This document shows, in pieces, positions 1 to 64,000 of a stretch of DNA of 64,000 nt. Source of the stretch: Arthrobacter yangruifuii (GTDB lineage Bacteria > Actinomycetota > Actinomycetes > Actinomycetales > Micrococcaceae); assembly GCF_009192775.1 (NCBI RefSeq), contig NZ_VTFX01000003.1, positions 62,001 through 126,000 on the forward strand, read 5' to 3'. Under the pieces are notes generated by a model. The model was given only the letters and a program-made list of their open reading frames with translations. It searched no databases and was not told the DNA's origin. Made by a program: the position numbers and the translations under genes. Each line of letters begins with the position of its first letter. The first letter of the stretch is position 1.

Positions 1-559
1 TGGCGAAGGAGTACCGGACCCCGATGTCCCGGATGCGTCGGGCGAGGGAGGCCGGAACAGCCAGAAAGGCTGCGAAGCAGTCCATGACATAGGGGGCTGC
101 GAAATCGCGGACGCCGTCGGCGTCGTCCCTGAGGAAGAGCGACTGCACCAGCTCCCGTGCACTTGCTCGAAAGGCTTCTTCGTGTGCCCGGACCACTGAG
201 CGGCGCAGGACGGGATCAATTGCTTCACGGTAAGCGGTGTGTTCCGGCGGATCGAAATGCAGGGGAGGCCTGCGTGAGGATCTGGGGACATGAGGCACTA
301 CGTTCTGCACCGAGGTGATGAAAAGTTCATCGTCCTGCGTAATGCGGAGAATATCCTCGTAGGTTGTTGCTGACCAGAAGCCGCCGAAGTCATCGCTCCA
401 CGGGAAGGGGTTGCTTCGGCGCAGTTCTGCGTAATCCTGATGCGCACTGCCGAACGTCTCGTCCATAGCGGGAGACCACTCCGCGCCGCGTCCTCCGGCT
501 GCGGGGGCGCCGGCCGAGGCCGGCGAATCTGAAGCGTTGCCATAAGGGCACGGGGACAT
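1..559 (-). CDS. Cytochrome P450, N-terminal part (runs off left edge)
   Basis: About 186 codons are visible, read from an ATG at 557-559 to the window edge. The clearest P450 signature is HFDPPEHTAYR at residues 101-111, the segment before helix C that is typical of bacterial CYPs. The I-helix, ExxR and haem-cysteine regions lie outside the window. The first ~30 residues are low-complexity Ala/Gly/Pro, and Met32 is an alternative start. The ATG follows the permease stop codon directly and a GAAAGG lies 14 bases upstream, so the gene is probably co-transcribed and translationally coupled with phnDCE. The role is a haem monooxygenase of unknown substrate. Whether it acts on the substrate of the transporter is inference. 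Confidence 0.8.
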   Translation of the reverse strand, partial: MSPCPYGNASDSPASAGAPAAGGRGAEWSPAMDETFGSAHQDYAELRRSNPFPWSDDFGGFWSATTYEDILRITQDDELFITSVQNVVPHVPRSSRRPPLHFDPPEHTAYREAIDPVLRRSVVRAHEEAFRASARELVQSLFLRDDADGVRDFAAPYVMDCFAAFLAVPASLARRIRDIGVRYSFA

Positions 560-560
560 A

Positions 561-2249
561 TTAGATAACCTTTCTGCGGGCCCAGCGGGCCACCGATTCA
601 AGCGCGACGACCACAACAATGAGGCCGATGAGGATGCCTGCCGTCTGCTGGTAGTGCAGGGTGGCCACGGATTCGTCCAACAGGAAACCCACGCCGCCGG
701 CACCAACAATTCCCAGCACAGCTGACTCGCGCAGGGCCAGGTCCGAGGTAAAGAGGCTGTTGCCAATGAAGCTCGGTACAAACTGCGGCCAGACCCCGCT
801 GACGAATATCTGGACCCGGTTCGCTCCCGTCGCTTCAAGGGCCCTTATCGGTGCAGGGTCAACGTTTTGCAGGGAATCCGTGAAGAACTTGGATGCCAAA
901 GCCGTGCAGGAGATTGTCAGAGCCAGGAAACCGGCGAACGGTCCAAGCCCCAAAGCGGCAACGAAAATCAGGGCGTAGACAATGTCGGGGATGCCCCGGA
1001 CGAAAACCACCAGGCCACGCAACGTAAATGCCAGCGGGGCGAAGGTCACCAAATGCCGGGTGGACAGCACAGCGATGACCAGGCCGATCAGCACTCCGAA
1101 GAACGTGGCAGTGAACGCCATGATGACGCTTTCGAAGATCCCGAGGAGGATGTCCTGGGTGAATACCGGCGGGACAAAGCCGGCGAGCAGGGCGGTGGCG
1201 TTACCCCAGGCCTGTCCCAACCGGGCGGAATTTACGGAAAGCTGGCCCAGCGAGAATAGGAAGAGGCACGCGGCCGCCGCGCCTGCTCCCGTGCGCATCA
1301 GCCGTGACCGGTTCCATCCCGGCGTGGACGCCTCTTTGCCGGGGGCAAAGAGCCGGGATTCGGTGTGTTCATCCGCGTGCTCGGCCACCGCACGCTGAAC
1401 GAGGTAGGCAATCAGTTCAAGGATCAGGAGGAGGACGACGATCGCCAGGATGATGCCCGCTGCTCTGCGGTAATTCAGGGATCCGATGGCAGTCTGCAGT
1501 GCAACACCAATACCTCCGGCCCCGACCAGCCCGAGTACGGCAGAGGCACGGACATTGATGTCCAGGCGGTAGATCACCAGCGACGCAGCGGCCGGCAGGG
1601 CCCGCGTCAGCGTAGTGGAAACAAAGTTCTGCATACGGTTCGCGCCGACGGCGGCAATTGCTTCATGCGGAGCCGGGACTTGTTCTTCAAAGACATCCGA
1701 CATCATCTTTCCGATCATGCCGACGGAATGGAACGCAATGGCCAGTGCGCCGGCGAGCGGACCCAGACCGAAAATACGAACGAAGAGGATGGCAAAGATC
1801 AGTGACGGGACGGCTCTGGTGACGATAATGATGCCTTGGGCAAGCCAGCGGACTGCCCGAGGACCGGTGAAGTGCCGCGATGCCGCCGCTGCCAGGAAAA
1901 CCGACGCGATTGCCGCCAGTCCCGTTCCTGCCAGAGCGATCCAGAGTGTTTCAAGTGTCAGGGTCAGGAGGGCCGGTACAGGGCCGGTGGTGGGAGGAAC
2001 CATCCGTTGAAGCAGCCGGCCGATGTCGCCGAGTCCGGCGGCCACCGCAGCAGGGCGGATGTCGATCCACCAGATGCCGAAGACCGTCACAGCGAGGTAA
2101 GCCAGCGGAATGCCGAGCGTCGCAGCGCTTACGCGCGGCGGCCCGCCGGCGGCTGGCTTCGGTTCGCCGTTCCTCCCGCCGTCGAACTGCCGTTCCACCC
2201 CCGGCACTGCCCGACCGGCTTCATCGATACTGTCCGTGGAGGCACTCAT
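561..2249 (-). CDS. phnE: Phosphonate-type ABC transporter permease, two PhnE domains fused
   Basis: 562 residues, about twice a single PhnE. Both halves are BPD_transp_1-like permease domains with their own EAA cytoplasmic loop: HEAIAAVGANR near residues 195-205 and IRALEATGANR near 468-478. Both halves also end in a matching ESAVLGIVGAGG-type stretch (SAVLGLVGAGG in the first). About a dozen hydrophobic segments are visible, separated by a charged linker near residues 285-315. A single fused chain replaces the usual homodimer or PhnE1/PhnE2 pair. The start codon overlaps the phnC stop (ATGA). It should form the membrane channel with the neighbouring ATPase and binding lipoprotein. Substrate class (phosphonate, phosphite or another oxyanion) is inferred from the family only. 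Confidence 0.88.
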   Translation of the reverse strand: MSASTDSIDEAGRAVPGVERQFDGGRNGEPKPAAGGPPRVSAATLGIPLAYLAVTVFGIWWIDIRPAAVAAGLGDIGRLLQRMVPPTTGPVPALLTLTLETLWIALAGTGLAAIASVFLAAAASRHFTGPRAVRWLAQGIIIVTRAVPSLIFAILFVRIFGLGPLAGALAIAFHSVGMIGKMMSDVFEEQVPAPHEAIAAVGANRMQNFVSTTLTRALPAAASLVIYRLDINVRASAVLGLVGAGGIGVALQTAIGSLNYRRAAGIILAIVVLLLILELIAYLVQRAVAEHADEHTESRLFAPGKEASTPGWNRSRLMRTGAGAAAACLFLFSLGQLSVNSARLGQAWGNATALLAGFVPPVFTQDILLGIFESVIMAFTATFFGVLIGLVIAVLSTRHLVTFAPLAFTLRGLVVFVRGIPDIVYALIFVAALGLGPFAGFLALTISCTALASKFFTDSLQNVDPAPIRALEATGANRVQIFVSGVWPQFVPSFIGNSLFTSDLALRESAVLGIVGAGGVGFLLDESVATLHYQQTAGILIGLIVVVVALESVARWARRKVI

Positions 2250-3076
2250 GCAGTGCGGCCTTTCGCCTTTTCGTAAATGGCGCGGACAGCAGCCTCCGAG
2301 GTATCCGGGGTGGGGGTGTCGAGGATGAGCGAGCCGTCACGCACCGCCACCACCCGGTCTGAAACCTGCAGGGCGAGGTCAACCTGATGCAGGGAACAAA
2401 TAACCGTAAACCCGTCCTCTGCACTGACTTTCTTCAGGGTGTTCAGGACCGAGAGACTGGCACTGGGGTCCAGCGACGCCACCGGCTCGTCGGCGAGGAC
2501 AATGCGTGCATCCTGCATCAGTGTCCGCGCTATGGCTACCCGCTGCTGCTGTCCGCCCGAAAGCGTGTCACAGCGTTGGAACCTCTGATCGGCCAAGCCC
2601 ACCCGTTCCAGGTTCGCTACTGCTTTCTCCCGCAGCGGCCGGGGATAGGTGGAAATCCCGTAGCGAGGCATCTTGAGTGATCCCAAAGTGCCCATCAGCA
2701 CGTTCTCCATTGCGCTGAGGCGGCCCACCAGGCCAAATTGTTGAAAGACAAAGCCGACGCGGGTCCGCAGCTTCCGCAGGTTCTTCCGTCCGCACGTAGC
2801 GGGGTTCACCCCCAGAACGGTCACACTGCCGCCGGTTGGGCTGTGGCTGCCGTTGATCAGCCGGAGAAGCGTGGACTTGCCGGCGCCGGAGGGTCCGACG
2901 AGGGCAACGAACTGCCCCGGGCGCACATCCAGGTTTACTTCCCGGAGGACGGTCTTGGCCCCGAAGCTCATGCTTAGGTTCTCGAGAAGCAGACTGGGAG
3001 CGGTGTTGGTGTGGTTCGGGGACTGGGGAGCCACGGTGTGACGTCCTGACTCAGGCGTGGGCAGGGGCGCGGTCAT
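2246..3076 (-). CDS. phnC: Phosphonate ABC transporter ATP-binding protein
   Basis: 276 residues with a complete ABC ATPase core: Walker A GPSGAGKST at residues 61-69, signature LSGGQQQRVAIA, Walker B ARIVLADEP followed by the D-loop ASLDP, and the switch histidine in CSLHQVDLA. The first ~28 residues are a Pro/Ser/Thr-rich extension before the core. It energises transport through the downstream fused permease, with whose start it overlaps by 4 bases. It lies 17 bases after phnD in the same operon. Confidence 0.9.
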   Translation of the reverse strand: MTAPLPTPESGRHTVAPQSPNHTNTAPSLLLENLSMSFGAKTVLREVNLDVRPGQFVALVGPSGAGKSTLLRLINGSHSPTGGSVTVLGVNPATCGRKNLRKLRTRVGFVFQQFGLVGRLSAMENVLMGTLGSLKMPRYGISTYPRPLREKAVANLERVGLADQRFQRCDTLSGGQQQRVAIARTLMQDARIVLADEPVASLDPSASLSVLNTLKKVSAEDGFTVICSLHQVDLALQVSDRVVAVRDGSLILDTPTPDTSEAAVRAIYEKAKGRTA

Positions 3077-3093
3077 TGTTTCTTCCTTACCGG

Positions 3094-4101
3094 CTATTCG
3101 TTTCGGCAGACTTCTGCCTGGGTGGTGTCGCAGATTTCACGGATGGTCGCGAAGTCATCATCCGTGGCAGGTTCAAAGGCGAAGGCGCCGGTTCCGCCCC
3201 ACTCACACGCCATCTTGCCTGCATACTCCTCACCCCACGACGGCTGAGCCTCGCGTTGATCGTCCGGGCACAGACCCGCTTCGGCAGCGGTCACGGCATT
3301 GTATTTAAGTACCGCACTGGTGATCTTGGTGCGCAGGTCTTCGGGCAGCCAGTCGCCGATCACCATGGGAGTTCCCGGAATATCCGGAGAGGTCCACAGG
3401 GTCTCTACTTCACCGTCTTTAATGATTCCCCGGGCCGGAAGAATGTCAGTGATAAAGGTGCCGGCAACAAAGGCGACATCGCAGTCTCCGGCAAGCATCT
3501 GCGTCACGGCAACGTCATGAGAGCCAGCAAAAATCGGATTTATGTCGCTTTTCGGATCCAAGCCGATGCCGATCAATCCGGCCGCTGCCGCCAGGTAGCC
3601 GGTACTGGACGCGGGATCGGTAAAGCAGACGTTCCTGCCTTTGACGTCCTCGAGCGTCTTGATGTCAGAGCCGGCAGCAACGACGCCGAGCGATTGGACC
3701 GCGCCGGATCCGGCTGCCGGAGTCCGCTGGTCCATGGCCACCGGCGTGACGTCCGCGACATTCTGGGCAAGGTAGTAGGAGAAGGCTCCATAGGTGGCCA
3801 CGTCCACGCGTTTGGCTGCCTGCGCTTCGATAACCCCGGCATTGCTGCTCACTGCCTCGATGCTGGTGGGGAGTCCGGTTTCCTTTTCGATCGCTGCAAC
3901 GATGGGTTTGAAGCTGTTCTCAAGTTCCTTGCTGTCATCCGTAGGTACAACCGCGAAAACGAGGGACTGCGGTGCGTCGCCTGATGCACCATCGGAGTTG
4001 TTGCTGTTGTCGGCGGGCCTGGCATTCGGGCTGGTTCCGCAGGCACTGAGTAGGAGGCTGGCGGCGGCTAGGGCTGCGAAGGCCTTGGTTTTCTGGTTCA
4101 T
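3094..4101 (-). CDS. phnD: Phosphate/phosphite/phosphonate-binding lipoprotein
   Basis: 335 residues. The N-terminus is a lipoprotein signal peptide with the lipobox LSAC (Cys21), so the mature protein should be anchored outside the membrane. The body is a periplasmic-binding-protein-type-2 fold of the PhnD family (FAVVPTDDSKELENSFKPI; a conserved DPASSTGYLA stretch; GSHDVAVTQMLAGDCDVAF). It is the first gene of the operon and would deliver ligand to the fused permease. The family also contains phosphite, hypophosphite and methylphosphonate binders, so the ligand is not fixed by sequence. Confidence 0.88.
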   Translation of the reverse strand: MNQKTKAFAALAAASLLLSACGTSPNARPADNSNNSDGASGDAPQSLVFAVVPTDDSKELENSFKPIVAAIEKETGLPTSIEAVSSNAGVIEAQAAKRVDVATYGAFSYYLAQNVADVTPVAMDQRTPAAGSGAVQSLGVVAAGSDIKTLEDVKGRNVCFTDPASSTGYLAAAAGLIGIGLDPKSDINPIFAGSHDVAVTQMLAGDCDVAFVAGTFITDILPARGIIKDGEVETLWTSPDIPGTPMVIGDWLPEDLRTKITSAVLKYNAVTAAEAGLCPDDQREAQPSWGEEYAGKMACEWGGTGAFAFEPATDDDFATIREICDTTQAEVCRNE

Positions 4102-4352
4102 AGTCGGCTCTGACTCCTCTGATTGCGTGTGGATGTTCCGCCCGTGCCTGGCCGACGTTGCCCAAAGACAGGGGGAGTAAGCAACACTTAATTGATCGAA
4201 CGCTTACAAATGTGTGGCCTATGGATCTGCGACTCTTCGAAACAGGGAATAGTGGTGTGCGTCACAGTCGACCAAGCATTGTTGACTTTGTCAATGGATG
4301 GGCGCCGGATTACCGTGGACGGCCAGGCCCGTCAGGCCTAGCCTTCCCGGCT
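4102..4352. other. Divergent intergenic region, phnD / DinB-like gene
   Basis: This gap of about 250 bases separates the minus-strand phn operon from the plus-strand DinB-like gene. It is noticeably AT-richer around 4180-4310 than its surroundings, as expected for two divergent promoters. I found no clear Pho-box repeat or other recognisable operator. The open frame here that continues into the downstream gene is probably not translated, because a better start lies at 4353. Confidence 0.4.
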
Positions 4353-4961
4353 ATGACTGAACATGAGATGACCCGGAAGATCGAGCCTCCGCTGGCGGGC
4401 AGCGAAATAGAAACCCTGCTGGGATCCCTGGACCGGCAGCGCGCCACCTTTGCCTGGAAAACGGGCGGCCTTGACGCCGAAGCCCTCACCGCCACCGTCG
4501 GCGCCTCAGCCATTACCCTCGGCGGCCTGCTCAAACATCTGGCGGGTGTGGAAGATACCTACTTCGCCTGGCGGCTGAGGAGCCAGGACCCGGGCGAGCC
4601 GTGGAACGCCGTGGACTGGGCCAATGATCCGGACTGGGACTGGCGCACCGCGGCAGATGACCATCCGGAGGACCTCTATGCCCTGTGGGGTGACGCCGTC
4701 GGACGCTCCCGGAAACGTCTTGCCGCTGCGCTTGACGACGGCGGACTCGACCAGCTGCTGCCGGCCGTCGACGGCCAGGTGGGCAGCCTGCGCCGCATGC
4801 TGGCTGACCTGATCGAGGAATACGCCCGGCATACCGGACATGCCGATCTGATCCGTGAATCCGTGGACGGGCTGGTGGGGGAGGATCCTCCGGCGGACGT
4901 CTCCTGGCCCGCTCCGGCGGCCGGCGCCGCCGCCTATCCGGCACCCGCGGCAGGCGCGTAG
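4353..4961 (+). CDS. DinB/DUF664-family protein
   Basis: 202 residues from the ATG at 4353. An open frame extends to 4158, but the upstream 65 residues show no family features. The protein resembles the DUF664 branch of the DinB/YfiT-like putative metalloenzyme superfamily: a helical bundle with GLLKHLAGVEDTYFAWRL near residues 53-70 and a conserved EEYARHTGHADLIRE helix near the C-terminus. The histidines in these helices are the usual metal ligands. The tail is Pro/Ala-rich (PAPAAGAAAYPAPAAGA). Many family members use mycothiol as thiol cofactor, but no specific reaction can be assigned. Confidence 0.75.
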   Translation: MTEHEMTRKIEPPLAGSEIETLLGSLDRQRATFAWKTGGLDAEALTATVGASAITLGGLLKHLAGVEDTYFAWRLRSQDPGEPWNAVDWANDPDWDWRTAADDHPEDLYALWGDAVGRSRKRLAAALDDGGLDQLLPAVDGQVGSLRRMLADLIEEYARHTGHADLIRESVDGLVGEDPPADVSWPAPAAGAAAYPAPAAGA

Positions 4962-5090
4962 CCTGGCCCGACGGGTTCCGGCTCAGCCTCCACCATCTCA
5001 ACGCGCTGGCTATCGCTCACTGCCGACAGCTGGGCGGCCGTTACATCAGCGTGTCGGACTGGCCTGCCACTGCGACATTATTCGTAAAAT

Positions 5091-5115
5091 GAAGTTTATT
5101 CGGTAAATAAACTTC
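5091..5115. promoter_or_regulatory. Perfect inverted repeat, probable NrtR operator
   Basis: GAAGTTTATT (5091-5100), spacer CGGTA, AATAAACTTC (5106-5115): a perfect 10-bp inverted repeat in an AT-rich patch immediately upstream of an NAD-salvage operon whose third gene encodes an NrtR-like regulator. A TAGGCT at 5135-5140, seven bases before the ATG at 5147, fits a TANNNT -10 element for a leaderless transcript, which would place the repeat over the -35 region. A TAAAAT at 5085-5090 is an alternative -10. Assignment to NrtR is inferred from position and autoregulation in this family. Confidence 0.65.
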
Positions 5116-5146
5116 CAATGACGAAAAACATGTGTAGGCTGGCAGC

Positions 5147-5962
5147 ATGTTCACCGCATACGCCACCGTCCCGCAGGGATACACCGTCCATTCGGCCGCT
5201 ACGCCGATGTCCTTCCCTGCCGGGGAGGCCCACCTCCAGGTCGCAGGCAGTCCGCAGGAAATCCCGCTCTACCTCTACCTCACCGGTGCTGATGCCAACG
5301 AGTACATGAGCGCCGCCATGTGGATCGACTACGCCCACCAGGGCGGCCACAAGGTCCGGGCCCTCATCCCGTACCTGCCCGGAGCCCGCCAGGACCGCGG
5401 CGTCCCCTTCGGTGCCAAGGTCTACGCCAACCTCATCAACGCCATGAACGCCGACGAGGTGGTCTGCTTCGACCCGCACTCGCCCGTCATGCCGGCCCTG
5501 GTGCGCAACCTGCGCATCGTGGATTCCTCCGCCGTGATCGCCCAGGTCCTGCGGAACAAGGCGGGGGCGTATGCAGGTGTCATCTGCCCGGATGCCGGGG
5601 CGAAGGAACGCACCGCCCGAACCGCCGCAGCCCTGGGACTGCCGCTCTACTCCGCCGAGAAGCACCGCGACTTCGCCACCGGCAGGCTCTCCGGTTTCAC
5701 CTGCGAGGAGCTGCCCGCCGAAGGCCGCTTCCTGGTGGTTGACGACATCTGCGACGGCGGCGGAACCTTCATGGGCCTGGCCGCCGCCACCGGACTCGGG
5801 CCGGACCGCCTGGACCTGTGGGTCAGCCACGGCGTCTTCTCCGGCAAGGCATCCCAGCTGAGGCAGGCGTACGGCTCCATCTACACCACCGATTCACATC
5901 CCGGCGCCGCCAACCCGGACGTCGCCGCTTCCATCACGCCCCTGATTTCCCACCTCATCTGA
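5147..5962 (+). CDS. Ribose-phosphate pyrophosphokinase-like protein of NAD-salvage cassette
   Basis: 271 residues, shorter than housekeeping PRPP synthetases (about 310-330). The phosphoribosyl-pyrophosphate loop is clear: FLVVDDICDGGGT near residues 194-206. The N-terminal half keeps Prs features (YLPGARQDRG, CFDPHSPV, CPDAGAKERT). It is paired with nadV 26 bases downstream. The simple reading is supply of PRPP for nicotinamide salvage. The same Prs-like/NadV-like pairing also occurs in phage NARP1 systems, where the Prs-like enzyme pyrophosphorylates ADP-ribose; sequence alone does not decide between them. The start has no good Shine-Dalgarno and a -10-like TAGGCT seven bases upstream, consistent with leaderless translation. 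Confidence 0.82.
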   Translation: MFTAYATVPQGYTVHSAATPMSFPAGEAHLQVAGSPQEIPLYLYLTGADANEYMSAAMWIDYAHQGGHKVRALIPYLPGARQDRGVPFGAKVYANLINAMNADEVVCFDPHSPVMPALVRNLRIVDSSAVIAQVLRNKAGAYAGVICPDAGAKERTARTAAALGLPLYSAEKHRDFATGRLSGFTCEELPAEGRFLVVDDICDGGGTFMGLAAATGLGPDRLDLWVSHGVFSGKASQLRQAYGSIYTTDSHPGAANPDVAASITPLISHLI

Positions 5963-5988
5963 TTCCGTCTCAAGCCAAGGACGCCGCC

Positions 5989-7536
5989 ATGACCACCACA
6001 GCACCCGCCGCCGCACTGACCACTGCCAGCATCACCGCCGCCCTCTTCCAGACGGACGCGTACAAGCTTGGCCACATCCACATGTACCCGCAGGGCACCA
6101 CGAAGGTCCTCTCCAACTTCACCAACCGCGGCTCCCGCATCGAGGGCGTGGACCACGTGGTGCACTTCGGGCTGCAGGCCTTCCTGCAGAAATTCTGCAT
6201 CGAGGCGTTCGCTCCGTTCTTCGCCGCCGACGAAGACGACGCCGTCGCCGAATACCAGGCCGGCCTCAATGACATCCTCGGTCCGAATACCGTGGGCACC
6301 GGCCACATCCGGGCCCTGCACCGCCGCGGCTACCTGCCGCTGATCTTCCGCGCCGTTCCCGAAGGAACCCGGGTACCCCTGCAGGTCCCGTCCGTCACCG
6401 TCGAGTCCACCGAACCGGAGTTCTTCTGGCTGGTCAACTACATCGAGACGGCGTTGAGTGCATCCATCTGGCAGCCCTCCACCGCAGCGACGATTGCCGA
6501 CAAGTACCGGGGCATTCTCGATGCTGCAGCCGAAAAGACCGGCACGGACGCCGCGTTCGTGGACTGGCAGCTCCACGACTTCTCCTTCCGCGGCATGCCC
6601 GGCGTCGAGGCTGCTGCCGCCTCCGGCGCCGGCCACCTGCTCTCCTTCAAGGGGTCGGACTCCCTCGCCTCGGCAGACTTCATCCGCCGCTACTACAACT
6701 CCTCCTTCGGCGTCGACAACGGCCAGATCCTCGGCTCCATCCCCGCCAGCGAGCATGCGGTCATGTGTGCCGGCGGCCAGGACGGAGAAGCCGGGACCTT
6801 CCGCCACATTCTGGAGGTCAATCCCAGCGGCAACATCTCGCTGGTTTCCGACGGCTACGATCTGTGGCACGTGCTGCAGAACATCCTGCCCGGCCTCAAG
6901 GACATCATCACGTGCCGTGACGGCAACGTCGTCATCCGTCCCGACTCCGGGGATCCGGCCGACATTGTCTGCGGAACCTCCACCCGGCCCGGCGCCGCCG
7001 TCCCTGACGCGGTGCCGGCCATGACCAGCGACCCTGCCTTCTTCGGCGTGGTCGCCATCCTCGACGCAGAGTTCGGTTCCGCCCGCAACCAGGCCGGCTA
7101 TAAGGTCCTGAACAACGTGCGCGTGATGTACGGGGACTCAATCACTCCGGAACGCGCCGCCGACATCACCGCCCGGTTGGAGACGGCGGGCTATGCAGCC
7201 GAGAACGTAGTGCTGGGTGCCGGGTCATTCACCTACCAGTACGTCACCAGGGACACGTTCTCCTCCGCCGTCAAGGTCACCTACATCGAGGTCAACGGCG
7301 AAGGACGCAACGTCTTCAAGGATCCGATCACGGCCAAGGGCTTCGGTTCCAAGCGTTCAGCCACCGGCCGGCTGGCGGTCACACGGAACGACGACGGCGG
7401 GCTGGCACTCATCGAGAAGGCCACCCCCGAGCAGGAAGAAGCATCCCTGCTGCAGCCGGTCTGGGCCAACGGCGGCTTCCTCCGCAGGCAGTCCTTCGCT
7501 GACGTCCGTGCGGTGCTCGGTAACATCGCTTCATGA
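5989..7536 (+). CDS. nadV: Nicotinamide phosphoribosyltransferase (NAMPT/NadV family)
   Basis: 515 residues from the ATG at 5989, which has AAGGA nine bases upstream. The longer open frame to 5818 overlaps the previous gene and is rejected. Family landmarks include QTDAYKLGHIHMYP at the N-terminus, the nicotinamide/phosphoribosyl-site stretches VDWQLHDFSFRG, VSDGYDLWHVLQN, VIRPDSGDP and VLGAGSFTYQYVTRDT. The enzyme joins nicotinamide to an activated ribose donor, giving NMN in canonical members. It lies between the Prs-like gene and nrtR, and its stop overlaps the nrtR start (ATGA), so the three form one operon. Confidence 0.9.
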   Translation: MTTTAPAAALTTASITAALFQTDAYKLGHIHMYPQGTTKVLSNFTNRGSRIEGVDHVVHFGLQAFLQKFCIEAFAPFFAADEDDAVAEYQAGLNDILGPNTVGTGHIRALHRRGYLPLIFRAVPEGTRVPLQVPSVTVESTEPEFFWLVNYIETALSASIWQPSTAATIADKYRGILDAAAEKTGTDAAFVDWQLHDFSFRGMPGVEAAAASGAGHLLSFKGSDSLASADFIRRYYNSSFGVDNGQILGSIPASEHAVMCAGGQDGEAGTFRHILEVNPSGNISLVSDGYDLWHVLQNILPGLKDIITCRDGNVVIRPDSGDPADIVCGTSTRPGAAVPDAVPAMTSDPAFFGVVAILDAEFGSARNQAGYKVLNNVRVMYGDSITPERAADITARLETAGYAAENVVLGAGSFTYQYVTRDTFSSAVKVTYIEVNGEGRNVFKDPITAKGFGSKRSATGRLAVTRNDDGGLALIEKATPEQEEASLLQPVWANGGFLRRQSFADVRAVLGNIAS

Positions 7537-8210
7537 GCACAGAACACCAACAGCCCCTCGTCTCCATTGATACCGTCCCCTTCATGGTGAGGGACGGGCG
7601 GCTGTACCTGGTCACCGCGGAACGGGCCAACGAGCCCTTTGCCGGCGCGCAGGCGCTCCCCGGTGTCCTGCTGCTGCCCTCCGAACGGCTGGCCGAGGCT
7701 GCATTGCGGGCATTGACGGTCAAAACCGGGGTGGGGCGGGAGCAGGTGGAACACATCGGCACGGCGGGCGTCTACGACAATCCGGACCGGGATCCGCGCG
7801 GGCCCACCATCTCGATTGTCCACACCGCCGTTCTGCATCCGGACGCCGGGCTGGATGAGGCAACGGTCCAAGTTGTTCCGGCGGAGCAGGTCTCCGGACT
7901 GCCGTTTGACCATGACACCATTCTCCGCCGCACCGCCGGCACCGCGCTGGACGCCCTCTGGGTGGACCAGCCATTGACCCGGGCGCTGCTGGGACAGCGC
8001 TTCACCACCGCCCAGGCTGCCCGCCTCATCCGGAGCCTGGCGGCCGCGGCAGGCCGCAGCGAACCGGACTCGTCCAATCTGGGACGGATGCTGGCGCGCA
8101 GCCCGGCTCTGACAAAGTCAGGCGAGGCAGTGGCTGCGGGGCGAGGCCGTCCCGCAGCGGGATGGTCCTGGAATCAGCAGTCCCGGCGTGATCTTTATTC
8201 CTTGCCGTAA
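7533..8210 (+). CDS. nrtR: NrtR-type transcriptional regulator (degenerate Nudix plus winged helix)
   Basis: 225 residues. The N-terminal Nudix fold is recognisable, but its box is degenerate: the Gly, first Glu and Arg remain, while the catalytic REUXEE section reads RALTVK, so hydrolase activity is unlikely. The C-terminal part is a winged-helix-like domain typical of NrtR, which senses ADP-ribose or related NAD metabolites and represses NAD biosynthesis genes. It is the last gene of the operon, overlaps nadV by 4 bases, and probably binds the inverted repeat at 5091-5115. The last ~40 residues are Arg/Gly/Ala-rich and less typical. Confidence 0.82.
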   Translation: MSTEHQQPLVSIDTVPFMVRDGRLYLVTAERANEPFAGAQALPGVLLLPSERLAEAALRALTVKTGVGREQVEHIGTAGVYDNPDRDPRGPTISIVHTAVLHPDAGLDEATVQVVPAEQVSGLPFDHDTILRRTAGTALDALWVDQPLTRALLGQRFTTAQAARLIRSLAAAAGRSEPDSSNLGRMLARSPALTKSGEAVAAGRGRPAAGWSWNQQSRRDLYSLP

Positions 8211-8277
8211 TTGCGGTTAGGATGCTTTCGCAATCATTTTCCGCAGCGGGCAACTCCAATGAAGGCCGGGTCTGAGC

Positions 8278-8817
8278 ATGTTTTTGGGACAAATTCCAAC
8301 GAGATATCTGGGCTTCGACGGAGGCGAGGTCAACTGGATAATCCTCTTGGTGATGATTGTGGTGATCGTGTTTATTTCCGTCGTGGCAAAGAGACCGAAG
8401 ACAAAGGCGGTATCCGCCAAGCAAAGCGGATTACCGCTCACCGCCGAGGACGTCACCGCTAAACTGTTTCAGCCCACCAGCTTCCGGGAGGGTTATGACC
8501 AGAGGCAGGTGGATGAACTCCTTGAGCAGACGGTCCGGGAATTCCAGCGGCTCGACAGTGAACGCCTGGAGCTTCAGCAGGCCATTCCCCTGGGCAGGCT
8601 CGTTTCCCATACCGCTCCGGTTCTCACACCGGAGCAGGTGCTGAATTCGAGTTTCAGCCCAACGAAATTCCGCAACGGCTATTCGCAGGACGAGGTGGAC
8701 GACTTCCTGACCGAGGTTGCCGCAGGTCTCCGTCAGCGGATGGACGAAAACGAGCGGCTTCGGCTGCAGGCGTCCGGAGGGACAACGCAGTACGGCACCG
8801 GGGCAACATCGAATTAG
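8278..8817 (+). CDS. Membrane-anchored protein with two DivIVA-type repeats
   Basis: 179 residues. One transmembrane segment near residues 19-36 (WIILLVMIVVIVFISVV) is followed by two copies of the DivIVA N-terminal motif: LTAEDVTAKLFQPTSFREGY near residues 54-73 and LTPEQVLNSSFSPTKFRNGY near 120-139, each ending in a VDE/VDD-L coiled-coil start. DivIVA/Wag31 domains sense membrane curvature and recruit polar growth or septation proteins. A TM anchor with two short repeats and no long coiled coil is unlike Wag31 itself; it belongs to the small DivIVA-domain proteins of actinobacteria whose role is not established. It stands alone, with about 67 bases of upstream sequence. Confidence 0.8.
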   Translation: MFLGQIPTRYLGFDGGEVNWIILLVMIVVIVFISVVAKRPKTKAVSAKQSGLPLTAEDVTAKLFQPTSFREGYDQRQVDELLEQTVREFQRLDSERLELQQAIPLGRLVSHTAPVLTPEQVLNSSFSPTKFRNGYSQDEVDDFLTEVAAGLRQRMDENERLRLQASGGTTQYGTGATSN

Positions 8818-8836
8818 CGCAGATGCAGCCGGTAGC

Positions 8837-9409
8837 CTAAGGCGCCGACAGCATTTCCCACAGCTTCAGGGTGGTCTTCCAGCTGCGGATCGTCATGGAC
8901 TTGTACAGCGGCGAGGCGGTAATGGCACTCAGCCGGCTCCTGGTGCGTTCGGCGCTGAGCCGCTGCGAGTAGATCACGCCGTCTCCCGCCCAGATCCGGT
9001 CCACCCCTTCCCTCGGCCGGAAGACCTGCAGGGCAGTTTCAGCCTCAATGCCCATGAGGAAGATGGCGTCACAGTGGTACAGCTCCGGCTGCTCACCGAA
9101 ATCTGCGGGCCGGTGCGCGACGACGGATTCCAGCTGCGCCCGGCCGAGCACCAGGACTTTGACGAGTTCGTCATCAAGGTCGAAATGCCGGCTCAGGGCA
9201 GCTTCGATGGAACTGCCGATCGTGGCGGCATCAGCATCGGATGCCAGGAAGACATTGCCGCTGGCGATATAGGTGGAGACCTGCTGATATCCCAGGTCCT
9301 CCAGATGTCCCCTCAACGCCTGCATGGGGACCTTGTTCCGCCCGCCGACGTTGATGCCGCGGAGGAGGGCGAGGCGAAGCCCGGCATCCCCGTCCGGACT
9401 GCCCGTCAC
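8837..9409 (-). CDS. DUF1697 family protein
   Basis: 190 residues with the DUF1697 pattern: LALLRGINVGGRNKVPM at residues 12-28, GYQQVSTYIASGNVFL, and the C-terminal TRSRLSAITASPLYKSMTIR region. No biochemical function is established for this family. The start is a GTG that overlaps the stop of the upstream hydrolase gene (GTGA), so the two are translationally coupled. Confidence 0.88.
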   Translation of the reverse strand: MTGSPDGDAGLRLALLRGINVGGRNKVPMQALRGHLEDLGYQQVSTYIASGNVFLASDADAATIGSSIEAALSRHFDLDDELVKVLVLGRAQLESVVAHRPADFGEQPELYHCDAIFLMGIEAETALQVFRPREGVDRIWAGDGVIYSQRLSAERTRSRLSAITASPLYKSMTIRSWKTTLKLWEMLSAP

Positions 9410-10188
9410 TGCACCGTCATGCGGCGGCAGATTTCCCGGACGGTGCCTGCCGGATCAACGTTGTGGTCATGGGACTCCGGCACCGTCACCAGGACCGCGT
9501 GCGGCATAAGCCGGGCCAGCTTCTCGGTGGCGTTCATAATCACCGGGTAGGTGGTGGCCCCCCGCAGGATGGTGACGGGCACCGGAACCTCCGCCATAGC
9601 CGGCGTCGGAGTCGACACGGCCTGTGACAGCAGGGCGTCGTAGACGGTGGACTGGGCCAGCGGGAGGAGGGACGCGAAAGAGGCACTGGTTCGGATCTGG
9701 TCGATCATCGGTTCGGGCAGGCCGACGGCTTCGCGCTGGAAGGTGGTGACGGCCTCGTCCGGGTGTTCGGCGTCGACGAGGGACTGGAGCCGGTCCGGAA
9801 GATCCGCTGACGGTTCCCCCTCCCCGAACAGGAAAGGAGGTTCGGAAAGGAACAGGTGGTTGATCGGTGCCCCTTCTGCTGCGGCCAGCAGGGCGAGCAT
9901 GGCACCGGAAGAGTGCCCGATGACCGCCGCGTCGCCGCCCACGGCATGGATAACCGCCGTGAGGTCCTCCACCTCCCGCTGCGGGGAGTAGGGCGAGGTG
10001 TCCATGCTTTCCCCGCGGGCACGGCGGTCCACGGTCACCGCCTGGAAGCCGGCGGCCCCCAGTGCCTCCGCCAGGGGCGCGCCGTCGTCGGCGGTTGAAA
10101 AAGCGCCGCCGACGACGATCACCGGAATGCCGTGGCCCGTCTGGTCGAACGCGATACGGGTGCCGTCTGCCGAGGATGCGTACAACAT
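9406..10188 (-). CDS. Alpha/beta hydrolase
   Basis: 260 residues from the ATG at 10186-10188 (MLYASSADGTRIAFDQTG). The nucleophile elbow is GHSSGAM near residues 87-93, the oxyanion region is VVGGAFS, and the terminal SHDHNVDPAG supplies the catalytic histidine, so the Ser-Asp-His triad looks intact. It is a small soluble esterase or hydrolase of unknown substrate. It is the first gene of a pair with the DUF1697 gene. Confidence 0.82.
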   Translation of the reverse strand: MLYASSADGTRIAFDQTGHGIPVIVVGGAFSTADDGAPLAEALGAAGFQAVTVDRRARGESMDTSPYSPQREVEDLTAVIHAVGGDAAVIGHSSGAMLALLAAAEGAPINHLFLSEPPFLFGEGEPSADLPDRLQSLVDAEHPDEAVTTFQREAVGLPEPMIDQIRTSASFASLLPLAQSTVYDALLSQAVSTPTPAMAEVPVPVTILRGATTYPVIMNATEKLARLMPHAVLVTVPESHDHNVDPAGTVREICRRMTVQ

Positions 10189-10272
10189 GTCCCAGATTCG
10201 ATCACACCGCCGGCGCCCCGACAATCGGTTGATCCGCCTCAGCTCCTTCGGCGCGGAACTTTTCCCCGCCCG

Positions 10273-11103
10273 CTACGCCGTGCGGCTGCGCTGGCCGGTA
10301 TCGACGGCGGCCACGGCACCACCGTCAACCAGCAGGTCCGCGCCGGTGACGAAGCTGGCATCCTGGCTAAGCAGGAAGGCCGTGGCATTGGCGATATCGA
10401 AGGCGGTGCCGAGGCGCTTGGTGCCGGACGCCTCGATCATGGCCCGCATTTGCGAGCCGGATTCGCCGGCGAGTTCCTGCTGGCCCATCGGGGTGGAAAT
10501 GACGCCGGGGCTGATGCTGTTCACGCGTGCCCCGCGGGCACCCCAACGCAGGCTGGCGGTCTGGACGCGGACCTGGTTGGCGCGCTTGGCCACGCTGTAG
10601 GCGTGTCCGGGGTGGTCGATGCCGGCAACAAACGGGATCAGCAGCAGATCGTCCGCGGGAACGGTGGCCAGGCTCGCCAGCACGTCGGCGGGCATCTGGC
10701 CGCCGGCCATGTAGGCGGACATGCTGGAAATGACGACGCCGGCACCGCCCGGGGCGATGACCTTCTCGAACTCCTCCAGCACCACGGCCACGCCGAAGAG
10801 GTCCACCTTCCAGATGGCCTCCACCGGTGCCTGGACAGGGGAGAGCCCCGCGGTATGTACGACGCCGGTGACGGCCCCCAGCTCACGGGCGGTTGCGGCC
10901 AGAGCGGCCACCGACTGCCGCGAGGAGACGTCCACCTGCTGGGAGACGACGTCGAATCCCTCGCCCAGTGCGGCGGCGACCGTACTCTCCAGGAGGGCTT
11001 CGTTGAAATCGGCCACCAGGACCTTGCGTCCCGCGCCGGACCGGCGCAGAACGGCCTGCCCCATGCCGCCCATGCCGATGATTACCAGAACTTCAGAGGA
11101 CAT
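10273..11103 (-). CDS. Short-chain dehydrogenase/reductase
   Basis: 276 residues. The cofactor loop reads GMGGMG near residues 10-15 instead of the usual TGxxxGxG. The catalytic YSVAKRA and a serine in VISSMSAYMAG are present, as is the C-terminal NSISPGVISTPMG and DLLVDGG. A roughly 30-residue insertion (AGGQMPADVLASLATVPADD) sits between the serine and tyrosine regions, as in 3-alpha-hydroxysteroid-dehydrogenase-like SDRs. Substrate unknown. Confidence 0.82.
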   Translation of the reverse strand: MSSEVLVIIGMGGMGQAVLRRSGAGRKVLVADFNEALLESTVAAALGEGFDVVSQQVDVSSRQSVAALAATARELGAVTGVVHTAGLSPVQAPVEAIWKVDLFGVAVVLEEFEKVIAPGGAGVVISSMSAYMAGGQMPADVLASLATVPADDLLLIPFVAGIDHPGHAYSVAKRANQVRVQTASLRWGARGARVNSISPGVISTPMGQQELAGESGSQMRAMIEASGTKRLGTAFDIANATAFLLSQDASFVTGADLLVDGGAVAAVDTGQRSRTA

Positions 11104-11262
11104 AACGCTCCCATGTCAGAAGTGTCCGGCGGGGTATCCGCCGGACGTATGTTCCCGAGACTAGCGGGTTCGAAGGCCCTGGGGCGGCAGGCGCCGAACC
11201 GATTTCAGGGCCCGGAGCATTACGGCTATGCGCGGGATGCGTTCACGGTGTATTGAATACCC

Positions 11263-12711
11263 ATGGAGAGAAACCGCCGTTCACACCGGCATCATCCCGC
11301 CGTCGACGCCGCCGTCGGTTCCGCCGTCGACGCCGTCGACGCCGCCGGCCGGATACCCCCACTGTGGGCGGACCTTGCCCCGTTGCTGGCGCCGGGCACC
11401 GCGCCGGTGCCGCGGACCGGACCCCGCTGGTGGTGGGCGGGTGCCCTGGACGTGGAGGCGTTGGCCCTCGGCTCCCTGCAGGCCCTCGCCGGCGCGCTCG
11501 CGGCCGCTACCGCCGGTGCGGGCAAACGCCGGGACATCACCCTGGCGTCGCCCGGCGCGGCAGCGTCCTTTGCCTCCTATGCGCATCTGCGGGTGAACGG
11601 GAAGGCCGTCGGTGGATTCGCCCCGCTCTCGGGGTTCCGCCGGACCGGCGACGGGTGGGTCAGGCTGCACGCCAACTACCCGCACCACGAACGTGCGCTG
11701 CTTTCGGCGCTGGAGGTTGCGTCACCGGACGGGGTTGAGGCCGCGCTGCAGCGGCTGTCCTCGCGGGAAGCGGAGGGACGGATCACGGCGGCCGGGGGAG
11801 TGGCCGCCGCCGTCCGGACTCCGGAGGAATGGGCTGAGTCCCCGGCGGGACGGGCGCTGCAGGGGGAACCGTGGATCCGGGTGGACAGCGCAGCGGCAGC
11901 GGATCCGCAGCGAACGGTTGCGGCGTCCCTGTACGGCGGAAACGGCGCGGTGCTGGACGGCCTGCGTGTCCTGGACCTGACCCGGGTGATCGCCGGTCCG
12001 TCCGGCAGCCGGATCCTGGGTGCGCTGGGGGCCGATGTGCTGCGGATTGACCCGCCGGGCATGCCGGAGCTGGAGGAACAGTATCTGGACACCGGCTTCT
12101 CCAAGCGCAGCGCCGAGGCCGACTTCACCGATCCCGCCACCTACCGGCGGGTCCGCGGGCTCCTTGCCGCGGCCGACGTCGTGCTGCTGGGGTACCGGGG
12201 CGGCTCCCTGGCCCGGTGGGGATTGGATCCGGACGCACTGCGGGCGGATTACCCGGACGTGGGCGTCGTCAGCTTCGATGCCTGGGGTGATGCCGGGCCG
12301 TGGGCCGGACGGCGGGGTTTCGACAGCATTGTCCAGGCAGCCAGCGGCATCGCATACACGTACGGCAGCGGAGACTCAGAGTCGTGGCGCCCCGGTGCCC
12401 TGCCGGTCCAGGCACTGGACTATGCCACGGGCATCGGTGTGGCGGCCGCAGCTATGGCGCTTCTGGCTGCCCGGAACCGGGGAATCAGCGGATGGGCGCA
12501 CCTGTCCCTGGCCCGCACCGCGCTGGAGCTGATGCGGTGTCCGGTGCCGCCTCCCTACGCGGAGCGGACCGAGCTGGTCCCGGAACTGCGGGCCTGCTCC
12601 AGTGCCTACGGGGAGCTGACGTACGTGCCGCCGCCGCTGCTCGTGGACGGTGAGCAGCTGGATTACGGCTGGCCGCCGCCGCGCTACTGCAGCTCGCTGC
12701 TCGAATGGTGA
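11263..12711 (+). CDS. Family III CoA-transferase-like protein, apparently circularly permuted
   Basis: 482 residues. The motif that normally opens a CaiB/BaiF protein (GLRVLDLTRVIAGPSGSRIL) starts only near residue 234. The downstream part contains GVVSFDAWGDAGP, GFDSIVQAASGIA and ALDYATGIGVAAAAMALL, which is the canonical N-terminal half. Residues ~70-225 instead resemble the canonical C-terminal half (GDGWVRLHANYPHHERALL; AAVRTPEEWAESPAG). The halves are therefore in reverse order. Where canonical members have the catalytic Asp (SLLD-type motif) this protein reads SLART, so transferase activity is doubtful. The N-terminus is low-complexity and no good ribosome site precedes the ATG, so the start is uncertain. 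Confidence 0.72.
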   Translation: MERNRRSHRHHPAVDAAVGSAVDAVDAAGRIPPLWADLAPLLAPGTAPVPRTGPRWWWAGALDVEALALGSLQALAGALAAATAGAGKRRDITLASPGAAASFASYAHLRVNGKAVGGFAPLSGFRRTGDGWVRLHANYPHHERALLSALEVASPDGVEAALQRLSSREAEGRITAAGGVAAAVRTPEEWAESPAGRALQGEPWIRVDSAAAADPQRTVAASLYGGNGAVLDGLRVLDLTRVIAGPSGSRILGALGADVLRIDPPGMPELEEQYLDTGFSKRSAEADFTDPATYRRVRGLLAAADVVLLGYRGGSLARWGLDPDALRADYPDVGVVSFDAWGDAGPWAGRRGFDSIVQAASGIAYTYGSGDSESWRPGALPVQALDYATGIGVAAAAMALLAARNRGISGWAHLSLARTALELMRCPVPPPYAERTELVPELRACSSAYGELTYVPPPLLVDGEQLDYGWPPPRYCSSLLEW

Positions 12712-12770
12712 CGTTGGTGCCGGCGTTGCCCTGAGGATCAGGCGGCAGGAAAACAGAGCCCGGGCCTCCG

Positions 12771-13337
12771 TCAGGGAAGCCTGCCGGGCCGCAGCAGTGA
12801 GGGGACGGCCGCCCGGGACGGATCCAGCGGCACGGGGCTGATGAGCACCGCCGGTCCGCGGTGAAGCGTCCCGCTGCTCAACGGCCGGCAGCGCAGCCCG
12901 CCGCGGCCCCGCATCGCCTGGTGCGCCCCGGGTGCCAGGACCGTATCCATCCAGGCGCAGGGATGGGCCTGCCTGCCGCCGTGGAACTCCACCCGGGCGT
13001 CCGCGGATTCGAGCACGAAATCCCGGCCCAGCAGCGGTGGGAGTTCCGCCCCGCGCAGGATCACGTTGCGGCGGGTCAGCAGCGGATCAAACCTGCCCGT
13101 CCCGAGCTCCGCGGCGATGGCCTCCAGGGACTCGACGGCGAACAGTGTGACGGCAGCGTCCATGTGGGCCGCCTTGCCGAAAAACCGGTCCCCGGAAATG
13201 CCCTTGCCGGCCACTACCTGCGCCTGATCGGCATCGGTGGTGGCGACGTCGGCCGGCCCGTCCTTGGCGCGGCCGAAGTAAGCGTGCGCCGGTGACACGA
13301 GCAGGTGGAGGATCTCGACGTCGTACGCATAAGCCAT
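12771..13337 (-). CDS. MOSC domain protein
   Basis: 188 residues. MOSC-like features are the invariant-type GISGDRFFGK near residues 46-55, RRNVILRGAELPPLLG near 89-104, and a conserved cysteine in HPCAWMD. MOSC domains are thought to carry sulfur bound to cysteine or to handle molybdopterin-bound substrates. No partner genes for molybdenum enzymes are adjacent, so no specific role can be given. The protein ends in a Pro/Arg-rich tail. Confidence 0.82.
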   Translation of the reverse strand: MAYAYDVEILHLLVSPAHAYFGRAKDGPADVATTDADQAQVVAGKGISGDRFFGKAAHMDAAVTLFAVESLEAIAAELGTGRFDPLLTRRNVILRGAELPPLLGRDFVLESADARVEFHGGRQAHPCAWMDTVLAPGAHQAMRGRGGLRCRPLSSGTLHRGPAVLISPVPLDPSRAAVPSLLRPGRLP

Positions 13338-13476
13338 GCCTCCACGCTATCGGCTTCCTTTCCGGCTCGGGCGCGTGGCCGGGCGTGCCGGTGCCGGCCG
13401 CAGCGTGCCGCACATGCGAGGATGGCGCCAACCACGGCGCGGACCGGTGCCGCGGAACGGGCTGGCAGGGGGAACC

Positions 13477-14169
13477 ATGCGGTACCTGTACCTGAAAACG
13501 TGTGCGGGCATGGCCGCCCTGCTCTGCGCCTGCCTGGTGGTGTCGCTGGCCGTTTTGGCGCACCTGTCCGCTGAGCCGCAGGCAGCCGACGCGGCAGTTG
13601 CCGCAGTCTCTGAGCCGCCGGACAGTCTTACCCACGTGGTCAATAAGACCCGTCCCCTCGCCGCGGACTATGTGCCGCAGGACCTGGTGGATGCGGGCGG
13701 GCTGCTGCTGCGGTCCGAGGCGGCTGAGGCCTATGTCCGGATGGTGGCTGACGCCGCGGCCGAGGACGTTCGCATAGCCCCGGTCAGCGGCTACCGGTCA
13801 CGGGAGGAACAGGCCCGGCTGCACGCCTCCTACACCGAGCAGTACGGGCAGGAGGGAGCCGATTCGCTCTCCGCGCGGCCCGGGTACAGCGAGCATGAAA
13901 CCGGGCTGGCCGTGGACATTGGAAATCCGGACGGAGCGTGTGCGTTGGAAACCTGCTTTGACGGAACCGCCGCCGGTATCTGGGCGGCGGCAAACGCCCA
14001 CCGCTACGGTTACCTCATCCGCTATCCGGCCGGAGCCGAACACCTCACCGGGTACGCCTACGAGCCCTGGCACCTGCGTTATGTGGGGCCCGGGACCGCC
14101 GCTGAAATCGTCACTTCCGGAGTAACGCTGGAGGAGTTTCTCGGTCTTCCCGCAGCTCCCGGTTATTGA
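13477..14169 (+). CDS. D-alanyl-D-alanine carboxypeptidase, M15B (VanY-like)
   Basis: 230 residues from the ATG at 13477, which has GGGGGAA just upstream; the longer frame from 13336 overlaps the divergent gene. The N-terminus has one hydrophobic segment (signal anchor) near residues 10-28. The zinc and catalytic motifs of the M15B family are present: SGYRSREEQ, SEHETGLAVDIG and EPWHLRYVG. The enzyme would trim the terminal D-Ala from peptidoglycan stem peptides outside the membrane. Nothing links it to glycopeptide resistance genes here. Confidence 0.88.
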   Translation: MRYLYLKTCAGMAALLCACLVVSLAVLAHLSAEPQAADAAVAAVSEPPDSLTHVVNKTRPLAADYVPQDLVDAGGLLLRSEAAEAYVRMVADAAAEDVRIAPVSGYRSREEQARLHASYTEQYGQEGADSLSARPGYSEHETGLAVDIGNPDGACALETCFDGTAAGIWAAANAHRYGYLIRYPAGAEHLTGYAYEPWHLRYVGPGTAAEIVTSGVTLEEFLGLPAAPGY

Positions 14170-14192
14170 GCCGGAGGGGGGCGGCTGCGGTG

Positions 14193-14615
14193 CTAGTCCC
14201 GCGGCGGCTTCTGCCGCTGCTGTTTTGTTGCCGAGCGCTGTTTCTTGGCATCAAGGCGCCGGTAGGTTGAGCCCCGCGTGGGTTTGGTCCTGCGGCGCCG
14301 GGCCGGGCCGGGGGCGAGTCCCTCGGACACGAGGGCGGCGAGTTTGGCCAGGGCAATCTCGCGGTTGCGCAGCTGGGAGCGCTGCTCGGACGCGGTCACG
14401 GTGAGGACTCCGGCGATCAGCCGGTGTTTGAGGCGATGCAGCAGCATCAGGCGCTGCTGTTCCGAAAGCACCGACGACCCGGCGACATTCCAGGACACGG
14501 CCGCACGGCTGTCCGAGGTGTTGACATGCTGGCCGCCCGGACCGGAGGACCGGGAGAACCGCCACTCAAGCTCCGCGGCGGGAATCGTCAGTGCAGGTGA
14601 TACCACTAGATCCAT
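14193..14615 (-). CDS. arfB: Alternative ribosome-rescue factor ArfB-like peptidyl-tRNA hydrolase
   Basis: 140 residues with the class-I release-factor GGQ motif in FSRSSGPGGQHVNTSDS near residues 20-36, and a basic tail (RRRRTKPTRG ... KKQRSATKQQRQK) that in ArfB enters the mRNA channel. There is no codon-recognition domain, as expected. It frees ribosomes stalled without a stop codon. It is convergent with the carboxypeptidase gene. Confidence 0.9.
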   Translation of the reverse strand: MDLVVSPALTIPAAELEWRFSRSSGPGGQHVNTSDSRAAVSWNVAGSSVLSEQQRLMLLHRLKHRLIAGVLTVTASEQRSQLRNREIALAKLAALVSEGLAPGPARRRRTKPTRGSTYRRLDAKKQRSATKQQRQKPPRD

Positions 14616-14685
14616 AGGTCCAGCCTCCCATGAACGCGGCAGGACGGGCCCGCCCCGGGATTGCCCTGGAAGAGTTCCGGCGGGG

Positions 14686-15993
14686 TCAGCGCGCCTTCAC
14701 CACCGGCAGCTCGCTCCACTCGGTGGTGTACCGCGGCGAGGCATACTTCCGTGACATGGTCCATTCCGGCGTGGCCGTCGACATGCCGGCCAGCCCCAGA
14801 CCGATGCTGGCCGCCCCGTATTTGTCCGTGACCTTCCCCAGCAGCTCGCCCAGGTTCCGCCGCTCCTGCGCGGAGACGAATTCCTCGAACAACGGCTGGG
14901 CATCGGCGGACTCCAGCCCGCTAAGCATCACCCCGGCCTTGGTGTACGGCACGCCCTCGATCACCTGGGACTCCATGGCGCCGACGGCGGCCCGGCTCAG
15001 GACCACGGGATCCGACGTCGGGGCGGCCAGCCGGACGGTGGCCGAGGGGAACGACGTCGCGCGCCCGCTGAAGTGCGACGTTCCCGCATAGGCGGTGAGG
15101 ATGCTGGCCTGCTGTCCCTCGCGCTCCAGCCGGGCCGCGGCCTGCTGGGCGTAGATGCTCATCACCTGGCGCATCTCGGCACCGGTGGTGACCGGCGTCG
15201 AGAAACTCCGGGAGAAGATCAGCTGCTTGCGGTCCGCCCGCTCGTCCTCGTGCGGGATGCAGGCGGTGCCGTTCAATTCCAGGACGGTGCGCTGCAGCGT
15301 GACCGAGAATTTCCGCCGGATCACGGCCGGATCAGCGGCACGCAGGTCCGCGACAGTGGAGATTCCCATCGCCTCCAGCCTGGTTCCCAGCCGGGACCCC
15401 ACGCCCCACAGCCCGGTGACCGGGACCCGGGACATAATCGCCTCCACGGCGGCCGGGCCCATGGTCTCCAGGTTGCAGACGCCCTGCAGGTGCCGGTTCT
15501 GCTTGGCGATCCGGTTGGCGAACTTTGCCAGGGTTTTGGTGGTGCCGATGCCCACGCAGACCGGAAGGCCGGTGTGCCGGGCGACGGCGGTGCGGATGGT
15601 GGAGCCTTGCGCCTCCAGTTCCCGCGGCGTGCCGGCGAGGCCCAGGAAGGACTCGTCGATGGAGTAGACCTCCTGCCACAGCGCATAGCGGCCCAGCAGT
15701 TCCATCACGCGGGAGCTGAGATCCCCGTAGAGCTCGTAGTTGCTCGAGCGCTGGATCAGGCCCACGCGCGGCGCGGATTCGGCGAGCTTGAACCAGGGCG
15801 TACCGGTCTTGATGCCCAGCGCCTTCGCCTCGTCCGAGCGGGCCACCACGCAGCCGTCGTTGTTGGACAACACCACCACCGGAACGCCGGCCAGTTTCGG
15901 ATCGAAGGCGCGCTCGCAGGACACATAGAAGCTGTTCACGTCCACCAGCGCAATCCGCTGGGCGGCGTTCGGTGACGCAGCCGGCTCAGACAT
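14686..15993 (-). CDS. umuC: Y-family DNA polymerase V catalytic subunit (UmuC)
   Basis: 435 residues. It shows the UmuC opening [18 protein letters not shown], the steric region [15 protein letters not shown] and the metal-binding palm motif SIDESFL, followed by the helix-hairpin region [19 protein letters not shown]. It inserts nucleotides opposite lesions during SOS mutagenesis. Its start overlaps the end of umuD by 8 bases, and the pair lies behind an SOS box at 16431-16446. Confidence 0.93.
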
Positions 15994-16405
15994 GGTGCAG
16001 GCAGCGGGTCACAACGCCCCACACGGACAGCTCCGACGGTTCCGCCACGCGGATGTCCGGATAGCCCGGGCTTTCCGCCCGCAGCACAACCCGCTGTCCG
16101 TCCAGCAGCAGCCGGCGGACTGTGAGTTCCCCGTCCACCACGGCGACGACGACGCCGCCGTCCTGAGGGGTGAGCGACCGGTCCACAATCAGCTCGTCAC
16201 CGTTGCAGATGCCGGTGCCGGCCATGGAATCGCCCTCCACCCGCACCACGTAGGTGGAGGTGGGGTCCCGGATCAGGTGCCGGTTGAGGTCGATCCGGCC
16301 GTCAAAATAGTCCCGGGCCGGGCTGGGGAAGCCGGCGGCAGTTGCGGCATCGGTCTCCGCCGGCGGCGCGGGGCGGCGCGAACGGTCCGCTGAGAACACC
16401 GCCAT
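15986..16405 (-). CDS. umuD: UmuD-like S24 protein with the catalytic lysine replaced by arginine
   Basis: 139 residues and aligned without gaps to E. coli UmuD numbering: the cleavage position is Ala24-Gly25 ([11 protein letters not shown]), the nucleophile is Ser60 in EGDSM, but the general base position 97 is Arg (DGELTVRRL) where UmuD has Lys97. The codons read GTC CGC CGG. Ser60 alone should not support self-cleavage, so this may be a non-cleaving UmuD or one that relies on another protease partner. The start is preceded by AGGGAGG, and the gene follows an SOS box and overlaps umuC. Confidence 0.88.
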
Positions 16406-16430
16406 CCAAGGCCTCCCTGGGGGATATGAC

Positions 16431-16446
16431 TAGAACATACTTTCGA
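16431..16446 (-). promoter_or_regulatory. SOS (LexA) box of umuDC
   Basis: On the minus strand the sequence is TCGAAAGTATGTTCTA, a near match to the actinobacterial/Gram-positive LexA site CGAAC-N4-GTTCG, about 25 bases upstream of umuD. One half-site (GTTC) is perfect and the other has one mismatch. Confidence 0.75.
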
Positions 16447-16503
16447 ATCATAGCCTAGCACCGGGAAGCGGCCCAGGAGGGCGGCGCGGCAGGAAACGTG
16501 CGG

Positions 16504-17010
16504 CTACTTGAGCGGAACCCCGTAGGCGTCCGTACGGAAGGTCCGGGCGTTGGCGAGGATCATCACGCCTTCCACGAACCCCCAGACGGCACCCATGCCG
16601 GTGAAGCAGGTGAGGACAACCTGGGCAATCCCGATGCCGGTGTGGCCCAGATAGAACCGGTGGACGCCAAAGCCGCCGAGGAAGATCCCCAGCAGTCCGG
16701 CGACAACGCGCGACTTCTGCTCCGGCCGCCGCTGGCCGTAGGCCCCGAACTGCTGGTGTGCATAGCCGGGCGCCTGCGGCGCGCCTGTCGGATACCCCTG
16801 GACCGGCTGGTTCGGGTACCCCTGGCCGGGATCCGGGTAGCCCTGTCCCGGGGAGGGGCGGCCCTGGTATCCGGGCGTAGGAGCCTGCTGGGCTGCCGGC
16901 GGGGCTGGTTCCGGTTTCTTCGGATAGGCGTATTGCCCGTCCCAGTCCTCGTGCTTCTCTGGCCGCCTGTTATCGCGGCTGTCTCCGGGGAAAGGCCCGT
17001 TTCCTGACAT
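16504..17010 (-). CDS. TM2 domain membrane protein with proline/glycine/tyrosine repeats
   Basis: 168 residues. The N-terminal ~100 residues are disordered, with repeated GYP/GQGYP units. The C-terminal TM2 domain has two transmembrane helices with the conserved GIFLGGFGVHRFYLGHTGIG turn and a terminal GFVEGVMILA helix. The start has GGAGG nine bases upstream. TM2 proteins are widespread with no established function in bacteria. Confidence 0.85.
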   Translation of the reverse strand: MSGNGPFPGDSRDNRRPEKHEDWDGQYAYPKKPEPAPPAAQQAPTPGYQGRPSPGQGYPDPGQGYPNQPVQGYPTGAPQAPGYAHQQFGAYGQRRPEQKSRVVAGLLGIFLGGFGVHRFYLGHTGIGIAQVVLTCFTGMGAVWGFVEGVMILANARTFRTDAYGVPLK

Positions 17011-17160
17011 GGTTCCTCCAATGTGTCTCTCCGGTGCTCAACCGGTGCCGCGGTGCGGCGCGCCCGCCCGGCGGTGCCGGACGGCAAGCGAATCCGGAGA
17101 GACCTGCTGCCTGCACTCTAACAGCGGCGTGCCGCCCGGAAGCGCAGGTCCCCCCGAGAG

Positions 17161-18162
17161 TCAGGCCCCCGCCCGGACCCACGCGGCCAGCCGGTCACTG
17201 AGATCCATCCAGGCAGTGTCCAGATCCTGCGGATGTCCGTCATGCCAGCGGACAATTTCCCGGGCGCCTTGGGAAAACGGGATCACCGCCTGGTACTCCG
17301 GCACGAGGGATTTGATCTTGCTGTTGTCGAAGATGACCGAATGGCTCTTGTCGCCCAGCAGTCCCGGCCCGCGGCCCGGATCGTGGGCGGCAATGGTTTC
17401 GGACGCCACATGCACCAGCTGCGGTTCCGGAACGCCTGCCGCAGCCGCGAGGGAACGGTAGATGGCATCCCACGGGAGGAACTCATCCGACGTGATGGTG
17501 TAACTCTCTCCAAGAGCTGCGGGCCGGCCCAGCAGGCCCACGAAGGCCTTGGCGAAATCCCGGCTGTGCGTGAGTGTCCACAGGGACGTGCCGTCGCCGG
17601 GCACCACCACCGGCAGTCCCGCGCGCATCCGGTGGATGTCCGTCCAGTGTCCGGACAGCGGCACCATGGTCGCGTCGTAGGTGTGGGAGGGCCGCACGAT
17701 GGTGCCCGGGAAGCCCTCCCGGCGGTAGGCCTGCACCAGGATGTCCTCCCCGGCGATCTTGTCCCGGGAGTACTGCCAGAACGGGTTGCGCAGCGGGGTG
17801 GACTCCAGCACGGGAAGCCGTGCCGGCGGCTTCTGATAGGCCGAGGCCGAACTGATGAAGACATACTGCCCGGTCCGGCCGCGGTACAGCTCCACCGCCG
17901 CTGCCACATGCTCGGCTGTGAAGGAGAGAAAATCCGCCACGGCGTCGAAGGTCCGGCCGCCCAGGGCCGCCCGCACGGCACCGGTATCCCGGACATCCGC
18001 GGAGAGGACTTCGACGCCGGCCGGCACCGGACGCAGGGCGGACACCCCGCGGTTCAGCACCGTCACCCGGTGCCCGAGGCTGCAGGCGCGGGCGACGGCG
18101 GCGGCACTGATCACGCCGGTGCCGCCGATGAAAAGCAGATCAAGTGCCGCGGGAGGCGTCAT
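17161..18162 (-). CDS. NAD-dependent epimerase/dehydratase-like protein
   Basis: 333 residues from the ATG at 18160-18162; the much longer open frame upstream overlaps the divergent gene and is rejected. It is an extended SDR: the nucleotide loop is FIGGTGVISAAAV near residues 11-23, followed by VLNRG. The usual YxxxK is WQYSRDKIAGED, and a late HVASETIAAHDPG segment is seen. It resembles the NAD(P)-binding epimerases used in sugar or isoflavone-type metabolism, but no substrate can be assigned. It is divergent from the aldo/keto reductase. Confidence 0.8.
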   Translation of the reverse strand: MTPPAALDLLFIGGTGVISAAAVARACSLGHRVTVLNRGVSALRPVPAGVEVLSADVRDTGAVRAALGGRTFDAVADFLSFTAEHVAAAVELYRGRTGQYVFISSASAYQKPPARLPVLESTPLRNPFWQYSRDKIAGEDILVQAYRREGFPGTIVRPSHTYDATMVPLSGHWTDIHRMRAGLPVVVPGDGTSLWTLTHSRDFAKAFVGLLGRPAALGESYTITSDEFLPWDAIYRSLAAAAGVPEPQLVHVASETIAAHDPGRGPGLLGDKSHSVIFDNSKIKSLVPEYQAVIPFSQGAREIVRWHDGHPQDLDTAWMDLSDRLAAWVRAGA

Positions 18163-18273
18163 GGCGGGTTTCCTTCGGGGTTTCCTTGACTGGAACAAGT
18201 GCGGGGGCTTAGGTGGAGGTGCCCGGCTCGCTGCACCCAGCCTAGATGACGTCACCGCAGGAAAGGCACCGCC

Positions 18274-19119
18274 ATGACAGGAAGTCCCCGCACCGTTGTT
18301 CCGGACCTGACGCTTGGCAACTCCGTGCGGATTCCGCAGCTGGGATTCGGCGTCTTCCAGGTTCCGGCCGGCCGGACGCAGGAAGTGGTGGAGGATGCCC
18401 TGGCCGCCGGATACCGGCACATCGATACCGCCGCCGCGTACGGCAACGAGGCCGGAGTGGGAGCGGCCATCGCGGCATCGGGCATCCCCCGGTCGGAGAT
18501 CTTCGTGACCACCAAGCTGCGCAACGGCGACCAGGGGAGGGCGCGGGCCGCGTTCCTGGACAGTCGGCGAGCGCTGAACCTCGACGTCGTCGACCTGTAC
18601 CTGATCCACTGGCCCGTGCCCTCCCAGGGAATGTTCGTGCAGGCCTGGAAGGAACTCGAGGCCCTGTACCGGGACGGCTACATGCGCGCCATCGGGGTCT
18701 CCAACTTCCTCCCCGATCATCTGGATGCCCTCTACGAGCAGAGCCAGGTGCTGCCTGCCGTGAACCAGATCGAGCTGCATCCCGGCTTCCAGCAGGCGGA
18801 CCTAGCAGCCGACACCGTGTCCCGCGGCATTGCCGTGGAGGCATACAGCCCGCTGGGGCAGGGCAGGGAGCTGGCCGGGTCGCAGGTGGCCGCGCTCGCA
18901 GAGAAGTACGGGGCGACGGCCGCGCAGATTGTCCTGGCCTGGCACCTGGCGTCGGGACGGATCGTCATTCCCAAATCGGCCGACTCGGCACGGATGCGGG
19001 AGAACCTGGCGTCGGCCGGCCTCGACCTCGCGCAGGAGGAACTGGATCTGCTGGACGGGTTGGAGGGCGGCCGCCGGATCGGTGCCGATCCGGCCACTGC
19101 GGACTTCAGCCAGCTCTGA
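18274..19119 (+). CDS. Aldo/keto reductase (2,5-diketogluconate-reductase-like)
   Basis: 281 residues, a standard AKR5-like length. The catalytic tetrad is visible: Asp and Tyr in HIDTAAAYGNE, Lys in VTTKLRN, His in LIHWP. The NADPH-site motifs GVSNF and IPKSADSARMRENLA follow. The start has AGGAAAGG upstream. It reduces small aldehydes or ketones with NADPH; the physiological substrate is unknown. Confidence 0.9.
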   Translation: MTGSPRTVVPDLTLGNSVRIPQLGFGVFQVPAGRTQEVVEDALAAGYRHIDTAAAYGNEAGVGAAIAASGIPRSEIFVTTKLRNGDQGRARAAFLDSRRALNLDVVDLYLIHWPVPSQGMFVQAWKELEALYRDGYMRAIGVSNFLPDHLDALYEQSQVLPAVNQIELHPGFQQADLAADTVSRGIAVEAYSPLGQGRELAGSQVAALAEKYGATAAQIVLAWHLASGRIVIPKSADSARMRENLASAGLDLAQEELDLLDGLEGGRRIGADPATADFSQL

Positions 19120-19278
19120 CCGGGCAGAGAGTGCAGGGAGGAAAATGCGGCCGTCTCCGCAGGCTTCGGATCTCCTGCGCACCGTCGCTGCCGAGCCGCA
19201 GGACTCCCGTCCGCTGACCGTGGGCAGTTGGCACCCCAATCAGTTGTCACCCAGGTACACCTTCGACAGGAGAACGCC

Positions 19279-20151
19279 GTGACTGAGTCATCCCCCCTGA
19301 TTGCCGTTGTGGGCGCCACCGGGCAGCAGGGCGGCGCCGTGTCTGCCGCCCTGCTTGACCGCGGCGCACGGGTCCGTGCCCTGGTCCGGGACCCCCGCTC
19401 CGGCCGGGCCTCAGCGCTCGCGGACCGCGGCGTCGAGCTGGTTCCCGGGGACCTGACGGATGCCGCCAGCCTGGACCGGTTCCTCAAGGGTGCCGACGCC
19501 GCCTATGCGATGACGACCATGACCGGGCCGGACGGCACGGAAGGGGAGACCGCCGCCGGTATCGCCGTAGCGGACGCCGCCCGGCGGGCGGACCTCCGGC
19601 ATCTGGTCTACAGCTCCGTCGGCGGCGCGGAGCGGCATACGGGAATACCGCACTTTGAGAGCAAGCGGCGGGTGGAGGAACATATCCGGGACCTGGGTAT
19701 CCACGCAACCTTCCTGCGGCCGGTGTTCCTGATGGAGAACTTTCTGCATTACGGCGTGGGCGTCGGGGAAGACGGCCTGGTGGTGCGGCTGCCGCTCCCG
19801 GATGCTGTCCCCTTGGAAATGATCGCGGTGCGCGACGTCGGCGGGGCCGCTGCCTCCATCCTGCTCGGCGGCACCGGGGTGGAAGGGTCCGCCATCGAGA
19901 TTGCGGGCGACCGCCGCACCGGCTCACAGATCGCTGCGGCCTTCGGCGAAACAGCGAACCTTCCCGCCCGCTATGACGCCCTGCCGCTGGATACCGTTAT
20001 TCCCGACATGGCCGCCATGTTCCGCTGGTTCGCCGAAACCCCCGCGTACCAGGGCGACTTCGACGCCACCCGCGCCCTGGTGGACGGCATCGGCGGCCCG
20101 CTTGACCTCCCGGCGTGGATCCGGGCGTCGGGCTGGAAGGCGGGCCGGTAG
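19279..20151 (+). CDS. NmrA-like NAD(P)-binding protein
   Basis: 290 residues from a GTG at 19279 with AGGAGA six bases upstream. The N-terminus is the Rossmann motif VVGATGQQGGAVSAALL. The sequence VYSSVGGAERHTGIPHFESKRRVEEHI and a C-terminal pocket match the NmrA/HSCARG family, which act as redox sensors or atypical reductases. Together with the preceding aldo/keto reductase it may form a transcription unit, but the gap is 160 bases. Confidence 0.82.
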   Translation: MTESSPLIAVVGATGQQGGAVSAALLDRGARVRALVRDPRSGRASALADRGVELVPGDLTDAASLDRFLKGADAAYAMTTMTGPDGTEGETAAGIAVADAARRADLRHLVYSSVGGAERHTGIPHFESKRRVEEHIRDLGIHATFLRPVFLMENFLHYGVGVGEDGLVVRLPLPDAVPLEMIAVRDVGGAAASILLGGTGVEGSAIEIAGDRRTGSQIAAAFGETANLPARYDALPLDTVIPDMAAMFRWFAETPAYQGDFDATRALVDGIGGPLDLPAWIRASGWKAGR

Positions 20152-20175
20152 CGGCCGGGCCGGGCCCGCCCCGGG

Positions 20176-20505
20176 TCACCCGCTGCCGCGGGCCGTCCGG
20201 TCACCCAGCGCCTCCCTGCGGCTGTTGTTGGTCCGGCGGGTCACCGCCGACGCCCACACCCAGGTGGCGCGCCGGATCCCGGCATCCTCCCACAGCACCT
20301 GCACCGCCCGGGATGACCAGCTGCAGGCCTCGCCCTTCACCCGTTCCGCCGCACCGGGGAACCGGATCCACGCCCAGACCGGCACCCCGGGCACAGAGGT
20401 GGTGACCGGATGGTTCTCGAAGTCCAGCTCTTCCGGCGTCAGGCTGATGGGCTCGGCACGCCGCGCATAACGGGCCGCCAGCCGCTCAACGGCGTCCTGG
20501 TTCAT
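20176..20505 (-). CDS. Uncharacterised protein behind an SOS box
   Basis: 109 residues (start at 20503-20505). I do not recognise the family. It is rich in Arg and Trp, with a central VPVWAWIRFPGAAERVKGEA stretch, one WSSRAVQVLWEDAG segment and a basic RRTNNSRREALGDR tail. A perfect LexA half-palindrome pair at 20517-20532 lies 12 bases upstream, shared with the divergent SRAP gene. An SOS-inducible DNA-damage role is therefore inferred from promoter context only. Confidence 0.7.
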   Translation of the reverse strand: MNQDAVERLAARYARRAEPISLTPEELDFENHPVTTSVPGVPVWAWIRFPGAAERVKGEACSWSSRAVQVLWEDAGIRRATWVWASAVTRRTNNSRREALGDRTARGSG

Positions 20506-20516
20506 ACTCTTAAAAA

Positions 20517-20532
20517 TAGAACATATGTTCGA
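20517..20532. promoter_or_regulatory. SOS (LexA) box, bidirectional
   Basis: TAGAACATATGTTCGA: the core GAACATATGTTC (20519-20530) is a perfect 12-bp palindrome matching the actinobacterial LexA operator. It sits between the divergent 109-residue gene (start 20505) and the SRAP gene (start 20597), so it probably controls both. Confidence 0.85.
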
Positions 20533-20596
20533 GTATCGGTAACCGGTTCCCGCCGGAAACCGGACGGCGGCCGGTCCATGGTGCACAATGGGTGCC

Positions 20597-21301
20597 ATGT
20601 GCGGACGCTATGTCATGGCAAGGGCGACGTCGGATCTGGTTTCGGCGTTCGCGGTCGAACAGACGGTGGGGCCGGACGTGCTGCCGTCCTGGAACGTCGC
20701 GCCCACCGATGACGTGCGGATTGTCACCGAGCGCTACCACGACGACGCGCCGGTCCGGCGGCTGGCGACGGCGAAATGGGGCCTGGTGCCGGTCTGGGCC
20801 AAGGACCCGAAGATCGGCGCTCGGATGATCAACGCCCGCCGCGAGACTCTCCTGGAGAAACCCGCGTTCCGCAAGGCGGCCGTGAAACGCCGGGCCCTGG
20901 TGCCGGCGGACGGCTACTACGAATGGGAAAAGTCCCCGGACGGAAAAATCCCCACCTATCTGTACTCCGGGACGCAGGATCCGCTGGCCTTCGCCGGCCT
21001 GTACGAATTCTGGCCGGACCCGGCCCTGCCGGAGGACCACGAACACAAATGGCTGCTGAGCGTCACCATCATCACCACGAAGGCCACTGACGCACTCGGG
21101 CACATCCATGACCGCACCCCGCTGATCATTCCGCCGGATCTCTACGCGGACTGGCTGGACCCGCAGCTGACCGACGGAAGCGACGTCGCCCAACTGCTGG
21201 ACGCCGTCCCCGAACCCACGCTCACCCCGCGGGTGGTTTCCCCCGAGGTGAATTCGGTACGCAATGACGGGCCGCAGCTGATCGAGCCTGCGAGCGCCTG
21301 A
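20597..21301 (+). CDS. SRAP domain protein (HMCES/YedK family), SOS-regulated copy
   Basis: 234 residues from ATG 20597 (MCGRY), chosen over an ATG 9 bases earlier because the family needs Cys2 as its first residue after Met removal. Active-site features are present: Cys2, WNVAPT, the DGYYEW glutamate and HDRTPLII histidine. These proteins form a thiazolidine crosslink with abasic sites in single-stranded DNA and shield them. The SOS box at 20517 supports damage induction. A second SRAP paralogue is at 56706. Confidence 0.92.
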   Translation: MCGRYVMARATSDLVSAFAVEQTVGPDVLPSWNVAPTDDVRIVTERYHDDAPVRRLATAKWGLVPVWAKDPKIGARMINARRETLLEKPAFRKAAVKRRALVPADGYYEWEKSPDGKIPTYLYSGTQDPLAFAGLYEFWPDPALPEDHEHKWLLSVTIITTKATDALGHIHDRTPLIIPPDLYADWLDPQLTDGSDVAQLLDAVPEPTLTPRVVSPEVNSVRNDGPQLIEPASA

Positions 21302-21332
21302 TCTGCGCAACCTCTGCCCGCGGGTGCAGCCG

Positions 21333-22304
21333 TTACCAGGCGTAGTCCTCCGGCGCGGTGCGGTGGCCCGGGAAGATTTCGTCCAGCCGGTCCAGGGTCT
21401 TTTGATCCAGGGTGACGTCCAGGGCCAGGAGTGCTTCATCCAGCTGTTCCTGCGTGCGCGGACCCACCAGCGGCGCGGTGACGGCCGGCTGATGCAGCAG
21501 CCAGGCCAGGGCGAGGACCCCCGGCAGGACGTCGAGTTCGGCCGCCAGGTCCTCGTACTGCCGGATCCGGTCCCGATGCTTCTCCAGCAGATCCCGTACC
21601 CTGCCGTCGGCACGCCGCCCGCCGGCGTCTGCTTCCTTCTGCAGGATTCCGCCCAGCAGTCCGCCCTGCAGCGGTGACCACGGGAGCAGGCCCAGCCCGT
21701 ACTGCTGTGCGGCGGGGATCACTTCCAGTTCCACTGACCGGTTGATCAGGTTATAGATGGACTGCTCGCTGACCAGACCGGTGAAGTGGCGGCGGCCGGC
21801 ATTTTCCTGGGCCCGGGCAATGTGCCAGCCGGCGAAGTTGCTGCTGCCGTTGTAAATGATCTTTCCCTGCGCCACGGCCACTTCCATGGCCTGCCAGATC
21901 TCGTCCCAGGGCGTGTTCCGGTCAATGTGGTGGAACTGGTAGAGGTCCACGTAATCGGTCTGCAGCCGTTTCAGGCTCGCATCCAGGGCGCGGCGGATGT
22001 TCAGGGCGGAGAGGAAGGTGTCATTGGGCCGCTCGCTCATGGAACCGTAGAGCTTGGTGGCAAGCACCGTGTCCTCGCGCCGTCCGCCGCCCTTGGCGAA
22101 CCAGCGTCCGATGATCTCCTCCGTCCAGCCCTTGCGGTCCCAGCCGTAGACATTCGCGGTGTCGAAGAAGTTGATGCCGGAATCGCGGGCGGAGTCCATG
22201 ATGGCGTGCGCGTCCGCTTCCTCCGTTTTCGGGCCGAAGTTCATGGTGCCCAGGCACAGCCGGGACACGGACAGGCCGGAACGGCCGAGATGGGTATATT
22301 CCAT
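21333..22304 (-). CDS. Aldo/keto reductase (YajO/potassium-channel-beta-like)
   Basis: 323 residues from the ATG at 22302-22304 (MEYTHLGRSGLSVSRLCLGTMNFG). Asp-Tyr appear in FFDTANVYGWDRKGWTEEIIG, Lys in ATKLYGS and His in YQFHHID, which is the AKR tetrad. The NADPH loop is GPRTQEQLDEAL near the C-terminus. Substrate unknown. It is divergent from the thioesterase gene. Confidence 0.9.
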   Translation of the reverse strand: MEYTHLGRSGLSVSRLCLGTMNFGPKTEEADAHAIMDSARDSGINFFDTANVYGWDRKGWTEEIIGRWFAKGGGRREDTVLATKLYGSMSERPNDTFLSALNIRRALDASLKRLQTDYVDLYQFHHIDRNTPWDEIWQAMEVAVAQGKIIYNGSSNFAGWHIARAQENAGRRHFTGLVSEQSIYNLINRSVELEVIPAAQQYGLGLLPWSPLQGGLLGGILQKEADAGGRRADGRVRDLLEKHRDRIRQYEDLAAELDVLPGVLALAWLLHQPAVTAPLVGPRTQEQLDEALLALDVTLDQKTLDRLDEIFPGHRTAPEDYAW

Positions 22305-22406
22305 TCGACCAGTGTGCCCTGCGTTACGTTTCGGGACCAGCGGTCCGGTGTCGCTGGGGTAGCCTGAGAGCTTCAATTTCCGGCAAGGCAGGGAGAAGCT
22401 AAGCAC

Positions 22407-23192
22407 GTGGCTGAATCGTATTACCGCTCACTGGGCAACGGCGCCTATGAGGCAACTATTCACACCCAGGGGGCCTGGAATCCGCAGGAACAGCACATGG
22501 CACCCATCTCCGGCCTGCTGGCCCACTGCCTCGAGGAGTTCCAGCCGCGCCCCGAACTGCGCATGGCCCGGATCAGCTACGACATCTTCGGGCTGATCCC
22601 CCGCACCGCCTTTGAAGTGAAGACCTCCGTCCTGCGTCCCGGGCGCACCATCGAACTGGTGCAGGCCGAGATGGTGGCAGGAGGCCGCACCGCCGTGCGG
22701 GCCACCGCCTGGCGCCTTGCCCGCGGCTCCACGGCGGAGGTCTCGGCGGTGGAAGAGGACCCGATGCCCGGCCCGGCAGAGGCAGGCACCCACGAGGGCA
22801 TGACGGCCTGGCCCGGAGCCTTTATCGAATCCCTGGAGAAGCGGGCACTGCCCGGGCTGCGTCCGGGCCGCGGCCGGGCCTGGCTGCGCACCCCGCACGA
22901 AATGGTGGAAGGGATGCCGACGTCGGACCTGGTCCGCCTGGTGGGTATGGTCGACACTGCCAACGGCATTTCCACCCGCGTTCCGCCGGGCGGGGACAGC
23001 TACATCTTCCCCAACGTGGACCTGCAGCTGCATCTGCACCGGGATCCCCGCGGGGAGTGGCTGGGACTGGATACCCGGGTCACATTCGGAACGGACGGCA
23101 TCGGCCTGACCTCCGCCGTCCTGCATGACATCCACGGACCGTTCGGGCGCAGCGAGCAGATCCTCACCGTCCGCCCGATCGGCGGAGCGTAG
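22407..23192 (+). CDS. Acyl-CoA thioesterase-like protein (double hotdog)
   Basis: 261 residues from a GTG at 22407. It resembles the TesB-like/thioesterase-superfamily proteins with two hotdog halves: the first includes GAWNPQEQHMAPISGLLAH and the second VDTANGISTRVPPGGDSYIFPNVDLQLHLHRDP. It probably cleaves acyl-CoA thioesters, chain length unknown. It is followed 3 bases later by the lipoate-ligase-like gene. Confidence 0.78.
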   Translation: MAESYYRSLGNGAYEATIHTQGAWNPQEQHMAPISGLLAHCLEEFQPRPELRMARISYDIFGLIPRTAFEVKTSVLRPGRTIELVQAEMVAGGRTAVRATAWRLARGSTAEVSAVEEDPMPGPAEAGTHEGMTAWPGAFIESLEKRALPGLRPGRGRAWLRTPHEMVEGMPTSDLVRLVGMVDTANGISTRVPPGGDSYIFPNVDLQLHLHRDPRGEWLGLDTRVTFGTDGIGLTSAVLHDIHGPFGRSEQILTVRPIGGA

Positions 23193-23195
23193 CCG

Positions 23196-23936
23196 GTGCC
23201 CGCTGCCCTGGAGGTGTTCCGGCAGGACGAGTCCCTCGGAGCCGCCGCGGACCTGGACTTCGCGCTCGCCATGCTCGACGCCGTCCGCCGCGGCGAACTC
23301 GGCCCCTCCCTGCGGATTTACCGGCCCCGCCCCACGGTGGCGCTGGGACAGCGCGACGCGAAGCTGCCCGGGTTCGCCGCAGCGCAGCAGGCCTGCCGGC
23401 GTCACGGATTTGAGCCCCTGGTCCGCAGGGCCGGCGGGCGGGCCGCCGCCTACCACGACGGCTGCCTGATCCTTGACCATGTGGAGCCCGACGCCGGCGC
23501 CCTGGCCGGCTCCCGCCGCCGGTTCGCCGAGTTCGGCGAGGTGCTGGCCGCGGCCTTCCGCAAAACCGGCCTGACCGCCGGCGTCGGCGAGATCCCGGGG
23601 GAGTACTGCCCCGGGGAGTTCACCGTTTACGGTGAGGCGCCCGGCGGGGACCGGATCAAACTGGTGGGCACCGCCCAGCGGGTGGTGGCCGGCGGATGGC
23701 TGTTTTCCTCCGTGCTGGTGGTGGACAACGCCGTACCGCTGCGCGGGGTCCTCACCGACTGCTATGCCGAACTCGGGCTGGACTGGAATCCGGGCACGGC
23801 CGGCGCTGCCCGGGACCTCGTTCCGGGGCTGGACCTGGCGCAGGTGCAGGACGCCGTCCTGGCGGCCTATTCCGGGTATGCGCCGCTTGTCGCCGGGTCT
23901 TTTTCCCGCCTGCGGGCGAGAGTTTTGCAACACTAG
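23196..23936 (+). CDS. Lipoate/biotin protein ligase family protein
   Basis: 246 residues from a GTG. It has the BPL/LplA catalytic fold: RPRPTVALGQRD, the RRAGGRAAAYHDG loop (normally RRxSGGGxVxHD, so one glycine is replaced by Arg) and the catalytic lysine in IKLVGTAQRVVAGG. It would transfer lipoyl or a related acyl group, but with the changed loop the substrate may be octanoyl or something else. It forms a unit with the thioesterase gene. Confidence 0.78.
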   Translation: MPAALEVFRQDESLGAAADLDFALAMLDAVRRGELGPSLRIYRPRPTVALGQRDAKLPGFAAAQQACRRHGFEPLVRRAGGRAAAYHDGCLILDHVEPDAGALAGSRRRFAEFGEVLAAAFRKTGLTAGVGEIPGEYCPGEFTVYGEAPGGDRIKLVGTAQRVVAGGWLFSSVLVVDNAVPLRGVLTDCYAELGLDWNPGTAGAARDLVPGLDLAQVQDAVLAAYSGYAPLVAGSFSRLRARVLQH

Positions 23937-24035
23937 GGCCGCGGTGCTTCGTCCCGGGGATTCCCGAGGATAGTCTGGAGGACGGTCAGCGGGCTTATTC
24001 GAAGCCGCTTTTTCATTCGTAACAAAGGAATTCCA

Positions 24036-24809
24036 TTGGGCTCAGACACCGTTGAAAACACTGCACTGCGGCTGCGTTCGGTCCTTGAGATCCTCGCTGC
24101 AGAGGACCCATCGGCTACCGGCAAGGTCAGCCGGGCGAAGGTACTCGGCACCGTCCTGGAGCGTGTACCGCTTGCGGGACGCGAGGCGGAAACCCTGGCC
24201 AGCGGCACCACCCGCGGCGAGCGCGCCCTGGTAAATGCCACCACCAAGCTCGTCAAGGCCGGCTGGATCCTCAAGGAAGCCCGCTCCGGCTGGAGCATCA
24301 CCCCCGCCGGCCGCCAGGCACTGAAGGACTTCCCGGAGCCGGCACATCTGTCCGCTGCCCTGAACGGCAAGCCGGTCCCTGAAGCGGAATCCCCGGCGGA
24401 GGAAGTAGTGGAAGAGGCGCTGCGCGACGCCGTCGCCGTCCCTGCAGCGCCCGCCGAGCAGCACGGTGCACACCCGGAGACCGATATCCCCGAACCCTCC
24501 TTCCCGCAGCCGGCCTCCGTGGCCCTTGCCGGTGATTTCGGCGCAGCGCTCGGCACCGAGGACTGGGACCCGGCCGGGGCGCAGTTCGCCTTCGACCGCC
24601 ATGACGAGCTGTGGAAGCTCACCGTGGACCTGTCCGAGGGAACGTACCGCTACAAGGTGGCGCTGAACGGTTCCTGGGATGAGAACTACGGGTTCGATGC
24701 GCACCGCGACGGCGGCAACATCGAGATCCGGCATGCCGGCGGTCCGCTGACCTTCCTGTATGACCACGCCACGCATCATGTGGTCACCAAGCCCGAGGTA
24801 AACGCCTAG
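24036..24809 (+). CDS. Winged-helix protein fused to a pullulanase-type X25 domain
   Basis: 257 residues from a TTG with AAAGGA upstream. Residues 1-105 form a winged-helix-like domain (RGERALVNATTKLVKAGWILKEARSGWSITPAGRQAL) as in Mrr N-terminal or transcriptional-regulator modules. A Pro/Ala/Glu linker follows. Residues ~165-255 resemble the X25 module next to GH13 pullulanases (SVALAGDFGAALGTEDWDP; WKLTVDLSEGTYRYKVALNG). No catalytic domain is present. The protein may bind DNA and a polysaccharide or small ligand; this is inference. Its stop shares CTAG with the convergent LMF gene. Confidence 0.72.
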   Translation: MGSDTVENTALRLRSVLEILAAEDPSATGKVSRAKVLGTVLERVPLAGREAETLASGTTRGERALVNATTKLVKAGWILKEARSGWSITPAGRQALKDFPEPAHLSAALNGKPVPEAESPAEEVVEEALRDAVAVPAAPAEQHGAHPETDIPEPSFPQPASVALAGDFGAALGTEDWDPAGAQFAFDRHDELWKLTVDLSEGTYRYKVALNGSWDENYGFDAHRDGGNIEIRHAGGPLTFLYDHATHHVVTKPEVNA

Positions 24810-26248
24810 GACGGGATCCGCCCGGGACCCGGTCCCTCGACCGGGTCCACCAGGATTCCCCGCGGTTCGCGCACCCACCAGACGCGTTCGCGGCGCAGTT
24901 CAGCGGGTGTGGAATAGCGGTACCGGTACACCCGGGCGCGGATCCAACGGGGCGGCCTCCCGCCGAACGGATCCCTGCGCAGCAGGCGCAGGGTCCGGCG
25001 GTCGGCGGCGAGCAGCTTCTGCAGCAGCACCGGAAACCAGGCACCGTAGGAGCCCAGGGCCAGGAACCACATCATCCAGTCCAGCCGCAGGTGATAGGGC
25101 GCGAACTGGCGCGGCATCCGGTGCGGGTTGCCGGGCTTGCCCCGGAATTCGTACTCCTGCCAGCGGGCCTGCGGGCCCGGCGGGTCATTGGTGCCCTCAA
25201 TCACCACCTCGTCCCGGTGCCGGGTAATGCTCCCGAACGCACCGTAGGCGTTGGACAGGTGCCAGCGGTTGAAACTCGCATTCATCAGCTGGTCGCGGCG
25301 GACCAGATTCTTCAGCGGCGCCCAGGCCCAGTACAGCAGCGCCAGGGTAACCCCACCGACAACGACGGCGAACGCGGCCGGCGTGCCTCCCGCGTCCGGT
25401 GCGGCGAACTGTATCTCCGGCAGCACGGCCTGCACGGCCGCATCGCTCACCGCCGCGCACGCCAGCAGGATGGTCAGCACGTTCAGCCAGGCGAAGTTCC
25501 CGGACAGCACCAGCCAGAGCTGGGTCACAATCACCACCGCCGCGGCAATCGAGGCCACCGGCTGCGGGAAGAACAGGAAGAACGGCACCACCAGCTGGGC
25601 AAAGTGGTTGCCCAGCACCTCCACCCGGTGCAGCGGTTTCGGCAGGTGGTGGAAGAACCAGCTGGCCGGGTTCGGCATCGGCTGCGTTTCGTGGTGGTAG
25701 TACAGGGCCGTGAGGTTCCGCCACACCTTGTCGCCGCGCAGCTTGATCAAACCGGCCCCGAATTCCAGCCGGAACACCAGCCAGCGGAAGGCCCAGAGGA
25801 TGGTCACCGGTGCCGCGACGTCGTCGGAGCCCAGGAAGGCAGCCAGGAACCCGGCCTCCAGCAGCAGCGACTCCCACCCGAATCCGTAGAACGTCTGCCC
25901 GATGTTCACCACGGACAGGTACAGCCCCCAGAGAAGCAGGAACGCGGCCATCGGCAGCCACCACGGCCCGGCCTGCGGCACCCCGGCCATCAGGAGGGCG
26001 GCAACGACGGCGCCTACCCAGGTAACGGCGAGCAGGAACCGGTCCGAGTAATGCCAGTGGAAGAGGGTGGGGATGCCCCGGCCCCTGATCCGGGCCAGGA
26101 ACCGCGGTGCCGGGAGCAGTCCGTCCTCACCCAGCAGCGCCGGGAACTGGGCGGCCGCGTTGAGGAACACGACCAGGTATACGGCGGCGATGCCGCGCTG
26201 CAGGACCTGCCGGGCGAATTCATAGCCCTCGGCGCTGAACCACTCCAT
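24806..26248 (-). CDS. Lipase maturation factor family protein
   Basis: 480 residues with about nine hydrophobic segments in the first two thirds and a soluble C-terminal domain. Typical LMF features include FLNAAAQFPALLGEDGLLP, LFHWHYSDRFLLAVTW, FYGFGWESLLLEAGFLAAFLG and the PNPASWFFHHLPKPLHRVEVLGNHFAQLVVPF stretch. The bacterial role is not established. The 99 bases around its start codon (26153-26251) recur at 46718-46816, bracketing the catabolic island. Confidence 0.9.
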   Translation of the reverse strand: MEWFSAEGYEFARQVLQRGIAAVYLVVFLNAAAQFPALLGEDGLLPAPRFLARIRGRGIPTLFHWHYSDRFLLAVTWVGAVVAALLMAGVPQAGPWWLPMAAFLLLWGLYLSVVNIGQTFYGFGWESLLLEAGFLAAFLGSDDVAAPVTILWAFRWLVFRLEFGAGLIKLRGDKVWRNLTALYYHHETQPMPNPASWFFHHLPKPLHRVEVLGNHFAQLVVPFFLFFPQPVASIAAAVVIVTQLWLVLSGNFAWLNVLTILLACAAVSDAAVQAVLPEIQFAAPDAGGTPAAFAVVVGGVTLALLYWAWAPLKNLVRRDQLMNASFNRWHLSNAYGAFGSITRHRDEVVIEGTNDPPGPQARWQEYEFRGKPGNPHRMPRQFAPYHLRLDWMMWFLALGSYGAWFPVLLQKLLAADRRTLRLLRRDPFGGRPPRWIRARVYRYRYSTPAELRRERVWWVREPRGILVDPVEGPGPGRIPS

Positions 26249-26251
26249 GGC
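26153..26251 (-). repeat. Left copy of 99-bp direct repeat (LMF 5' end)
   Basis: This segment is the 5' end of the intact LMF gene and 3 bases upstream. It matches 46718-46816 in the same orientation with 5 mismatches in 99 positions, all within the first 28 plus-strand bases. The two copies are 20,565 bases apart and enclose the whole P450/TRAP island. Confidence 0.9.
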
Positions 26252-26287
26252 ATGTCAGCGTAGTGCCGGAAGCCGGGATTGGGGGAG

Positions 26288-27157
26288 CTAGACTTCAACC
26301 TGGTTGGGGCCAACGTGTTGACCGCCACCGTCCAGGTTGAGCACAGCCCCGGTCATATAGCTGGAAGCCTTCGACGCGAGGTAGACGACCAGCCCCTCGA
26401 GCTCCGACAGGTCCCCGCCTCGGCCCAGGGCAGAGATTTTCCGGAAGTCACCCGTCATCGCCTCGGCCACGGGATTGGCCTTGCGGATGTTGGTCTCGAA
26501 CAGTCCCGGCGCCAGCGCATTGACATTGATGCCGCGGTGAGCCAGTTCCAAGGCCGCGTTGCGGACCAGGGCCACCACTCCCGCCTTGGTGGCCGCGTAG
26601 GCATAGCCCACCATCGGATCGGCCCTGACCCCGCCCAGAGATGAGGTCACAATGATGCGGCCGGCCCCGTCGCGGATGTGCCGGGCTGCGGCAGACATGG
26701 TGAAGGCGGCACCGGTGAGATTGACGTCGAGCACTTCTCGCCATCGCTGCTGGTCGAGATCGGTGATACGCCCGCTCTTCAACCGGGGGCCGATGCCTGC
26801 GCTGATACCGGCGTTGGCGAATACGACGTCGAGCCCCGATTCCGCAGCGATCTGTTGGAACGCAGCATCGACCTGATCGAAGTCAGTGATGTCAACGATG
26901 CGCACGGATACAGCCAGGCCGTCCGCGGCCAACGCTGTCTGCGCTGCAGCCAGACTGGCCTGATCGCGGTCGATCAGGGTTACCTCGGCGCCGGCCCGCG
27001 CCAGTACGGTCCCCATCCGCAGGCCCAAGCCGCTGCCGCCTCCGGTCACTGCCACCCCGCGGCCTCGCAGGTCGAAGAGGTCGCCGAGCGTGGCCAGTCT
27101 GCGTTCATCGCTGTGCTGCAGGGCCGGGGCGTCCTGCGCGGTGGTCCTTGCCTCCAC
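26288..27157 (-). CDS. Short-chain dehydrogenase/reductase (island)
   Basis: 289 residues from a GTG at 27155-27157 with GGAG six bases upstream; the frame stays open to 27280 but overlaps the preceding gene. The cofactor motif TGGGSGLGLRMG, the catalytic Ser in TSSLGGVRADP and YAYAATKAG are intact, as is LNLDGGGQ. It is the last gene of a minus-strand operon (reductase, metallo-hydrolase, FmdB-like protein, SDR), so it probably oxidises an alcohol intermediate of the island's pathway. It sits at the island's left border. Confidence 0.85.
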   Translation of the reverse strand: MEARTTAQDAPALQHSDERRLATLGDLFDLRGRGVAVTGGGSGLGLRMGTVLARAGAEVTLIDRDQASLAAAQTALAADGLAVSVRIVDITDFDQVDAAFQQIAAESGLDVVFANAGISAGIGPRLKSGRITDLDQQRWREVLDVNLTGAAFTMSAAARHIRDGAGRIIVTSSLGGVRADPMVGYAYAATKAGVVALVRNAALELAHRGINVNALAPGLFETNIRKANPVAEAMTGDFRKISALGRGGDLSELEGLVVYLASKASSYMTGAVLNLDGGGQHVGPNQVEV

Positions 27158-27185
27158 GGGCAACTCCAATTCTAGTTCGGGTGGT

Positions 27186-27554
27186 TCAGTGGGTCTGGAT
27201 GACGTCGTTGAGGGGCACGGGGCCCTTCTCTTCGAAGCGCCGTTGCTGTTTGGCACGCTCCTGGGACAGGGTATGGTCATCGCCGCGATGCTGGGCTATC
27301 AGCGTGCGGCGGGCAGCTGGGGCCACATGGCACAGGCCGGGCACATCGGGGTTGTCCTTGCACTCGGTGCTTCCGCCCGCGGGCGCGATGGCGCTCAGCG
27401 AGGCCCCGGAGCGCAGGAGCCCCGCAACTGAGTACACCCGGTCCGCCTGGGCGGTGCAGGACCCGCAGTCGAGGGTGGGCGCGGCAGGGACGGTGACAAA
27501 GGCCTCGCCCTGCCATCCGCATGTCCGGCAGCGGTAGTCGAACAGTCTTCTCAT
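27186..27554 (-). CDS. FmdB-type zinc-ribbon protein
   Basis: 122 residues. The N-terminal zinc ribbon has two CxxC pairs: CRTCG near residues 9-12 and CGSC near 30-33, as in FmdB/CxxC-ssSSS small regulators. The second half is Arg/Gln-rich with two further cysteines (STECKDNPDVPGLC) and no recognised fold. It follows the metallo-hydrolase by 9 bases and precedes the SDR by 28, so it belongs to the same operon. Its role is unknown. Confidence 0.75.
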   Translation of the reverse strand: MRRLFDYRCRTCGWQGEAFVTVPAAPTLDCGSCTAQADRVYSVAGLLRSGASLSAIAPAGGSTECKDNPDVPGLCHVAPAARRTLIAQHRGDDHTLSQERAKQQRRFEEKGPVPLNDVIQTH

Positions 27555-27563
27555 CGGAGGTCC

Positions 27564-28388
27564 CTACTTCAGTTCCGTGCGGGGACCGCCGAAATCGGCC
27601 CAGTCCCGTTCATCGTGTGAAATCCACAGCCGTGCCTGCTCCTGTTCGGTGACGGCGAGCATCCGGTCGATGCTTTCCCGGCCAACCTCGTGGTTCCAAT
27701 CGCTCGGATCGGCCTCCCGCCAGTCGACGGCTTCACGCAGGTGCACGGTGTCGGCGGTCAGCATGATGTTTTGGCTCGGCAGACGCACCAGGGTGGAGAG
27801 CTCTCCCGGCGTGTGGCCGGGGAAATGGTGGAGCTGGATCGCCCCGTCGCCGAACAGGTCGTACACGGGGGAATCGATGGTGGTCCAGTCGAAGTTCTGG
27901 ATCTCGGCCCGCAGGATGTCCTGATGCATGACGAGGTGGGCGGAGCTGGCCGGCGGGTTCCTTGCGTAGTCGTACTCGCCGGGACCGATGAAGAACTTCG
28001 CGTGGGGGAACATGAACAGCCCCCCGGCGTGGTCGGTGTGGGTGTGCGAGAGCACAACATGGGTAACGTCGGTGGTGTCATACCCCAGCATGCGGAGCTG
28101 GTTGTCCAGGCGCTGCTCGGCGGTGCCGGTAATCATGGTGGATTCGGGGCGGTCGCCGAACACGATGCGGGGATCCTCGCATACGTCAGGGTGCATGCCC
28201 GTGTCGAAGAGGACCAGGCCCTGCTCGTGCTCGATTAGGTAGGCGGGCAGTGGAATATCCACGGTGCCTTCGGCGCCGATGACGAGGTGGGCGGCATCGA
28301 TTCTCATGGTGGGGGAGTCCAGCCCCCACAGTCGGATTGCGGAGAATGTCTGAGCCGCCGAAGCGGACCGGGTCGAGGGGGAGGTCAT
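27564..28388 (-). CDS. Metallo-beta-lactamase fold hydrolase, AHL-lactonase-like
   Basis: 274 residues. The dinuclear metal motif HTHTDHAGG is near residues 114-122, further ligands appear in HFPGHTPGE and LTADTVH, and a C-terminal SHDERDW histidine follows. This layout matches the AttM/AiiA lactonase group. In this operon, cleavage of a lactone formed during substrate breakdown is as likely as quorum quenching; neither is shown. The start at 28388 lacks a strong ribosome site; Met28 is an alternative. Confidence 0.82.
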   Translation of the reverse strand: MTSPSTRSASAAQTFSAIRLWGLDSPTMRIDAAHLVIGAEGTVDIPLPAYLIEHEQGLVLFDTGMHPDVCEDPRIVFGDRPESTMITGTAEQRLDNQLRMLGYDTTDVTHVVLSHTHTDHAGGLFMFPHAKFFIGPGEYDYARNPPASSAHLVMHQDILRAEIQNFDWTTIDSPVYDLFGDGAIQLHHFPGHTPGELSTLVRLPSQNIMLTADTVHLREAVDWREADPSDWNHEVGRESIDRMLAVTEQEQARLWISHDERDWADFGGPRTELK

Positions 28389-28489
28389 GGTGAGGAGGAT
28401 CCCATCTTGGCTAGGTGCATGCAGGTTGGGTGGTGCCGGCGGATCTATTGGTGGGCTTCAGAAGGTTCGGCGGGTCGCGGCGTTCAGGC

Positions 28490-29725
28490 TCAGGCGGGAG
28501 CGGTGGCCTTCAGCGCCTGCCGAAGGTCGAATCGAGGCTCGCGGGCCTGGTCGAGGGTGACGCTTGGGCCGGTTGTCAGGAGGCGCCGACCGATGTTCTG
28601 GTGGCCGGGCATATTGACGGATTCGACCGCAGCGAGGACTCCATCCCTGAACCCGAGGACAGAGAACCGGCGGGTGCCCGGATCACCGAGCACTACATAA
28701 TCCTCGTCCGTTCCCGGGAGGCCGGTCATTTGGAGGCGCAGCGGGCCTTGGTGAGTGTAGAACCACGGCAGTTCAGCGTACGGACGCTCACCGGCGGTGA
28801 GCACCTTAGCTACGTGTTTGGCCTGGTCGGTGGCATTCTGCACCGATTCCAGACGGATCATGCCGCCGGAATGGATGCTGGGGAAGGAAGCGCAGTCGCC
28901 GATCGCGAAAATATCTGGGTCCGAACTCCGCAGGGTTTCGTCCACCACAATGCCGTTCCCGGTTGCGAGCCCGGAGGCTTCGGCCAGTTCGACGTTGGGA
29001 ATGACACCGATACCCACCACTACAAGATCCGCTGCATACGTGTCACCTGTGGTGGAGACCGCCGCGGCCACTCGTCCGTCCGGTCCCGAAGTGAATTCCC
29101 GGATTCCCTCATTGAGCCGAAGGTCGATGCCCATGGACCGGAGTTCGGCGGCGAACCATTCACTCATCACAGGGGTCAGTGCCCGGCCCATCGGCCGCGG
29201 GGCGAATTCGAGCACGGTGACTGAAACACCGAATGCGAGGGCCGCGGTTGCGAACTCGAGGCCGATGAACCCCGCGCCGATGACCACGACGTTCCGGGCG
29301 GTCCTAAGTTCCTCCTGCAGCGTCATAGCGTCCCTGAGTTCGCGGAGGCCGTGAATTCCCGGGAGTTCGGATCCGGCGCAGCTGAGTTGACGGTTCCTGG
29401 TGCCGGTGGCGAGCACCAGGCGGTCGTAGGACACTCTGTCGGCATTATCGAGCACCACCGAATGGGCGGCCCGGTCGATGATTTCGGCGCGTACCCCGGT
29501 CAACAGGTCTATGCCGTGGTCAGCGTAGAACTCGGGTTCCCGCAGGGACAGGACGTTTCCCTCCTGCTCCGGTTTCATGAATTCCTTGGACAATGGGGGA
29601 CGCTGATACGGGATGCCACTCTCCGCGGCGATCACCGTAAGTGCGCCGGCATAGCCCTCCTGACGCAATGAGGCAGCCGCTTGGATGCCGGCCTGCCCCC
29701 CACCGATGATCGCTACTGCGTTCAT
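28490..29725 (-). CDS. FAD-dependent ferredoxin reductase
   Basis: 411 residues, a typical P450/Rieske-system ferredoxin reductase. The FAD motif is GGGQAGIQAAASLR near residues 8-21 with YQRPPLSKEF, the NAD motif is GAGFIGLEFA near 153-162, and the second FAD motif is IFAIGDCASFP. The C-terminal lobe matches the reductase dimer domain. It should pass electrons from NAD(P)H to the [2Fe-2S] ferredoxin (36881) and then the P450 (38104). It is the first gene of a minus-strand operon with a putative operator about 135 bases upstream. Confidence 0.92.
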   Translation of the reverse strand: MNAVAIIGGGQAGIQAAASLRQEGYAGALTVIAAESGIPYQRPPLSKEFMKPEQEGNVLSLREPEFYADHGIDLLTGVRAEIIDRAAHSVVLDNADRVSYDRLVLATGTRNRQLSCAGSELPGIHGLRELRDAMTLQEELRTARNVVVIGAGFIGLEFATAALAFGVSVTVLEFAPRPMGRALTPVMSEWFAAELRSMGIDLRLNEGIREFTSGPDGRVAAAVSTTGDTYAADLVVVGIGVIPNVELAEASGLATGNGIVVDETLRSSDPDIFAIGDCASFPSIHSGGMIRLESVQNATDQAKHVAKVLTAGERPYAELPWFYTHQGPLRLQMTGLPGTDEDYVVLGDPGTRRFSVLGFRDGVLAAVESVNMPGHQNIGRRLLTTGPSVTLDQAREPRFDLRQALKATAPA

Positions 29726-30066
29726 GCTCTAACCCACTCTCGATGTGTCTGGCAGGTAGAGGAGTCGCCCTCGACCGCCGATTGACGACTCATAAACTGT
29801 CGCCTCTATTCTATGAACTGGATCACATCTTGCCTAACTGGAGAGTCATGGTCAACCTTAGTGTCGACACAGTGGCGTGAAACGTGCTCGCTGGGTGGGC
29901 ACGGGCCGCCGTTGTGGGGAGGGTTCCGCGGCGTGGCACCCCCAAGGTGACGTGCCGGGCGTTTAGCGTGGGTGCAGGCGTACAGACAGACTTCCCTTGC
30001 GGCAGGGCCGCTGCAGAAACGACGTGCCGGCTTTGCCCGCAACGGTGTGAGACAGGAATGAAATTC
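29726..30066. other. Divergent regulatory region of the island
   Basis: About 340 bases between the ferredoxin reductase (minus) and the GntR regulator (plus). It holds one perfect TGTCGACA operator-like site at 29861-29870. An open frame continues upstream of the regulator through this region but without family similarity, so I do not count it as coding. Nothing else recognisable was seen. Confidence 0.5.
29861..29870. promoter_or_regulatory. GntR operator-like palindrome, site 1
   Basis: GTGTCGACAC, a perfect 10-bp palindrome in the context TTA-GTGTCGACAC-AGT, between the divergent reductase operon and the regulator gene. It is one of a set of related sites in the island's intergenic regions. 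Confidence 0.6.
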
Positions 30067-30780
30067 ATGGAGGACGAAAACGGGAAAGACTTTTCCGTTC
30101 AGCTGATGACCCGGATGCTTCGGTTGGAGGATCGGGCCGACTCTCTCGTCGCGAAGATCGCCCTGGATGTCGGAACCCGCATCATCGAGGGCGCCCTGGC
30201 TCCGGGCAGCGACGTCAATTCAGTGGAGCTCTCGGAGCGGTTCGGCACCAGCCGCACGCCGGTCCGGGAGGCCCTGCTGCTCCTTGAGAAACAGGGCCTG
30301 GTGGAGATTCCTGCCAGGCGCAGGCCGACGGTGGTGGACCTGTCCCGCACGCCGGTGAAGGACATCTATGATGTCCGGTCCCTGCTCAGCGGCAACATCG
30401 CGGAGCTGGTGTGCGAGCGGCGGACGGCAAAGGATCTGGCCAAGATGAAGGAGGGACTCGAACGCATGCGGCAGGCGTGCGAATCCGGCGATGTCCAGGC
30501 CTACTTCTGGGCCAATGTCAGCTACAACGACACCGTCACCTCGGTGGCGCGTAATCCGGTGCTGTCTGAGCTGATCGATTCCCTGGGCCTGCGGGTCCTG
30601 CAGCTGCGCCGCCGATCAATGTCCCCGCCGTTGCGCATGGAGCGCTCCCTGGCTGATCACGACCGGCTTTTCCAGGCCTACAAGGTCAGGGACGGGGACC
30701 TCGCAAGGGCCCTGTCCGGAGCCATTATCCGCGACGCCTACCGCGCGCTTTCCGGCGGCATGGGTGCCCACGGGGAATAG
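30067..30780 (+). CDS. GntR-family (FCD) transcriptional regulator of the island
   Basis: 237 residues from the ATG at 30067, which has AGGA nine bases upstream; an in-frame ATG at 30058 has no room for a ribosome site. The N-terminal winged helix reads SVELSERFGTSRTPVREALLLLEKQGLVE, and the rest is an FCD effector domain (DIYDVRSLLSGNIAELVCE; a DHDRLFQAYKVRDGDLARAL helix). FCD members usually repress catabolic genes and release on binding a carboxylated inducer. The recurrent TGTCGACA sites in this island are the likely targets, by location. Confidence 0.88.
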   Translation: MEDENGKDFSVQLMTRMLRLEDRADSLVAKIALDVGTRIIEGALAPGSDVNSVELSERFGTSRTPVREALLLLEKQGLVEIPARRRPTVVDLSRTPVKDIYDVRSLLSGNIAELVCERRTAKDLAKMKEGLERMRQACESGDVQAYFWANVSYNDTVTSVARNPVLSELIDSLGLRVLQLRRRSMSPPLRMERSLADHDRLFQAYKVRDGDLARALSGAIIRDAYRALSGGMGAHGE

Positions 30781-30816
30781 CTGCACGACCGGCGGGATAA
30801 GCGTGGAATGAACTGC

Positions 30817-30855
30817 GCCCGGCGTTCGGAGGGGATGCCTCTCCGAACGCCGGGC
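30817..30855. terminator. Strong hairpin between convergent genes
   Basis: GCCCGGCGTTCGGAG (30817-30831) pairs perfectly with CTCCGAACGCCGGGC (30841-30855) over a 9-base loop. It lies between the regulator gene and the CoA-transferase gene, which face each other. There is no T-run, so it may terminate in both directions without one. Confidence 0.75.
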
Positions 30856-30875
30856 ATTGGTCCGCTGCTACGGGA

Positions 30876-32153
30876 TCAATGCGCCGATGCGGGCACCTTG
30901 TGCTTAGCGTCCGCCGGAACCGGGGCCGGGGGGCGTACCACCCCGCTGGCCACCAGCGCGGCGATGTCTGTCTCGGCCAGCCCCAGAACGGACTGCAGGA
31001 TGGCCGGTCCGTCCTGTCCCAGGGCAGGCGGGAAACTGTTGCGGCCCTCCGGGAGTGTGGCCATTTTGATGGGATTGCCCACCGTCCGCACGGTGGTTCC
31101 CTCGCCGTCGGACAGCTCGATGACCATGTTGCGGGCGGCTACCTGGGGGCTGTTAAGGGCGGAGGCCACGTCGTTGACGGTACCCACCGGGATGGCTGCC
31201 TCGTTGAACAACTCGACCCATTCGTCGGCCGTATGCTGCAGGAACGCCGGCTCAATGATGGACCACAGTGCCTCCTTGTTGCGCAGCCGGTCTGCGTTGC
31301 GGGCGAAACGCGGATCCTCGATGAGCTCAGGGCACCCGAGGGCCCGGGCCATCGCCTGCCACATGCGCTCGGTGTTCGCGGTGGTGACGATGGCGCGGCC
31401 GTCCCCTGCCTGGAACATGCGGTAGGTCGGGATTGAATCGTGGCCGCTGCCCTGGGGGCCGGGGACCTGGCCGGACTCCAGGTAGTACGTCGCCTGGTAG
31501 TCGACCATCGACACCAGGCAGTCAAGCATGGAGATGTCGATGTAGTCCCCGACCCCTTCCCGGGTCCGCCGGTTCAATGCTGCGAGGATGCCGATCACTG
31601 CATGGAGGCCTGCGGCGAGGTCGCCGATCGGCAGGCCTGTCCGGACAGGATCGCCTCCACGCTCGCCGGTAAGGCTCATGGTGCCGGAGAGGGCCTGGAC
31701 AATCATGTCGTAGGCGGTCAGGTCCCGCAGGGGGCCGGTCTGGCCGAAGCCGCTGATCGAGGCCCAGATCAGCTCCGGCCGGCGCTCCATCTCAACTTCG
31801 CGGTCAACCCCGAGCCGCGCGAGGACTCCGGGACGGAAGTTCTCCACCACGATGTCGCACTGATCCATGAGCGAACGGATCAGTTCCGGTGCGCTTTCGT
31901 GTTTGAGGTCCACGACGATGGACTTCTTATTCCGGTTGATGGTGTGGAAATATGCGCTGTCTCCGCGGATGAAGTGCGGCGGGACGGTACGGCTCAGGTC
32001 CCCGGCCGGTGATTCGACCTTAATGATCTCTGCACCCATATCGCCCAACATCTGCACTCCGTAGGGCCCGGAGAGGAACTGGGTGAAATCCAGAACCCGG
32101 ATACCGGCCAGGGGGCCAGGCGGTCGTGCTGCGGACTGTTGTGCTGATGCCAT
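30876..32153 (-). CDS. Family III CoA-transferase (CaiB/BaiF)
   Basis: 425 residues from the ATG at 32151-32153, with AGGAG upstream; the open frame beyond that is not real. Domain order is canonical: GIRVLDFTQFLSGPYGVQMLGDMGAEIIKVE near residues 17-47, SISGFGQTGP, and DISMLDCLVSM carrying the catalytic Asp. It would move CoA from a donor such as succinyl-CoA to a carboxylic acid intermediate, activating it for further breakdown. It reads away from the SDR/P450 operon and shares its divergent region with two operator-like sites. Confidence 0.92.
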   Translation of the reverse strand: MASAQQSAARPPGPLAGIRVLDFTQFLSGPYGVQMLGDMGAEIIKVESPAGDLSRTVPPHFIRGDSAYFHTINRNKKSIVVDLKHESAPELIRSLMDQCDIVVENFRPGVLARLGVDREVEMERRPELIWASISGFGQTGPLRDLTAYDMIVQALSGTMSLTGERGGDPVRTGLPIGDLAAGLHAVIGILAALNRRTREGVGDYIDISMLDCLVSMVDYQATYYLESGQVPGPQGSGHDSIPTYRMFQAGDGRAIVTTANTERMWQAMARALGCPELIEDPRFARNADRLRNKEALWSIIEPAFLQHTADEWVELFNEAAIPVGTVNDVASALNSPQVAARNMVIELSDGEGTTVRTVGNPIKMATLPEGRNSFPPALGQDGPAILQSVLGLAETDIAALVASGVVRPPAPVPADAKHKVPASAH

Positions 32154-32250
32154 GGAAGGCTCCTGCTCTTTATATGTGACGCCGGTGCAGTTGCCTGCAC
32201 GGGGATCTTCAGTGATTTCTTGACCCTCAAAGTACCCGGAAGTCGCCGTT

Positions 32251-32260
32251 ATGTCGACAC
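32251..32260. promoter_or_regulatory. GntR operator-like site 2
   Basis: ATGTCGACAC (context GTT-ATGTCGACAC-TTGAC), core TGTCGACA perfect palindrome at 32252-32259, in the divergent region between the CoA-transferase and the SDR/P450 operon. Confidence 0.6.
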
Positions 32261-32312
32261 TTGACGTGATCCACGTCTCATAGTTAGGGTTCAAACCGAA
32301 CATGTGCCGAAA

Positions 32313-32322
32313 ACGTCGACAC
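32313..32322. promoter_or_regulatory. GntR operator-like site 3
   Basis: ACGTCGACAC (context AAA-ACGTCGACAC-TTTTC), 62 bases from site 2 and 24 bases before the SDR start, so it could block the downstream operon's promoter or its transcription start. Confidence 0.58.
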
Positions 32323-32345
32323 TTTTCGAGTGAGAGGACAGGACT

Positions 32346-33098
32346 ATGCGCCTGAAGGATGAAGTGGCAGTGATCACTGGTGCGGGCTCGGGAATGGGCC
32401 AGGCAGGTGCGATCCGATTCGCCCAGGAAGGTGCCGCCGTCGTGGTGGTTGACCTGAACGGCGAAGCCGCCGAGAAGACTGCCCAGGACATTCGGAACAA
32501 CGGCGGCCGGGCCATTGCCGTTGCCGCCGACATCTCCGGACTCGAGGGCAATGAGAAGGCCGTCAACGCCGCCCTCGAAGAGTTCGGCAAGCTGTCCATC
32601 GTATGGGCCAACGCCGGCCTGGCGACCAAGGTCCAGCCCCTTGCCGACGCCGATGAGGCAGTATTCCGCCGCATGCAGGACGTCAATGTCTACGGTCCGT
32701 GGAACATGGCCCGCGCTGCCATGCCGCATCTGGCCAAGGAGAAGGGATCCATGCTGATCACCGCCTCCCTGTCCGGCCTGACTGCACGCCCGGGCAACTC
32801 CGCGTACTCCGCCACCAAGGGCGCCGCCGTGCAGCTCACCCGCGCACTGGCCATCGAGTTCGCCCCGGATGTGCGCGTCAACTCCATCTGCCCGGTCGCC
32901 ACGCAGACGCCCATGCAGGACGTGTTCACCCCCGGCGGCCTGAAGGATGAGATCCAGCCGAAGATCATCGCCGGTATCCCCATGCAGCGCCTGGCCGTCC
33001 CCGAAGACATGGCCAATGCTGCGCTCTTCCTCGTGTCCCGCGAAGCCGGCATGATCACTGGCCACAACCTCCCCGTTGACGGAGGCTCCCTTTGCTGA
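32346..33098 (+). CDS. Short-chain dehydrogenase (first gene of P450 operon)
   Basis: 250 residues with a classical SDR layout: TGAGSGMGQAGA near residues 11-22, NAG in WANAGLAT, catalytic Ser in ITASLSGLTARPG, YSATKGA, and a C-terminal LPVDGGS. It begins a plus-strand operon (SDR, ALDH, MmgE/PrpD, amidohydrolase, ferredoxin, SDR, P450, MFS). The next start overlaps its stop. It likely oxidises an alcohol product of the pathway. Confidence 0.9.
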   Translation: MRLKDEVAVITGAGSGMGQAGAIRFAQEGAAVVVVDLNGEAAEKTAQDIRNNGGRAIAVAADISGLEGNEKAVNAALEEFGKLSIVWANAGLATKVQPLADADEAVFRRMQDVNVYGPWNMARAAMPHLAKEKGSMLITASLSGLTARPGNSAYSATKGAAVQLTRALAIEFAPDVRVNSICPVATQTPMQDVFTPGGLKDEIQPKIIAGIPMQRLAVPEDMANAALFLVSREAGMITGHNLPVDGGSLC

Positions 33099-34558
33099 CC
33101 GCTGCCACCACTGATTCCGCTGTCCGGGAGTTCTACGGCTCCTTCATTAACGGCGAGGAGGTCGGCGAATCAGCCGCCTCGACCTTCGAGACCCGCAATC
33201 CGGCCAACGGCCAGGTCCTGACCGTCATCCAGGAAGGCGGCCAAGCCCTCGTCGACCAGGCCGTGGCCAACTCGCGTGCTGCCTTCCCGGCCTGGCGCGA
33301 CCTCCCCGGTGTCGAGAAGGGCAGGATCCTCCTGGCGATCAGCCGCAAGATCCTGGAGAACAAAGACCTGCTGGTCACCCTGGAGAGCCTGGACAACGGC
33401 AAGTCACAGATGGACGCCACCTTCGACGTCATCACCGCGGCACGGTACTTCGAGTACTACGCCGGAATGGCGGACAAGCTGGGCGGGGAAACCATTCCCC
33501 TGCCGGGCACCCACATCTCCTACACGCGTCCCGAGCCGTTCGGCGTCACCGCGCATATCGTTCCCTGGAACGCGGCCTTCCAGCAGGCGGCGCGCGGCGT
33601 GGCCCCGGCCCTGGCCGCCGGCAACACCGCCGTGGTCAAGCCCGCAGAGGACACCTCCATCTCCACCCTCGTCATGGCCCGGCTGGCCCTCGAGGCCGGA
33701 CTGCCGGCCGGCGTGTTCAACGTCGTCACCGGCCTGGGCTCCACCACCGGTGCCGCACTGGTGAGCCACCCGCAGGTTTCCCGCATCACCTTCACCGGAT
33801 CCGTGCCCACGGGCCAGGCCATCATGCGGGCAGCAGCGGAACACCTCAATCCGCTGACCCTGGAACTCGGCGGCAAGGCGCCGAACATCATCTTCGAGGA
33901 TGCCGACCTCAAGGCCGCCATTCCTGGTTCCCTGATGGCCATCAATATCAACGCAGGCCAGGTCTGCGCCGCAGGTTCGCGCCTGCTGGTGCACCGCTCC
34001 CTGCACGATGAAGTGGTTGAAGGCCTCGTTGCCCTGAACCGCCAGGTCAAACTTGGTCCGGCTGCCTCCGGCTCGTCCATGGGCGCCATCACCACGGCCG
34101 CTCAGTACGCCAAGATCCAGGAATACCTGGAGATCGGAAAGGCGGAGGGCGCCCGCGCCGTCATCGGCGGCAGTGCAGCCACCGACGGGGAGCTGGCACA
34201 GGGCCAGTTCATCCAGCCGACCATCTTCACCGGCGTCGACAACTCGATGCGCATTGCACAGGAGGAGATTTTCGGGCCTGTGCTGAGCGTTATCCCCTTC
34301 GATTCCGAAGAGGACGCCGTCCGGATCGCCAACGACACCAAGTACGGACTGACAGCAGGTCTCTGGACCCGCGACCTGGGCCGTGCCCACCGTGTGGCGG
34401 CGCAGATCGAGGCAGGCCAGGTCACCGTCAACGACTTCTTTGCCGGGGGAGTCCAGGCACCGTTCGGCGGGTACAAGAACAGCGGCTTCGGCCGCGAGAA
34501 GGGAACCCACGCCCTGTCCGAGTACCTGCAGACCAAGACCGTCAGCATCAAGCTCTGA
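33092..34558 (+). CDS. NAD(P)-dependent aldehyde dehydrogenase
   Basis: 488 residues from a TTG (GGAGG six bases upstream) that overlaps the preceding stop. Catalytic residues are in place: Glu258 in LTLELGGK and Cys292 in NAGQVCAAGSR; the cofactor turn FTGSVPTG is at 234-241 and VPWNAAF near 157-163. It would convert an aldehyde made by the SDRs or the P450 into a carboxylate, which the CoA-transferase could then activate. The stop overlaps the next start. Confidence 0.93.
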   Translation: MLTAATTDSAVREFYGSFINGEEVGESAASTFETRNPANGQVLTVIQEGGQALVDQAVANSRAAFPAWRDLPGVEKGRILLAISRKILENKDLLVTLESLDNGKSQMDATFDVITAARYFEYYAGMADKLGGETIPLPGTHISYTRPEPFGVTAHIVPWNAAFQQAARGVAPALAAGNTAVVKPAEDTSISTLVMARLALEAGLPAGVFNVVTGLGSTTGAALVSHPQVSRITFTGSVPTGQAIMRAAAEHLNPLTLELGGKAPNIIFEDADLKAAIPGSLMAININAGQVCAAGSRLLVHRSLHDEVVEGLVALNRQVKLGPAASGSSMGAITTAAQYAKIQEYLEIGKAEGARAVIGGSAATDGELAQGQFIQPTIFTGVDNSMRIAQEEIFGPVLSVIPFDSEEDAVRIANDTKYGLTAGLWTRDLGRAHRVAAQIEAGQVTVNDFFAGGVQAPFGGYKNSGFGREKGTHALSEYLQTKTVSIKL

Positions 34559-35961
34559 TGGTCAACGAGCCCACGGCATCCAGTCCCGAAGAGGCCTTCA
34601 TCAAGGCTGTGGAACGGTCCCGCGGCGTCACCGCCGCGGGACTGTCCCGGCGTGCCCGCAGTGTCGGGACGTTGAGCCTTCTCGACTGGCTAGGCTGTGC
34701 TGTCGCCGGAGGCAACACTCCGGAGGCACGGCAGACGTTCCAGGCCCTGGCGCCCGGCGTCGGTGACGCGGCTGTTGCCGGCACCGGGCTGTCGGTCGGA
34801 TGGCGGGATGCCGTGGTGCTCAACGGTGTACAAGGGCATGCCCTTGATTTTGACGACATGCTGCCGGCCATGTCCGGCCATCCGAGTGCCGCGGTCCTGC
34901 CGGCGCTGGTCACCCTCGGAGCGGATCTCGGGGCCACCGTGGAAGACGTCGTTCTGGCGCTGGCTGCCGGCGTCGAATTCGGCGCCTGGGTTGCGCGGTA
35001 CGTCATGCCGGGTCATTACGACGACGGCTGGCACGGTACCGGCACTGTCGGCACGCTGGCCGCCGCGGCCGGCGTGGCCCGCCTGCTGGGCCTCAGCCGG
35101 GACCAGTGGGTTACCGCCCTGGACCTGGCAGCCACGCAGGCCAGCGGACTGCGCGAGTTGTTCGGCACCGCCGGGAAGCCCCTGCACGCGGCCAACGCCG
35201 CCCAGGCGGGAGCCCTGGCGGGACGGATGGCGGCCGCAGGGGCTCACTCGGGGGGGCGGGGAATTCTCGGGCCGAAGGGGTTCATTGCCATTCACGGCGG
35301 CGATCCGGCCTCCGTGCAGGCTCCGGACACCGCGTGGGCTATTGAAGGCATGCTCTACAAGACCTATGCGTCCTGCTTTATGACCCAGGCCTCCGTGGAC
35401 GCAGCCCTGCGGCTGCGGGCTGCGGGCATCACGCCGGAGCAGGTCAAGGCGATCACGCTGACGGTGAGCCCGAAACTCCGGGATGTGTGCGCCATCGCGG
35501 TTCCGCGGACCGGGCTGGACGCCAAGTTCAGCCTGCAAGCCACGACCGCGCTGGCCCTCGGCGGCCATGATATGGCTGCCGAGTCCACGTATCACCCGGA
35601 CAAGCTGACCGGGGGCGCGTACCGGTCCCTGCTCTCCCGCATCACCCTGCAGTACGCGCAGGAGCTGGCGGGCAAGGAGGCAAGCATCGTCCTGGAAGCA
35701 CGGCTGTCCTCCGGACACACGGTGGTTCACCGGGTGGACCGGGGGCGGCCCGTTGAGGACCAGGACGTACTTCGCGGGACCCTCACGGACAAGTTCACGG
35801 CCCTGGTGGGCCCCGTGCTGGGCGAAGGCCGCACCGCCGCACTGGCACAGCTGGCGGGCGACGGCGGCACACCCGCAGCAGTTCTCCTGGCTGCATCGGC
35901 CCCCGCACAAGAAACAGACGACCGGCCTGCAACGGCAGGCATGGCACAAAGGATTGACTGA
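34558..35961 (+). CDS. MmgE/PrpD family protein
   Basis: 467 residues. It has the MmgE/PrpD pattern: TLSLLDWLGCAVAGG near residues 38-52, VLNGVQGHALDFDDM, GVEFGAWVARYV, and a long second domain with LYKTYASCFMTQASVDAAL. Known members are 2-methylcitrate dehydratase and cis-aconitate decarboxylase, so a hydro-lyase or decarboxylase on a small polycarboxylate is plausible. The exact reaction here is open. Its start overlaps the ALDH stop by one base. Confidence 0.88.
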   Translation: MVNEPTASSPEEAFIKAVERSRGVTAAGLSRRARSVGTLSLLDWLGCAVAGGNTPEARQTFQALAPGVGDAAVAGTGLSVGWRDAVVLNGVQGHALDFDDMLPAMSGHPSAAVLPALVTLGADLGATVEDVVLALAAGVEFGAWVARYVMPGHYDDGWHGTGTVGTLAAAAGVARLLGLSRDQWVTALDLAATQASGLRELFGTAGKPLHAANAAQAGALAGRMAAAGAHSGGRGILGPKGFIAIHGGDPASVQAPDTAWAIEGMLYKTYASCFMTQASVDAALRLRAAGITPEQVKAITLTVSPKLRDVCAIAVPRTGLDAKFSLQATTALALGGHDMAAESTYHPDKLTGGAYRSLLSRITLQYAQELAGKEASIVLEARLSSGHTVVHRVDRGRPVEDQDVLRGTLTDKFTALVGPVLGEGRTAALAQLAGDGGTPAAVLLAASAPAQETDDRPATAGMAQRID

Positions 35962-35962
35962 C

Positions 35963-36850
35963 ATGACGACGACTGAACGACTCGCGCTGGATGACGTGGT
36001 GGCCATCGATGTCCACGCCCACGCGCTGAACAGCAGCCACGACCACGGTGATGACGAGACCGGCAACGCCACCAAGGCTGACCAGGCCAAGCGGTGGAAG
36101 ACGGATTTGATCAACATCGATATTGCCGGCACGGCAGAGTACTACCGCAGCCGCCGGATCATGGCGGTCCTGTTCGGCGTGGACTCCGAGCGCCACATGG
36201 GGGACAAGCGCGTCCCGAACTACGAAGTCGCCGAAGCGGCCCGGGAGCACGACGACGTCTTCATCCCCTTCGCCAGCATCGATCCGTACCGCGGCAAGGC
36301 CGGAATTGCCGAAGCCATCGACCTCATGGACAACCACGGGATCCATGGCTTCAAGTTCCATCCGAGCGTGCAGGGCTTCGCGCCGGACGATCCGGTGGCG
36401 TACCGGCTCTACGAGGTCATTGCCGAGCGCGGCAAGGTGGCCCTGTTCCACACCGGCCAGACCGGCATCGGGCGTACCTCGCCCGGTGGCGGCGGAGTCC
36501 GGCTGAAGTACTCCAATCCCATGTATTACGACGACATCGCCGTGGACCTTCCCGATCTGAAGATCATCCTGGCGCACCCATCCTTTCCCTGGCAGGACGA
36601 GGCACTGGCGGTCGCCCGCCACAAGCAGAACGTGTACATCGATCTGTCCGGCTGGTCCCCGAAGTACTTCGACCCCAAGCTCGTCCAGCACGCCAACTCG
36701 CTGATTAAGGACAAGGTGCTTTTCGGCAGCGACTTCCCGCTGCTGACCCCCGACCGGTGGCTGACGGATTTCGCCGAGGCGCCCTTCAAGGACGCGGTGC
36801 GCCCGCTCATCCTCAAGGACAACGCCATCCGTCTCTTCAACCTGTCCTGA
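35963..36850 (+). CDS. Amidohydrolase (metal-dependent, ACMSD-like group)
   Basis: 295 residues from the ATG at 35963 with AAAGGA upstream; the frame open to 35753 is a shadow of the previous gene. It is a TIM-barrel amidohydrolase-2: metal ligands in AIDVHAHAL, GFKFHPSVQGF, HTGQTGIG, ILAHPSFPW and the late FGSDFPLLTPDRW aspartate. Relatives decarboxylate or hydrolyse ring-cleavage-type carboxylates. The substrate is unknown. It lies between MmgE/PrpD and the ferredoxin. Confidence 0.88.
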   Translation: MTTTERLALDDVVAIDVHAHALNSSHDHGDDETGNATKADQAKRWKTDLINIDIAGTAEYYRSRRIMAVLFGVDSERHMGDKRVPNYEVAEAAREHDDVFIPFASIDPYRGKAGIAEAIDLMDNHGIHGFKFHPSVQGFAPDDPVAYRLYEVIAERGKVALFHTGQTGIGRTSPGGGGVRLKYSNPMYYDDIAVDLPDLKIILAHPSFPWQDEALAVARHKQNVYIDLSGWSPKYFDPKLVQHANSLIKDKVLFGSDFPLLTPDRWLTDFAEAPFKDAVRPLILKDNAIRLFNLS

Positions 36851-36880
36851 ACCGCCGCAATTATTGGAAAGGCCACGACC

Positions 36881-37174
36881 ATGAATGACACCGTCACCCA
36901 CGCCGATGCCCCGTTCACGGTGCATCTCTCGCTGTCGGAAAAAACCTATGAGGTGCCTGCGGACAAGGGCATCCTGCAGGTCCTTGAGGAGGCCGGCGAG
37001 CCGGTCATCTCCTCCTGCCGGGAGGGTACCTGCGGGACGTGCGAAACCCCGGTGCTCTCCGGCGAGGTCGACCACCGCGACTCGGTCCTCTCGGACGAGG
37101 AGCGGCAGGCGAACGAAACCATGATGATCTGTGTCTCCCGCTGCCGGGGACCCCGCCTGGAACTGGACATCTAG
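36881..37174 (+). CDS. [2Fe-2S] ferredoxin
   Basis: 97 residues with plant-type cluster ligands Cys46, Cys51, Cys54 and Cys84 in SSCREGTCGTCETPV and MMICVSRC (Cys88 follows). The pattern is like the ferredoxin domain of phthalate-dioxygenase-type reductases rather than the P450cam putidaredoxin. It should carry electrons from the reductase at 28490 to the P450 two genes downstream. It lies 31 bases after the amidohydrolase and 2 before the SDR. Confidence 0.92.
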   Translation: MNDTVTHADAPFTVHLSLSEKTYEVPADKGILQVLEEAGEPVISSCREGTCGTCETPVLSGEVDHRDSVLSDEERQANETMMICVSRCRGPRLELDI

Positions 37175-37176
37175 GC

Positions 37177-38031
37177 ATGCCCGGCATCAAGGACTTCAGC
37201 GGCAAGGTCACTGTGGTCACCGGCGGCGCCAGCGGGATGGGCCTGGCCATGGCCCGGCGCTTCCTGGCCGACGGCGCAAAGGTGGTCATCGCCGACATTG
37301 AACAGTCCGCGCTGGACACGGCGGTGCGGGACCTGGACCCCACCGGCGAAAGGGTCCTGGGGGTACGGACGGACGTCAGTTCCTCCGAGAGCCTGCAGCA
37401 GCTGGCGGACAAAACCGTCGACGCCTTCGGCGGGGTCGACATCCTGTGCAACAACGCGGGGGTCGAGACGGGCGGTCCGATCGCAGACGTCACCGAACAG
37501 GCCTGGCGGTGGGTCATGGACGTCAACTTCTTCGGAGTGCTCAACGGATGCCGGATCTTCCTGCCGTTGCTGGAACAACGTCCCGAAGCGCACATCGTCA
37601 ACACCGCGTCCGTGGCCGCGTTCGCCACCGGCACCCCGACCATGGCCCCCTACTGCGCCTCCAAGTTTGCCGTCCTGGGCTTCTCCGAATCATTGGAGAT
37701 CGAGCTGCGTTCCCACGGCTCCACCGTGGGGGTCTCCGTCCTGGCGCCGGGGCCGGTGAAAACCAGGATGACCGAGGCGGAGCGGAACAAGCCGGACTCG
37801 GTGAAGGTGTCCACCGACCCCGAGCGCCAAAAGGTCATCGAGAACCTGGCCCGGAAGACCGCCGAGGTCGGAATGGAACCGGCGGACGTTGCCGACATGG
37901 TGGCCGAGTCCATCCGCGACAACCGGTTCTTCATCCTCACCCACCCGGAGATCGCCGTCCAGGGGGTCAGGACCCGGCTTGCCTGGATGGAAACCGGAAC
38001 CCCTCCGGCCCCGCGGACGGCCGGGGCCTGA
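37177..38031 (+). CDS. Short-chain dehydrogenase
   Basis: 284 residues from the ATG at 37177. SDR motifs: TGGASGMGLAMA near residues 16-27, NNAGVETGG, Ser in NTASVAAFATG, YCASKFAVLG and SVLAPGPVKTRM. The longer C-terminus suits a classical SDR with an extra helix. It lies between ferredoxin and P450, so it may act on the P450 hydroxylated product. Confidence 0.9.
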   Translation: MPGIKDFSGKVTVVTGGASGMGLAMARRFLADGAKVVIADIEQSALDTAVRDLDPTGERVLGVRTDVSSSESLQQLADKTVDAFGGVDILCNNAGVETGGPIADVTEQAWRWVMDVNFFGVLNGCRIFLPLLEQRPEAHIVNTASVAAFATGTPTMAPYCASKFAVLGFSESLEIELRSHGSTVGVSVLAPGPVKTRMTEAERNKPDSVKVSTDPERQKVIENLARKTAEVGMEPADVADMVAESIRDNRFFILTHPEIAVQGVRTRLAWMETGTPPAPRTAGA

Positions 38032-38103
38032 AGCTATACCCGAACGGCATGCCTCTCCCATACCCCGGCCGGGCCCGACCCGGCATTACCAAAGGACAGC
38101 ACC

Positions 38104-39318
38104 ATGACTGCACACGTAAGCGATGAGGTCCGGGACGCGCCCGTCTTCGACGGCGATCCCTTCTCCATGGAGGCCCTCAACGACCCGCACCACTACGACG
38201 GCCTGGCCCGCGAACTCGCGCCGGTTGTCTACGTGGAGAAGTACGACTACTACGCCATCACCCGTTTCGCGGAACTGCAGAAGGCCTTGCGGGACTGGCG
38301 CAGGATCGGCTCCGCGGACCGCCCCTTCTACACGCCCAACCCGTTCCGGCCCACCGTCCTGGTGCTTGAGGACCCGCCCACCCATACGATCTCCAAGAAC
38401 GCCGCCATGGCCGTGCTGTCCGGCGACAACCTGAAGAAGTTCGAACCGTACTTCAAGGAGCAGGCCGAAAAGATCATCGACGAGATCCTCGCCGACGGCC
38501 CGGCGGAGATCGACGGCTTCCGCGACCTCTCCGTACGCTACGTCCTGAAGGTCTTCCCCGATGTCCTGGGACTGCCGGAGGAGGGCCGGGAGGCCCTGCT
38601 CGCCTTCGGCGACGGCGTCTTCAACGTCTTCGGACCCGCGAACGACTTCCAGAAGGCCAAGCTGGCCCGTGCGGCTGAGGCACAGGACTGGATCGAGACC
38701 AACACCGACCGCGAGCTGCAGAAGGAAGGCAGCATCGGCGCCGACCTCTACAAGATGGCGGACGAGGAAAAGCTCTCCGGCGAGGTCGCCCAGCAGATCC
38801 TGAAATCCATCTTCTCTGCCGGTTTCGACACCACCACCGCGTCCATGGCCTCGATGCTTCGCGCATTCGCCGACAACCCCGGGGAATGGGAGAAGCTGAA
38901 GGCCAACCCGGACCTCGTGGAGAACGCATGGGAAGAAGCCATCCGCTTCTACCCGGCTTCCCGCTACGGTGGCCGGATCGCGAAGAAGGAGGTTGTGCTG
39001 GGCGGCATCCGCATCCCCGAGGGCGGCAAGATCCTCACCATGTGGCTGGGAGCCGGCCGGGACGGACGCCAGTACCAGGACCCGGACGAGTTCAGGATCG
39101 ACCGGGACATGTCCAACGGCGGCCATCTGTCCTTCGGCTTCGGTATCCACACCTGCGCCGGCAACCTCATTGCCCGCCTCGAGGCGAGGACGCTGCTGCG
39201 CGCAATGCTGGAGCGGATTGAGACGATCGAGCTGGTGGGCGAACCCCGCCGGGCCTTGAACTACCAGGCCTTCGGACACGAGTACGTGCCGATCCGGCTG
39301 ACCCCGAAGAAAAACTGA
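38104..39318 (+). CDS. Cytochrome P450 (island)
   Basis: 404 residues, full length. The I-helix is AGFDTTTAS near 239-247 (acid/Thr pair present), the ExxR is Glu278-Ala-Ile-Arg281, and the haem ligand is Cys351 in FGFGIHTCAG. The N-terminus lacks a membrane anchor, so it is a soluble bacterial class I P450. It is downstream of its own ferredoxin, with the reductase in the divergent operon. It should hydroxylate or O-dealkylate the imported substrate; I lean towards small aromatic or cyclic acids by general resemblance, with low confidence. Confidence 0.93.
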   Translation: MTAHVSDEVRDAPVFDGDPFSMEALNDPHHYDGLARELAPVVYVEKYDYYAITRFAELQKALRDWRRIGSADRPFYTPNPFRPTVLVLEDPPTHTISKNAAMAVLSGDNLKKFEPYFKEQAEKIIDEILADGPAEIDGFRDLSVRYVLKVFPDVLGLPEEGREALLAFGDGVFNVFGPANDFQKAKLARAAEAQDWIETNTDRELQKEGSIGADLYKMADEEKLSGEVAQQILKSIFSAGFDTTTASMASMLRAFADNPGEWEKLKANPDLVENAWEEAIRFYPASRYGGRIAKKEVVLGGIRIPEGGKILTMWLGAGRDGRQYQDPDEFRIDRDMSNGGHLSFGFGIHTCAGNLIARLEARTLLRAMLERIETIELVGEPRRALNYQAFGHEYVPIRLTPKKN

Positions 39319-39337
39319 CCCCGCTAAAGGTCATCGG

Positions 39338-40612
39338 GTGAACACATCCGGGCGTGTCCGCCCCGGACGGGGCGCGGCGGGCGGCCCGGGACAGGGATCC
39401 CGGGCGCCCGCAGGCCCGCCGCTGTGGACGGTGACCTTCACGGCCGCCGTCGTCGTCAACTTCCTGTTGAACCTCGTGTTCTACATGCTGATGACCACGA
39501 CGGCGGTCTATGCCATCGGCAGGTTCGGGGCCGACGGCACCACGGCCGGGCTGGCCGCGTCCATTTTCGTGATGGGCGCCCTGGCGTGCCGCCTGCTCTC
39601 CACAGTCATGCTCGTACGAGTTGGGGCCATGCCGCTGTTCGTCCTCGGGGCCGCGCTCTCATTCCTTTTCTCGCTGCTGTACCTAGCCGCCGAGCCTCTC
39701 TGGGTACTGATGCTGGTTCGGTTCCTTCATGGTGCCGGGTTCGGCCTGGCCCATTCGGCCGTTGGCTCCATCGCCCAGTCTGTCCTGCCGCACGCGCGGC
39801 GCGGGGAAGGCGTGGGCTACTTCGGCACTGCGGCCACCATGGGCACGGCACTGGGACCGTTCGCCGGCCTGTATGCCATTGCCAACGCCGGCTATTCGGC
39901 CCTCTTCCTCGCTGTTGCCACTGTCCTCGCGGCAGCCCTGGCGGGAGGGCTTCTCCTGCGCGTGAAAGCGCATCACCCGGAGGGCACAGCGGCCGACGGG
40001 CGGCAGCCACGGGAGGAGCCGGATCCGACGCCGGCGGCACCGCCGTTGCGCGAGACACTGCGCCGGATTCTGCCGATCGGCCTGATCGCCTTCTTCCAGT
40101 CGATAGCCTATGCCGGCGTCGCAGCTTTCATGGATGTCCATACTGCTGCCCTGGGGCTCGGCGCCCTGGCCGGTTCCTTTTTCCTGGTCTACGCCTCGGC
40201 CGTTATCCTGGTGCGCCTGATGACCGGACGGATCGTCGACCGGCATGGTCCGGCGACAGTCTTCTACCCCTCGGCGGCCTTATACGCCGCGGGCCTTGTC
40301 CTGGTGGCGACCGCGCCGTCGGCGCCTGTCCTCTATCTGGGCGCCGTCCTGCTGGGCATCGGCTACGGCAGCCTCCTTCCCACCGGGCAGACAATCGCCA
40401 TGGGGCTGCTGCCGCGCCGGCAATCCGGCACGGCCTTCGTCTGGTACTTCCTCTTTGTGGACCTCGGGTTTGGCTTCGGTCCGTTTCTCCTCGGTGCCCT
40501 GGTCGAGGGCATCGGAACCACCTCGATGATCCTCATCAGCTGCAGCTTTGTCGCCGTAGCCGGCGTCCTGTTCCGGACCCTCCTGCCGCCATCGGTCCGC
40601 TCCGGTTCCTGA
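39338..40612 (+). CDS. MFS transporter
   Basis: 424 residues from a GTG at 39338, with an Arg/Gly/Pro-rich N-terminal tail before about 12 hydrophobic segments (NFLLNLVFYMLMTTTAVYAIG opens TM1). Signature-like loops GIGYGSLLPTGQTIAMGLLPRRQSG and GRIVDRHGPATVF are typical of MFS. It ends the P450 operon and may import substrate or export an intermediate. The next MFS gene downstream is broken. Confidence 0.88.
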   Translation: MNTSGRVRPGRGAAGGPGQGSRAPAGPPLWTVTFTAAVVVNFLLNLVFYMLMTTTAVYAIGRFGADGTTAGLAASIFVMGALACRLLSTVMLVRVGAMPLFVLGAALSFLFSLLYLAAEPLWVLMLVRFLHGAGFGLAHSAVGSIAQSVLPHARRGEGVGYFGTAATMGTALGPFAGLYAIANAGYSALFLAVATVLAAALAGGLLLRVKAHHPEGTAADGRQPREEPDPTPAAPPLRETLRRILPIGLIAFFQSIAYAGVAAFMDVHTAALGLGALAGSFFLVYASAVILVRLMTGRIVDRHGPATVFYPSAALYAAGLVLVATAPSAPVLYLGAVLLGIGYGSLLPTGQTIAMGLLPRRQSGTAFVWYFLFVDLGFGFGPFLLGALVEGIGTTSMILISCSFVAVAGVLFRTLLPPSVRSGS

Positions 40613-40640
40613 AAAAGAGATTACATAAACCCTCCCTACA

Positions 40641-40657
40641 TCGACACTAAGTGTCGA
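40641..40657. promoter_or_regulatory. GntR operator-like site 4
   Basis: TCGACAC-TAA-GTGTCGA: a 7-bp perfect inverted repeat with a 3-base spacer, containing two TCGACAC half-sites. It sits just before the broken MFS gene and after the P450 operon. Confidence 0.58.
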
Positions 40658-40715
40658 CTCTAATTTCCGGTTCCAGCAGGAATCGGCTGACATTGGAGCC
40701 CACTTGGTTCTGAGG

Positions 40716-42043
40716 TTCTCGCCCCGGGATGTGCAGTTCTTCAACTGCTGTGCTTCTTCGCCTGGGCGGGAGCCGTCTATGACTTCATCCTGTTCGGCAA
40801 TCTGTTGCCCATGATCGCAGGGGACTTCGGGCTCGACGAATCCGGGGCCACGGGCATCAATACCTGGATCACCGCGGGAACAGCCCTGGTGGCTCACTTC
40901 CTGGGCCGCGTTGTTGACCGGGTGGGGCGCCGCAAGGGCCTGATCATCGCGGTGGGGGAGCTGCCGTTGCATCCCTGTTAACGGCCACCACGGGGCTCCT
41001 CTTCGGTCTGTTCGCCGGGCTCGGACTCGTGGCCCTCGTGCTCATGCGGACCGTCGCCGGACTGGACTACGCGGAGATGGCCGTCAACGCCACCTATCTC
41101 TTCGAGGTCTACGCCACTACGGCGGCCACGCCCGCACAATTGCGGCGCCGAGGTCTGACGTACTTGCTGGTGCAGTCCGGCTGGCCCGTAGGTGCGGCGG
41201 TTGCTGCAGGATCGGTGGCCCTGCTGCTCCCGATCGGCGGCTGGGAGCTGTGCTTCGTGGTCGCTGCGTGCCGGCGGTCTTCATCTCCTGGGCTGCGCGG
41301 AAGCTGAAGGAGAGCCCCCAGTTTGCGGCCCGCCAGCAGATTCAAATGCTTCGAAACGCCGGGCGTACCGAGGAGGCCAAGGCCCTGGCCGCCGAGTTCG
41401 GCATCGAGGTCGCAGAAGTTGAGCGGACCTCCGTGATGGAGGTCTTCCGCGGAGAGTCCCTGCGCCCCATGCTGACGATCTGCCCCGCCTACCTTCTGAA
41501 CGGCATGGTGCGCTGGTTTTCCAGATCCTGGCCACGTCGCTGCTGACCTCTGAATCCGGCATGAATATCAACTTCACCAACGCCCTGCTCATCCTGCTGA
41601 TCTCCAACGGCATGGCTTTCCTGGGCTACCTCTTCCACGGGTGGCTGGGTGACCGGATCGGCCGCCGCAACACCATCGCCATGGGCTGGATCATGGCGTC
41701 GGTGTCCTACGGAGCCATGCTGATGCTGCCGCAGGGCAACTTTGGTCCGGTTGTGGCCCTCTACAGCGTGGGCCTGTTCTTCCTCATCGGCCCGTTCTCC
41801 GCCCTGATGTTCTTCACGGGGGAGAGCTTCCCCTCGACAATCCGTGCCACTGCAACCAGCATCATCACGGCCAGCGGAATGGTCGGGAATATCCTTGCCG
41901 GCGTCATCGTCACCACGCTGCTGTCCAGCGGTGAGGCCTGGACCCGCACGGCATTTATTGCCGGGATCGTCCCCACCCTGCTGGGCGGCATGCTGATCTT
42001 CTTCGCACCCCACCGCGATCCCCAGGTGGCCTGCCTGGACTGA
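40716..42043 (+). pseudogene. MFS transporter pseudogene (metabolite:H+ symporter type), at least three frameshifts
   Basis: The residual protein is clear across several frames: FFAWAGAVYDFILFGNLLPMI, GRVVDRVGRRKGL, then after a one-base loss near 40955 GAAVASLLTATTG, FEVYATTAATPAQLRRRGLTYL, after a second shift near 41270 PAVFISWAARKLKESPQF, and after a third near 41510 NALLILLISNGMAFLGYLFHGWLGDRIGRRN to the end. The ESPxF and GRR motifs are those of an importer of organic acids. The start is unclear. An operator-like site remains upstream, so the gene was probably part of the regulon before decay. Confidence 0.85.
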
Positions 42044-42234
42044 CGCGGGGTGCTTCCGGACACAAGCACTGTACGTTCAGCGCCGCTGGCAGAAACCGCC
42101 CCGGCAGCCCTCGGTGCATCCCCTCCAAACCGTTGGGATGTGCCAGGGGCTGCCGGGCTTTTCTGCAGGGGCCTTTTCTATGGAGCAACGCTGCCCGGGA
42201 ATCCTGCGGGGGGGGAGAGGCCAGGTCGCCCGGA

Positions 42235-42279
42235 CACGCCTTGGGCGGGCAGGACACTGTCCTGCCCGCCCAAGGCGTG
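42235..42279. terminator. Perfect 22-bp inverted repeat with 1-base centre
   Basis: The left arm (42235-42256) reads CACGCCTTGGGCGGGCAGGA plus CA, and the right arm (42258-42279) is its exact reverse complement; the only unpaired base is C42257. It lies between the broken MFS gene and dctM, which converge on it. It would form an extreme hairpin in either transcript and probably terminates both. Confidence 0.8.
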
Positions 42280-42302
42280 CAACCGCTCTGAAAGCCGGGT
42301 GG

Positions 42303-43805
42303 TCAGCCCTTCATGCTGGCAGAGTCGACCAGCCATGTCACAAGCTCCGGGAACAGGAACAACATCAGGACTACAAAACCGACGACAGGCAACGCAAAGG
42401 CGCCGGCGATAAAGATATCCGACAGCTTGATCTTCTGACCCTGGTTCACCTCCGGGTCCTGGACCAGCTTGTAGAGGACAAAGCTGAGTACGCCCACGGG
42501 AGGGGTGATGCCGCCCAGTTCCGCCATCAGCACCGTCAGGACGCCGAACCAGAGAAGGTTGATCTCAAGATCCAGCAACGTGGGCATGAGGATGGGGATA
42601 CTCAGCAGCATCATGCTCATGGGCTCGATGAACATGCCCAGGATCAGGAAGACCAGGAGGCACAGCAGGGTGAAGGTGACCGGCCCCAGTTCGGCGTCCT
42701 GCACAACACCGGCGAACCAGTTGGCGATGCCGCTCATGGACATCAACCGGTTGAGCAGCCCGGCTCCGATCAGGACCAGGAAGATCGCGCCTGTGGCCGC
42801 GATAGTGGCGACAACGGACTCCTTGACCGAGGTGATGAAACGCTTCCAGCCCAGGGACAGCAGCGCGATGAGCAACGCACCCAGCACCCCAAAGGCAGCT
42901 CCTTCGGTAGCGGTGAAGAATCCCGCGTACATGCCGCCCATGACGATGAAGATCAGCAGTGGCAGGGGTGCTACGTGCGTGAGCGTCCGCCACCGTTCAT
43001 CCCAGCTCGTCTTGGGGGAGGCATTCGCTCCGCGGGGAACCATGCCCTTAGCAAATACGGCTAGGAGCACGATCATGATGATGCTGACGGCAGCGACCAT
43101 GAGTCCCGGCACGATACCGGCCAGCAACGCCTGGCCCACCGGCGCGTTGACGATTCCCGCGTATACGACCATCAGCAGGCTCGGAGGAATGAGCTGTCCG
43201 GGAAGGCCTGCGGTGATGACGGAGCCGACGGCGAGCCGGCGGTCGTAGCCGGAACGGAGCATCTCCGGAATGCCGATTCGACCCAGCGCATAGGTGATGC
43301 CGATGGTGGATCCGCTGGCGGCGGCCAGCCCTGCTCCCGCGAGGTTGGTGGTAATCGCCTGGCCGCCGGGCAGCCAGCCAAGCCACGCCCGTGCCGCGTT
43401 GAACACCTTGGCCGTCGCGCCGGAGCGCCACAGGATCATGCCAAGGAGAATGAACATCGGCAGCACGCTCATGGACCAACTGGCCGCGGTACCGTACGGA
43501 ACATCCATCAAGGTGCGGATCACCGCACGCTCTCCGCTGATGGCCCACACCCCGAGTATGCCCGAGGCTCCCATGGCTACGGCGATGGGAAACTTCAGGA
43601 TGAGCAGGTCCAGCATCAGGATGATGGCCAGGCTGGCCTTCAGCTCCCGGCCGTCCAGGGTAAAGATCCCGATGACAAGCAGGACCGCCAAGCCCAGGAG
43701 GGCCAGATAAGCACCGCTGGAGATACTCCTGGCCGATCGCTTCGTTTCCCGGCGGCTGCCTGCGGGCCGGGAAACGGAGACGTCGTTAGAAAGCTGGGAG
43801 GTCAC
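42303..43805 (-). CDS. dctM: TRAP transporter large membrane subunit
   Basis: 500 residues from a GTG that overlaps dctQ by 20 bases. It has about 12-13 hydrophobic segments. TRAP-large features include GTAASWSMSVLPMFILLGMI, GSTIGITYALGRIGIPEML, the re-entrant QLIPPSLLMVVYAG and GGITPPVGVLSFVLYKL. It is the ion-coupled channel, driven by sodium or protons. The N-terminal ~30 residues are a charged extension. Confidence 0.93.
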   Translation of the reverse strand: MTSQLSNDVSVSRPAGSRRETKRSARSISSGAYLALLGLAVLLVIGIFTLDGRELKASLAIILMLDLLILKFPIAVAMGASGILGVWAISGERAVIRTLMDVPYGTAASWSMSVLPMFILLGMILWRSGATAKVFNAARAWLGWLPGGQAITTNLAGAGLAAASGSTIGITYALGRIGIPEMLRSGYDRRLAVGSVITAGLPGQLIPPSLLMVVYAGIVNAPVGQALLAGIVPGLMVAAVSIIMIVLLAVFAKGMVPRGANASPKTSWDERWRTLTHVAPLPLLIFIVMGGMYAGFFTATEGAAFGVLGALLIALLSLGWKRFITSVKESVVATIAATGAIFLVLIGAGLLNRLMSMSGIANWFAGVVQDAELGPVTFTLLCLLVFLILGMFIEPMSMMLLSIPILMPTLLDLEINLLWFGVLTVLMAELGGITPPVGVLSFVLYKLVQDPEVNQGQKIKLSDIFIAGAFALPVVGFVVLMLFLFPELVTWLVDSASMKG

Positions 43806-44346
43806 CGTTGTTCACCTCTTCCTGGGTGGTCAGGGTTTCTTTTCCGCGTGCTGCCTGCACCGCGTGCTTGATTTCGGCGATGAGCTGCAACACCAGGACC
43901 GCGATGCCGACCGGCACGATCCAGCGGGTTGGCCAGACCAGGGTGTTTGTGGCGGAGGTGAATTCTCCGACGGCCGTCTGAGCCAGGGCGTTTTCCACCC
44001 CGTACCATCCGATGAGCCCGACAAACACCAGAGTGGCGGTGTTGATGAGCGCGGTCGCGACCGCCCGCATCCTGTGCGGAAGCCGCTCGTGCAGCATCGG
44101 CAGGTCGATATGCTCGCCTCGACGCTGTGTGATTGCCATTGCGCAGAAGACCATTACCGGCATCCACCAGTACGTGACGTACTCGATGGTGCCTTCAATG
44201 GGTGCGTTGGCAAAGAACCGCAGGCAGACGTCCAACACCATGTGGGCCGCCAGCCCGAGCGCCGCAATGCCCGCGAGGACCGTCAGGGCCTGGGTCAACC
44301 GAAGAGTCGTCGTTTCCAACGCTCCCGTTCCCGTACCTTTAGCCAT
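43786..44346 (-). CDS. dctQ: TRAP transporter small membrane subunit
   Basis: 186 residues with four hydrophobic segments. Typical DctQ signs: FFANAPIEGTIEYVTYWWMPVMVFCAMAITQRRGEHIDL, with the conserved RxGxH/HI region, and WPTRWIVPVGIAVLVLQL. It forms the membrane complex with DctM, whose start overlaps its end, and lies 31 bases after dctP. Confidence 0.92.
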   Translation of the reverse strand: MAKGTGTGALETTTLRLTQALTVLAGIAALGLAAHMVLDVCLRFFANAPIEGTIEYVTYWWMPVMVFCAMAITQRRGEHIDLPMLHERLPHRMRAVATALINTATLVFVGLIGWYGVENALAQTAVGEFTSATNTLVWPTRWIVPVGIAVLVLQLIAEIKHAVQAARGKETLTTQEEVNNGDLPAF

Positions 44347-44377
44347 TACCTTGACCTACCTATTCCTCAGGAGAATG

Positions 44378-45634
44378 TCAGGACGTGGGCCGGTACTCGG
44401 CCAGAACCTCTTCGTTCAATGCCTCGATCCACGGCGCGAGGTCGATTTCGGGCAGTTCGGGGTACTTTTGAACCCATTCAGCCTTGGTCTTTACCCCCTG
44501 GTCATACCCTAGGTCTTCGACGATCTTGACCCACTTGGCCTGCAGCGCCGTGAAACGCTCGACCGTTGCCGCCGGGTCCTCGATGCCTTCCGGTGCGTTG
44601 GCCTTCAGATCGGCCAGCACGCTTTCGTGGTGCGTGTCGATCTTCTTCTGCATGGCGGTGTCGGCCTCGTGGAACACGATGCCATCCTTTGCACCTTCAC
44701 TGAAGAACTGGTGCTGCTGCTTGATGTAGCCGCTGAACATTTCCTCCATGAAGGCCGGGATGCCCGCGTTCATGGCGGTCTTCTGGCTTTCGGAGAGGTC
44801 CTCGTAGAACACTCCTCCGGCGTCGACGGAGACGCTGTTCCATCCGGGGAGGTTGACCGAGGTGTAGTTCTTTCCTATGTCGGAGAGACCCAGGCCGAGC
44901 ATGTCCACCTCGCCTCCCATGAAGCAGTCCACGATGCCGCGTTCAAAACCCTCGTAGATTTCGGCGCCGCTCAGTGAAACCGGGACCATGCCGAGATTCT
45001 CCGCTTCAGCAGAGTAGGCGGCTCCGCCGACCCTTACCCGTTTGCCGGCAGCTGCTTCCAAACTGTCCACTGGCTTATTGCAAAGCAGCTGATAATTATC
45101 GAAGTGCTGAAAGCGCGGTATGACCGGATGCAGGCCGAATTCTTCCTGCTCGGCGGCAAGGCCGGGTTCCGTAAGGCCGAATTCGATCATGGCGCCGGCG
45201 GACGCCAGGACACCCACCACCGGACGGGTGTCGCCTCCAATGCCGAGCCGGGAGGCCCAGCCGTCAACGGGGAAGTCTGCGGGAGTAAACGCCGGACCGA
45301 CAAACCCAACATCCATGATTCCGTCGGAAAGTGCAGCTGCGAGTTCGGGCTGTTTGACTACGGAGTCGCCGTAGTTCCACTCGAACTCCATGCTCCCGTT
45401 GGACGCCTCGGTGGTGGCATCACCGAAGGCGACCATGGCTTTGGTGAAGATATGGTCCGGGCCGTAGGGGGCGGAGGCCGCGACGGTGAGCTCCTGCTCG
45501 GGACCACCTGCTGAAGAAGCGGATCCGGAGCCGCCGCAGGCGGCGAGTAAGCCAACGGCGCTGACGCCCGCCACGATAGATAGTGTTCGGTGCCCCTGCT
45601 TACTTGCCGGGCGGATTGCTGTGAAAATTCCCAA
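44378..45634 (-). CDS. dctP: TRAP transporter substrate-binding lipoprotein
   Basis: 418 residues from a TTG at 45632-45634 with GGGAGGAAG five bases upstream; an ATG 39 bases earlier is in frame but has no ribosome site. The lipobox is LLAAC. Residues after it follow the DctP fold: TVAASAPYGPDHIFTKAMVAFG, KPVDSLEAAAGKRVRVGG, the substrate-carboxylate Arg in KRVRVGG, and FEWNYGDSVVKQPELAAAL. It should bind an organic carboxylate, the likely import route for the island's substrate. Operator-like sites lie 135-220 bases upstream. Confidence 0.92.
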   Translation of the reverse strand: MGIFTAIRPASKQGHRTLSIVAGVSAVGLLAACGGSGSASSAGGPEQELTVAASAPYGPDHIFTKAMVAFGDATTEASNGSMEFEWNYGDSVVKQPELAAALSDGIMDVGFVGPAFTPADFPVDGWASRLGIGGDTRPVVGVLASAGAMIEFGLTEPGLAAEQEEFGLHPVIPRFQHFDNYQLLCNKPVDSLEAAAGKRVRVGGAAYSAEAENLGMVPVSLSGAEIYEGFERGIVDCFMGGEVDMLGLGLSDIGKNYTSVNLPGWNSVSVDAGGVFYEDLSESQKTAMNAGIPAFMEEMFSGYIKQQHQFFSEGAKDGIVFHEADTAMQKKIDTHHESVLADLKANAPEGIEDPAATVERFTALQAKWVKIVEDLGYDQGVKTKAEWVQKYPELPEIDLAPWIEALNEEVLAEYRPTS

Positions 45635-45768
45635 TGTCTTCCTCCCTGGGAGTTGGCCGCTGGGGCGGCCCATGGTTTTGGTGTTGTGGCACTGCGGCCG
45701 GCAACCACTTCGTTGTGGAATGCAACGTTTAGGTCCGTAGATGTGATATTTGTCACGAACCTACCATA

Positions 45769-45778
45769 GTGTCGACAG
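45769..45778. promoter_or_regulatory. GntR operator-like site 5
   Basis: GTGTCGACAG (context CATA-GTGTCGACAG-AATG), core TGTCGACA perfect, about 135 bases upstream of the dctP start. Confidence 0.6.
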
Positions 45779-45841
45779 AATGTATCCTAGTTTTCCCAGA
45801 TATGCCGATTTGACGGTTTTCGGCGAGCCAAACCTATAACT

Positions 45842-45851
45842 AAGTCGACAC
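45842..45851. promoter_or_regulatory. GntR operator-like site 6
   Basis: AAGTCGACAC (context ACT-AAGTCGACAC-TCTTG), 73 bases from site 5. Pairs of sites also occur at 32251/32313 (62 bases apart), about six or seven helical turns in each case. Confidence 0.55.
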
Positions 45852-45999
45852 TCTTGCTGCGTGTGTCGCCAACTGACCGGGCAAACCGGGCATCAAACTG
45901 GTGGGGGAAGGGCTCCAAGGCCTCCCTGTAAAGCAACCGGCGTCTCTTTTTGGGCGTCCGGCGGCTTGCCTACGGTGTCCCTAAGGACAAGGAGGGGCC

Positions 46000-46387
46000 A
46001 TGCGAATAGTCGTGGGCAGCATCTTCGGCGAGGACCAGGACAAGGCATTGGATTTTTACACCCGGGTGCTGGGCTTCCAGGTGCGGGCCAACGTTCCGAT
46101 GGGCGGTTACCGCTGGCTGACGGTCGGCAATCCGGGGGAGGACGGCGGCATTGAATTGTCCTTGGAGCCCAATGCGCATCCTGCCGTGGTGCCGTTCCAA
46201 GAGGGCCTGGTTGCGGACGGAAGTCCCTTCACCAATTTTCGAGGTGGAGGACGTCCAGGGGGAATATGAACGGTTGCTGGCCCTGGTGTGCAGTTCACGC
46301 AGCCGCCGGAGCAGCGGGCCCATGACTACCGCCGTGTTCGCCGATACCTGCGGCTATGTGCTACAGATGGCCGCGAACAGCGGATAG
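46000..46387 (+). pseudogene. Decayed VOC/glyoxalase-family gene (copy of the gene at 47831)
   Basis: The first ~80 residues follow the intact paralogue closely (SIFGEDQDKALDFYTRVLGF against SVFVEDQDRALDFYTRVLGF). An extra T in the AATTTTCG run near 46240 shifts the frame, after which VEDVQGEYERL and later GPMTTAVFADTCGYVLQMA are seen in another frame, with a further pair of compensating shifts near 46290. It is not expected to make a working protein. Confidence 0.88.
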
Positions 46388-46416
46388 GGGATACCACCAC
46401 GTAGACCCGGACGGTC

Positions 46417-46717
46417 TTAGAACCGGAACAGCGAATTGATGTCCTGTTTGGCATCATCCACATACACGCTGGTGCGTTCGTCGAAAACGCTGACCAGATC
46501 CTTTAACTGGGCCGAATCGGGCAGGACGGATCCGTAGGACCAGGCCAGATCGGTGCCTTCCTGACAGGCGGCAACGGACATTAGGAGGCCGTGCCTGGTA
46601 GGGACAGACGGAATGTCTGAGGGACGGATGCAGGGCGTCCCAGTAGCCAGTTGGCGCGGATGTGCCGCTGCGTAGGTTCAAAGCGCAGCTCGGCCAGGTT
46701 TCTTCAGAAGGAGGGGT
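46417..46717 (-). pseudogene. Decayed, internally deleted DUF427 gene (copy of the gene at 48237)
   Basis: The last ~60 codons match the intact DUF427 paralogue (SLFRF and stop, VYVDD near the end, the ERTSV stretch), then similarity drops after a short frame-shifted block around 46575. The next recognisable piece near 46690-46715 matches the paralogue's N-terminal region, so the middle ~450 bases are gone. It joins the LMF fragment directly. Confidence 0.85.
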
Positions 46718-46816
46718 GGCCGCGTTAAGAAAAGCGACCAGGTACACGGCGGCGATGCCGCGCTGCAGGACCTGCCGGGCGAATTCATAGCCCTCGGCGC
46801 TGAACCACTCCATGGC
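46718..46816 (-). repeat. Right copy of 99-bp direct repeat (LMF 5' fragment)
   Basis: Encodes MEWFSAEGYEFARQVLQRG and ~12 further residues of LMF, starting at 46811-46813, then breaks off into the decayed DUF427 gene. It matches 26153-26251 with 5 mismatches in 99. It is the right boundary of the island and, on its right, the LMF fragment's natural upstream region (toward the PIG-L gene) appears to be retained. Confidence 0.9.
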
Positions 46817-46945
46817 CAACCAGCCTAGCTCCCGCTGCGGTCCTCCGCGTCCAGTCTTCGAATGCGCGGCCGGTTCCTTCCGGAAGCTGCCCGTCCTAGG
46901 CTGGGACGGTGGCAGGACTCCAGAGAGCCGCAGGAGGTACCGGAC

Positions 46946-47752
46946 ATGACGGGCCCGCACGTGCTTGCCTTGGTTGTCGCGCATCCTGATGATGATGCGT
47001 ACGGGCTGGCCGGAACGGTGGCGCTGCACGAAGACGAACCGGAATTCCGCTTTGTCCTGGTCCATGCGACCGACGGCGGCGCCGGGCAGATCGATCCGGC
47101 CTACCCTCCGGTCAGTGAACCGCTCGGTCGGATCCGCCGCCGGGAGACCGACGCGGCGTGGACCGCGCACGGCAGGCCTCCGGACCGCCACGAGTGGCTG
47201 GACTTCGAGGACGGTGCGGTGGCGCAGGTCCCCTTCGAAGATTTGATGCAACGGATCGGCACCATCCTGTCCGAGGAACGCCCCGACGTCGTTGTCACCT
47301 TCGGCCCCGACGGACTCACCGGGCATCCGGACCACATTGCCGTCGGTGCCGCCACGGACACGGCGTTCGCGCAGCTGTGCAGCGACGGCGGCCGCGGGTT
47401 CCGGCGGCTGCTGCATGGAGGGGTGCGCCGTTCCACCTGGGACCTGTGGAACCGGGCCCGGATCCGGCGCGGACTTCCGCCGTGGGACGAGCACCGGGTA
47501 TATGACCTCCGCCCGATCCCGGATGAGCAGATCGGCGTCGAGGTGGACGTGAGCGGCGTGGCGCACCGGGTGGTGGCGGGCCTGTTGGAACACCGGACCC
47601 AGCGCCATGTGCTGTCGCCCGGGGTGCCTCCGGACGTGGACGGTGATGCCCGCTGGAGCCGCACCGTCGGATCCGAGATGCTGGCCATTGCCTGGCCGCC
47701 GCGGCCGCCGGGGGCTGCAGTCCTCGGTGATGTTTTCGAGGATCTGGAGTGA
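46946..47752 (+). CDS. PIG-L family deacetylase
   Basis: 268 residues from the ATG at 46946 with CAGGAGGT seven bases upstream; the frame open to 46862 is not needed. The LmbE/PIG-L zinc motifs are AHPDDDAYG near residues 11-19 and HPDHIAVG near 130-137, so a zinc-dependent N-acetyl-glucosamine-type deacetylase is likely. In actinobacteria such enzymes include MshB and Mca of mycothiol metabolism, but this one is not clearly either. Confidence 0.87.
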   Translation: MTGPHVLALVVAHPDDDAYGLAGTVALHEDEPEFRFVLVHATDGGAGQIDPAYPPVSEPLGRIRRRETDAAWTAHGRPPDRHEWLDFEDGAVAQVPFEDLMQRIGTILSEERPDVVVTFGPDGLTGHPDHIAVGAATDTAFAQLCSDGGRGFRRLLHGGVRRSTWDLWNRARIRRGLPPWDEHRVYDLRPIPDEQIGVEVDVSGVAHRVVAGLLEHRTQRHVLSPGVPPDVDGDARWSRTVGSEMLAIAWPPRPPGAAVLGDVFEDLE

Positions 47753-47830
47753 AGTACCCAGCCGCATCCCGCCGCCCATGCCGGGGCAGGCGGGAGAGCG
47801 GCTGGACAGCAATGAAGAACAGGAGCGGAC

Positions 47831-48220
47831 ATGAAGATCGTGGTGACGAGCGTTTTCGTGGAGGATCAGGACCGGGCACTGGACTTCTATACCCGGGTGC
47901 TGGGTTTCGAGAAGCGTGTGGATGTTCCGGCCGGCGGCGCGCGGTGGCTCACCGTGGGCACAGCCGGGGAAGAAGGCGGCGTGGAACTGCTGCTTGAACC
48001 CGCCGGCCATCCCGCCGTGGCGCCGTTCACGCAGGCACTGGTGGCGGATGGAATTCCGTTCACGTCCTTCGAGGTGGACAACGTCCAGGAGGAATACGAC
48101 CGGCTCCGGGACCTGGGGGTCGATTTCACCCAGCCGCCGGTCCGGATGGGACCCATGACGACGGCGGTGTTTTCGGACACGGTGGGCAACCTCATCCAGA
48201 TTGCCGGCAATAACGGTTAG
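47831..48220 (+). CDS. VOC/glyoxalase-family protein
   Basis: 129 residues, ATG with AGGAGC upstream. It is a small vicinal-oxygen-chelate protein (RALDFYTRVLGFEKRVDVPAGG; PMTTAVFSDTVGNLIQI). A metal site of the usual His/Glu type is only partly evident, so it may be a lyase, dioxygenase relative or ligand-binding protein. It is the intact homologue of the broken gene at 46000. Confidence 0.85.
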   Translation: MKIVVTSVFVEDQDRALDFYTRVLGFEKRVDVPAGGARWLTVGTAGEEGGVELLLEPAGHPAVAPFTQALVADGIPFTSFEVDNVQEEYDRLRDLGVDFTQPPVRMGPMTTAVFSDTVGNLIQIAGNNG

Positions 48221-48236
48221 ACGGCGGCAGGATTCG

Positions 48237-49055
48237 TCAGAACCGGAACAGCGAAGTGATGTCCTGCCGGACGTCGTCCACATACACGCTGGTGCGTTCG
48301 TCGAAAAAGCTGACCAGGTCCTTCAGCGGGGCGGAATCGGGCAGGACGGTCTCGTAGGACCAGGCCAGGTCGGTGCCCTCCGCCCGGTCCGTGACGGACC
48401 AGTAGGACGCGGTGCCCTTGTACGGGCAGACCGAATGCTTCAGAGAGGAGCTCAGGACGTCCCAGTCGACGTCGTTCCGCGGAAAATAGGTGCGGGGCGG
48501 GAGCATGGTCTCGTAGACGAACAGCGGCTCGCGGGTCTCCGCCAGCAGTGTCCCGCCCAGGTGGACCCGCACACTGCGCGAAGACGGCACGGCGTCCACG
48601 CGGTGGAACGGGTCCCGGGGATGGCCCCGGACCTCCTGGTCCTCTTCCAGCCAGCGGTCAAAAGCAGCAAAATCCAGCAGCACGTGGCCGGCGAGGTCCG
48701 GATCCTCCGCCCGGAAACCAGCCCCGGGCAGGTCATGGGATCCGGCGCGCAGGTCCAGTACCTGCCCCGGGGCAGTGTGCGCGGCGAACGGGTAGCGCGG
48801 GTCCATCAGGGCATCCGGCGGCACGGCGGCCAGCGGGTCCTGCTCCGGCGCATCCGCGGCCGCCAGCTCCGCGGCAATGTCCCGGTCCGGAACGGCGTAG
48901 AGGGGGGTGACCCGCCGGGGTTCATAGGCCAGCAGCGCGTGGGTGGAGTCAACCACCGTGGTGTTGCCGAGCTGGGCCCGTATGCGCCGCGGTGTTGGTT
49001 CGTACCGCAGCTCGGGCAGGGTTTTCCAGAAGGTGGGGCTGATCTGCAGTGCCAT
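48237..49055 (-). CDS. DUF427 family protein, two domains
   Basis: 272 residues from the ATG at 49053-49055. It has the DUF427 pattern twice: TTVVDSTHALLAYEPRRVTPLYAVP with LDFAAFDRWLEEDQEV in the first half and VHLGGTLLAETREPLFVYETMLPPRTYFP with SVCPYKGTASYWSV in the second. No function is established for the family. It is convergent with the VOC gene, and a decayed copy is at 46417. Confidence 0.87.
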   Translation of the reverse strand: MALQISPTFWKTLPELRYEPTPRRIRAQLGNTTVVDSTHALLAYEPRRVTPLYAVPDRDIAAELAAADAPEQDPLAAVPPDALMDPRYPFAAHTAPGQVLDLRAGSHDLPGAGFRAEDPDLAGHVLLDFAAFDRWLEEDQEVRGHPRDPFHRVDAVPSSRSVRVHLGGTLLAETREPLFVYETMLPPRTYFPRNDVDWDVLSSSLKHSVCPYKGTASYWSVTDRAEGTDLAWSYETVLPDSAPLKDLVSFFDERTSVYVDDVRQDITSLFRF

Positions 49056-49103
49056 ACGCCCAGTGTCTTGCGGCACGGAAACCGATTCAAGGGGTTGCAG
49101 AAA

Positions 49104-49140
49104 CTGCGGAAGGCCGGCCCCGAGGGCCGGCCTTCCGCAG
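49104..49140. terminator. Perfect 17-bp hairpin after hxlA
   Basis: CTGCGGAAGGCCGGCCC (49104-49120), loop CGA, and the exact complement (49124-49140), 37 bases past the hxlA stop. It is the likely end of the hxl operon on the minus strand. Confidence 0.8.
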
Positions 49141-49176
49141 CACGTCCGGCAGGGCACCGGCCGGGGCTCCGCTCAT

Positions 49177-49800
49177 CTAGCTGATGGCGGCGCGCAGTTC
49201 CTTTGCCGCCAGGGCGGGATCGTCGGCGCTGTAGATGCCGCCGCCGACGACGGCGACGTCGGCTCCGGAGGCCTGCACATCGGCAACGGTCGCCAGCTTC
49301 ACGCCGCCGGCGACGGAGAACGCCACACCGGCTGCCTTGCCTGCGGTGAGCAGGGTGTTGAGGTCGTAGCCGTCCTGGGCCTGCTCGTCGAGGCCGGCGT
49401 GGAACTCCACGAACTCGGCGCCCAGGTCGGTGACTTCCTTGGCGCGGGCCGCCTTGTCATCAACGCCGATGAGGTCCACGACGACGCCCTTGCCGTGGGC
49501 CTTGCCGGCCTTGATGGCTCCGGCGATGGTGGAATCATCGGCAACGCCGAGCACCGTCACGAGGTCGGCGCCTGCCTTGAAGGCGATGTCGGCTTCAAGC
49601 TCGCCGGCGTCCATGGTCTTGAGGTCGGCGAAGACAATCTTGTCCGGGTGGGCTTCCTTGATGGCCGTCACGGCGGAAAGTCCGGCGTTCTTGACCAGCG
49701 GGGTGCCCAGTTCAATGATGTCGACGTACTCGGCAACCTTCCCGGAGAGTTCGAGGGCATCTTCGACGGTCAGTACGTCCATGGCGAGTTGCAGTTTCAT
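49177..49800 (-). CDS. hxlA: 3-hexulose-6-phosphate synthase
   Basis: 207 residues, the usual length. It has the orotidine-5'-phosphate-decarboxylase-like barrel features: LQLAMDVLTVEDAL, VDIIELGTPLVKNAG, VFADLKTMDAGELEAD and VAGGVKLATVADV. It condenses formaldehyde with ribulose 5-phosphate in the RuMP pathway. AAAGGAAACACC precedes the ATG. With hxlB it gives formaldehyde assimilation or detoxification. Confidence 0.94.
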   Translation of the reverse strand: MKLQLAMDVLTVEDALELSGKVAEYVDIIELGTPLVKNAGLSAVTAIKEAHPDKIVFADLKTMDAGELEADIAFKAGADLVTVLGVADDSTIAGAIKAGKAHGKGVVVDLIGVDDKAARAKEVTDLGAEFVEFHAGLDEQAQDGYDLNTLLTAGKAAGVAFSVAGGVKLATVADVQASGADVAVVGGGIYSADDPALAAKELRAAIS

Positions 49801-49847
49801 GGTGTTTCCTTTGATAGCTGGGAAGGGAAGTTGGTGTGGGGCACGCG

Positions 49848-50444
49848 CTATTCGAGGTTGGCGTGCCGGGGCCAGAGGTCCTCGGCGGGGGTGCCGTCGG
49901 ACTTCCAGAGGGTGTTGAAGACGGCGTCGAGCACCAGGAGCAGTGCCTGCTCGAAGAGGCTGCCGGAGTACTGCCGGGACGCCGTGCCGCTGTGATCGGT
50001 TTTCTGCGCGGCAGGGATGACCACCACGCGGTGTGCGGTTTCCGCCAGCGTGGAATCGCCGTCGGTGGTCAGGGCAGCCACCCGGGCGCCGGCCGAGAGG
50101 GAGGTCTGTGCCGCCGCGACGGCACCGGCCGTGCTGCCGGACCCGGAGGCCACCACCAGCAGGTCGCCGGAACCGATGGCCGGCGTGGTGGTTTCGCCCA
50201 CCACGTGCACGGTCAGTCCGAGGTGCATCAGGCGCATGGCGTGCATGCGCAGGGCGAGGCCGCTGCGGCCGCCGCCGGCCACGAAGATCCGTTTGGCCTG
50301 CCGGATTTCGGCCGCCAGTGCTGCCAGCTGGTCCTCCTGCAGGCCGTCTGCCGCTGTGGCGAGTTCGTCCAGGATGAGACGCAGGCTGTCCCGGACCGCA
50401 GGGTCCGTCACGGTTTCAGCCGCGGCGGCGGTGTGTTCCGGCAT
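49848..50444 (-). CDS. hxlB: 6-phospho-3-hexuloisomerase
   Basis: 198 residues from the ATG at 50442-50444, overlapping the SDR stop as TGATG. The SIS-domain signs are FVAGGGRSGLALRMHAMRLMHLG, VGETTTPAIGSGDLLVVASGSGST and the late QYSGSLFEQALLLVLD. It converts hexulose 6-phosphate to fructose 6-phosphate, the second RuMP step, next to hxlA (47 bases). Confidence 0.93.
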   Translation of the reverse strand: MPEHTAAAAETVTDPAVRDSLRLILDELATAADGLQEDQLAALAAEIRQAKRIFVAGGGRSGLALRMHAMRLMHLGLTVHVVGETTTPAIGSGDLLVVASGSGSTAGAVAAAQTSLSAGARVAALTTDGDSTLAETAHRVVVIPAAQKTDHSGTASRQYSGSLFEQALLLVLDAVFNTLWKSDGTPAEDLWPRHANLE

Positions 50445-51271
50445 CAGTTGCTGCCTCCCTGGGCTTCCACGGCCAGCGGCTGCCACTGCTCCCAGGACGC
50501 GAGCCGGGACTCGTAGTCCGCTTTGGCGATAGCGAGCGGGGCTTCGCCGAAGAAGGCCCGCAGCGGGGGATTCTCGGCGTCGACGATGGTGAGGATCGGC
50601 CCGCGGGTGGCATGCGGGTCCCCGGGCGCAGCCGCGCGGCTCGGACGGTTGGCGGCCTGCTCCCGGACGCCGTCGTAGGCGGGAAGGGGCTCGGCATGCT
50701 TCGCGGAGCTGCCGCTCCAATCGGTGGAGAAGCCGCCCGGTTCGATCAGGGTGACCTTGATCCCGAAGCCGGCAACCTCCTGGGCCAGTGACTGGCTCAG
50801 CCCTTCAAGCGCCCACTTCGAGGCGTGGTAGATGCCCACGGACGGGAAGGCGGAGATGCCGCCGATGGAGGAGACCTGGATGATGTGGCCGCTGCCTTGG
50901 GCACGCAGGTACGGCAGGGCGGCCTGGGTGACCCAGAGTGCTCCGAAGAGGTTGGTTTCAATCTGGCCGCGTGCTTCGGCCTCGGAGAGTTCCTCGACCA
51001 TGCCGAACTGACCGTACCCGGCGTTGTTGATGACGACGTCGAGCCGGCCGAAGTGCTCCTGCGCCTGCCGGACGGCGGCGAAGACCGCGTCACGGTCCGT
51101 GACGTCGAGCGAAAGCGGCAGGACCCGGTCGCCGTAGGTGTCCGCCAGTGCCGTGAGGCTGTCCGTGCTGCGGGCCGTGGCGGCCACCGAGTCGCCGCGT
51201 TCCAGGGCGGCTTCCGCCCATTCGCGGCCGAAGCCGCGCGATGTTCCCGTAATGAACCAGATCTTGCTCAT
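50444..51271 (-). CDS. Short-chain dehydrogenase
   Basis: 275 residues from the ATG at 51269-51271. SDR motifs: TGTSRGFGREWA near residues 8-19, NNAGYGQFG, SSIGGISAFPS and YHASKWALEGL. It resembles the oxidoreductases with an N-terminal TGTSRGFG often paired with nothing else. It is translationally coupled to hxlB, which is unusual for an RuMP operon. Confidence 0.87.
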   Translation of the reverse strand: MSKIWFITGTSRGFGREWAEAALERGDSVAATARSTDSLTALADTYGDRVLPLSLDVTDRDAVFAAVRQAQEHFGRLDVVINNAGYGQFGMVEELSEAEARGQIETNLFGALWVTQAALPYLRAQGSGHIIQVSSIGGISAFPSVGIYHASKWALEGLSQSLAQEVAGFGIKVTLIEPGGFSTDWSGSSAKHAEPLPAYDGVREQAANRPSRAAAPGDPHATRGPILTIVDAENPPLRAFFGEAPLAIAKADYESRLASWEQWQPLAVEAQGGSN

Positions 51272-51324
51272 GCTGTGCTCCCTGCTAAGTGTGGTGCCGA
51301 AACTGCGTGCTTGACCAAAAGCGG

Positions 51325-51990
51325 TCAGTCGGCGCTGATCTGGCGGCGGAAGGTGTCCCGGCCGCGGTGGAGATCCCACAGGACGCCGGCAAGGGCGTCC
51401 GGATCCTTCTCGGGATCGCCTTCAATGATGCGGCCGCCGATGATGAGCTGCGATACGTGGATGCCTTCCTCGCCGAGGACCTCGTGGAGCAGCTGGGCAT
51501 AGGCCGCCTGGCCGGCGAAGGCCACCGAGGTTCCGGTGACGCCGCGGCCGGGCTTCACGGCGGAGCCGCCGTTGACGAAGAGGATGGTGCCGCGGTTTTC
51601 ACCGAGGAACCGCATTCCGGGCAGCACCTGGTGGACCGCGGCAACCGGACCGTAGATGGAGAACTCGACGGGACCCACCAGGTCCGCCGGGGTGGTCTCG
51701 AGGACGGGCCGCATGAAGTCCTTCTGCGGCAGCGGGCTGTACTGCAGCACCTCGACCGGGCCGAGGGTCTCGGCGGCGGCCTCAAGGGCGGCGGCGATGG
51801 ACTCCGGTTTGCGGACATCGGCAGCGAAGCCGCGGGCCTGGATGCCGGCCTTCCCGAGGTCTTCCGCCAGCGCGTCCAGTTTGGCCTGGTTCCGGGAAAT
51901 CAGGGCCACCGAGAATCCCTCCGCGCCGAATCGCCGTGCGACGGCGGCCCCGAGGCCCCGCCCTGCTCCAATGATCGCGATTGTTGTCAT
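51325..51990 (-). CDS. SDR-like NAD(P)-binding protein
   Basis: 221 residues. The loop is IGAGRGLGAAVARRFG near residues 7-22, but the usual YxxxK is not clear: AFAGQAAYAQLLHEVL carries a Tyr without the Lys four residues on. It may be an atypical or non-catalytic SDR. It lies 53 bases before the next SDR on the same strand, so likely first gene of the hxl operon. Confidence 0.78.
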   Translation of the reverse strand: MTTIAIIGAGRGLGAAVARRFGAEGFSVALISRNQAKLDALAEDLGKAGIQARGFAADVRKPESIAAALEAAAETLGPVEVLQYSPLPQKDFMRPVLETTPADLVGPVEFSIYGPVAAVHQVLPGMRFLGENRGTILFVNGGSAVKPGRGVTGTSVAFAGQAAYAQLLHEVLGEEGIHVSQLIIGGRIIEGDPEKDPDALAGVLWDLHRGRDTFRRQISAD

Positions 51991-52073
51991 GGGAAAGGGA
52001 ACCCGTTAGGCGCCCGAATAATTCCGGGTCCCGGCCGCAGAGGCGGGAAATGGAGGAATACAGCACTTAAACC

Positions 52074-52107
52074 AACGATGCCCCGGCCTTTTTGCCGGGG
52101 CATCGTT
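52074..52107. terminator. Rho-independent terminator after the hydrolase gene
   Basis: AACGATGCCCCGGC (52074-52087), loop CTTTTT, GCCGGGGCATCGTT (52094-52107): a perfect 14-bp stem, 18 bases past the stop of the minus-strand hydrolase gene and before the promoter of the SDR gene. Confidence 0.82.
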
Positions 52108-52124
52108 GTCACGGGAGGCAGTGG

Positions 52125-52766
52125 TTAGTGCCCCCGGTCAATCCATTCCTGCAGGTGCGGCCCTTCAGCACCGATCGACGTCGAATCTCCGTGCCCGGTG
52201 AGCACCTTGGTTTCCGCCGGCAGCGTCAGCAGCCGTTCGCGGATGGACTCGATGATGGTGGGGAAATCGCTGTAGGAGCGTCCGGTGGCACCGGGACCGC
52301 CGTTGAACAGCGTGTCGCCGCTGAACACCACCGGTTCGGGAACATCGTCGCCGGCAGCCAGGGAGAAGCACACCGACCCGGGGGAGTGGCCCGGGGTGTG
52401 CAGGGCGCGCAGGGTGTGCCCGGCGATCTCGAACGTATCGCCGTCCTCGATTTCATCATCCGGTCCCTCGTCCGGGAACACTGCGTCCCAGAGCATCCGG
52501 TCCGCTGCGTGCAGGAACACCGGGGCGCTGAAGCGGTCCCGGGCCTCGCCGACGGCGCGGATGTGGTCATCGTGGCCGTGCGTGAGCAGGATGGCCATGA
52601 CTTCCCGGTCCCCGACGGCTTCGGCCACGGCATTGATGTTGTGCGCCGGGTCGATGACAATCACCTGGGCGTCGTCGCCGACAATCCAGACGTTGTTGTC
52701 CACGTCCCAGGTGCCGCCGTCGAGGGAGAACGTCCCCGAGGTGACCACGTTGTCGATGCGGAACAT
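52125..52766 (-). CDS. Metallo-beta-lactamase fold hydrolase, likely S-formylmycothiol hydrolase
   Basis: 213 residues with a glyoxalase-II-like site: HGHDDHIRA near residues 63-71, HTPGHSPGS and SGDTLFNGG. It overlaps the preceding mscR stop (TAATG). In actinobacteria this gene usually accompanies the mycothiol-dependent formaldehyde dehydrogenase and is thought to hydrolyse the resulting S-formylmycothiol to formate. That assignment is by context. Confidence 0.85.
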   Translation of the reverse strand: MFRIDNVVTSGTFSLDGGTWDVDNNVWIVGDDAQVIVIDPAHNINAVAEAVGDREVMAILLTHGHDDHIRAVGEARDRFSAPVFLHAADRMLWDAVFPDEGPDDEIEDGDTFEIAGHTLRALHTPGHSPGSVCFSLAAGDDVPEPVVFSGDTLFNGGPGATGRSYSDFPTIIESIRERLLTLPAETKVLTGHGDSTSIGAEGPHLQEWIDRGH

Positions 52767-53851
52767 TACAGTTCCACCACCGAACGCAGGACCTTGCCGT
52801 CATGCATCTTGGTGAAGGCTTCCTCAATGTCGCCCAGCCCGATGCGCTCGGTGACGAAGGCATCCAGGTCCAGCCGGCCGAGCTTGTACTGCTCCACCAG
52901 CATGGGGAAGTCACGCGAGGGCAGGCAGTCGCCGTACCAGGAGGACTTCAGGGAGCCGCCGCGGCCGAAGACGTCCGCCAGCGGCAGTTCGATCAACATG
53001 TCCGGGTTGGGGACGCCCACCAGCACCACGCGGCCGGCGAGGTCACGGGCGTAGAAGGCCTGCTTATAGGTTTCCGGGCGTCCCACGGCGTCAATGACGA
53101 CGTCGGCGCCGAAGCCGCCCGTGAGGGCGCGGATGGCCTCCACCGGATCTTCGTCCTTGGAGTTGATGCCGTGCGTGGCGCCCTGCGCCAGCGCCATCTC
53201 CACCTTGGCGGGGTCGATATCCACCGCGATGATGGTGGTGGCTCCGGCCAGCTTCGCCCCGGCGACGGCGGCAATGCCCACGCCGCCGCAGCCGATCACG
53301 GCCACGGATTCCCCGCGCTGCACGGCGCCGGTGTTGATGGCTGCACCGATGCCGGCCATCACGCCGCAGCCGAGCAGGCCCACCGCGGCGGCGTCGACGT
53401 CGTCGTCCACCTTGGTGCACTGGCCGGCAGCCACGAGGGTCTTTTCAGCGAACGCGCCGATGCCCAGGGCAGGCGTCAGCTCGGTGCCGTCCTCCAGGGT
53501 CATCTTCTGCGTGGCGTTGGCGGTGTTGAAGCAGTACTGCGGCTCGCCCTTGCGGCAGGCACGGCACTCACCGCACACGGCACGCCAGTTCAGCACCACA
53601 CGGTCGCCGGGAGCCACCTCGGTGACGCCGGGGCCGACGGCGGAGACGACGCCGGTGGCTTCGTGGCCGAGCAGGAACGGATAGTCGTCATTGATGGCGC
53701 CCTGCTTGTAGTGCAGGTCGGTGTGGCAGACGCCGCAGGTGAGGATGTCCACCAGTGCCTCGCCGGGACCGGGATCCGGAACCAGGATGGTCTCCAGGGA
53801 GACGGGGGCGTTTTTTTCCTTGACGACTACGGCCTGAACCTTATGAACCAT
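52766..53851 (-). CDS. mscR: Mycothiol-dependent formaldehyde dehydrogenase / S-nitrosomycothiol reductase
   Basis: 361 residues from the ATG at 53849-53851. It is a zinc-type alcohol dehydrogenase: catalytic zinc ligands in CGVCHTDLH and GHEATGVV, the four structural cysteines in [15 protein letters not shown], and the NAD loop [18 protein letters not shown]. The match to class III ADH-like MscR and the downstream hydrolase support formaldehyde (as hydroxymethyl-mycothiol) oxidation. It complements the hxl genes nearby. Confidence 0.87.
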
Positions 53852-54093
53852 GAGTGTGCTGCCTCTTTCGATGTTCGGGCGGGAAGCCTGAGTCCGGCAT
53901 CCCGCCTTCCATCCTATGAAGCCTTTCACCGGGGGCGAAGCCGGGAATTACGCTTCCGCTTCCGGCGCAACCGTGCGGGGCCTGCCGCTGCCGCCGGCGG
54001 CGCCCTACGATGAAAGACGGAAAGGCCCGCAGGCGGCCGCTCCCCGCCCGCGGGAGGCCCCCTGGGGCGCCGCCTACCCCCGAGGACGGCCCC

Positions 54094-56349
54094 ATGAACG
54101 CCTCAGTGTCCGGCAGCAGCACACCGGATTCCCCCGATGGTCCGCGGAACCGGGGGACAGGGCGGCGTACCGCACGGTCCCTCTTCCTGCTGCCGGTGCT
54201 GCTGGTCCTGGCCTGGCTGGCCGTCGGCGGTATCGGCGGCCCCTACTTCGGAAAAATCAGCGAGGTGGCGGACAACAACCAGACCTCGTATCTGCCCGCC
54301 AGCTTCGCGTCCACGAAGGTGGCTGCGCTGCAGGAGAAGTTTACGGACAGCGACGCTATCCCCGCCGTCATCGTGTACGTGAACAATGACGGCCTGACGG
54401 ACGCGGACAAGGACTTCGTCACCGGCCGGACGTCCGCGTTGTCGGATGTCAGCGGCGTGGCCGGCACGGTTTCCCCGCCCCAGTTCTCCGCTGACGGCAA
54501 GGCAGCGGAAATCTTTGTGCCGGTGCAGGACAATGACGGCGCCACGGCCACCGTCCAGGATCTGAGCAGCGTCGTGGCGAAGGACCTTCCGCAGGGACTG
54601 GACAGTTACGTCACCGGACCGGCCGGACAGCTGGCAGACATCACGGAGGCCTTCGGCGGCATCGACACGTCGCTGGTGCTGGTGGCGGCAGTGGCGGTGC
54701 TGGTGATCCTGGTAGTGGTCTACCGTTCACCGCTGCTGCCGTTCCTGGTCCTGCTGACGTCCATTTTCGCCCTCTCGGCAGCCATCCTGGTGGTTTTCTA
54801 CCTGGCCAAAGCCGGAACCCTGACCTTGAACGGCCAGGTCCAGGGCATCCTGTTCATCCTGGGTATCGGTGCCGCAACGGACTATTCGCTGCTCTACGTC
54901 TCCCGGTACCGGGAATCCCTGCGGGACTTTGAGGGCAGGTGGGACGCCACCAAGGCAGCGCTGAAGGGAACCTTCGAACCGGTGCTCGCGTCCGCGGCCA
55001 CCGTGGTGGCCGGGCTGCTGTGCCTGCTGCTCAGCGACCTTAATTCCAACAAGGCGCTGGGGCCGGTGGCGGCCATCGGCATCGGGTTCGCGTTCCTGGC
55101 GGCCATGACCCTGCTGCCGGCACTGCTGATGCTGACCGGGAGGGCGGCCTTCTGGCCGCGCCGGCCGAAGTTCGGTTCCGAACATCCGGACCGGGACGGG
55201 AACTCCGCCAAGGGCCTCTGGCCCCGGGTGGCCCGGGCCGTCAAGGCGCATCCTCGCCGGCTCTGGGTGATTCCCACCGTGGTCCTCCTGATTGCCGCGG
55301 CTGGCCTGCTGCAGCTGCGGGCCTCCGGGGTGCCGCAAAGCGATTTCGTGCTGGGACAGACCGCCACGAAGGAAGGCCAGCAGGTCCTGGGCGAGCACTT
55401 TCCCTCCGGCTCGGGCAGCCCGGCGCTGATTGTCGCCCCGGAAGGGGAACTGGATGCCGTGGCCCGGAACATCCTGGCGGTTCCCGGGGTGGATGCCCTG
55501 TCCGTGAACGCTACGGGAACCCCGGCCGGTACCCTGCCGGTGACGGCAGACGGGGTGCAGGCCTCACCCGTGCCGGGAACCTCGGGCGCACCGAAGGTGG
55601 TGGACGGGAAAGTCCTGCTGGAAGCCACGCTGAAGGACGCCGCGGAGTCCGACGCCGCGGAGCAGGCCGTCTCGGCCATGCGGGAGAAAGTGGCCGGGAT
55701 CAGCGACGTGCTGATCGGCGGTGTGACGGCCACGACCATCGACACCAACGCTGCCGCCGCCCATGACCGGGACCTCATCATCCCGGTGGTTCTGGTGGTG
55801 ATCCTGTTCCTGCTGATGCTGCTGCTGCGGGCATTGCTGGCCCCGTTCCTGCTGATCCTGACGGTGCTGCTGTCCTTCGGGGCCACCATGGGTGTCTCCG
55901 CCCTGGTGTTCAACCACGTCTTCCGCTTCCCGGGAGCCGATCCGGCCGTGCCGCTGTTCGGCTTCATCTTCCTGGTGGCCCTGGGCGTGGACTACAACAT
56001 CTTCCTGATGACCCGAGTGCGGGAGGAAAGCATCGGGCACGGCACCCGCGAGGGAGTGGTCCGCGGGCTGATGATCACCGGCAGCGCCATCACCAGCGCC
56101 GGCATTGTGCTGGCGGCAACCTTCGCCGCCCTGGGCGTGATTCCGGTGCTCTTCCTGGCGCAGCTGGCCTTTATTGTCGCCTTCGGGGTGCTGCTGGACA
56201 CCCTGGTGGTGCGCTCCCTGCTGGTCCCCGCGCTGACCTATGACATCGGCCGGCACGTCTGGTGGCCGTCGCGCCTGGCCCGGAACAACGCCGGATCCGG
56301 CACGACGGCGGGCCGCACGACGGCGGGCGGCACGACGGCGGAGGGCTAA
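54094..56349 (+). CDS. MMPL/RND-type transporter
   Basis: 751 residues from the ATG at 54094 (GAGGAC upstream); an ATG at 54010 would add an Arg/Pro-rich tail. It has two RND halves with ~11-12 hydrophobic segments, including GIGAATDYSLLYVSRYRE in the first and GVDYNIFLMTRVREES in the second, the MMPL Asp-Tyr pair of the proton relay. The last residues are TTAGRTTAGGTTAEG, a repeat tail. It may export lipids or drugs. Its stop overlaps that of the next, convergent gene (CTAA). Confidence 0.9.
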   Translation: MNASVSGSSTPDSPDGPRNRGTGRRTARSLFLLPVLLVLAWLAVGGIGGPYFGKISEVADNNQTSYLPASFASTKVAALQEKFTDSDAIPAVIVYVNNDGLTDADKDFVTGRTSALSDVSGVAGTVSPPQFSADGKAAEIFVPVQDNDGATATVQDLSSVVAKDLPQGLDSYVTGPAGQLADITEAFGGIDTSLVLVAAVAVLVILVVVYRSPLLPFLVLLTSIFALSAAILVVFYLAKAGTLTLNGQVQGILFILGIGAATDYSLLYVSRYRESLRDFEGRWDATKAALKGTFEPVLASAATVVAGLLCLLLSDLNSNKALGPVAAIGIGFAFLAAMTLLPALLMLTGRAAFWPRRPKFGSEHPDRDGNSAKGLWPRVARAVKAHPRRLWVIPTVVLLIAAAGLLQLRASGVPQSDFVLGQTATKEGQQVLGEHFPSGSGSPALIVAPEGELDAVARNILAVPGVDALSVNATGTPAGTLPVTADGVQASPVPGTSGAPKVVDGKVLLEATLKDAAESDAAEQAVSAMREKVAGISDVLIGGVTATTIDTNAAAAHDRDLIIPVVLVVILFLLMLLLRALLAPFLLILTVLLSFGATMGVSALVFNHVFRFPGADPAVPLFGFIFLVALGVDYNIFLMTRVREESIGHGTREGVVRGLMITGSAITSAGIVLAATFAALGVIPVLFLAQLAFIVAFGVLLDTLVVRSLLVPALTYDIGRHVWWPSRLARNNAGSGTTAGRTTAGGTTAEG

Positions 56350-56618
56350 AGCCCCAGGCGGGACTTCACTTCCGAGGCGGACGGGTTGGTGGCGGAGGAT
56401 CCGTCCGGGAAGATCACGGTGGGCACCGTCTGGTTGCCGCCGTTCAGTGCCTCCACCAGGTCCGCCGTGCCCTCGACGTCTTCGATGTTGACCTCGGTGT
56501 AGCCGATGCCCTGGCTGTCCAGCTGGGACTTCAGGCGGCGGCAGTACCCGCACCAGGAGGTGGAGAACATGGTGATGGTTCCGGCTGCGGGGGTAAATGC
56601 TTCGGCTGTGGCGGCCAC
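56346..56618 (-). CDS. Mycoredoxin/glutaredoxin-like protein
   Basis: 90 residues, a small thioredoxin fold with the active site WCGYC near residues 22-26 and a TVPTVIFPDGS cis-Pro loop. Glutaredoxin-like CxYC proteins in mycothiol producers act as mycoredoxins that reduce mixed mycothiol disulfides. The resemblance supports that role, but I cannot separate it from other short glutaredoxins. Confidence 0.86.
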   Translation of the reverse strand: MAATAEAFTPAAGTITMFSTSWCGYCRRLKSQLDSQGIGYTEVNIEDVEGTADLVEALNGGNQTVPTVIFPDGSSATNPSASEVKSRLGL

Positions 56619-56705
56619 GGTAGTGCTCCTCTTCCAGGGGAAATAGCTGATTGCCTACTCCAACAGTATTCCGGCCGGCGGCATTCCCGGTGGCAGACTG
56701 AAAGC

Positions 56706-57530
56706 ATGTGCGGACGATATGTGATGGCCCGGACCACGGCGGACCTGGTGGCCGAAGCCGAAGCGGAAGCGGAAGCGGACGCGAACCTGGAACTGCGTGC
56801 CTCCTGGAACGTGGCGCCGACGTCGGACGTCCCGGTGGTGCTGGAACGCCTGGTGGACGGCCGGCGCGTCCGGGAAGTGCACGTGGCGAAGTGGGGGCTG
56901 GTGCCGGGCTGGGCGAAGGATGCCTCGGTGGGGGTGCGGGCTTTTAATGCACGAAGCGAGACGGTGCTGGAGAAACCCACGTTCCGGGACGCCGTCGCTG
57001 CCCGCCGCTGCGCCGTTCCGGTGGACGGCTACTACGAGTGGAAGGCCGGTCCGGGTAAGGCCCGCCGGCCGTTTTATGTCTCCCGGACCGACGGACGCCC
57101 CATTTTCCTCGCGGGGCTGTATGAGTGGTGGCGGGACCCGGCCAAGGGCCCCGGCGATCCGCAGCGGTGGCTGCTTTCCACCACGATCCTGACCGTTGCC
57201 TCGCCCCCGGCGGACAGCACCGAACCGGTGCTGCGGGAACTGGGGGAGCTGCATGACCGGCTGCCGCTGCCCCTGTCCCCCGAGGCGATGGCCGCCTGGC
57301 TGGATCCGGCGGCGCTTCCCCGGCGGAATCCTGCCGGAACAAACTCCGCCGGAACGAGTCCCGGCGGAACAAACGCCGCCGCGCTGGTGGGGATGGCCGT
57401 GGCACAGGCCCACCCCGCGGCGTCGGACTGGCAGGTGCGGCCGGCGCACCCGGAGGTGGGCAATGTCCGCAACGACGGAGAGTACCTGCTGCACCCGGAT
57501 ACCTCCGCCGCGGTGGACGTGCTCTTTTAG
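56706..57530 (+). CDS. SRAP domain protein, second copy
   Basis: 274 residues from the ATG at 56706 (MCGRYVMA). Cys2, WNVAPT, DGYYEW and LHDRLPLPL keep the SRAP active site. Two insertions differ from the first copy: AEAEAEAEAD near residues 18-27 and PAGTNSAGTSPGGTNAA near 206-222, both repeat-derived. No SOS box is seen directly upstream, so this copy may be constitutive. It overlaps the convergent VOC gene by 4 bases. Confidence 0.9.
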   Translation: MCGRYVMARTTADLVAEAEAEAEADANLELRASWNVAPTSDVPVVLERLVDGRRVREVHVAKWGLVPGWAKDASVGVRAFNARSETVLEKPTFRDAVAARRCAVPVDGYYEWKAGPGKARRPFYVSRTDGRPIFLAGLYEWWRDPAKGPGDPQRWLLSTTILTVASPPADSTEPVLRELGELHDRLPLPLSPEAMAAWLDPAALPRRNPAGTNSAGTSPGGTNAAALVGMAVAQAHPAASDWQVRPAHPEVGNVRNDGEYLLHPDTSAAVDVLF

Positions 57531-58003
57531 CCCACCGGGCTGTCCAGGCCGGATACCTCCGACGTGTCCGGAGTGAGGGCCGAGATGGTGACCCGGCCCT
57601 CGTCGTCCACTGACAATCCGGGATTGAAGCAGACCTCCCACCGGATACCGTCCGGATCGGTGAAGTACCCGGAGTACCCGCCCCAGCTCATCTGCGTCCC
57701 CGGTGCGGTGATCTGCCCGCCGGCGGCCGCAGCGTTGGCCAGAACCTCATCCACCTCCCCGGGGGAACCCACGTTGTGCCCCAGCGTGAAGGGCGCCTCA
57801 CGGATGTCGCCCACCGGGCCGGCTTCGGCCGCCAGATGGTCGGCGCGGAAGAAGGCCAGGACCAGCCCGTGGTTGATCTGGAAGAACAGCACTTCCTCGG
57901 GAACGTACTGCACCGGGTCCCAGCCCAGCCGGGATACGTAAAACGCGTAAGTTACTTCGAGGTCCCGTACGCCTACGGTGACCACGGATACATGGGGGTT
58001 CAC
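57527..58003 (-). CDS. VOC/glyoxalase-family protein
   Basis: 158 residues from a GTG at 58001-58003. It has the PhnB/glyoxalase-like pattern VTVGVRDLEVTYAFYVSRLGWDPV, with a single VOC domain and the late SGYFTDPDGIRWEVCFNPG containing the usual Glu metal ligand. Substrate unknown. Confidence 0.86.
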   Translation of the reverse strand: MNPHVSVVTVGVRDLEVTYAFYVSRLGWDPVQYVPEEVLFFQINHGLVLAFFRADHLAAEAGPVGDIREAPFTLGHNVGSPGEVDEVLANAAAAGGQITAPGTQMSWGGYSGYFTDPDGIRWEVCFNPGLSVDDEGRVTISALTPDTSEVSGLDSPVG

Positions 58004-58138
58004 GTCTCGATCCTGCCACCAACGGCCCCGGATTACGCATTCCGGCGGAGGAGAATTTCGCAGCCGTGTCCCGGCGGGCCCCGCCAGCACGCACGAATTG
58101 CGGGGCCGCGGCCCGACGGTGCTGGATACTCTTAAAGC

Positions 58139-58477
58139 ATGGAAGCAGCTGAGCAGAAATCCGTTTCGGGACAGCTAGACAATGTCCGGGCAGCAATTGA
58201 CGAGATTGACGAGGAAATCGTTGCGCTGATCTGGCGGCGCGAGCGGCTGGTCCGCCTCGCCGGGGGACTGAAGGAAAATGACGCCGCCGTCCGCTCGCCC
58301 AAGCGCATGGAGGAAGTGATAGCCCACGTCCGGCAGGCCGCCGAGGAGCAGGACAGCGACTCCAACGTGGTGGAGCGGACCTACAAGGCAATGATCGAGG
58401 CCTTTATCGACTACGAACTCAAGGTTCGGCACCAGGCGGAGACCCAGCGGAAACTGGACGCGTTCAGCCGGAGCTGA
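58139..58477 (+). CDS. Chorismate mutase (AroQ type)
   Basis: 112 residues of the all-helical AroQ fold: VRAAIDEIDEEIVALIWRRERLV near residues 16-38 with the key Arg/Asp residues, then KRMEEVIAHVRQ and a C-terminal IEAFIDYELK helix. It converts chorismate to prephenate for Phe/Tyr. A TACTCT (58127-58132) sits six bases from the ATG, so a leaderless start is possible. Confidence 0.9.
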   Translation: MEAAEQKSVSGQLDNVRAAIDEIDEEIVALIWRRERLVRLAGGLKENDAAVRSPKRMEEVIAHVRQAAEEQDSDSNVVERTYKAMIEAFIDYELKVRHQAETQRKLDAFSRS

Positions 58478-58552
58478 GGACCGGGCCGGGGCATCGGGTA
58501 GGTTATGGCCCATGACGCTCACCACTGCTGCTGGTCCGTTCCGGGGGAAACC

Positions 58553-59125
58553 ATGAATCCGGGAAAGACGGCGTCAGGGGAGAACCGCTGGCGTCTCGTG
58601 GCCGCCGCGCTGGCTGACCCGCGGCGCCTGCATCTCTACGCCCGCGCCGTGCTGGCGGCCGACGACGGCGCCCCGCTGGATCCGGCTGGACTCACTTCTG
58701 CAGAGGCCAAGTCGCTGGCGGTGCTGCAGCAGGCCGGGCTGCTGGACGTCCGGGAAAACCGGGTGGCGCCCTCCCCGGCAGTCTTCCGCGACCTGCTGGC
58801 CGCCGGAGTCCGCCCGCCTGATTCCTCGGCCCGCAGGTTCCTGGTGAGCGGCAGGGTCGAAACCTATCCGCGCAAACGCGCGGACCGGTTGGAGCTGCTG
58901 CATTTCCTGGCCGGAGAGGTCTTTGAACACGCCCGCCCGCCGGAGCCCGGACTGCGCCCCGTGCTGACGGAGAAGGAACTCACCACCCGGCTCGCCAAAT
59001 TCACCGCCGACCCGGCCTCGATCCGCCGCTACCTGGTGGACGAAGGCATTGTGGCCCGGGATGCTTCCGGTACCCAATACTGGCTCACCCGGCCCCGCCC
59101 GGCGGAAGGCATGGAATTTGCCTGA
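58553..59125 (+). CDS. DUF2087 domain protein
   Basis: 190 residues from the ATG at 58553, with GGGGGAAA upstream. N-terminal winged-helix-like sequence (LAVLQQAGLLDVRENRVAPSP) is followed by the DUF2087 part YPRKRADRLELLHFLAGEVF and EKELTTRLAKFTADPASIRRYLVDEGIVARD. Such proteins are probable transcriptional regulators with unknown targets. A 14-codon upstream frame (58512-58556) ends across this start. Confidence 0.8.
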   Translation: MNPGKTASGENRWRLVAAALADPRRLHLYARAVLAADDGAPLDPAGLTSAEAKSLAVLQQAGLLDVRENRVAPSPAVFRDLLAAGVRPPDSSARRFLVSGRVETYPRKRADRLELLHFLAGEVFEHARPPEPGLRPVLTEKELTTRLAKFTADPASIRRYLVDEGIVARDASGTQYWLTRPRPAEGMEFA

Positions 59126-59894
59126 CGCTCCCGGCCGGCCCGCTACCGCTCTTTCCTGCCCCGATGCAACGGCGCGCACCGTTCCCGGGCTGGTCAACTT
59201 CCGTGACCTGGGCGGCCGACGCCGGAGCAACGGCGTGCTCACGCCGCACGGCGTCTTCTTTCGCTCCGAGACTGTGGATGCAGTGCCCCCGGCAGGCTGG
59301 GAGAAGCTGTACACGCTCGGGATCCGCACCGTCGTCGACCTCCGCCAGCCCGGCGAGCGCGCCCGGGACACCGGGACCCGTCCGCCCTGGCTTACCACCG
59401 TGCCCGTGGACCTGGACGGGCTGGCCGACCACCCGGATTTTTGGGCAGGCTACTGGGACAACGGGCTGATGGGCACACCCCTTTACTACCTTCCGCACCT
59501 CGTCCGCCTGCCCCAGCGGATGGGCGCAGTACTGGCGGCCCTGGCCGAGGCACCCGAGGGCGGGGTGCTCTTCCACTGCATGGCCGGGCGGGACCGGACC
59601 GGGATGACGGCCATGGTCCTGCTCGCCGCGGCAGGGACGGAACCGGAGGACATCCGCGACGACTACTTCGAGACGGTCCGCAACGCCGATGCGCTCGCTG
59701 CCGCCACGGGCCGTCCCAACCCGGAGGCCCAAGCCGAGCAGCTCTGCACCGTGCACGGCACCAGTATGGACGGTGCCTTCCGTGCGGCGCTGGAGGGCCT
59801 GGACCTGGAGCAGCTGTTTGACGCCGCCGGGCTGCCCGGCGACGTCCGGACCCGCATCCGCACCTGGCGGGGAACCGTTTCCGTGCTGTCCTGA
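59118..59894 (+). CDS. Tyrosine-protein phosphatase (Y_phosphatase3/PtpB-like)
   Basis: 258 residues from a TTG at 59118 with GGAAGG upstream, overlapping the DUF2087 stop by 8 bases. The N-terminal NFRDLGGRR and P-loop HCMAGRDRTG near residues 156-165 mark the MptpB-like lipid/tyrosine phosphatase group. A general acid Asp region (TVVDLRQPGER) is present. It would act on phosphotyrosine or phosphoinositides in the cytosol or outside; no target can be named. Confidence 0.88.
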   Translation: MPDAPGRPATALSCPDATARTVPGLVNFRDLGGRRRSNGVLTPHGVFFRSETVDAVPPAGWEKLYTLGIRTVVDLRQPGERARDTGTRPPWLTTVPVDLDGLADHPDFWAGYWDNGLMGTPLYYLPHLVRLPQRMGAVLAALAEAPEGGVLFHCMAGRDRTGMTAMVLLAAAGTEPEDIRDDYFETVRNADALAAATGRPNPEAQAEQLCTVHGTSMDGAFRAALEGLDLEQLFDAAGLPGDVRTRIRTWRGTVSVLS

Positions 59895-59898
59895 GGTG

Positions 59899-60942
59899 CT
59901 ACTCCGAGGTTCCCGCCTCCAGGATGGACACGATGGAGAAGAGGGTAAAGCAGACAGCACCGAGTCCAACCAGCACGTGCGCGGGGACAAAGAACGCCGG
60001 GTCCGTGCCTGCGGCTTCAAAGAGGAACGCGGCGAAGAACAGGCAGGTGAGCGCTGTTCCGATGGGCATGAGCGGGATGCGGTTGGCCAGCTCAAACGTG
60101 CGGCGCCACACGAGGGCCAGCAGCAGCACTTTCGACAGGATGCTGAAACAGATCAGCCCCAGGCCGATCAGCACACATCCCGGGGCCAGCCGATAGGGCT
60201 CGTCGGAACTGAACAGCACGAACAGCCCCAGCAGCAGGTTGACCGTGCCCGCGGCCGCCACGAGCCCGGCCCAGGCGAAACGTTCGCCGTCGCCGAATTC
60301 GTTGCGCACCTGGCGCACGATGCTAGCGACCAGAGCGATCAGTGACGTGCAGATCGCCGAGAGACCGATCAGGACGTGGCCGGCAACGAACCCGGGAGCA
60401 TCTCCGCGCACCAACAGGCCGATCGCGAGGGAGAAACCGGCGATGGCTGCCACAACCGGAACTGCTGTCAGCACGGCGCCGATGGTGCGGGAGTGAGCAC
60501 CTTCCGGCGGACCGCTCCGAGGCTCGAGTAACTGCGCTGACTGGATGAGCGAGAATTTGGTGGATGCGGCCGCTACGGTGCTGACGCATGCGGAAACGAA
60601 GCCGACGCCGATCACCACGAAGCCTGCCGTGAGGTTTTCCGCGGTGCCCTCCCGGTTGGCCAGAACAATGCCCCAGATGACGGCGGCGGCAGCAACCACG
60701 TAGCCGGAGAGCGGCAGGATGATTCCCCACACGCGCCCGTAGCGGTCGATGAGCTGCCGAATGATGGTGGCCGCCGTAGTGAACAGTGCATAACAGATGG
60801 CGGTCAGCCCCACGTTGACGTGTCCGGCGACAAAGTGGTCTGCATCCTTTGGTCCGGCCAGGATGTAGAGGCCATAGGACAGGCAGACAGCGCCCATCAG
60901 AAGCGGTATGGCACGAAAAATGACACTCACTGTGTGGTTCAT
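59899..60942 (-). CDS. DUF2776 multi-pass membrane protein (YhiM-like)
   Basis: 347 residues from the ATG at 60940-60942. It has about ten hydrophobic segments in five repeats, each opening with a variant of FVAGHVxxGLxAIC: HFVAGHVNVGLTAIC, LTAGFVVIGVGFV, FVAGHVLIGLSAIC, LAPGCVLIGLGLIC and FVPAHVLVGLGAVC. E. coli YhiM is a distant relative. No activity is known. It is divergent from the exporter gene that follows. Confidence 0.82.
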   Translation of the reverse strand: MNHTVSVIFRAIPLLMGAVCLSYGLYILAGPKDADHFVAGHVNVGLTAICYALFTTAATIIRQLIDRYGRVWGIILPLSGYVVAAAAVIWGIVLANREGTAENLTAGFVVIGVGFVSACVSTVAAASTKFSLIQSAQLLEPRSGPPEGAHSRTIGAVLTAVPVVAAIAGFSLAIGLLVRGDAPGFVAGHVLIGLSAICTSLIALVASIVRQVRNEFGDGERFAWAGLVAAAGTVNLLLGLFVLFSSDEPYRLAPGCVLIGLGLICFSILSKVLLLALVWRRTFELANRIPLMPIGTALTCLFFAAFLFEAAGTDPAFFVPAHVLVGLGAVCFTLFSIVSILEAGTSE

Positions 60943-61176
60943 GGCGTACCCCGTGAGAAACATCGTGGATTCCGCCCGGCTTCGACACCATGGCCGGTGC
61001 GCGGCTAGTGCCAGTCTGCGCCTGCCCTACCCGTGGAACAACGCCGGAGGGAGGAAGCAGTACATTCGGGCCAGCATGCGGAAGCAGTTTCCACCGGACC
61101 CTTGACGGGGCAGGTCCGCGGTCGTGCCATGGAGAGTGTCTGCGTCAAACTTTCCTTAGCCCCCAAGAAGGTGGAT

Positions 61177-62892
61177 ATGGCAGAGCGATTCACCGCCCGT
61201 GGAACAACAGCAGCCCACCCCGCCGCAGGGATGACCGGAGCCATGGGCGCTCCGGTCAGCACCGTGTCGCTCGCGGCCCATTCCGGTGCAACGCTGGCCC
61301 ATCCGGCAGCCGTTCCGCATTCCGGCGCTTCGGCGGCGGGTGCCGATTCCCCGGACCTCCCCTCCGGCAGGCAGCCGGCACCGGAGCACTCCCGACGCCG
61401 TGTCGCCGTCGTCTTCGCCGGCCTGATGCTCTCGGTGCTGCTCGCTGCCCTGGACCAGACCATTGTCTCCACGGCGCTTCCCACCATCGTGGGGGACCTG
61501 CACGGGCTGGACCACCTGTCCTGGGTGATAACCGCGTACCTGCTGACCTCCACCATCGGCCTGCCCATCTACGGCAAACTCGGGGATCTGCTGGGGCGCA
61601 AGAACATCTTTATCTTCGCCATCGTGGTGTTCCTGGGCGGCTCGGCGCTGTCCGGCCAATCACACAGCATGGCCGAACTGATCACCTACCGGGCCATCCA
61701 GGGCGTGGGCGGCGGCGGGTTGATCATTGGCGCGCAGGCCATCATCGGCGACATCATTCCGGCCCGCGAGCGCGGCAAGTACATGGGCCTGATCGGCGCG
61801 GCCTTCGGCATCGCCTCCGTTAGCGGGCCCCTTCTGGGTGGATACCTGACCGATTACTGGTCCTGGCGGTGGGTGTTCTACATCAACCTTCCTATCGGGG
61901 TCATTGCGCTCGCCGTCATCATCGGCGCACTGCACCTGCCAAGGAACAGTGCCAAGGGCGTCCGCCTGGACTATGCCGGTGCCGCCCTGCTGGCCATTGG
62001 CAGCGCCGCCCTGGTACTGCTGACCAGCTGGGGCGGCAATAACTATGCCTGGACATCCCCGACCATCCTGACGCTGGGCGCCGTGTTCATCGTCGCCGTC
62101 GCCGTGTTCATCCCGGTGGAACTGCGGGCCAAGGAGCCGCTGCTGCCGCTGCGGCTGTTTTCCATCCGGAATTTCCTGATCTGCACCCTGGTGGGCCTGG
62201 CCGTGGGGCTGGCAATGTTCGGTTCCATTGCCTACCTGCCCACCTTCCTGCAGATTGTCAACGGAGCGTCCCCCACCATGTCCGGGCTGATGATGCTGCC
62301 CATGACGGCCGGCCTGCTGATCACCTCCATTGGCACCGGACAGCTGATCTCCCGGACCGGAAAGTACAAGATCTACCCGATCCTCGGTTCGGCAACGATG
62401 ATTCTCGGCCTGCTGCTGCTCTCCCGGATTTCCAGTTCGACGCCGTACTCGCTGACTGCAGCGGGCATGTTCGTGCTGGGGCTGGGCATCGGGGCGCTGA
62501 TGCAGAACGTGGTGCTGATAGTGCAGAACAGCGTCCCGTCCCATGACATGGGCACCGGAGTGTCCACCTCCAATTACTTCCGCCAGCTGGGCGGGTCGCT
62601 CGGGATAGCACTCTTCGGATCCCTGTTCATTCGCCGGCTGAACGACCAGCTGGCCTCTGCTCCCCCCGGGGCGGGTGACCCCGCATCCGGCGGGGCCAAC
62701 TCGATCAGCCCCGAGGCCATCAAAGCCCTCCCGCCCGCGGCTCAGGACTTCGTCAAATCCGCCTTCGGTGAGGCGCTGCCGCCGATCTTCCTGCTGGGGG
62801 TGCCCATCCTGGCGGTGGCGTTTATCCTCACGCTCTTTATCGTGCAGCAGCCGCTGTCCAAAACCGCCCGCGTGGAAGCGGAAGTCGAATAG
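61177..62892 (+). CDS. DHA2-family MFS drug exporter (EmrB/QacA type)
   Basis: 571 residues from the ATG at 61177 with AAGAAGGTGG upstream; earlier in-frame starts lack support. A 65-residue His/Ala/Pro tail precedes 14 hydrophobic segments. DHA2 signs: [17 protein letters not shown] in TM1, [28 protein letters not shown] and [17 protein letters not shown]. It probably exports drugs or toxic metabolites with proton drive. A close paralogue starts 34 bases later. Confidence 0.9.
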
Positions 62893-62926
62893 GGCACACC
62901 AATCAGCGAGGAGAACCATTTCCGCT

Positions 62927-64000
62927 ATGTCCCACAAAGCCGTCACGCCGCGTGTTGCGGCAGTTCCACCCCGTCCCGTGCAGGCAGTGCCCAGACACCG
63001 GGAGGAGACCGTCCAGGGGGAACCGAAGCGGAGCCTTCCCTTTGTCCTTACCGGCCTGCTGCTGTCCGTACTGCTGGCTGCCCTGGACCAGACCATCGTG
63101 GCCACGGCGCTGCCCACCATCGTGGGTGACCTCAACGGGTTGGAGCACCTGTCCTGGGTAGTGACCGCCTACATCCTGGCTGCCACCATCGGACTGCCCA
63201 TCTACGGCAAGCTCGGCGACCTGTTCGGCCGCAAGAACATTTTCATTTTCGCCATCGGGGTGTTCCTGATGGGCTCGGTCCTCTCCGGCCTGTCGCAGAA
63301 CATGGGCCAGCTCATCGGTTTCCGTGCCCTGCAGGGCATCGGCGGCGGTGGCCTGATGATCGGGGCGCAGGCCATCCTGGGGGATCTGGTGTCTCCCCGG
63401 GAGCGCGGCAAGTACATGGGCCTGATCGGCGCTGCCTTCGGGCTGGCTTCGGTGGGCGGTCCGCTGCTGGGCGGGTGGATCACCGATGCCTGGTCCTGGC
63501 GGTGGGTGTTCTACATCAACCTGCCTATCGGAGCCCTGGCGCTCGCCGTCGTCATCGCCTCGCTGCACCTGCCCAAGCCGCAGGGGCGGCGCCCGAAGCT
63601 GGACTATGCCGGCGCGGGACTGCTGGCGCTCGCGAGCGCGGCGCTGATCATGCTGACCACCTGGGCCGGCACCACCTATGCCTGGTCCAGCCCGCAGATC
63701 CTGATCCTGGCCGGTGTGACGCTGGCGGCCGGAGCAGCCTTTGTCCCGGTGGAGCGGCGTGCCCCGGAACCCCTCCTGCCGCTGGGCCTGTTCCGGCACC
63801 GGAATTTCCTGATTCCCGTGCTGGTGGGCATCTCCGTGGGGATCGCCATGTTCTCCACCATCTCCTACCTGCCCACCTTCCTGCAGATGGTCAACCGGGC
63901 CACCGCCACGCAGTCGGGCCTGATGATGCTGCCGATGATGGGCGGGCTGCTGCTCACCTCCATTGGCACCGGCCAACTGATCTCCCGCACGGGCCGGTAC
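62927..64000 (+). CDS. Second DHA2-family MFS drug exporter (partial, runs off right edge)
   Basis: 358 codons are visible from the ATG at 62927, with CGAGGAGA upstream. It is a clear paralogue of the preceding gene ([45 protein letters not shown]). The N-terminal tail is shorter, and the last ~200 residues lie outside the window. The tandem pair may be co-transcribed. Confidence 0.9.
   Translation, partial: MSHKAVTPRVAAVPPRPVQAVPRHREETVQGEPKRSLPFVLTGLLLSVLLAALDQTIVATALPTIVGDLNGLEHLSWVVTAYILAATIGLPIYGKLGDLFGRKNIFIFAIGVFLMGSVLSGLSQNMGQLIGFRALQGIGGGGLMIGAQAILGDLVSPRERGKYMGLIGAAFGLASVGGPLLGGWITDAWSWRWVFYINLPIGALALAVVIASLHLPKPQGRRPKLDYAGAGLLALASAALIMLTTWAGTTYAWSSPQILILAGVTLAAGAAFVPVERRAPEPLLPLGLFRHRNFLIPVLVGISVGIAMFSTISYLPTFLQMVNRATATQSGLMMLPMMGGLLLTSIGTGQLISRTGRY

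Follow-up and report, generated by a model that had tools for sequence, protein, structure and literature searches.

The question raised by this locus of Arthrobacter yangruifuii, analyzed within a window of 64,000 nucleotides (the whole stretch of DNA under study), is whether the short palindromes between the genes of a degradation island are the operators of a single regulator. The sequence evidence indicates that a rare GntR-family protein very probably controls the island through these palindromes, most of which stand in fixed-distance pairs (Table 1). The regulator encoded at 30067 belongs to the GntR family, FCD (FadR/VanR) subfamily, with Pfam matches to GntR (4.9e-12, 45.8 bits against a cut-off of 27) and FCD (1.2e-26, 94 bits against 24.3), and its relatives in the PDB include 6z74, which we take to be Atu1419. 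One MFS gene of the island, earlier read as broken, probably is so: its short ORFs lie in different frames, and Pfam recognizes MFS only in the last of them (41561-42043); two others searched match nothing.

Table 1. Genes of the island and predicted operators (positions in the window)
Feature	Position	Strand	Remark
Ferredoxin reductase	28490..29725	-	putative target
Weak upstream partner operator (predicted) ACTGTCGCCTCT	29796..29807	+	9 of 12; 64 bp from next site
Predicted operator AGTGTCGACACA	29860..29871	+	between ferredoxin reductase (-) and GntR (+)
FCD-type GntR regulator	30067..30780	+	ATG 30067; in-frame ATG 30058 possible
Family III CoA-transferase	30876..32153	-	putative target; start 32153 inferred
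Predicted operator AGTGTCGACATA (on -)	32250..32261	-	pair member, CoA-transferase/SDR divergent gap
Predicted operator AGTGTCGACGTT (on -)	32312..32323	-	62 bp from 32250; 22 bases before SDR start codon
SDR	32346..33098	+	first gene of putative target operon
Aldehyde dehydrogenase	33092..34558	+	
MmgE/PrpD family protein	34558..35961	+	
Amidohydrolase-2 family protein	35963..36850	+	start inferred; listed ORF from 35753
[2Fe-2S] ferredoxin	36881..37174	+	Fer2 1.6e-14
Second SDR	37177..38031	+	start inferred; listed ORF from 37039
P450	38104..39318	+	among solved structures, closest in sequence to CYP199 enzymes
MFS transporter	39338..40612	+	
Two overlapping sites, common 17-bp palindrome TCGACACTAAGTGTCGA	40637..40661	+	before probably broken MFS gene
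Probably broken MFS gene	40690..42043	+	short ORFs in different frames
TRAP transporter DctM, DctQ, DctP	42303..45673	-	
Predicted operator AGTGTCGACAGA	45768..45779	+	upstream of TRAP operon (-)
Predicted operator AGTGTCGACTTA (on -)	45841..45852	-	73 bp from 45768

All six palindromic sites of the preliminary description are present at the positions it gave. The extended context TAGTGTCGACACT that it proposed for them is not found in full at the six, which have in common the oriented 9-mer AGTGTCGAC, on one strand. Nor do they occupy every major gap of the island, as had been claimed; they lie in four gaps only, and gaps 27281-27563 and 42044-42302 hold none of them. For the hexamer GTCGAC the window shows no clear enrichment (32 copies against 23.8 expected, a count reached in 6 of 100 shuffles), TGTCGACA with at most one mismatch is not enriched there either (29 against 22.5; 15 of 100 shuffles), and a degenerate 12-mer with at most two mismatches has 216 copies genome-wide against 568 for its reversed control; for want of enrichment, GTCGAC, TGTCGACA alone and the loose 12-mer were rejected as markers of the regulon. 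The 9-mer AGTGTCGAC has 7 copies in the window against 0.47 expected, a number reached in 0 of 100 shuffles; the seventh, at 22950, was dropped as a functional site because it lies within a thioesterase ORF.

In the whole 3.54-Mb genome AGTGTCGAC is rare and shows no global enrichment, with 14 copies against 30 for the reversed pattern. Six of the 14, all of them intergenic, fall in the 16-kb island, where 0.06 would be expected (binomial ~3e-11, for an island picked beforehand because of the motif). Placed by a simple ORF caller, eight copies are intergenic, six in the island and two on contig C4, and six lie within predicted ORFs. The caller's CoA-transferase ORF is over-long and covers 32250 and 32312; these two are counted as intergenic, 32153 being the most likely start of the gene. 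The case rests on clustering and cross-genome conservation, not on global frequency. The palindrome at 40641 was also considered as a terminator, since its hairpin scores terminator-like, and rejected for a tail that is no run of T. A sigma-70 scan of 28000-46400 gave no excess of promoter-like sites (2 against 2.2 in shuffles).

That the sites are mostly paired operators was absent from the preliminary description. In all four regulator-bearing records examined, most sites have a partner, with centres 62-64 or 73-75 bp apart, which is six or seven helical turns, and integral turns separate the members at most targets; this sample comprises about 10 pairs, some kin by descent (the SDR/CoA-transferase gap of the window and of the Microbacterium record L025). 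Across 169 kb of five loci, sites matching at least 10 of 12 positions form five pairs within 200 bp, at 62, 63, 63, 63 and 75 bp, whereas 100 first-order Markov resamples gave a mean of 0.05 such pairs and at most 1. With at least 9 of 12 matches there are 15 pairs within 200 bp, 6 of them at 62-64 bp, a distance class for which the resamples again gave a mean of 0.05 and at most 1. In the organism's own genome the exact pair TGTCGACN{55,57}GTCGAC has a single occurrence, in the island. Phasing in itself has modest support in the Rayleigh test, with p ~0.0007 for 9 distances (without the 13-bp pair and a weak pair on C4) and p 0.01 for 6 distances chosen as more independent, to which an 11-bp repeat fits equally. 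Some members are weak (9 of 12 at window 29796, 8 of 12 at L025 8191), and there are exceptions to pairing, namely the overlapping double site at 40637-40661 (13 bp) and the single site at L025 4568. The FCD subfamily is marked by a palindromic operator with GT and AC separated by 2 or 3 nt; here GT-CG-AC is found in 18 of 20 compiled sites and GT-CG-CC in the other 2, in a compilation that is partly circular, its sites having been found with related patterns, and that leaves out the weak or overlapping 29796, 40637 and L017 11860.

Recurrence of the sites with the regulator was seen in three further records, which carry FCD-GntR relatives from a Microbacterium (63% identical), from genome G993 of the same order (42%) and from a Rhodococcus plasmid (44%). 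The stretch TSRTPVREAL in the DNA-binding domain is unchanged across all four proteins, and the relatives' sites adjoin CoA-transferase, SDR, cyclase or transporter genes of the same records. In Microbacterium sp. 67-17 (L025) two sites with a 63-bp spacing lie between the SDR and CoA-transferase genes, the same gap that holds the 62-bp pair of the window; directly upstream of its GntR gene there is no AGTGTCGA-type word. Two site pairs flank the GntR gene on the Rhodococcus koreensis plasmid (L027), and G993 (L033) has two pairs, beside cyclase-GntR and thiolase/MFS genes. No pair spaced at 62-64 or 73-75 bp is present in six plasmid loci that carry other regulators (L028-L031, L060, L061). 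For plasmids, the best 1 of 1836 GntR-matching records was examined for sites; a scan of genome contigs led to two loci, the weaker of which (L026, Cytobacillus, 32%) served as a control only. With at most 7-9 candidates scored per genome, relatives were found in the organism's own genome only among 295 family, 386 order and 394 class genomes, and in 1 of 398 genomes of a further family, this being G993. In a search of the 11 genomes of its genus, to which the limit on candidates did not apply, G993 was again the only one with a relative. Since the sites accompany GntR relatives across genera, this distribution argues for the GntR protein as their regulator, as first proposed.

We consider it likely that this protein is a local, autoregulated, VanR-like repressor acting via two operators in phase, perhaps with a short loop between them. 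GntR dimers would bind the 12-bp palindromes AGTGTCGACACT, one half of which is nearly perfectly kept, at most targets as two operators six turns (62-64 bp) or sometimes seven (73-75 bp) apart on one DNA face. At several targets ~20-55 bp separate the gene-proximal operator from the start codon downstream, which would place the promoter between or under both operators; the near site is more distant in the window from the CoA-transferase (96), TRAP (94), ferredoxin reductase (70) and GntR (~190) start codons. Joint occupancy, whether cooperative or through a short loop held by a dimer of dimers, would silence the CoA-transferase, the SDR-ALDH-ferredoxin-P450 operon, the ferredoxin reductase, the TRAP transporter and the regulator itself, and the repression may extend to a second P450 cluster on contig C4. 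Release would come from a pathway intermediate, an acid or a CoA-linked one, binding to the FCD domain. More tentatively, there could be a rule for this small FCD-GntR clade, by which most targets have a pair of operators around the promoter with a spacing of six or seven turns, one tetramer clamps a loop of ~63 bp, and the arrangement moves between genera with the regulator, having captured different catabolic genes, including the unlinked P450 cluster.

GntR could also bind with the pair members acting independently, one per divergent promoter, and the spacing would then reflect conserved back-to-back promoter geometry. Several pairs do lie between divergent genes (window 29.8, 32.25 and 45.8 kb; L025; L027 14780; L033 17455; L017 6406), and Suvorova et al. 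(2015) describe both classes, with separate sites in 71 of 100 FadR-type divergons that include the regulator gene (PMC4494728). We nevertheless regard independent action as rather unlikely, as pairs at 62-63 bp also precede tandem genes, at L033 12074/12137 (Peptidase M1 then cyclase, both +) and L027 15695/15757 (GntR then MFS, both +), and a near-constant distance is the criterion for cooperative pairs in the passages of that survey on double sites.

The scope first given to the regulon is supported for the island targets and may be too narrow. On C4 two intergenic copies of AGTGTCGAC lie in a second P450 region, with a further word, AGTGCCGCTTT, near both; at the C4 locus L017 the site 11800 is accompanied 63 bp away by a weak partner only. 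This cluster (L017:4740-10988) is perhaps also in the regulon. The same locus has its own IclR gene (L017:15526-16449), and with two of the eight intergenic sites in its neighborhood, IclR or another cell regulator might own the sites and GntR be a bystander. That is improbable, given that on four records the sites accompany relatives of GntR, that palindromes of the GT-N2-AC kind are known for FCD-GntR proteins (PMC4494728), that TGTCGACA is the core of the predicted PrpR operator (PMC9765439), and that the GntR gap itself holds a site. Chance, or a by-product of restriction-like hexamers in GC-rich DNA, is scarcely credible: GTCGAC is common in this DNA and degenerate forms lack genome-wide enrichment, but the 9-mer clusters in the window and the fixed-spacing pairs recur across genomes, which already contradicts it.

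Judged by titles and abstract starts, the listed papers on GntR with paired operators at 63 bp held no such arrangement, nor the phrase "paired operators"; those listed on GTGTCGACAC nothing evidently related; and those on CYP199 with GntR and CoA-transferase nothing on this pathway. The result is a candidate pair of regulator and operator, for which both the operator and its spacing are defined and directly testable. It suggests an inducible system that would serve a degradation pathway containing a CYP199-like P450. Measurements of very-short-range cooperative repression by FCD-GntR proteins could draw on its phased double operators as natural replicates.

Among known systems, PrpR (PA0797) of Pseudomonas aeruginosa is an FCD-GntR repressor of the methylcitrate operon that binds its own upstream region (PMC9765439). 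Both proteins join a GntR wHTH to an FCD domain, and both have a 12-bp palindrome with the core TGTCGACA as putative operator, predicted for PrpR as ATTGTCGACAAT; unlike there, the outer bases here are AG..CT, other genes would be controlled, and the sites form pairs, where the operator passages of that report describe one (PMC9765439). The regulator was rejected as a PrpR orthologue, since it does not lie with methylcitrate genes; the scanned island proteins include only a distant MmgE/PrpD-family protein (~25 bits with PrpD models, against cut-offs of 575 and 950). Atu1419 of Agrobacterium fabrum, a VanR-type tetrameric FCD-GntR protein controlling hydroxycinnamic-acid catabolism, likewise has two palindromes per region, with a loop seen by electron microscopy (PMC7797058). 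Its operator is ATGTATACAT, and the spacings reported for it are 190 bp, where the loop was seen, and 109 bp, where one site is degenerate (PMC7797058), not a constant 63; the loop of ~63 bp proposed here would be well below both. FadR-subfamily divergons share the near-constant distance of double sites, read as cooperative, and the GT-N2-AC operator class; the divergon passages of that survey place such double sites only in divergons with the regulator gene (29 of 100; PMC4494728), whereas here they also stand in gaps without a regulator gene and before tandem genes. An FCD-GntR repressor with a TGTCGACA core is already known in PrpR, and it is the fixed six-turn pairing that forms the interesting part of the present system.

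All six palindromic sites that the preliminary description reported in the island were found where it had placed them. In the window there is no clear enrichment of GTCGAC (32 copies versus 23.8 expected) or of TGTCGACA with at most one mismatch (29 versus 22.5). Once aligned by strand, the six sites have AGTGTCGAC in common, present in seven copies in the window versus 0.47 expected, a count reached in 0 of 100 shuffles. Genome-wide this word is rare, not common, as it has 14 copies versus 30 for the reversed control. Six of the 14 copies are the island sites, two are intergenic on another contig, C4, and six are internal to ORFs, including the copy at window 22950 in a thioesterase ORF; ORFs were called by a simple rule based on length and GC3. 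The double palindrome is followed by a probably broken MFS gene (window 40690-42043), and in the Microbacterium locus L025 the stretch from CoA-transferase to GntR also resembles, by eye, transporter gene remnants.

The GntR gene (window 30067-30780), which codes for GntR and FCD domains, is rare: with few candidates scored per genome, searches of 295 genomes of its family, 394 of its class and 386 of its order put it above threshold in its own genome only. Relatives are present in Microbacterium sp. 67-17 (63% identical over the alignment), on a Rhodococcus koreensis R85 plasmid (44%) and in genome G993 (42%), and TSRTPVREAL is unchanged in all four aligned proteins. In the FCD domain the L033 (G993) and L027 (Rhodococcus) proteins have FH, presumably part of the metal motif, at a position that reads YN in the proteins of the window and of Microbacterium; by alignment, the metal site of the latter two may be changed or lost.

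Candidate operator sites and putative P450 partner genes (positions within each locus; distances between site centres)
Locus	Feature	Position	Distance (bp)	Setting
Window	ferredoxin reductase	28490-29725		
Window	weaker partner ACTGTCGCCTCT	29796	64 (from site 29860)	
Window	site pair	32250/32312	62	SDR/CoA-transferase gap
Window	[2Fe-2S] ferredoxin ORF	36881-37174		between amidohydrolase and second SDR
Window	double site	40637-40661	13	two overlapping sites, unlike other pairs
Window	site pair	45768/45841	73	
L017 (C4)	AGTGTCGCCACT + CTTGTCGACACT	6406/6481	75	
L017 (C4)	AGTGTCGACACC	11800		between HtaA-domain and FAD-monooxygenase-like genes
L025	single site TGTGTCGACACT	4568		
L025	TGTGTCGACTTA + AGTGTCGACAGC	8191/8254	63	SDR/CoA-transferase gap
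L027	AGTGTCGCCACT + AGAGTCGACACT	14780/14843	63	between CoA-transferase and GntR
L027	GGAGTCGACACT + ACTGTCGACTGT	15695/15757	62	between GntR and MFS gene
L033	AGTGTCGACACG + ATTGTCGACACT	12074/12137	63	upstream of cyclase and GntR genes
L033	TGTGTCGACACT + AGTGTCGACACA	17455/17518	63	between thiolase/CoA-transferase and MFS genes

The pairing is regular across the five site-bearing loci (window, L017, L025, L027, and L033 with L034; 169 kb). At 10 or more matches to the 12-bp consensus, five pairs lie within 200 bp, at 62, 63, 63, 63 and 75 bp, versus a mean of 0.05 (maximum 1) in 100 first-order Markov resamples. At nine or more, 6 of 15 such pairs are at 62-64 bp; resamples gave a mean of 0.05 (maximum 1) at that spacing and 3.96 (maximum 9) for all pairs within 200 bp. 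The L025 8191/8254 pair falls outside both counts because site 8191 has 8 of 12 matches; it has the same genes as window pair 32250/32312 and nearly the same spacing (63 versus 62 bp). The 10 pairs found at 9 of 12 over 11 control loci (178 kb) included one at 72 bp, but none at 62-64 or 73-75 bp. A Rayleigh test for a 10.5-bp repeat, omitting the 13-bp pair and the weak L017 11800 pair, gave p of about 0.0007 for nine distances and 0.01 for the six taken as more independent. The exact pattern TGTCGACN{55,57}GTCGAC occurs at one place in the genome, the island; at one regulon place and five others in the Microbacterium genome; at two regulon places and four others in G993, three of the latter in one repeat region; and at one place on the Rhodococcus plasmid, elsewhere than the regulon. 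Counting the own genome, 9 of 29 same-genus genomes have any match, those listed from the others looking, by eye, GC-rich and mostly coding-like. A Mycobacterium branderi plasmid locus has a similar annotated set (CoA-transferase, thiolase, aldehyde dehydrogenase, P450, SDR, amidohydrolase, cyclase) with an IclR regulator in place of GntR; it lacks pairs at the characteristic spacings and has one at 72 bp (9 of 12).

The site positions fit a repressor that would clamp a promoter between two operators on the same DNA face. The nearer site is about 20-55 bp upstream of the start codon of the window and L025 SDR, L033 cyclase, L027 CoA-transferase, and L033 and L027 MFS genes, with the second about six turns further upstream, and TTGACA lies between L033 sites 12074 and 12137. 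Distances in the window are longer for the CoA-transferase (96 bp), TRAP operon (94), ferredoxin reductase (70) and GntR (about 190), and a sigma-70 scan of the island found two promoter-like sites versus 2.2 expected, no excess over chance. The main rival explanation is that paired sites act separately at divergent promoters, a reading weakened by pairs that also precede tandem genes.

On C4, in locus L017 (C4:460000-479999), the 6406/6481 pair separates an MFS gene from genes that encode an SDR, a hydrolase resembling serine beta-lactamases and a P450 with fused reductase and ferredoxin domains. Genes for glyoxalase-fold, FAA-hydrolase and IclR proteins follow the FAD-monooxygenase-like gene, and C4 may be under the control of its own IclR, as a second common word, AGTGCCGCTTT, lies close to both C4 sites. 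That word is absent from the window. This second P450 region (L017:4740-16449) looks acquired; its G+C is 0.595 versus about 0.665 in the flanks, and its operator words are the same as the island's. A Streptomyces fungicidicus plasmid has homologues of the C4 SDR and P450 (71 and 73% identical) in one place, and so do Rhodococcus plasmids (48-53%); in both plasmid stretches examined (L060 and L061) TetR genes are near these homologues and AGTGTCGAC is absent. The R. qingshengii plasmid pLP337 holds a C4-type cluster plus a P450 57% identical to that of the island, a gene content suggestive of a common pathway for the two loci.

CYP199 enzymes, whose substrates are para-substituted aromatic acids, are the nearest solved relatives of the island P450, and the ferredoxin and ferredoxin reductase would complete a three-part P450 system. 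The island also encodes a lactonase-like metallohydrolase, SDRs, ALDH, CoA-transferase, an MmgE/PrpD protein, an amidohydrolase, and MFS and TRAP transporters. We infer that the substrate is an aromatic or similar carboxylic acid and that the GntR ligand is an acid or CoA ester.

Precedents for the proposed two-operator repression exist among FCD-GntR regulators: the Atu1419 tetramer forms a loop between two palindromes separated by 190 bp (PMC7797058), and Suvorova et al. found near-constant double sites (PMC4494728). The TGTCGACA core equals that of the operator predicted for Pseudomonas aeruginosa PrpR, ATTGTCGACAAT, with EMSA on its upstream region (PMC9765439). Context argues against GntR as a PrpR orthologue, no methylcitrate operon having been seen here. 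The predicted system is thus of a known type, an FCD-GntR regulator with this operator core, and what is unusual is the regularity of its pair spacing.
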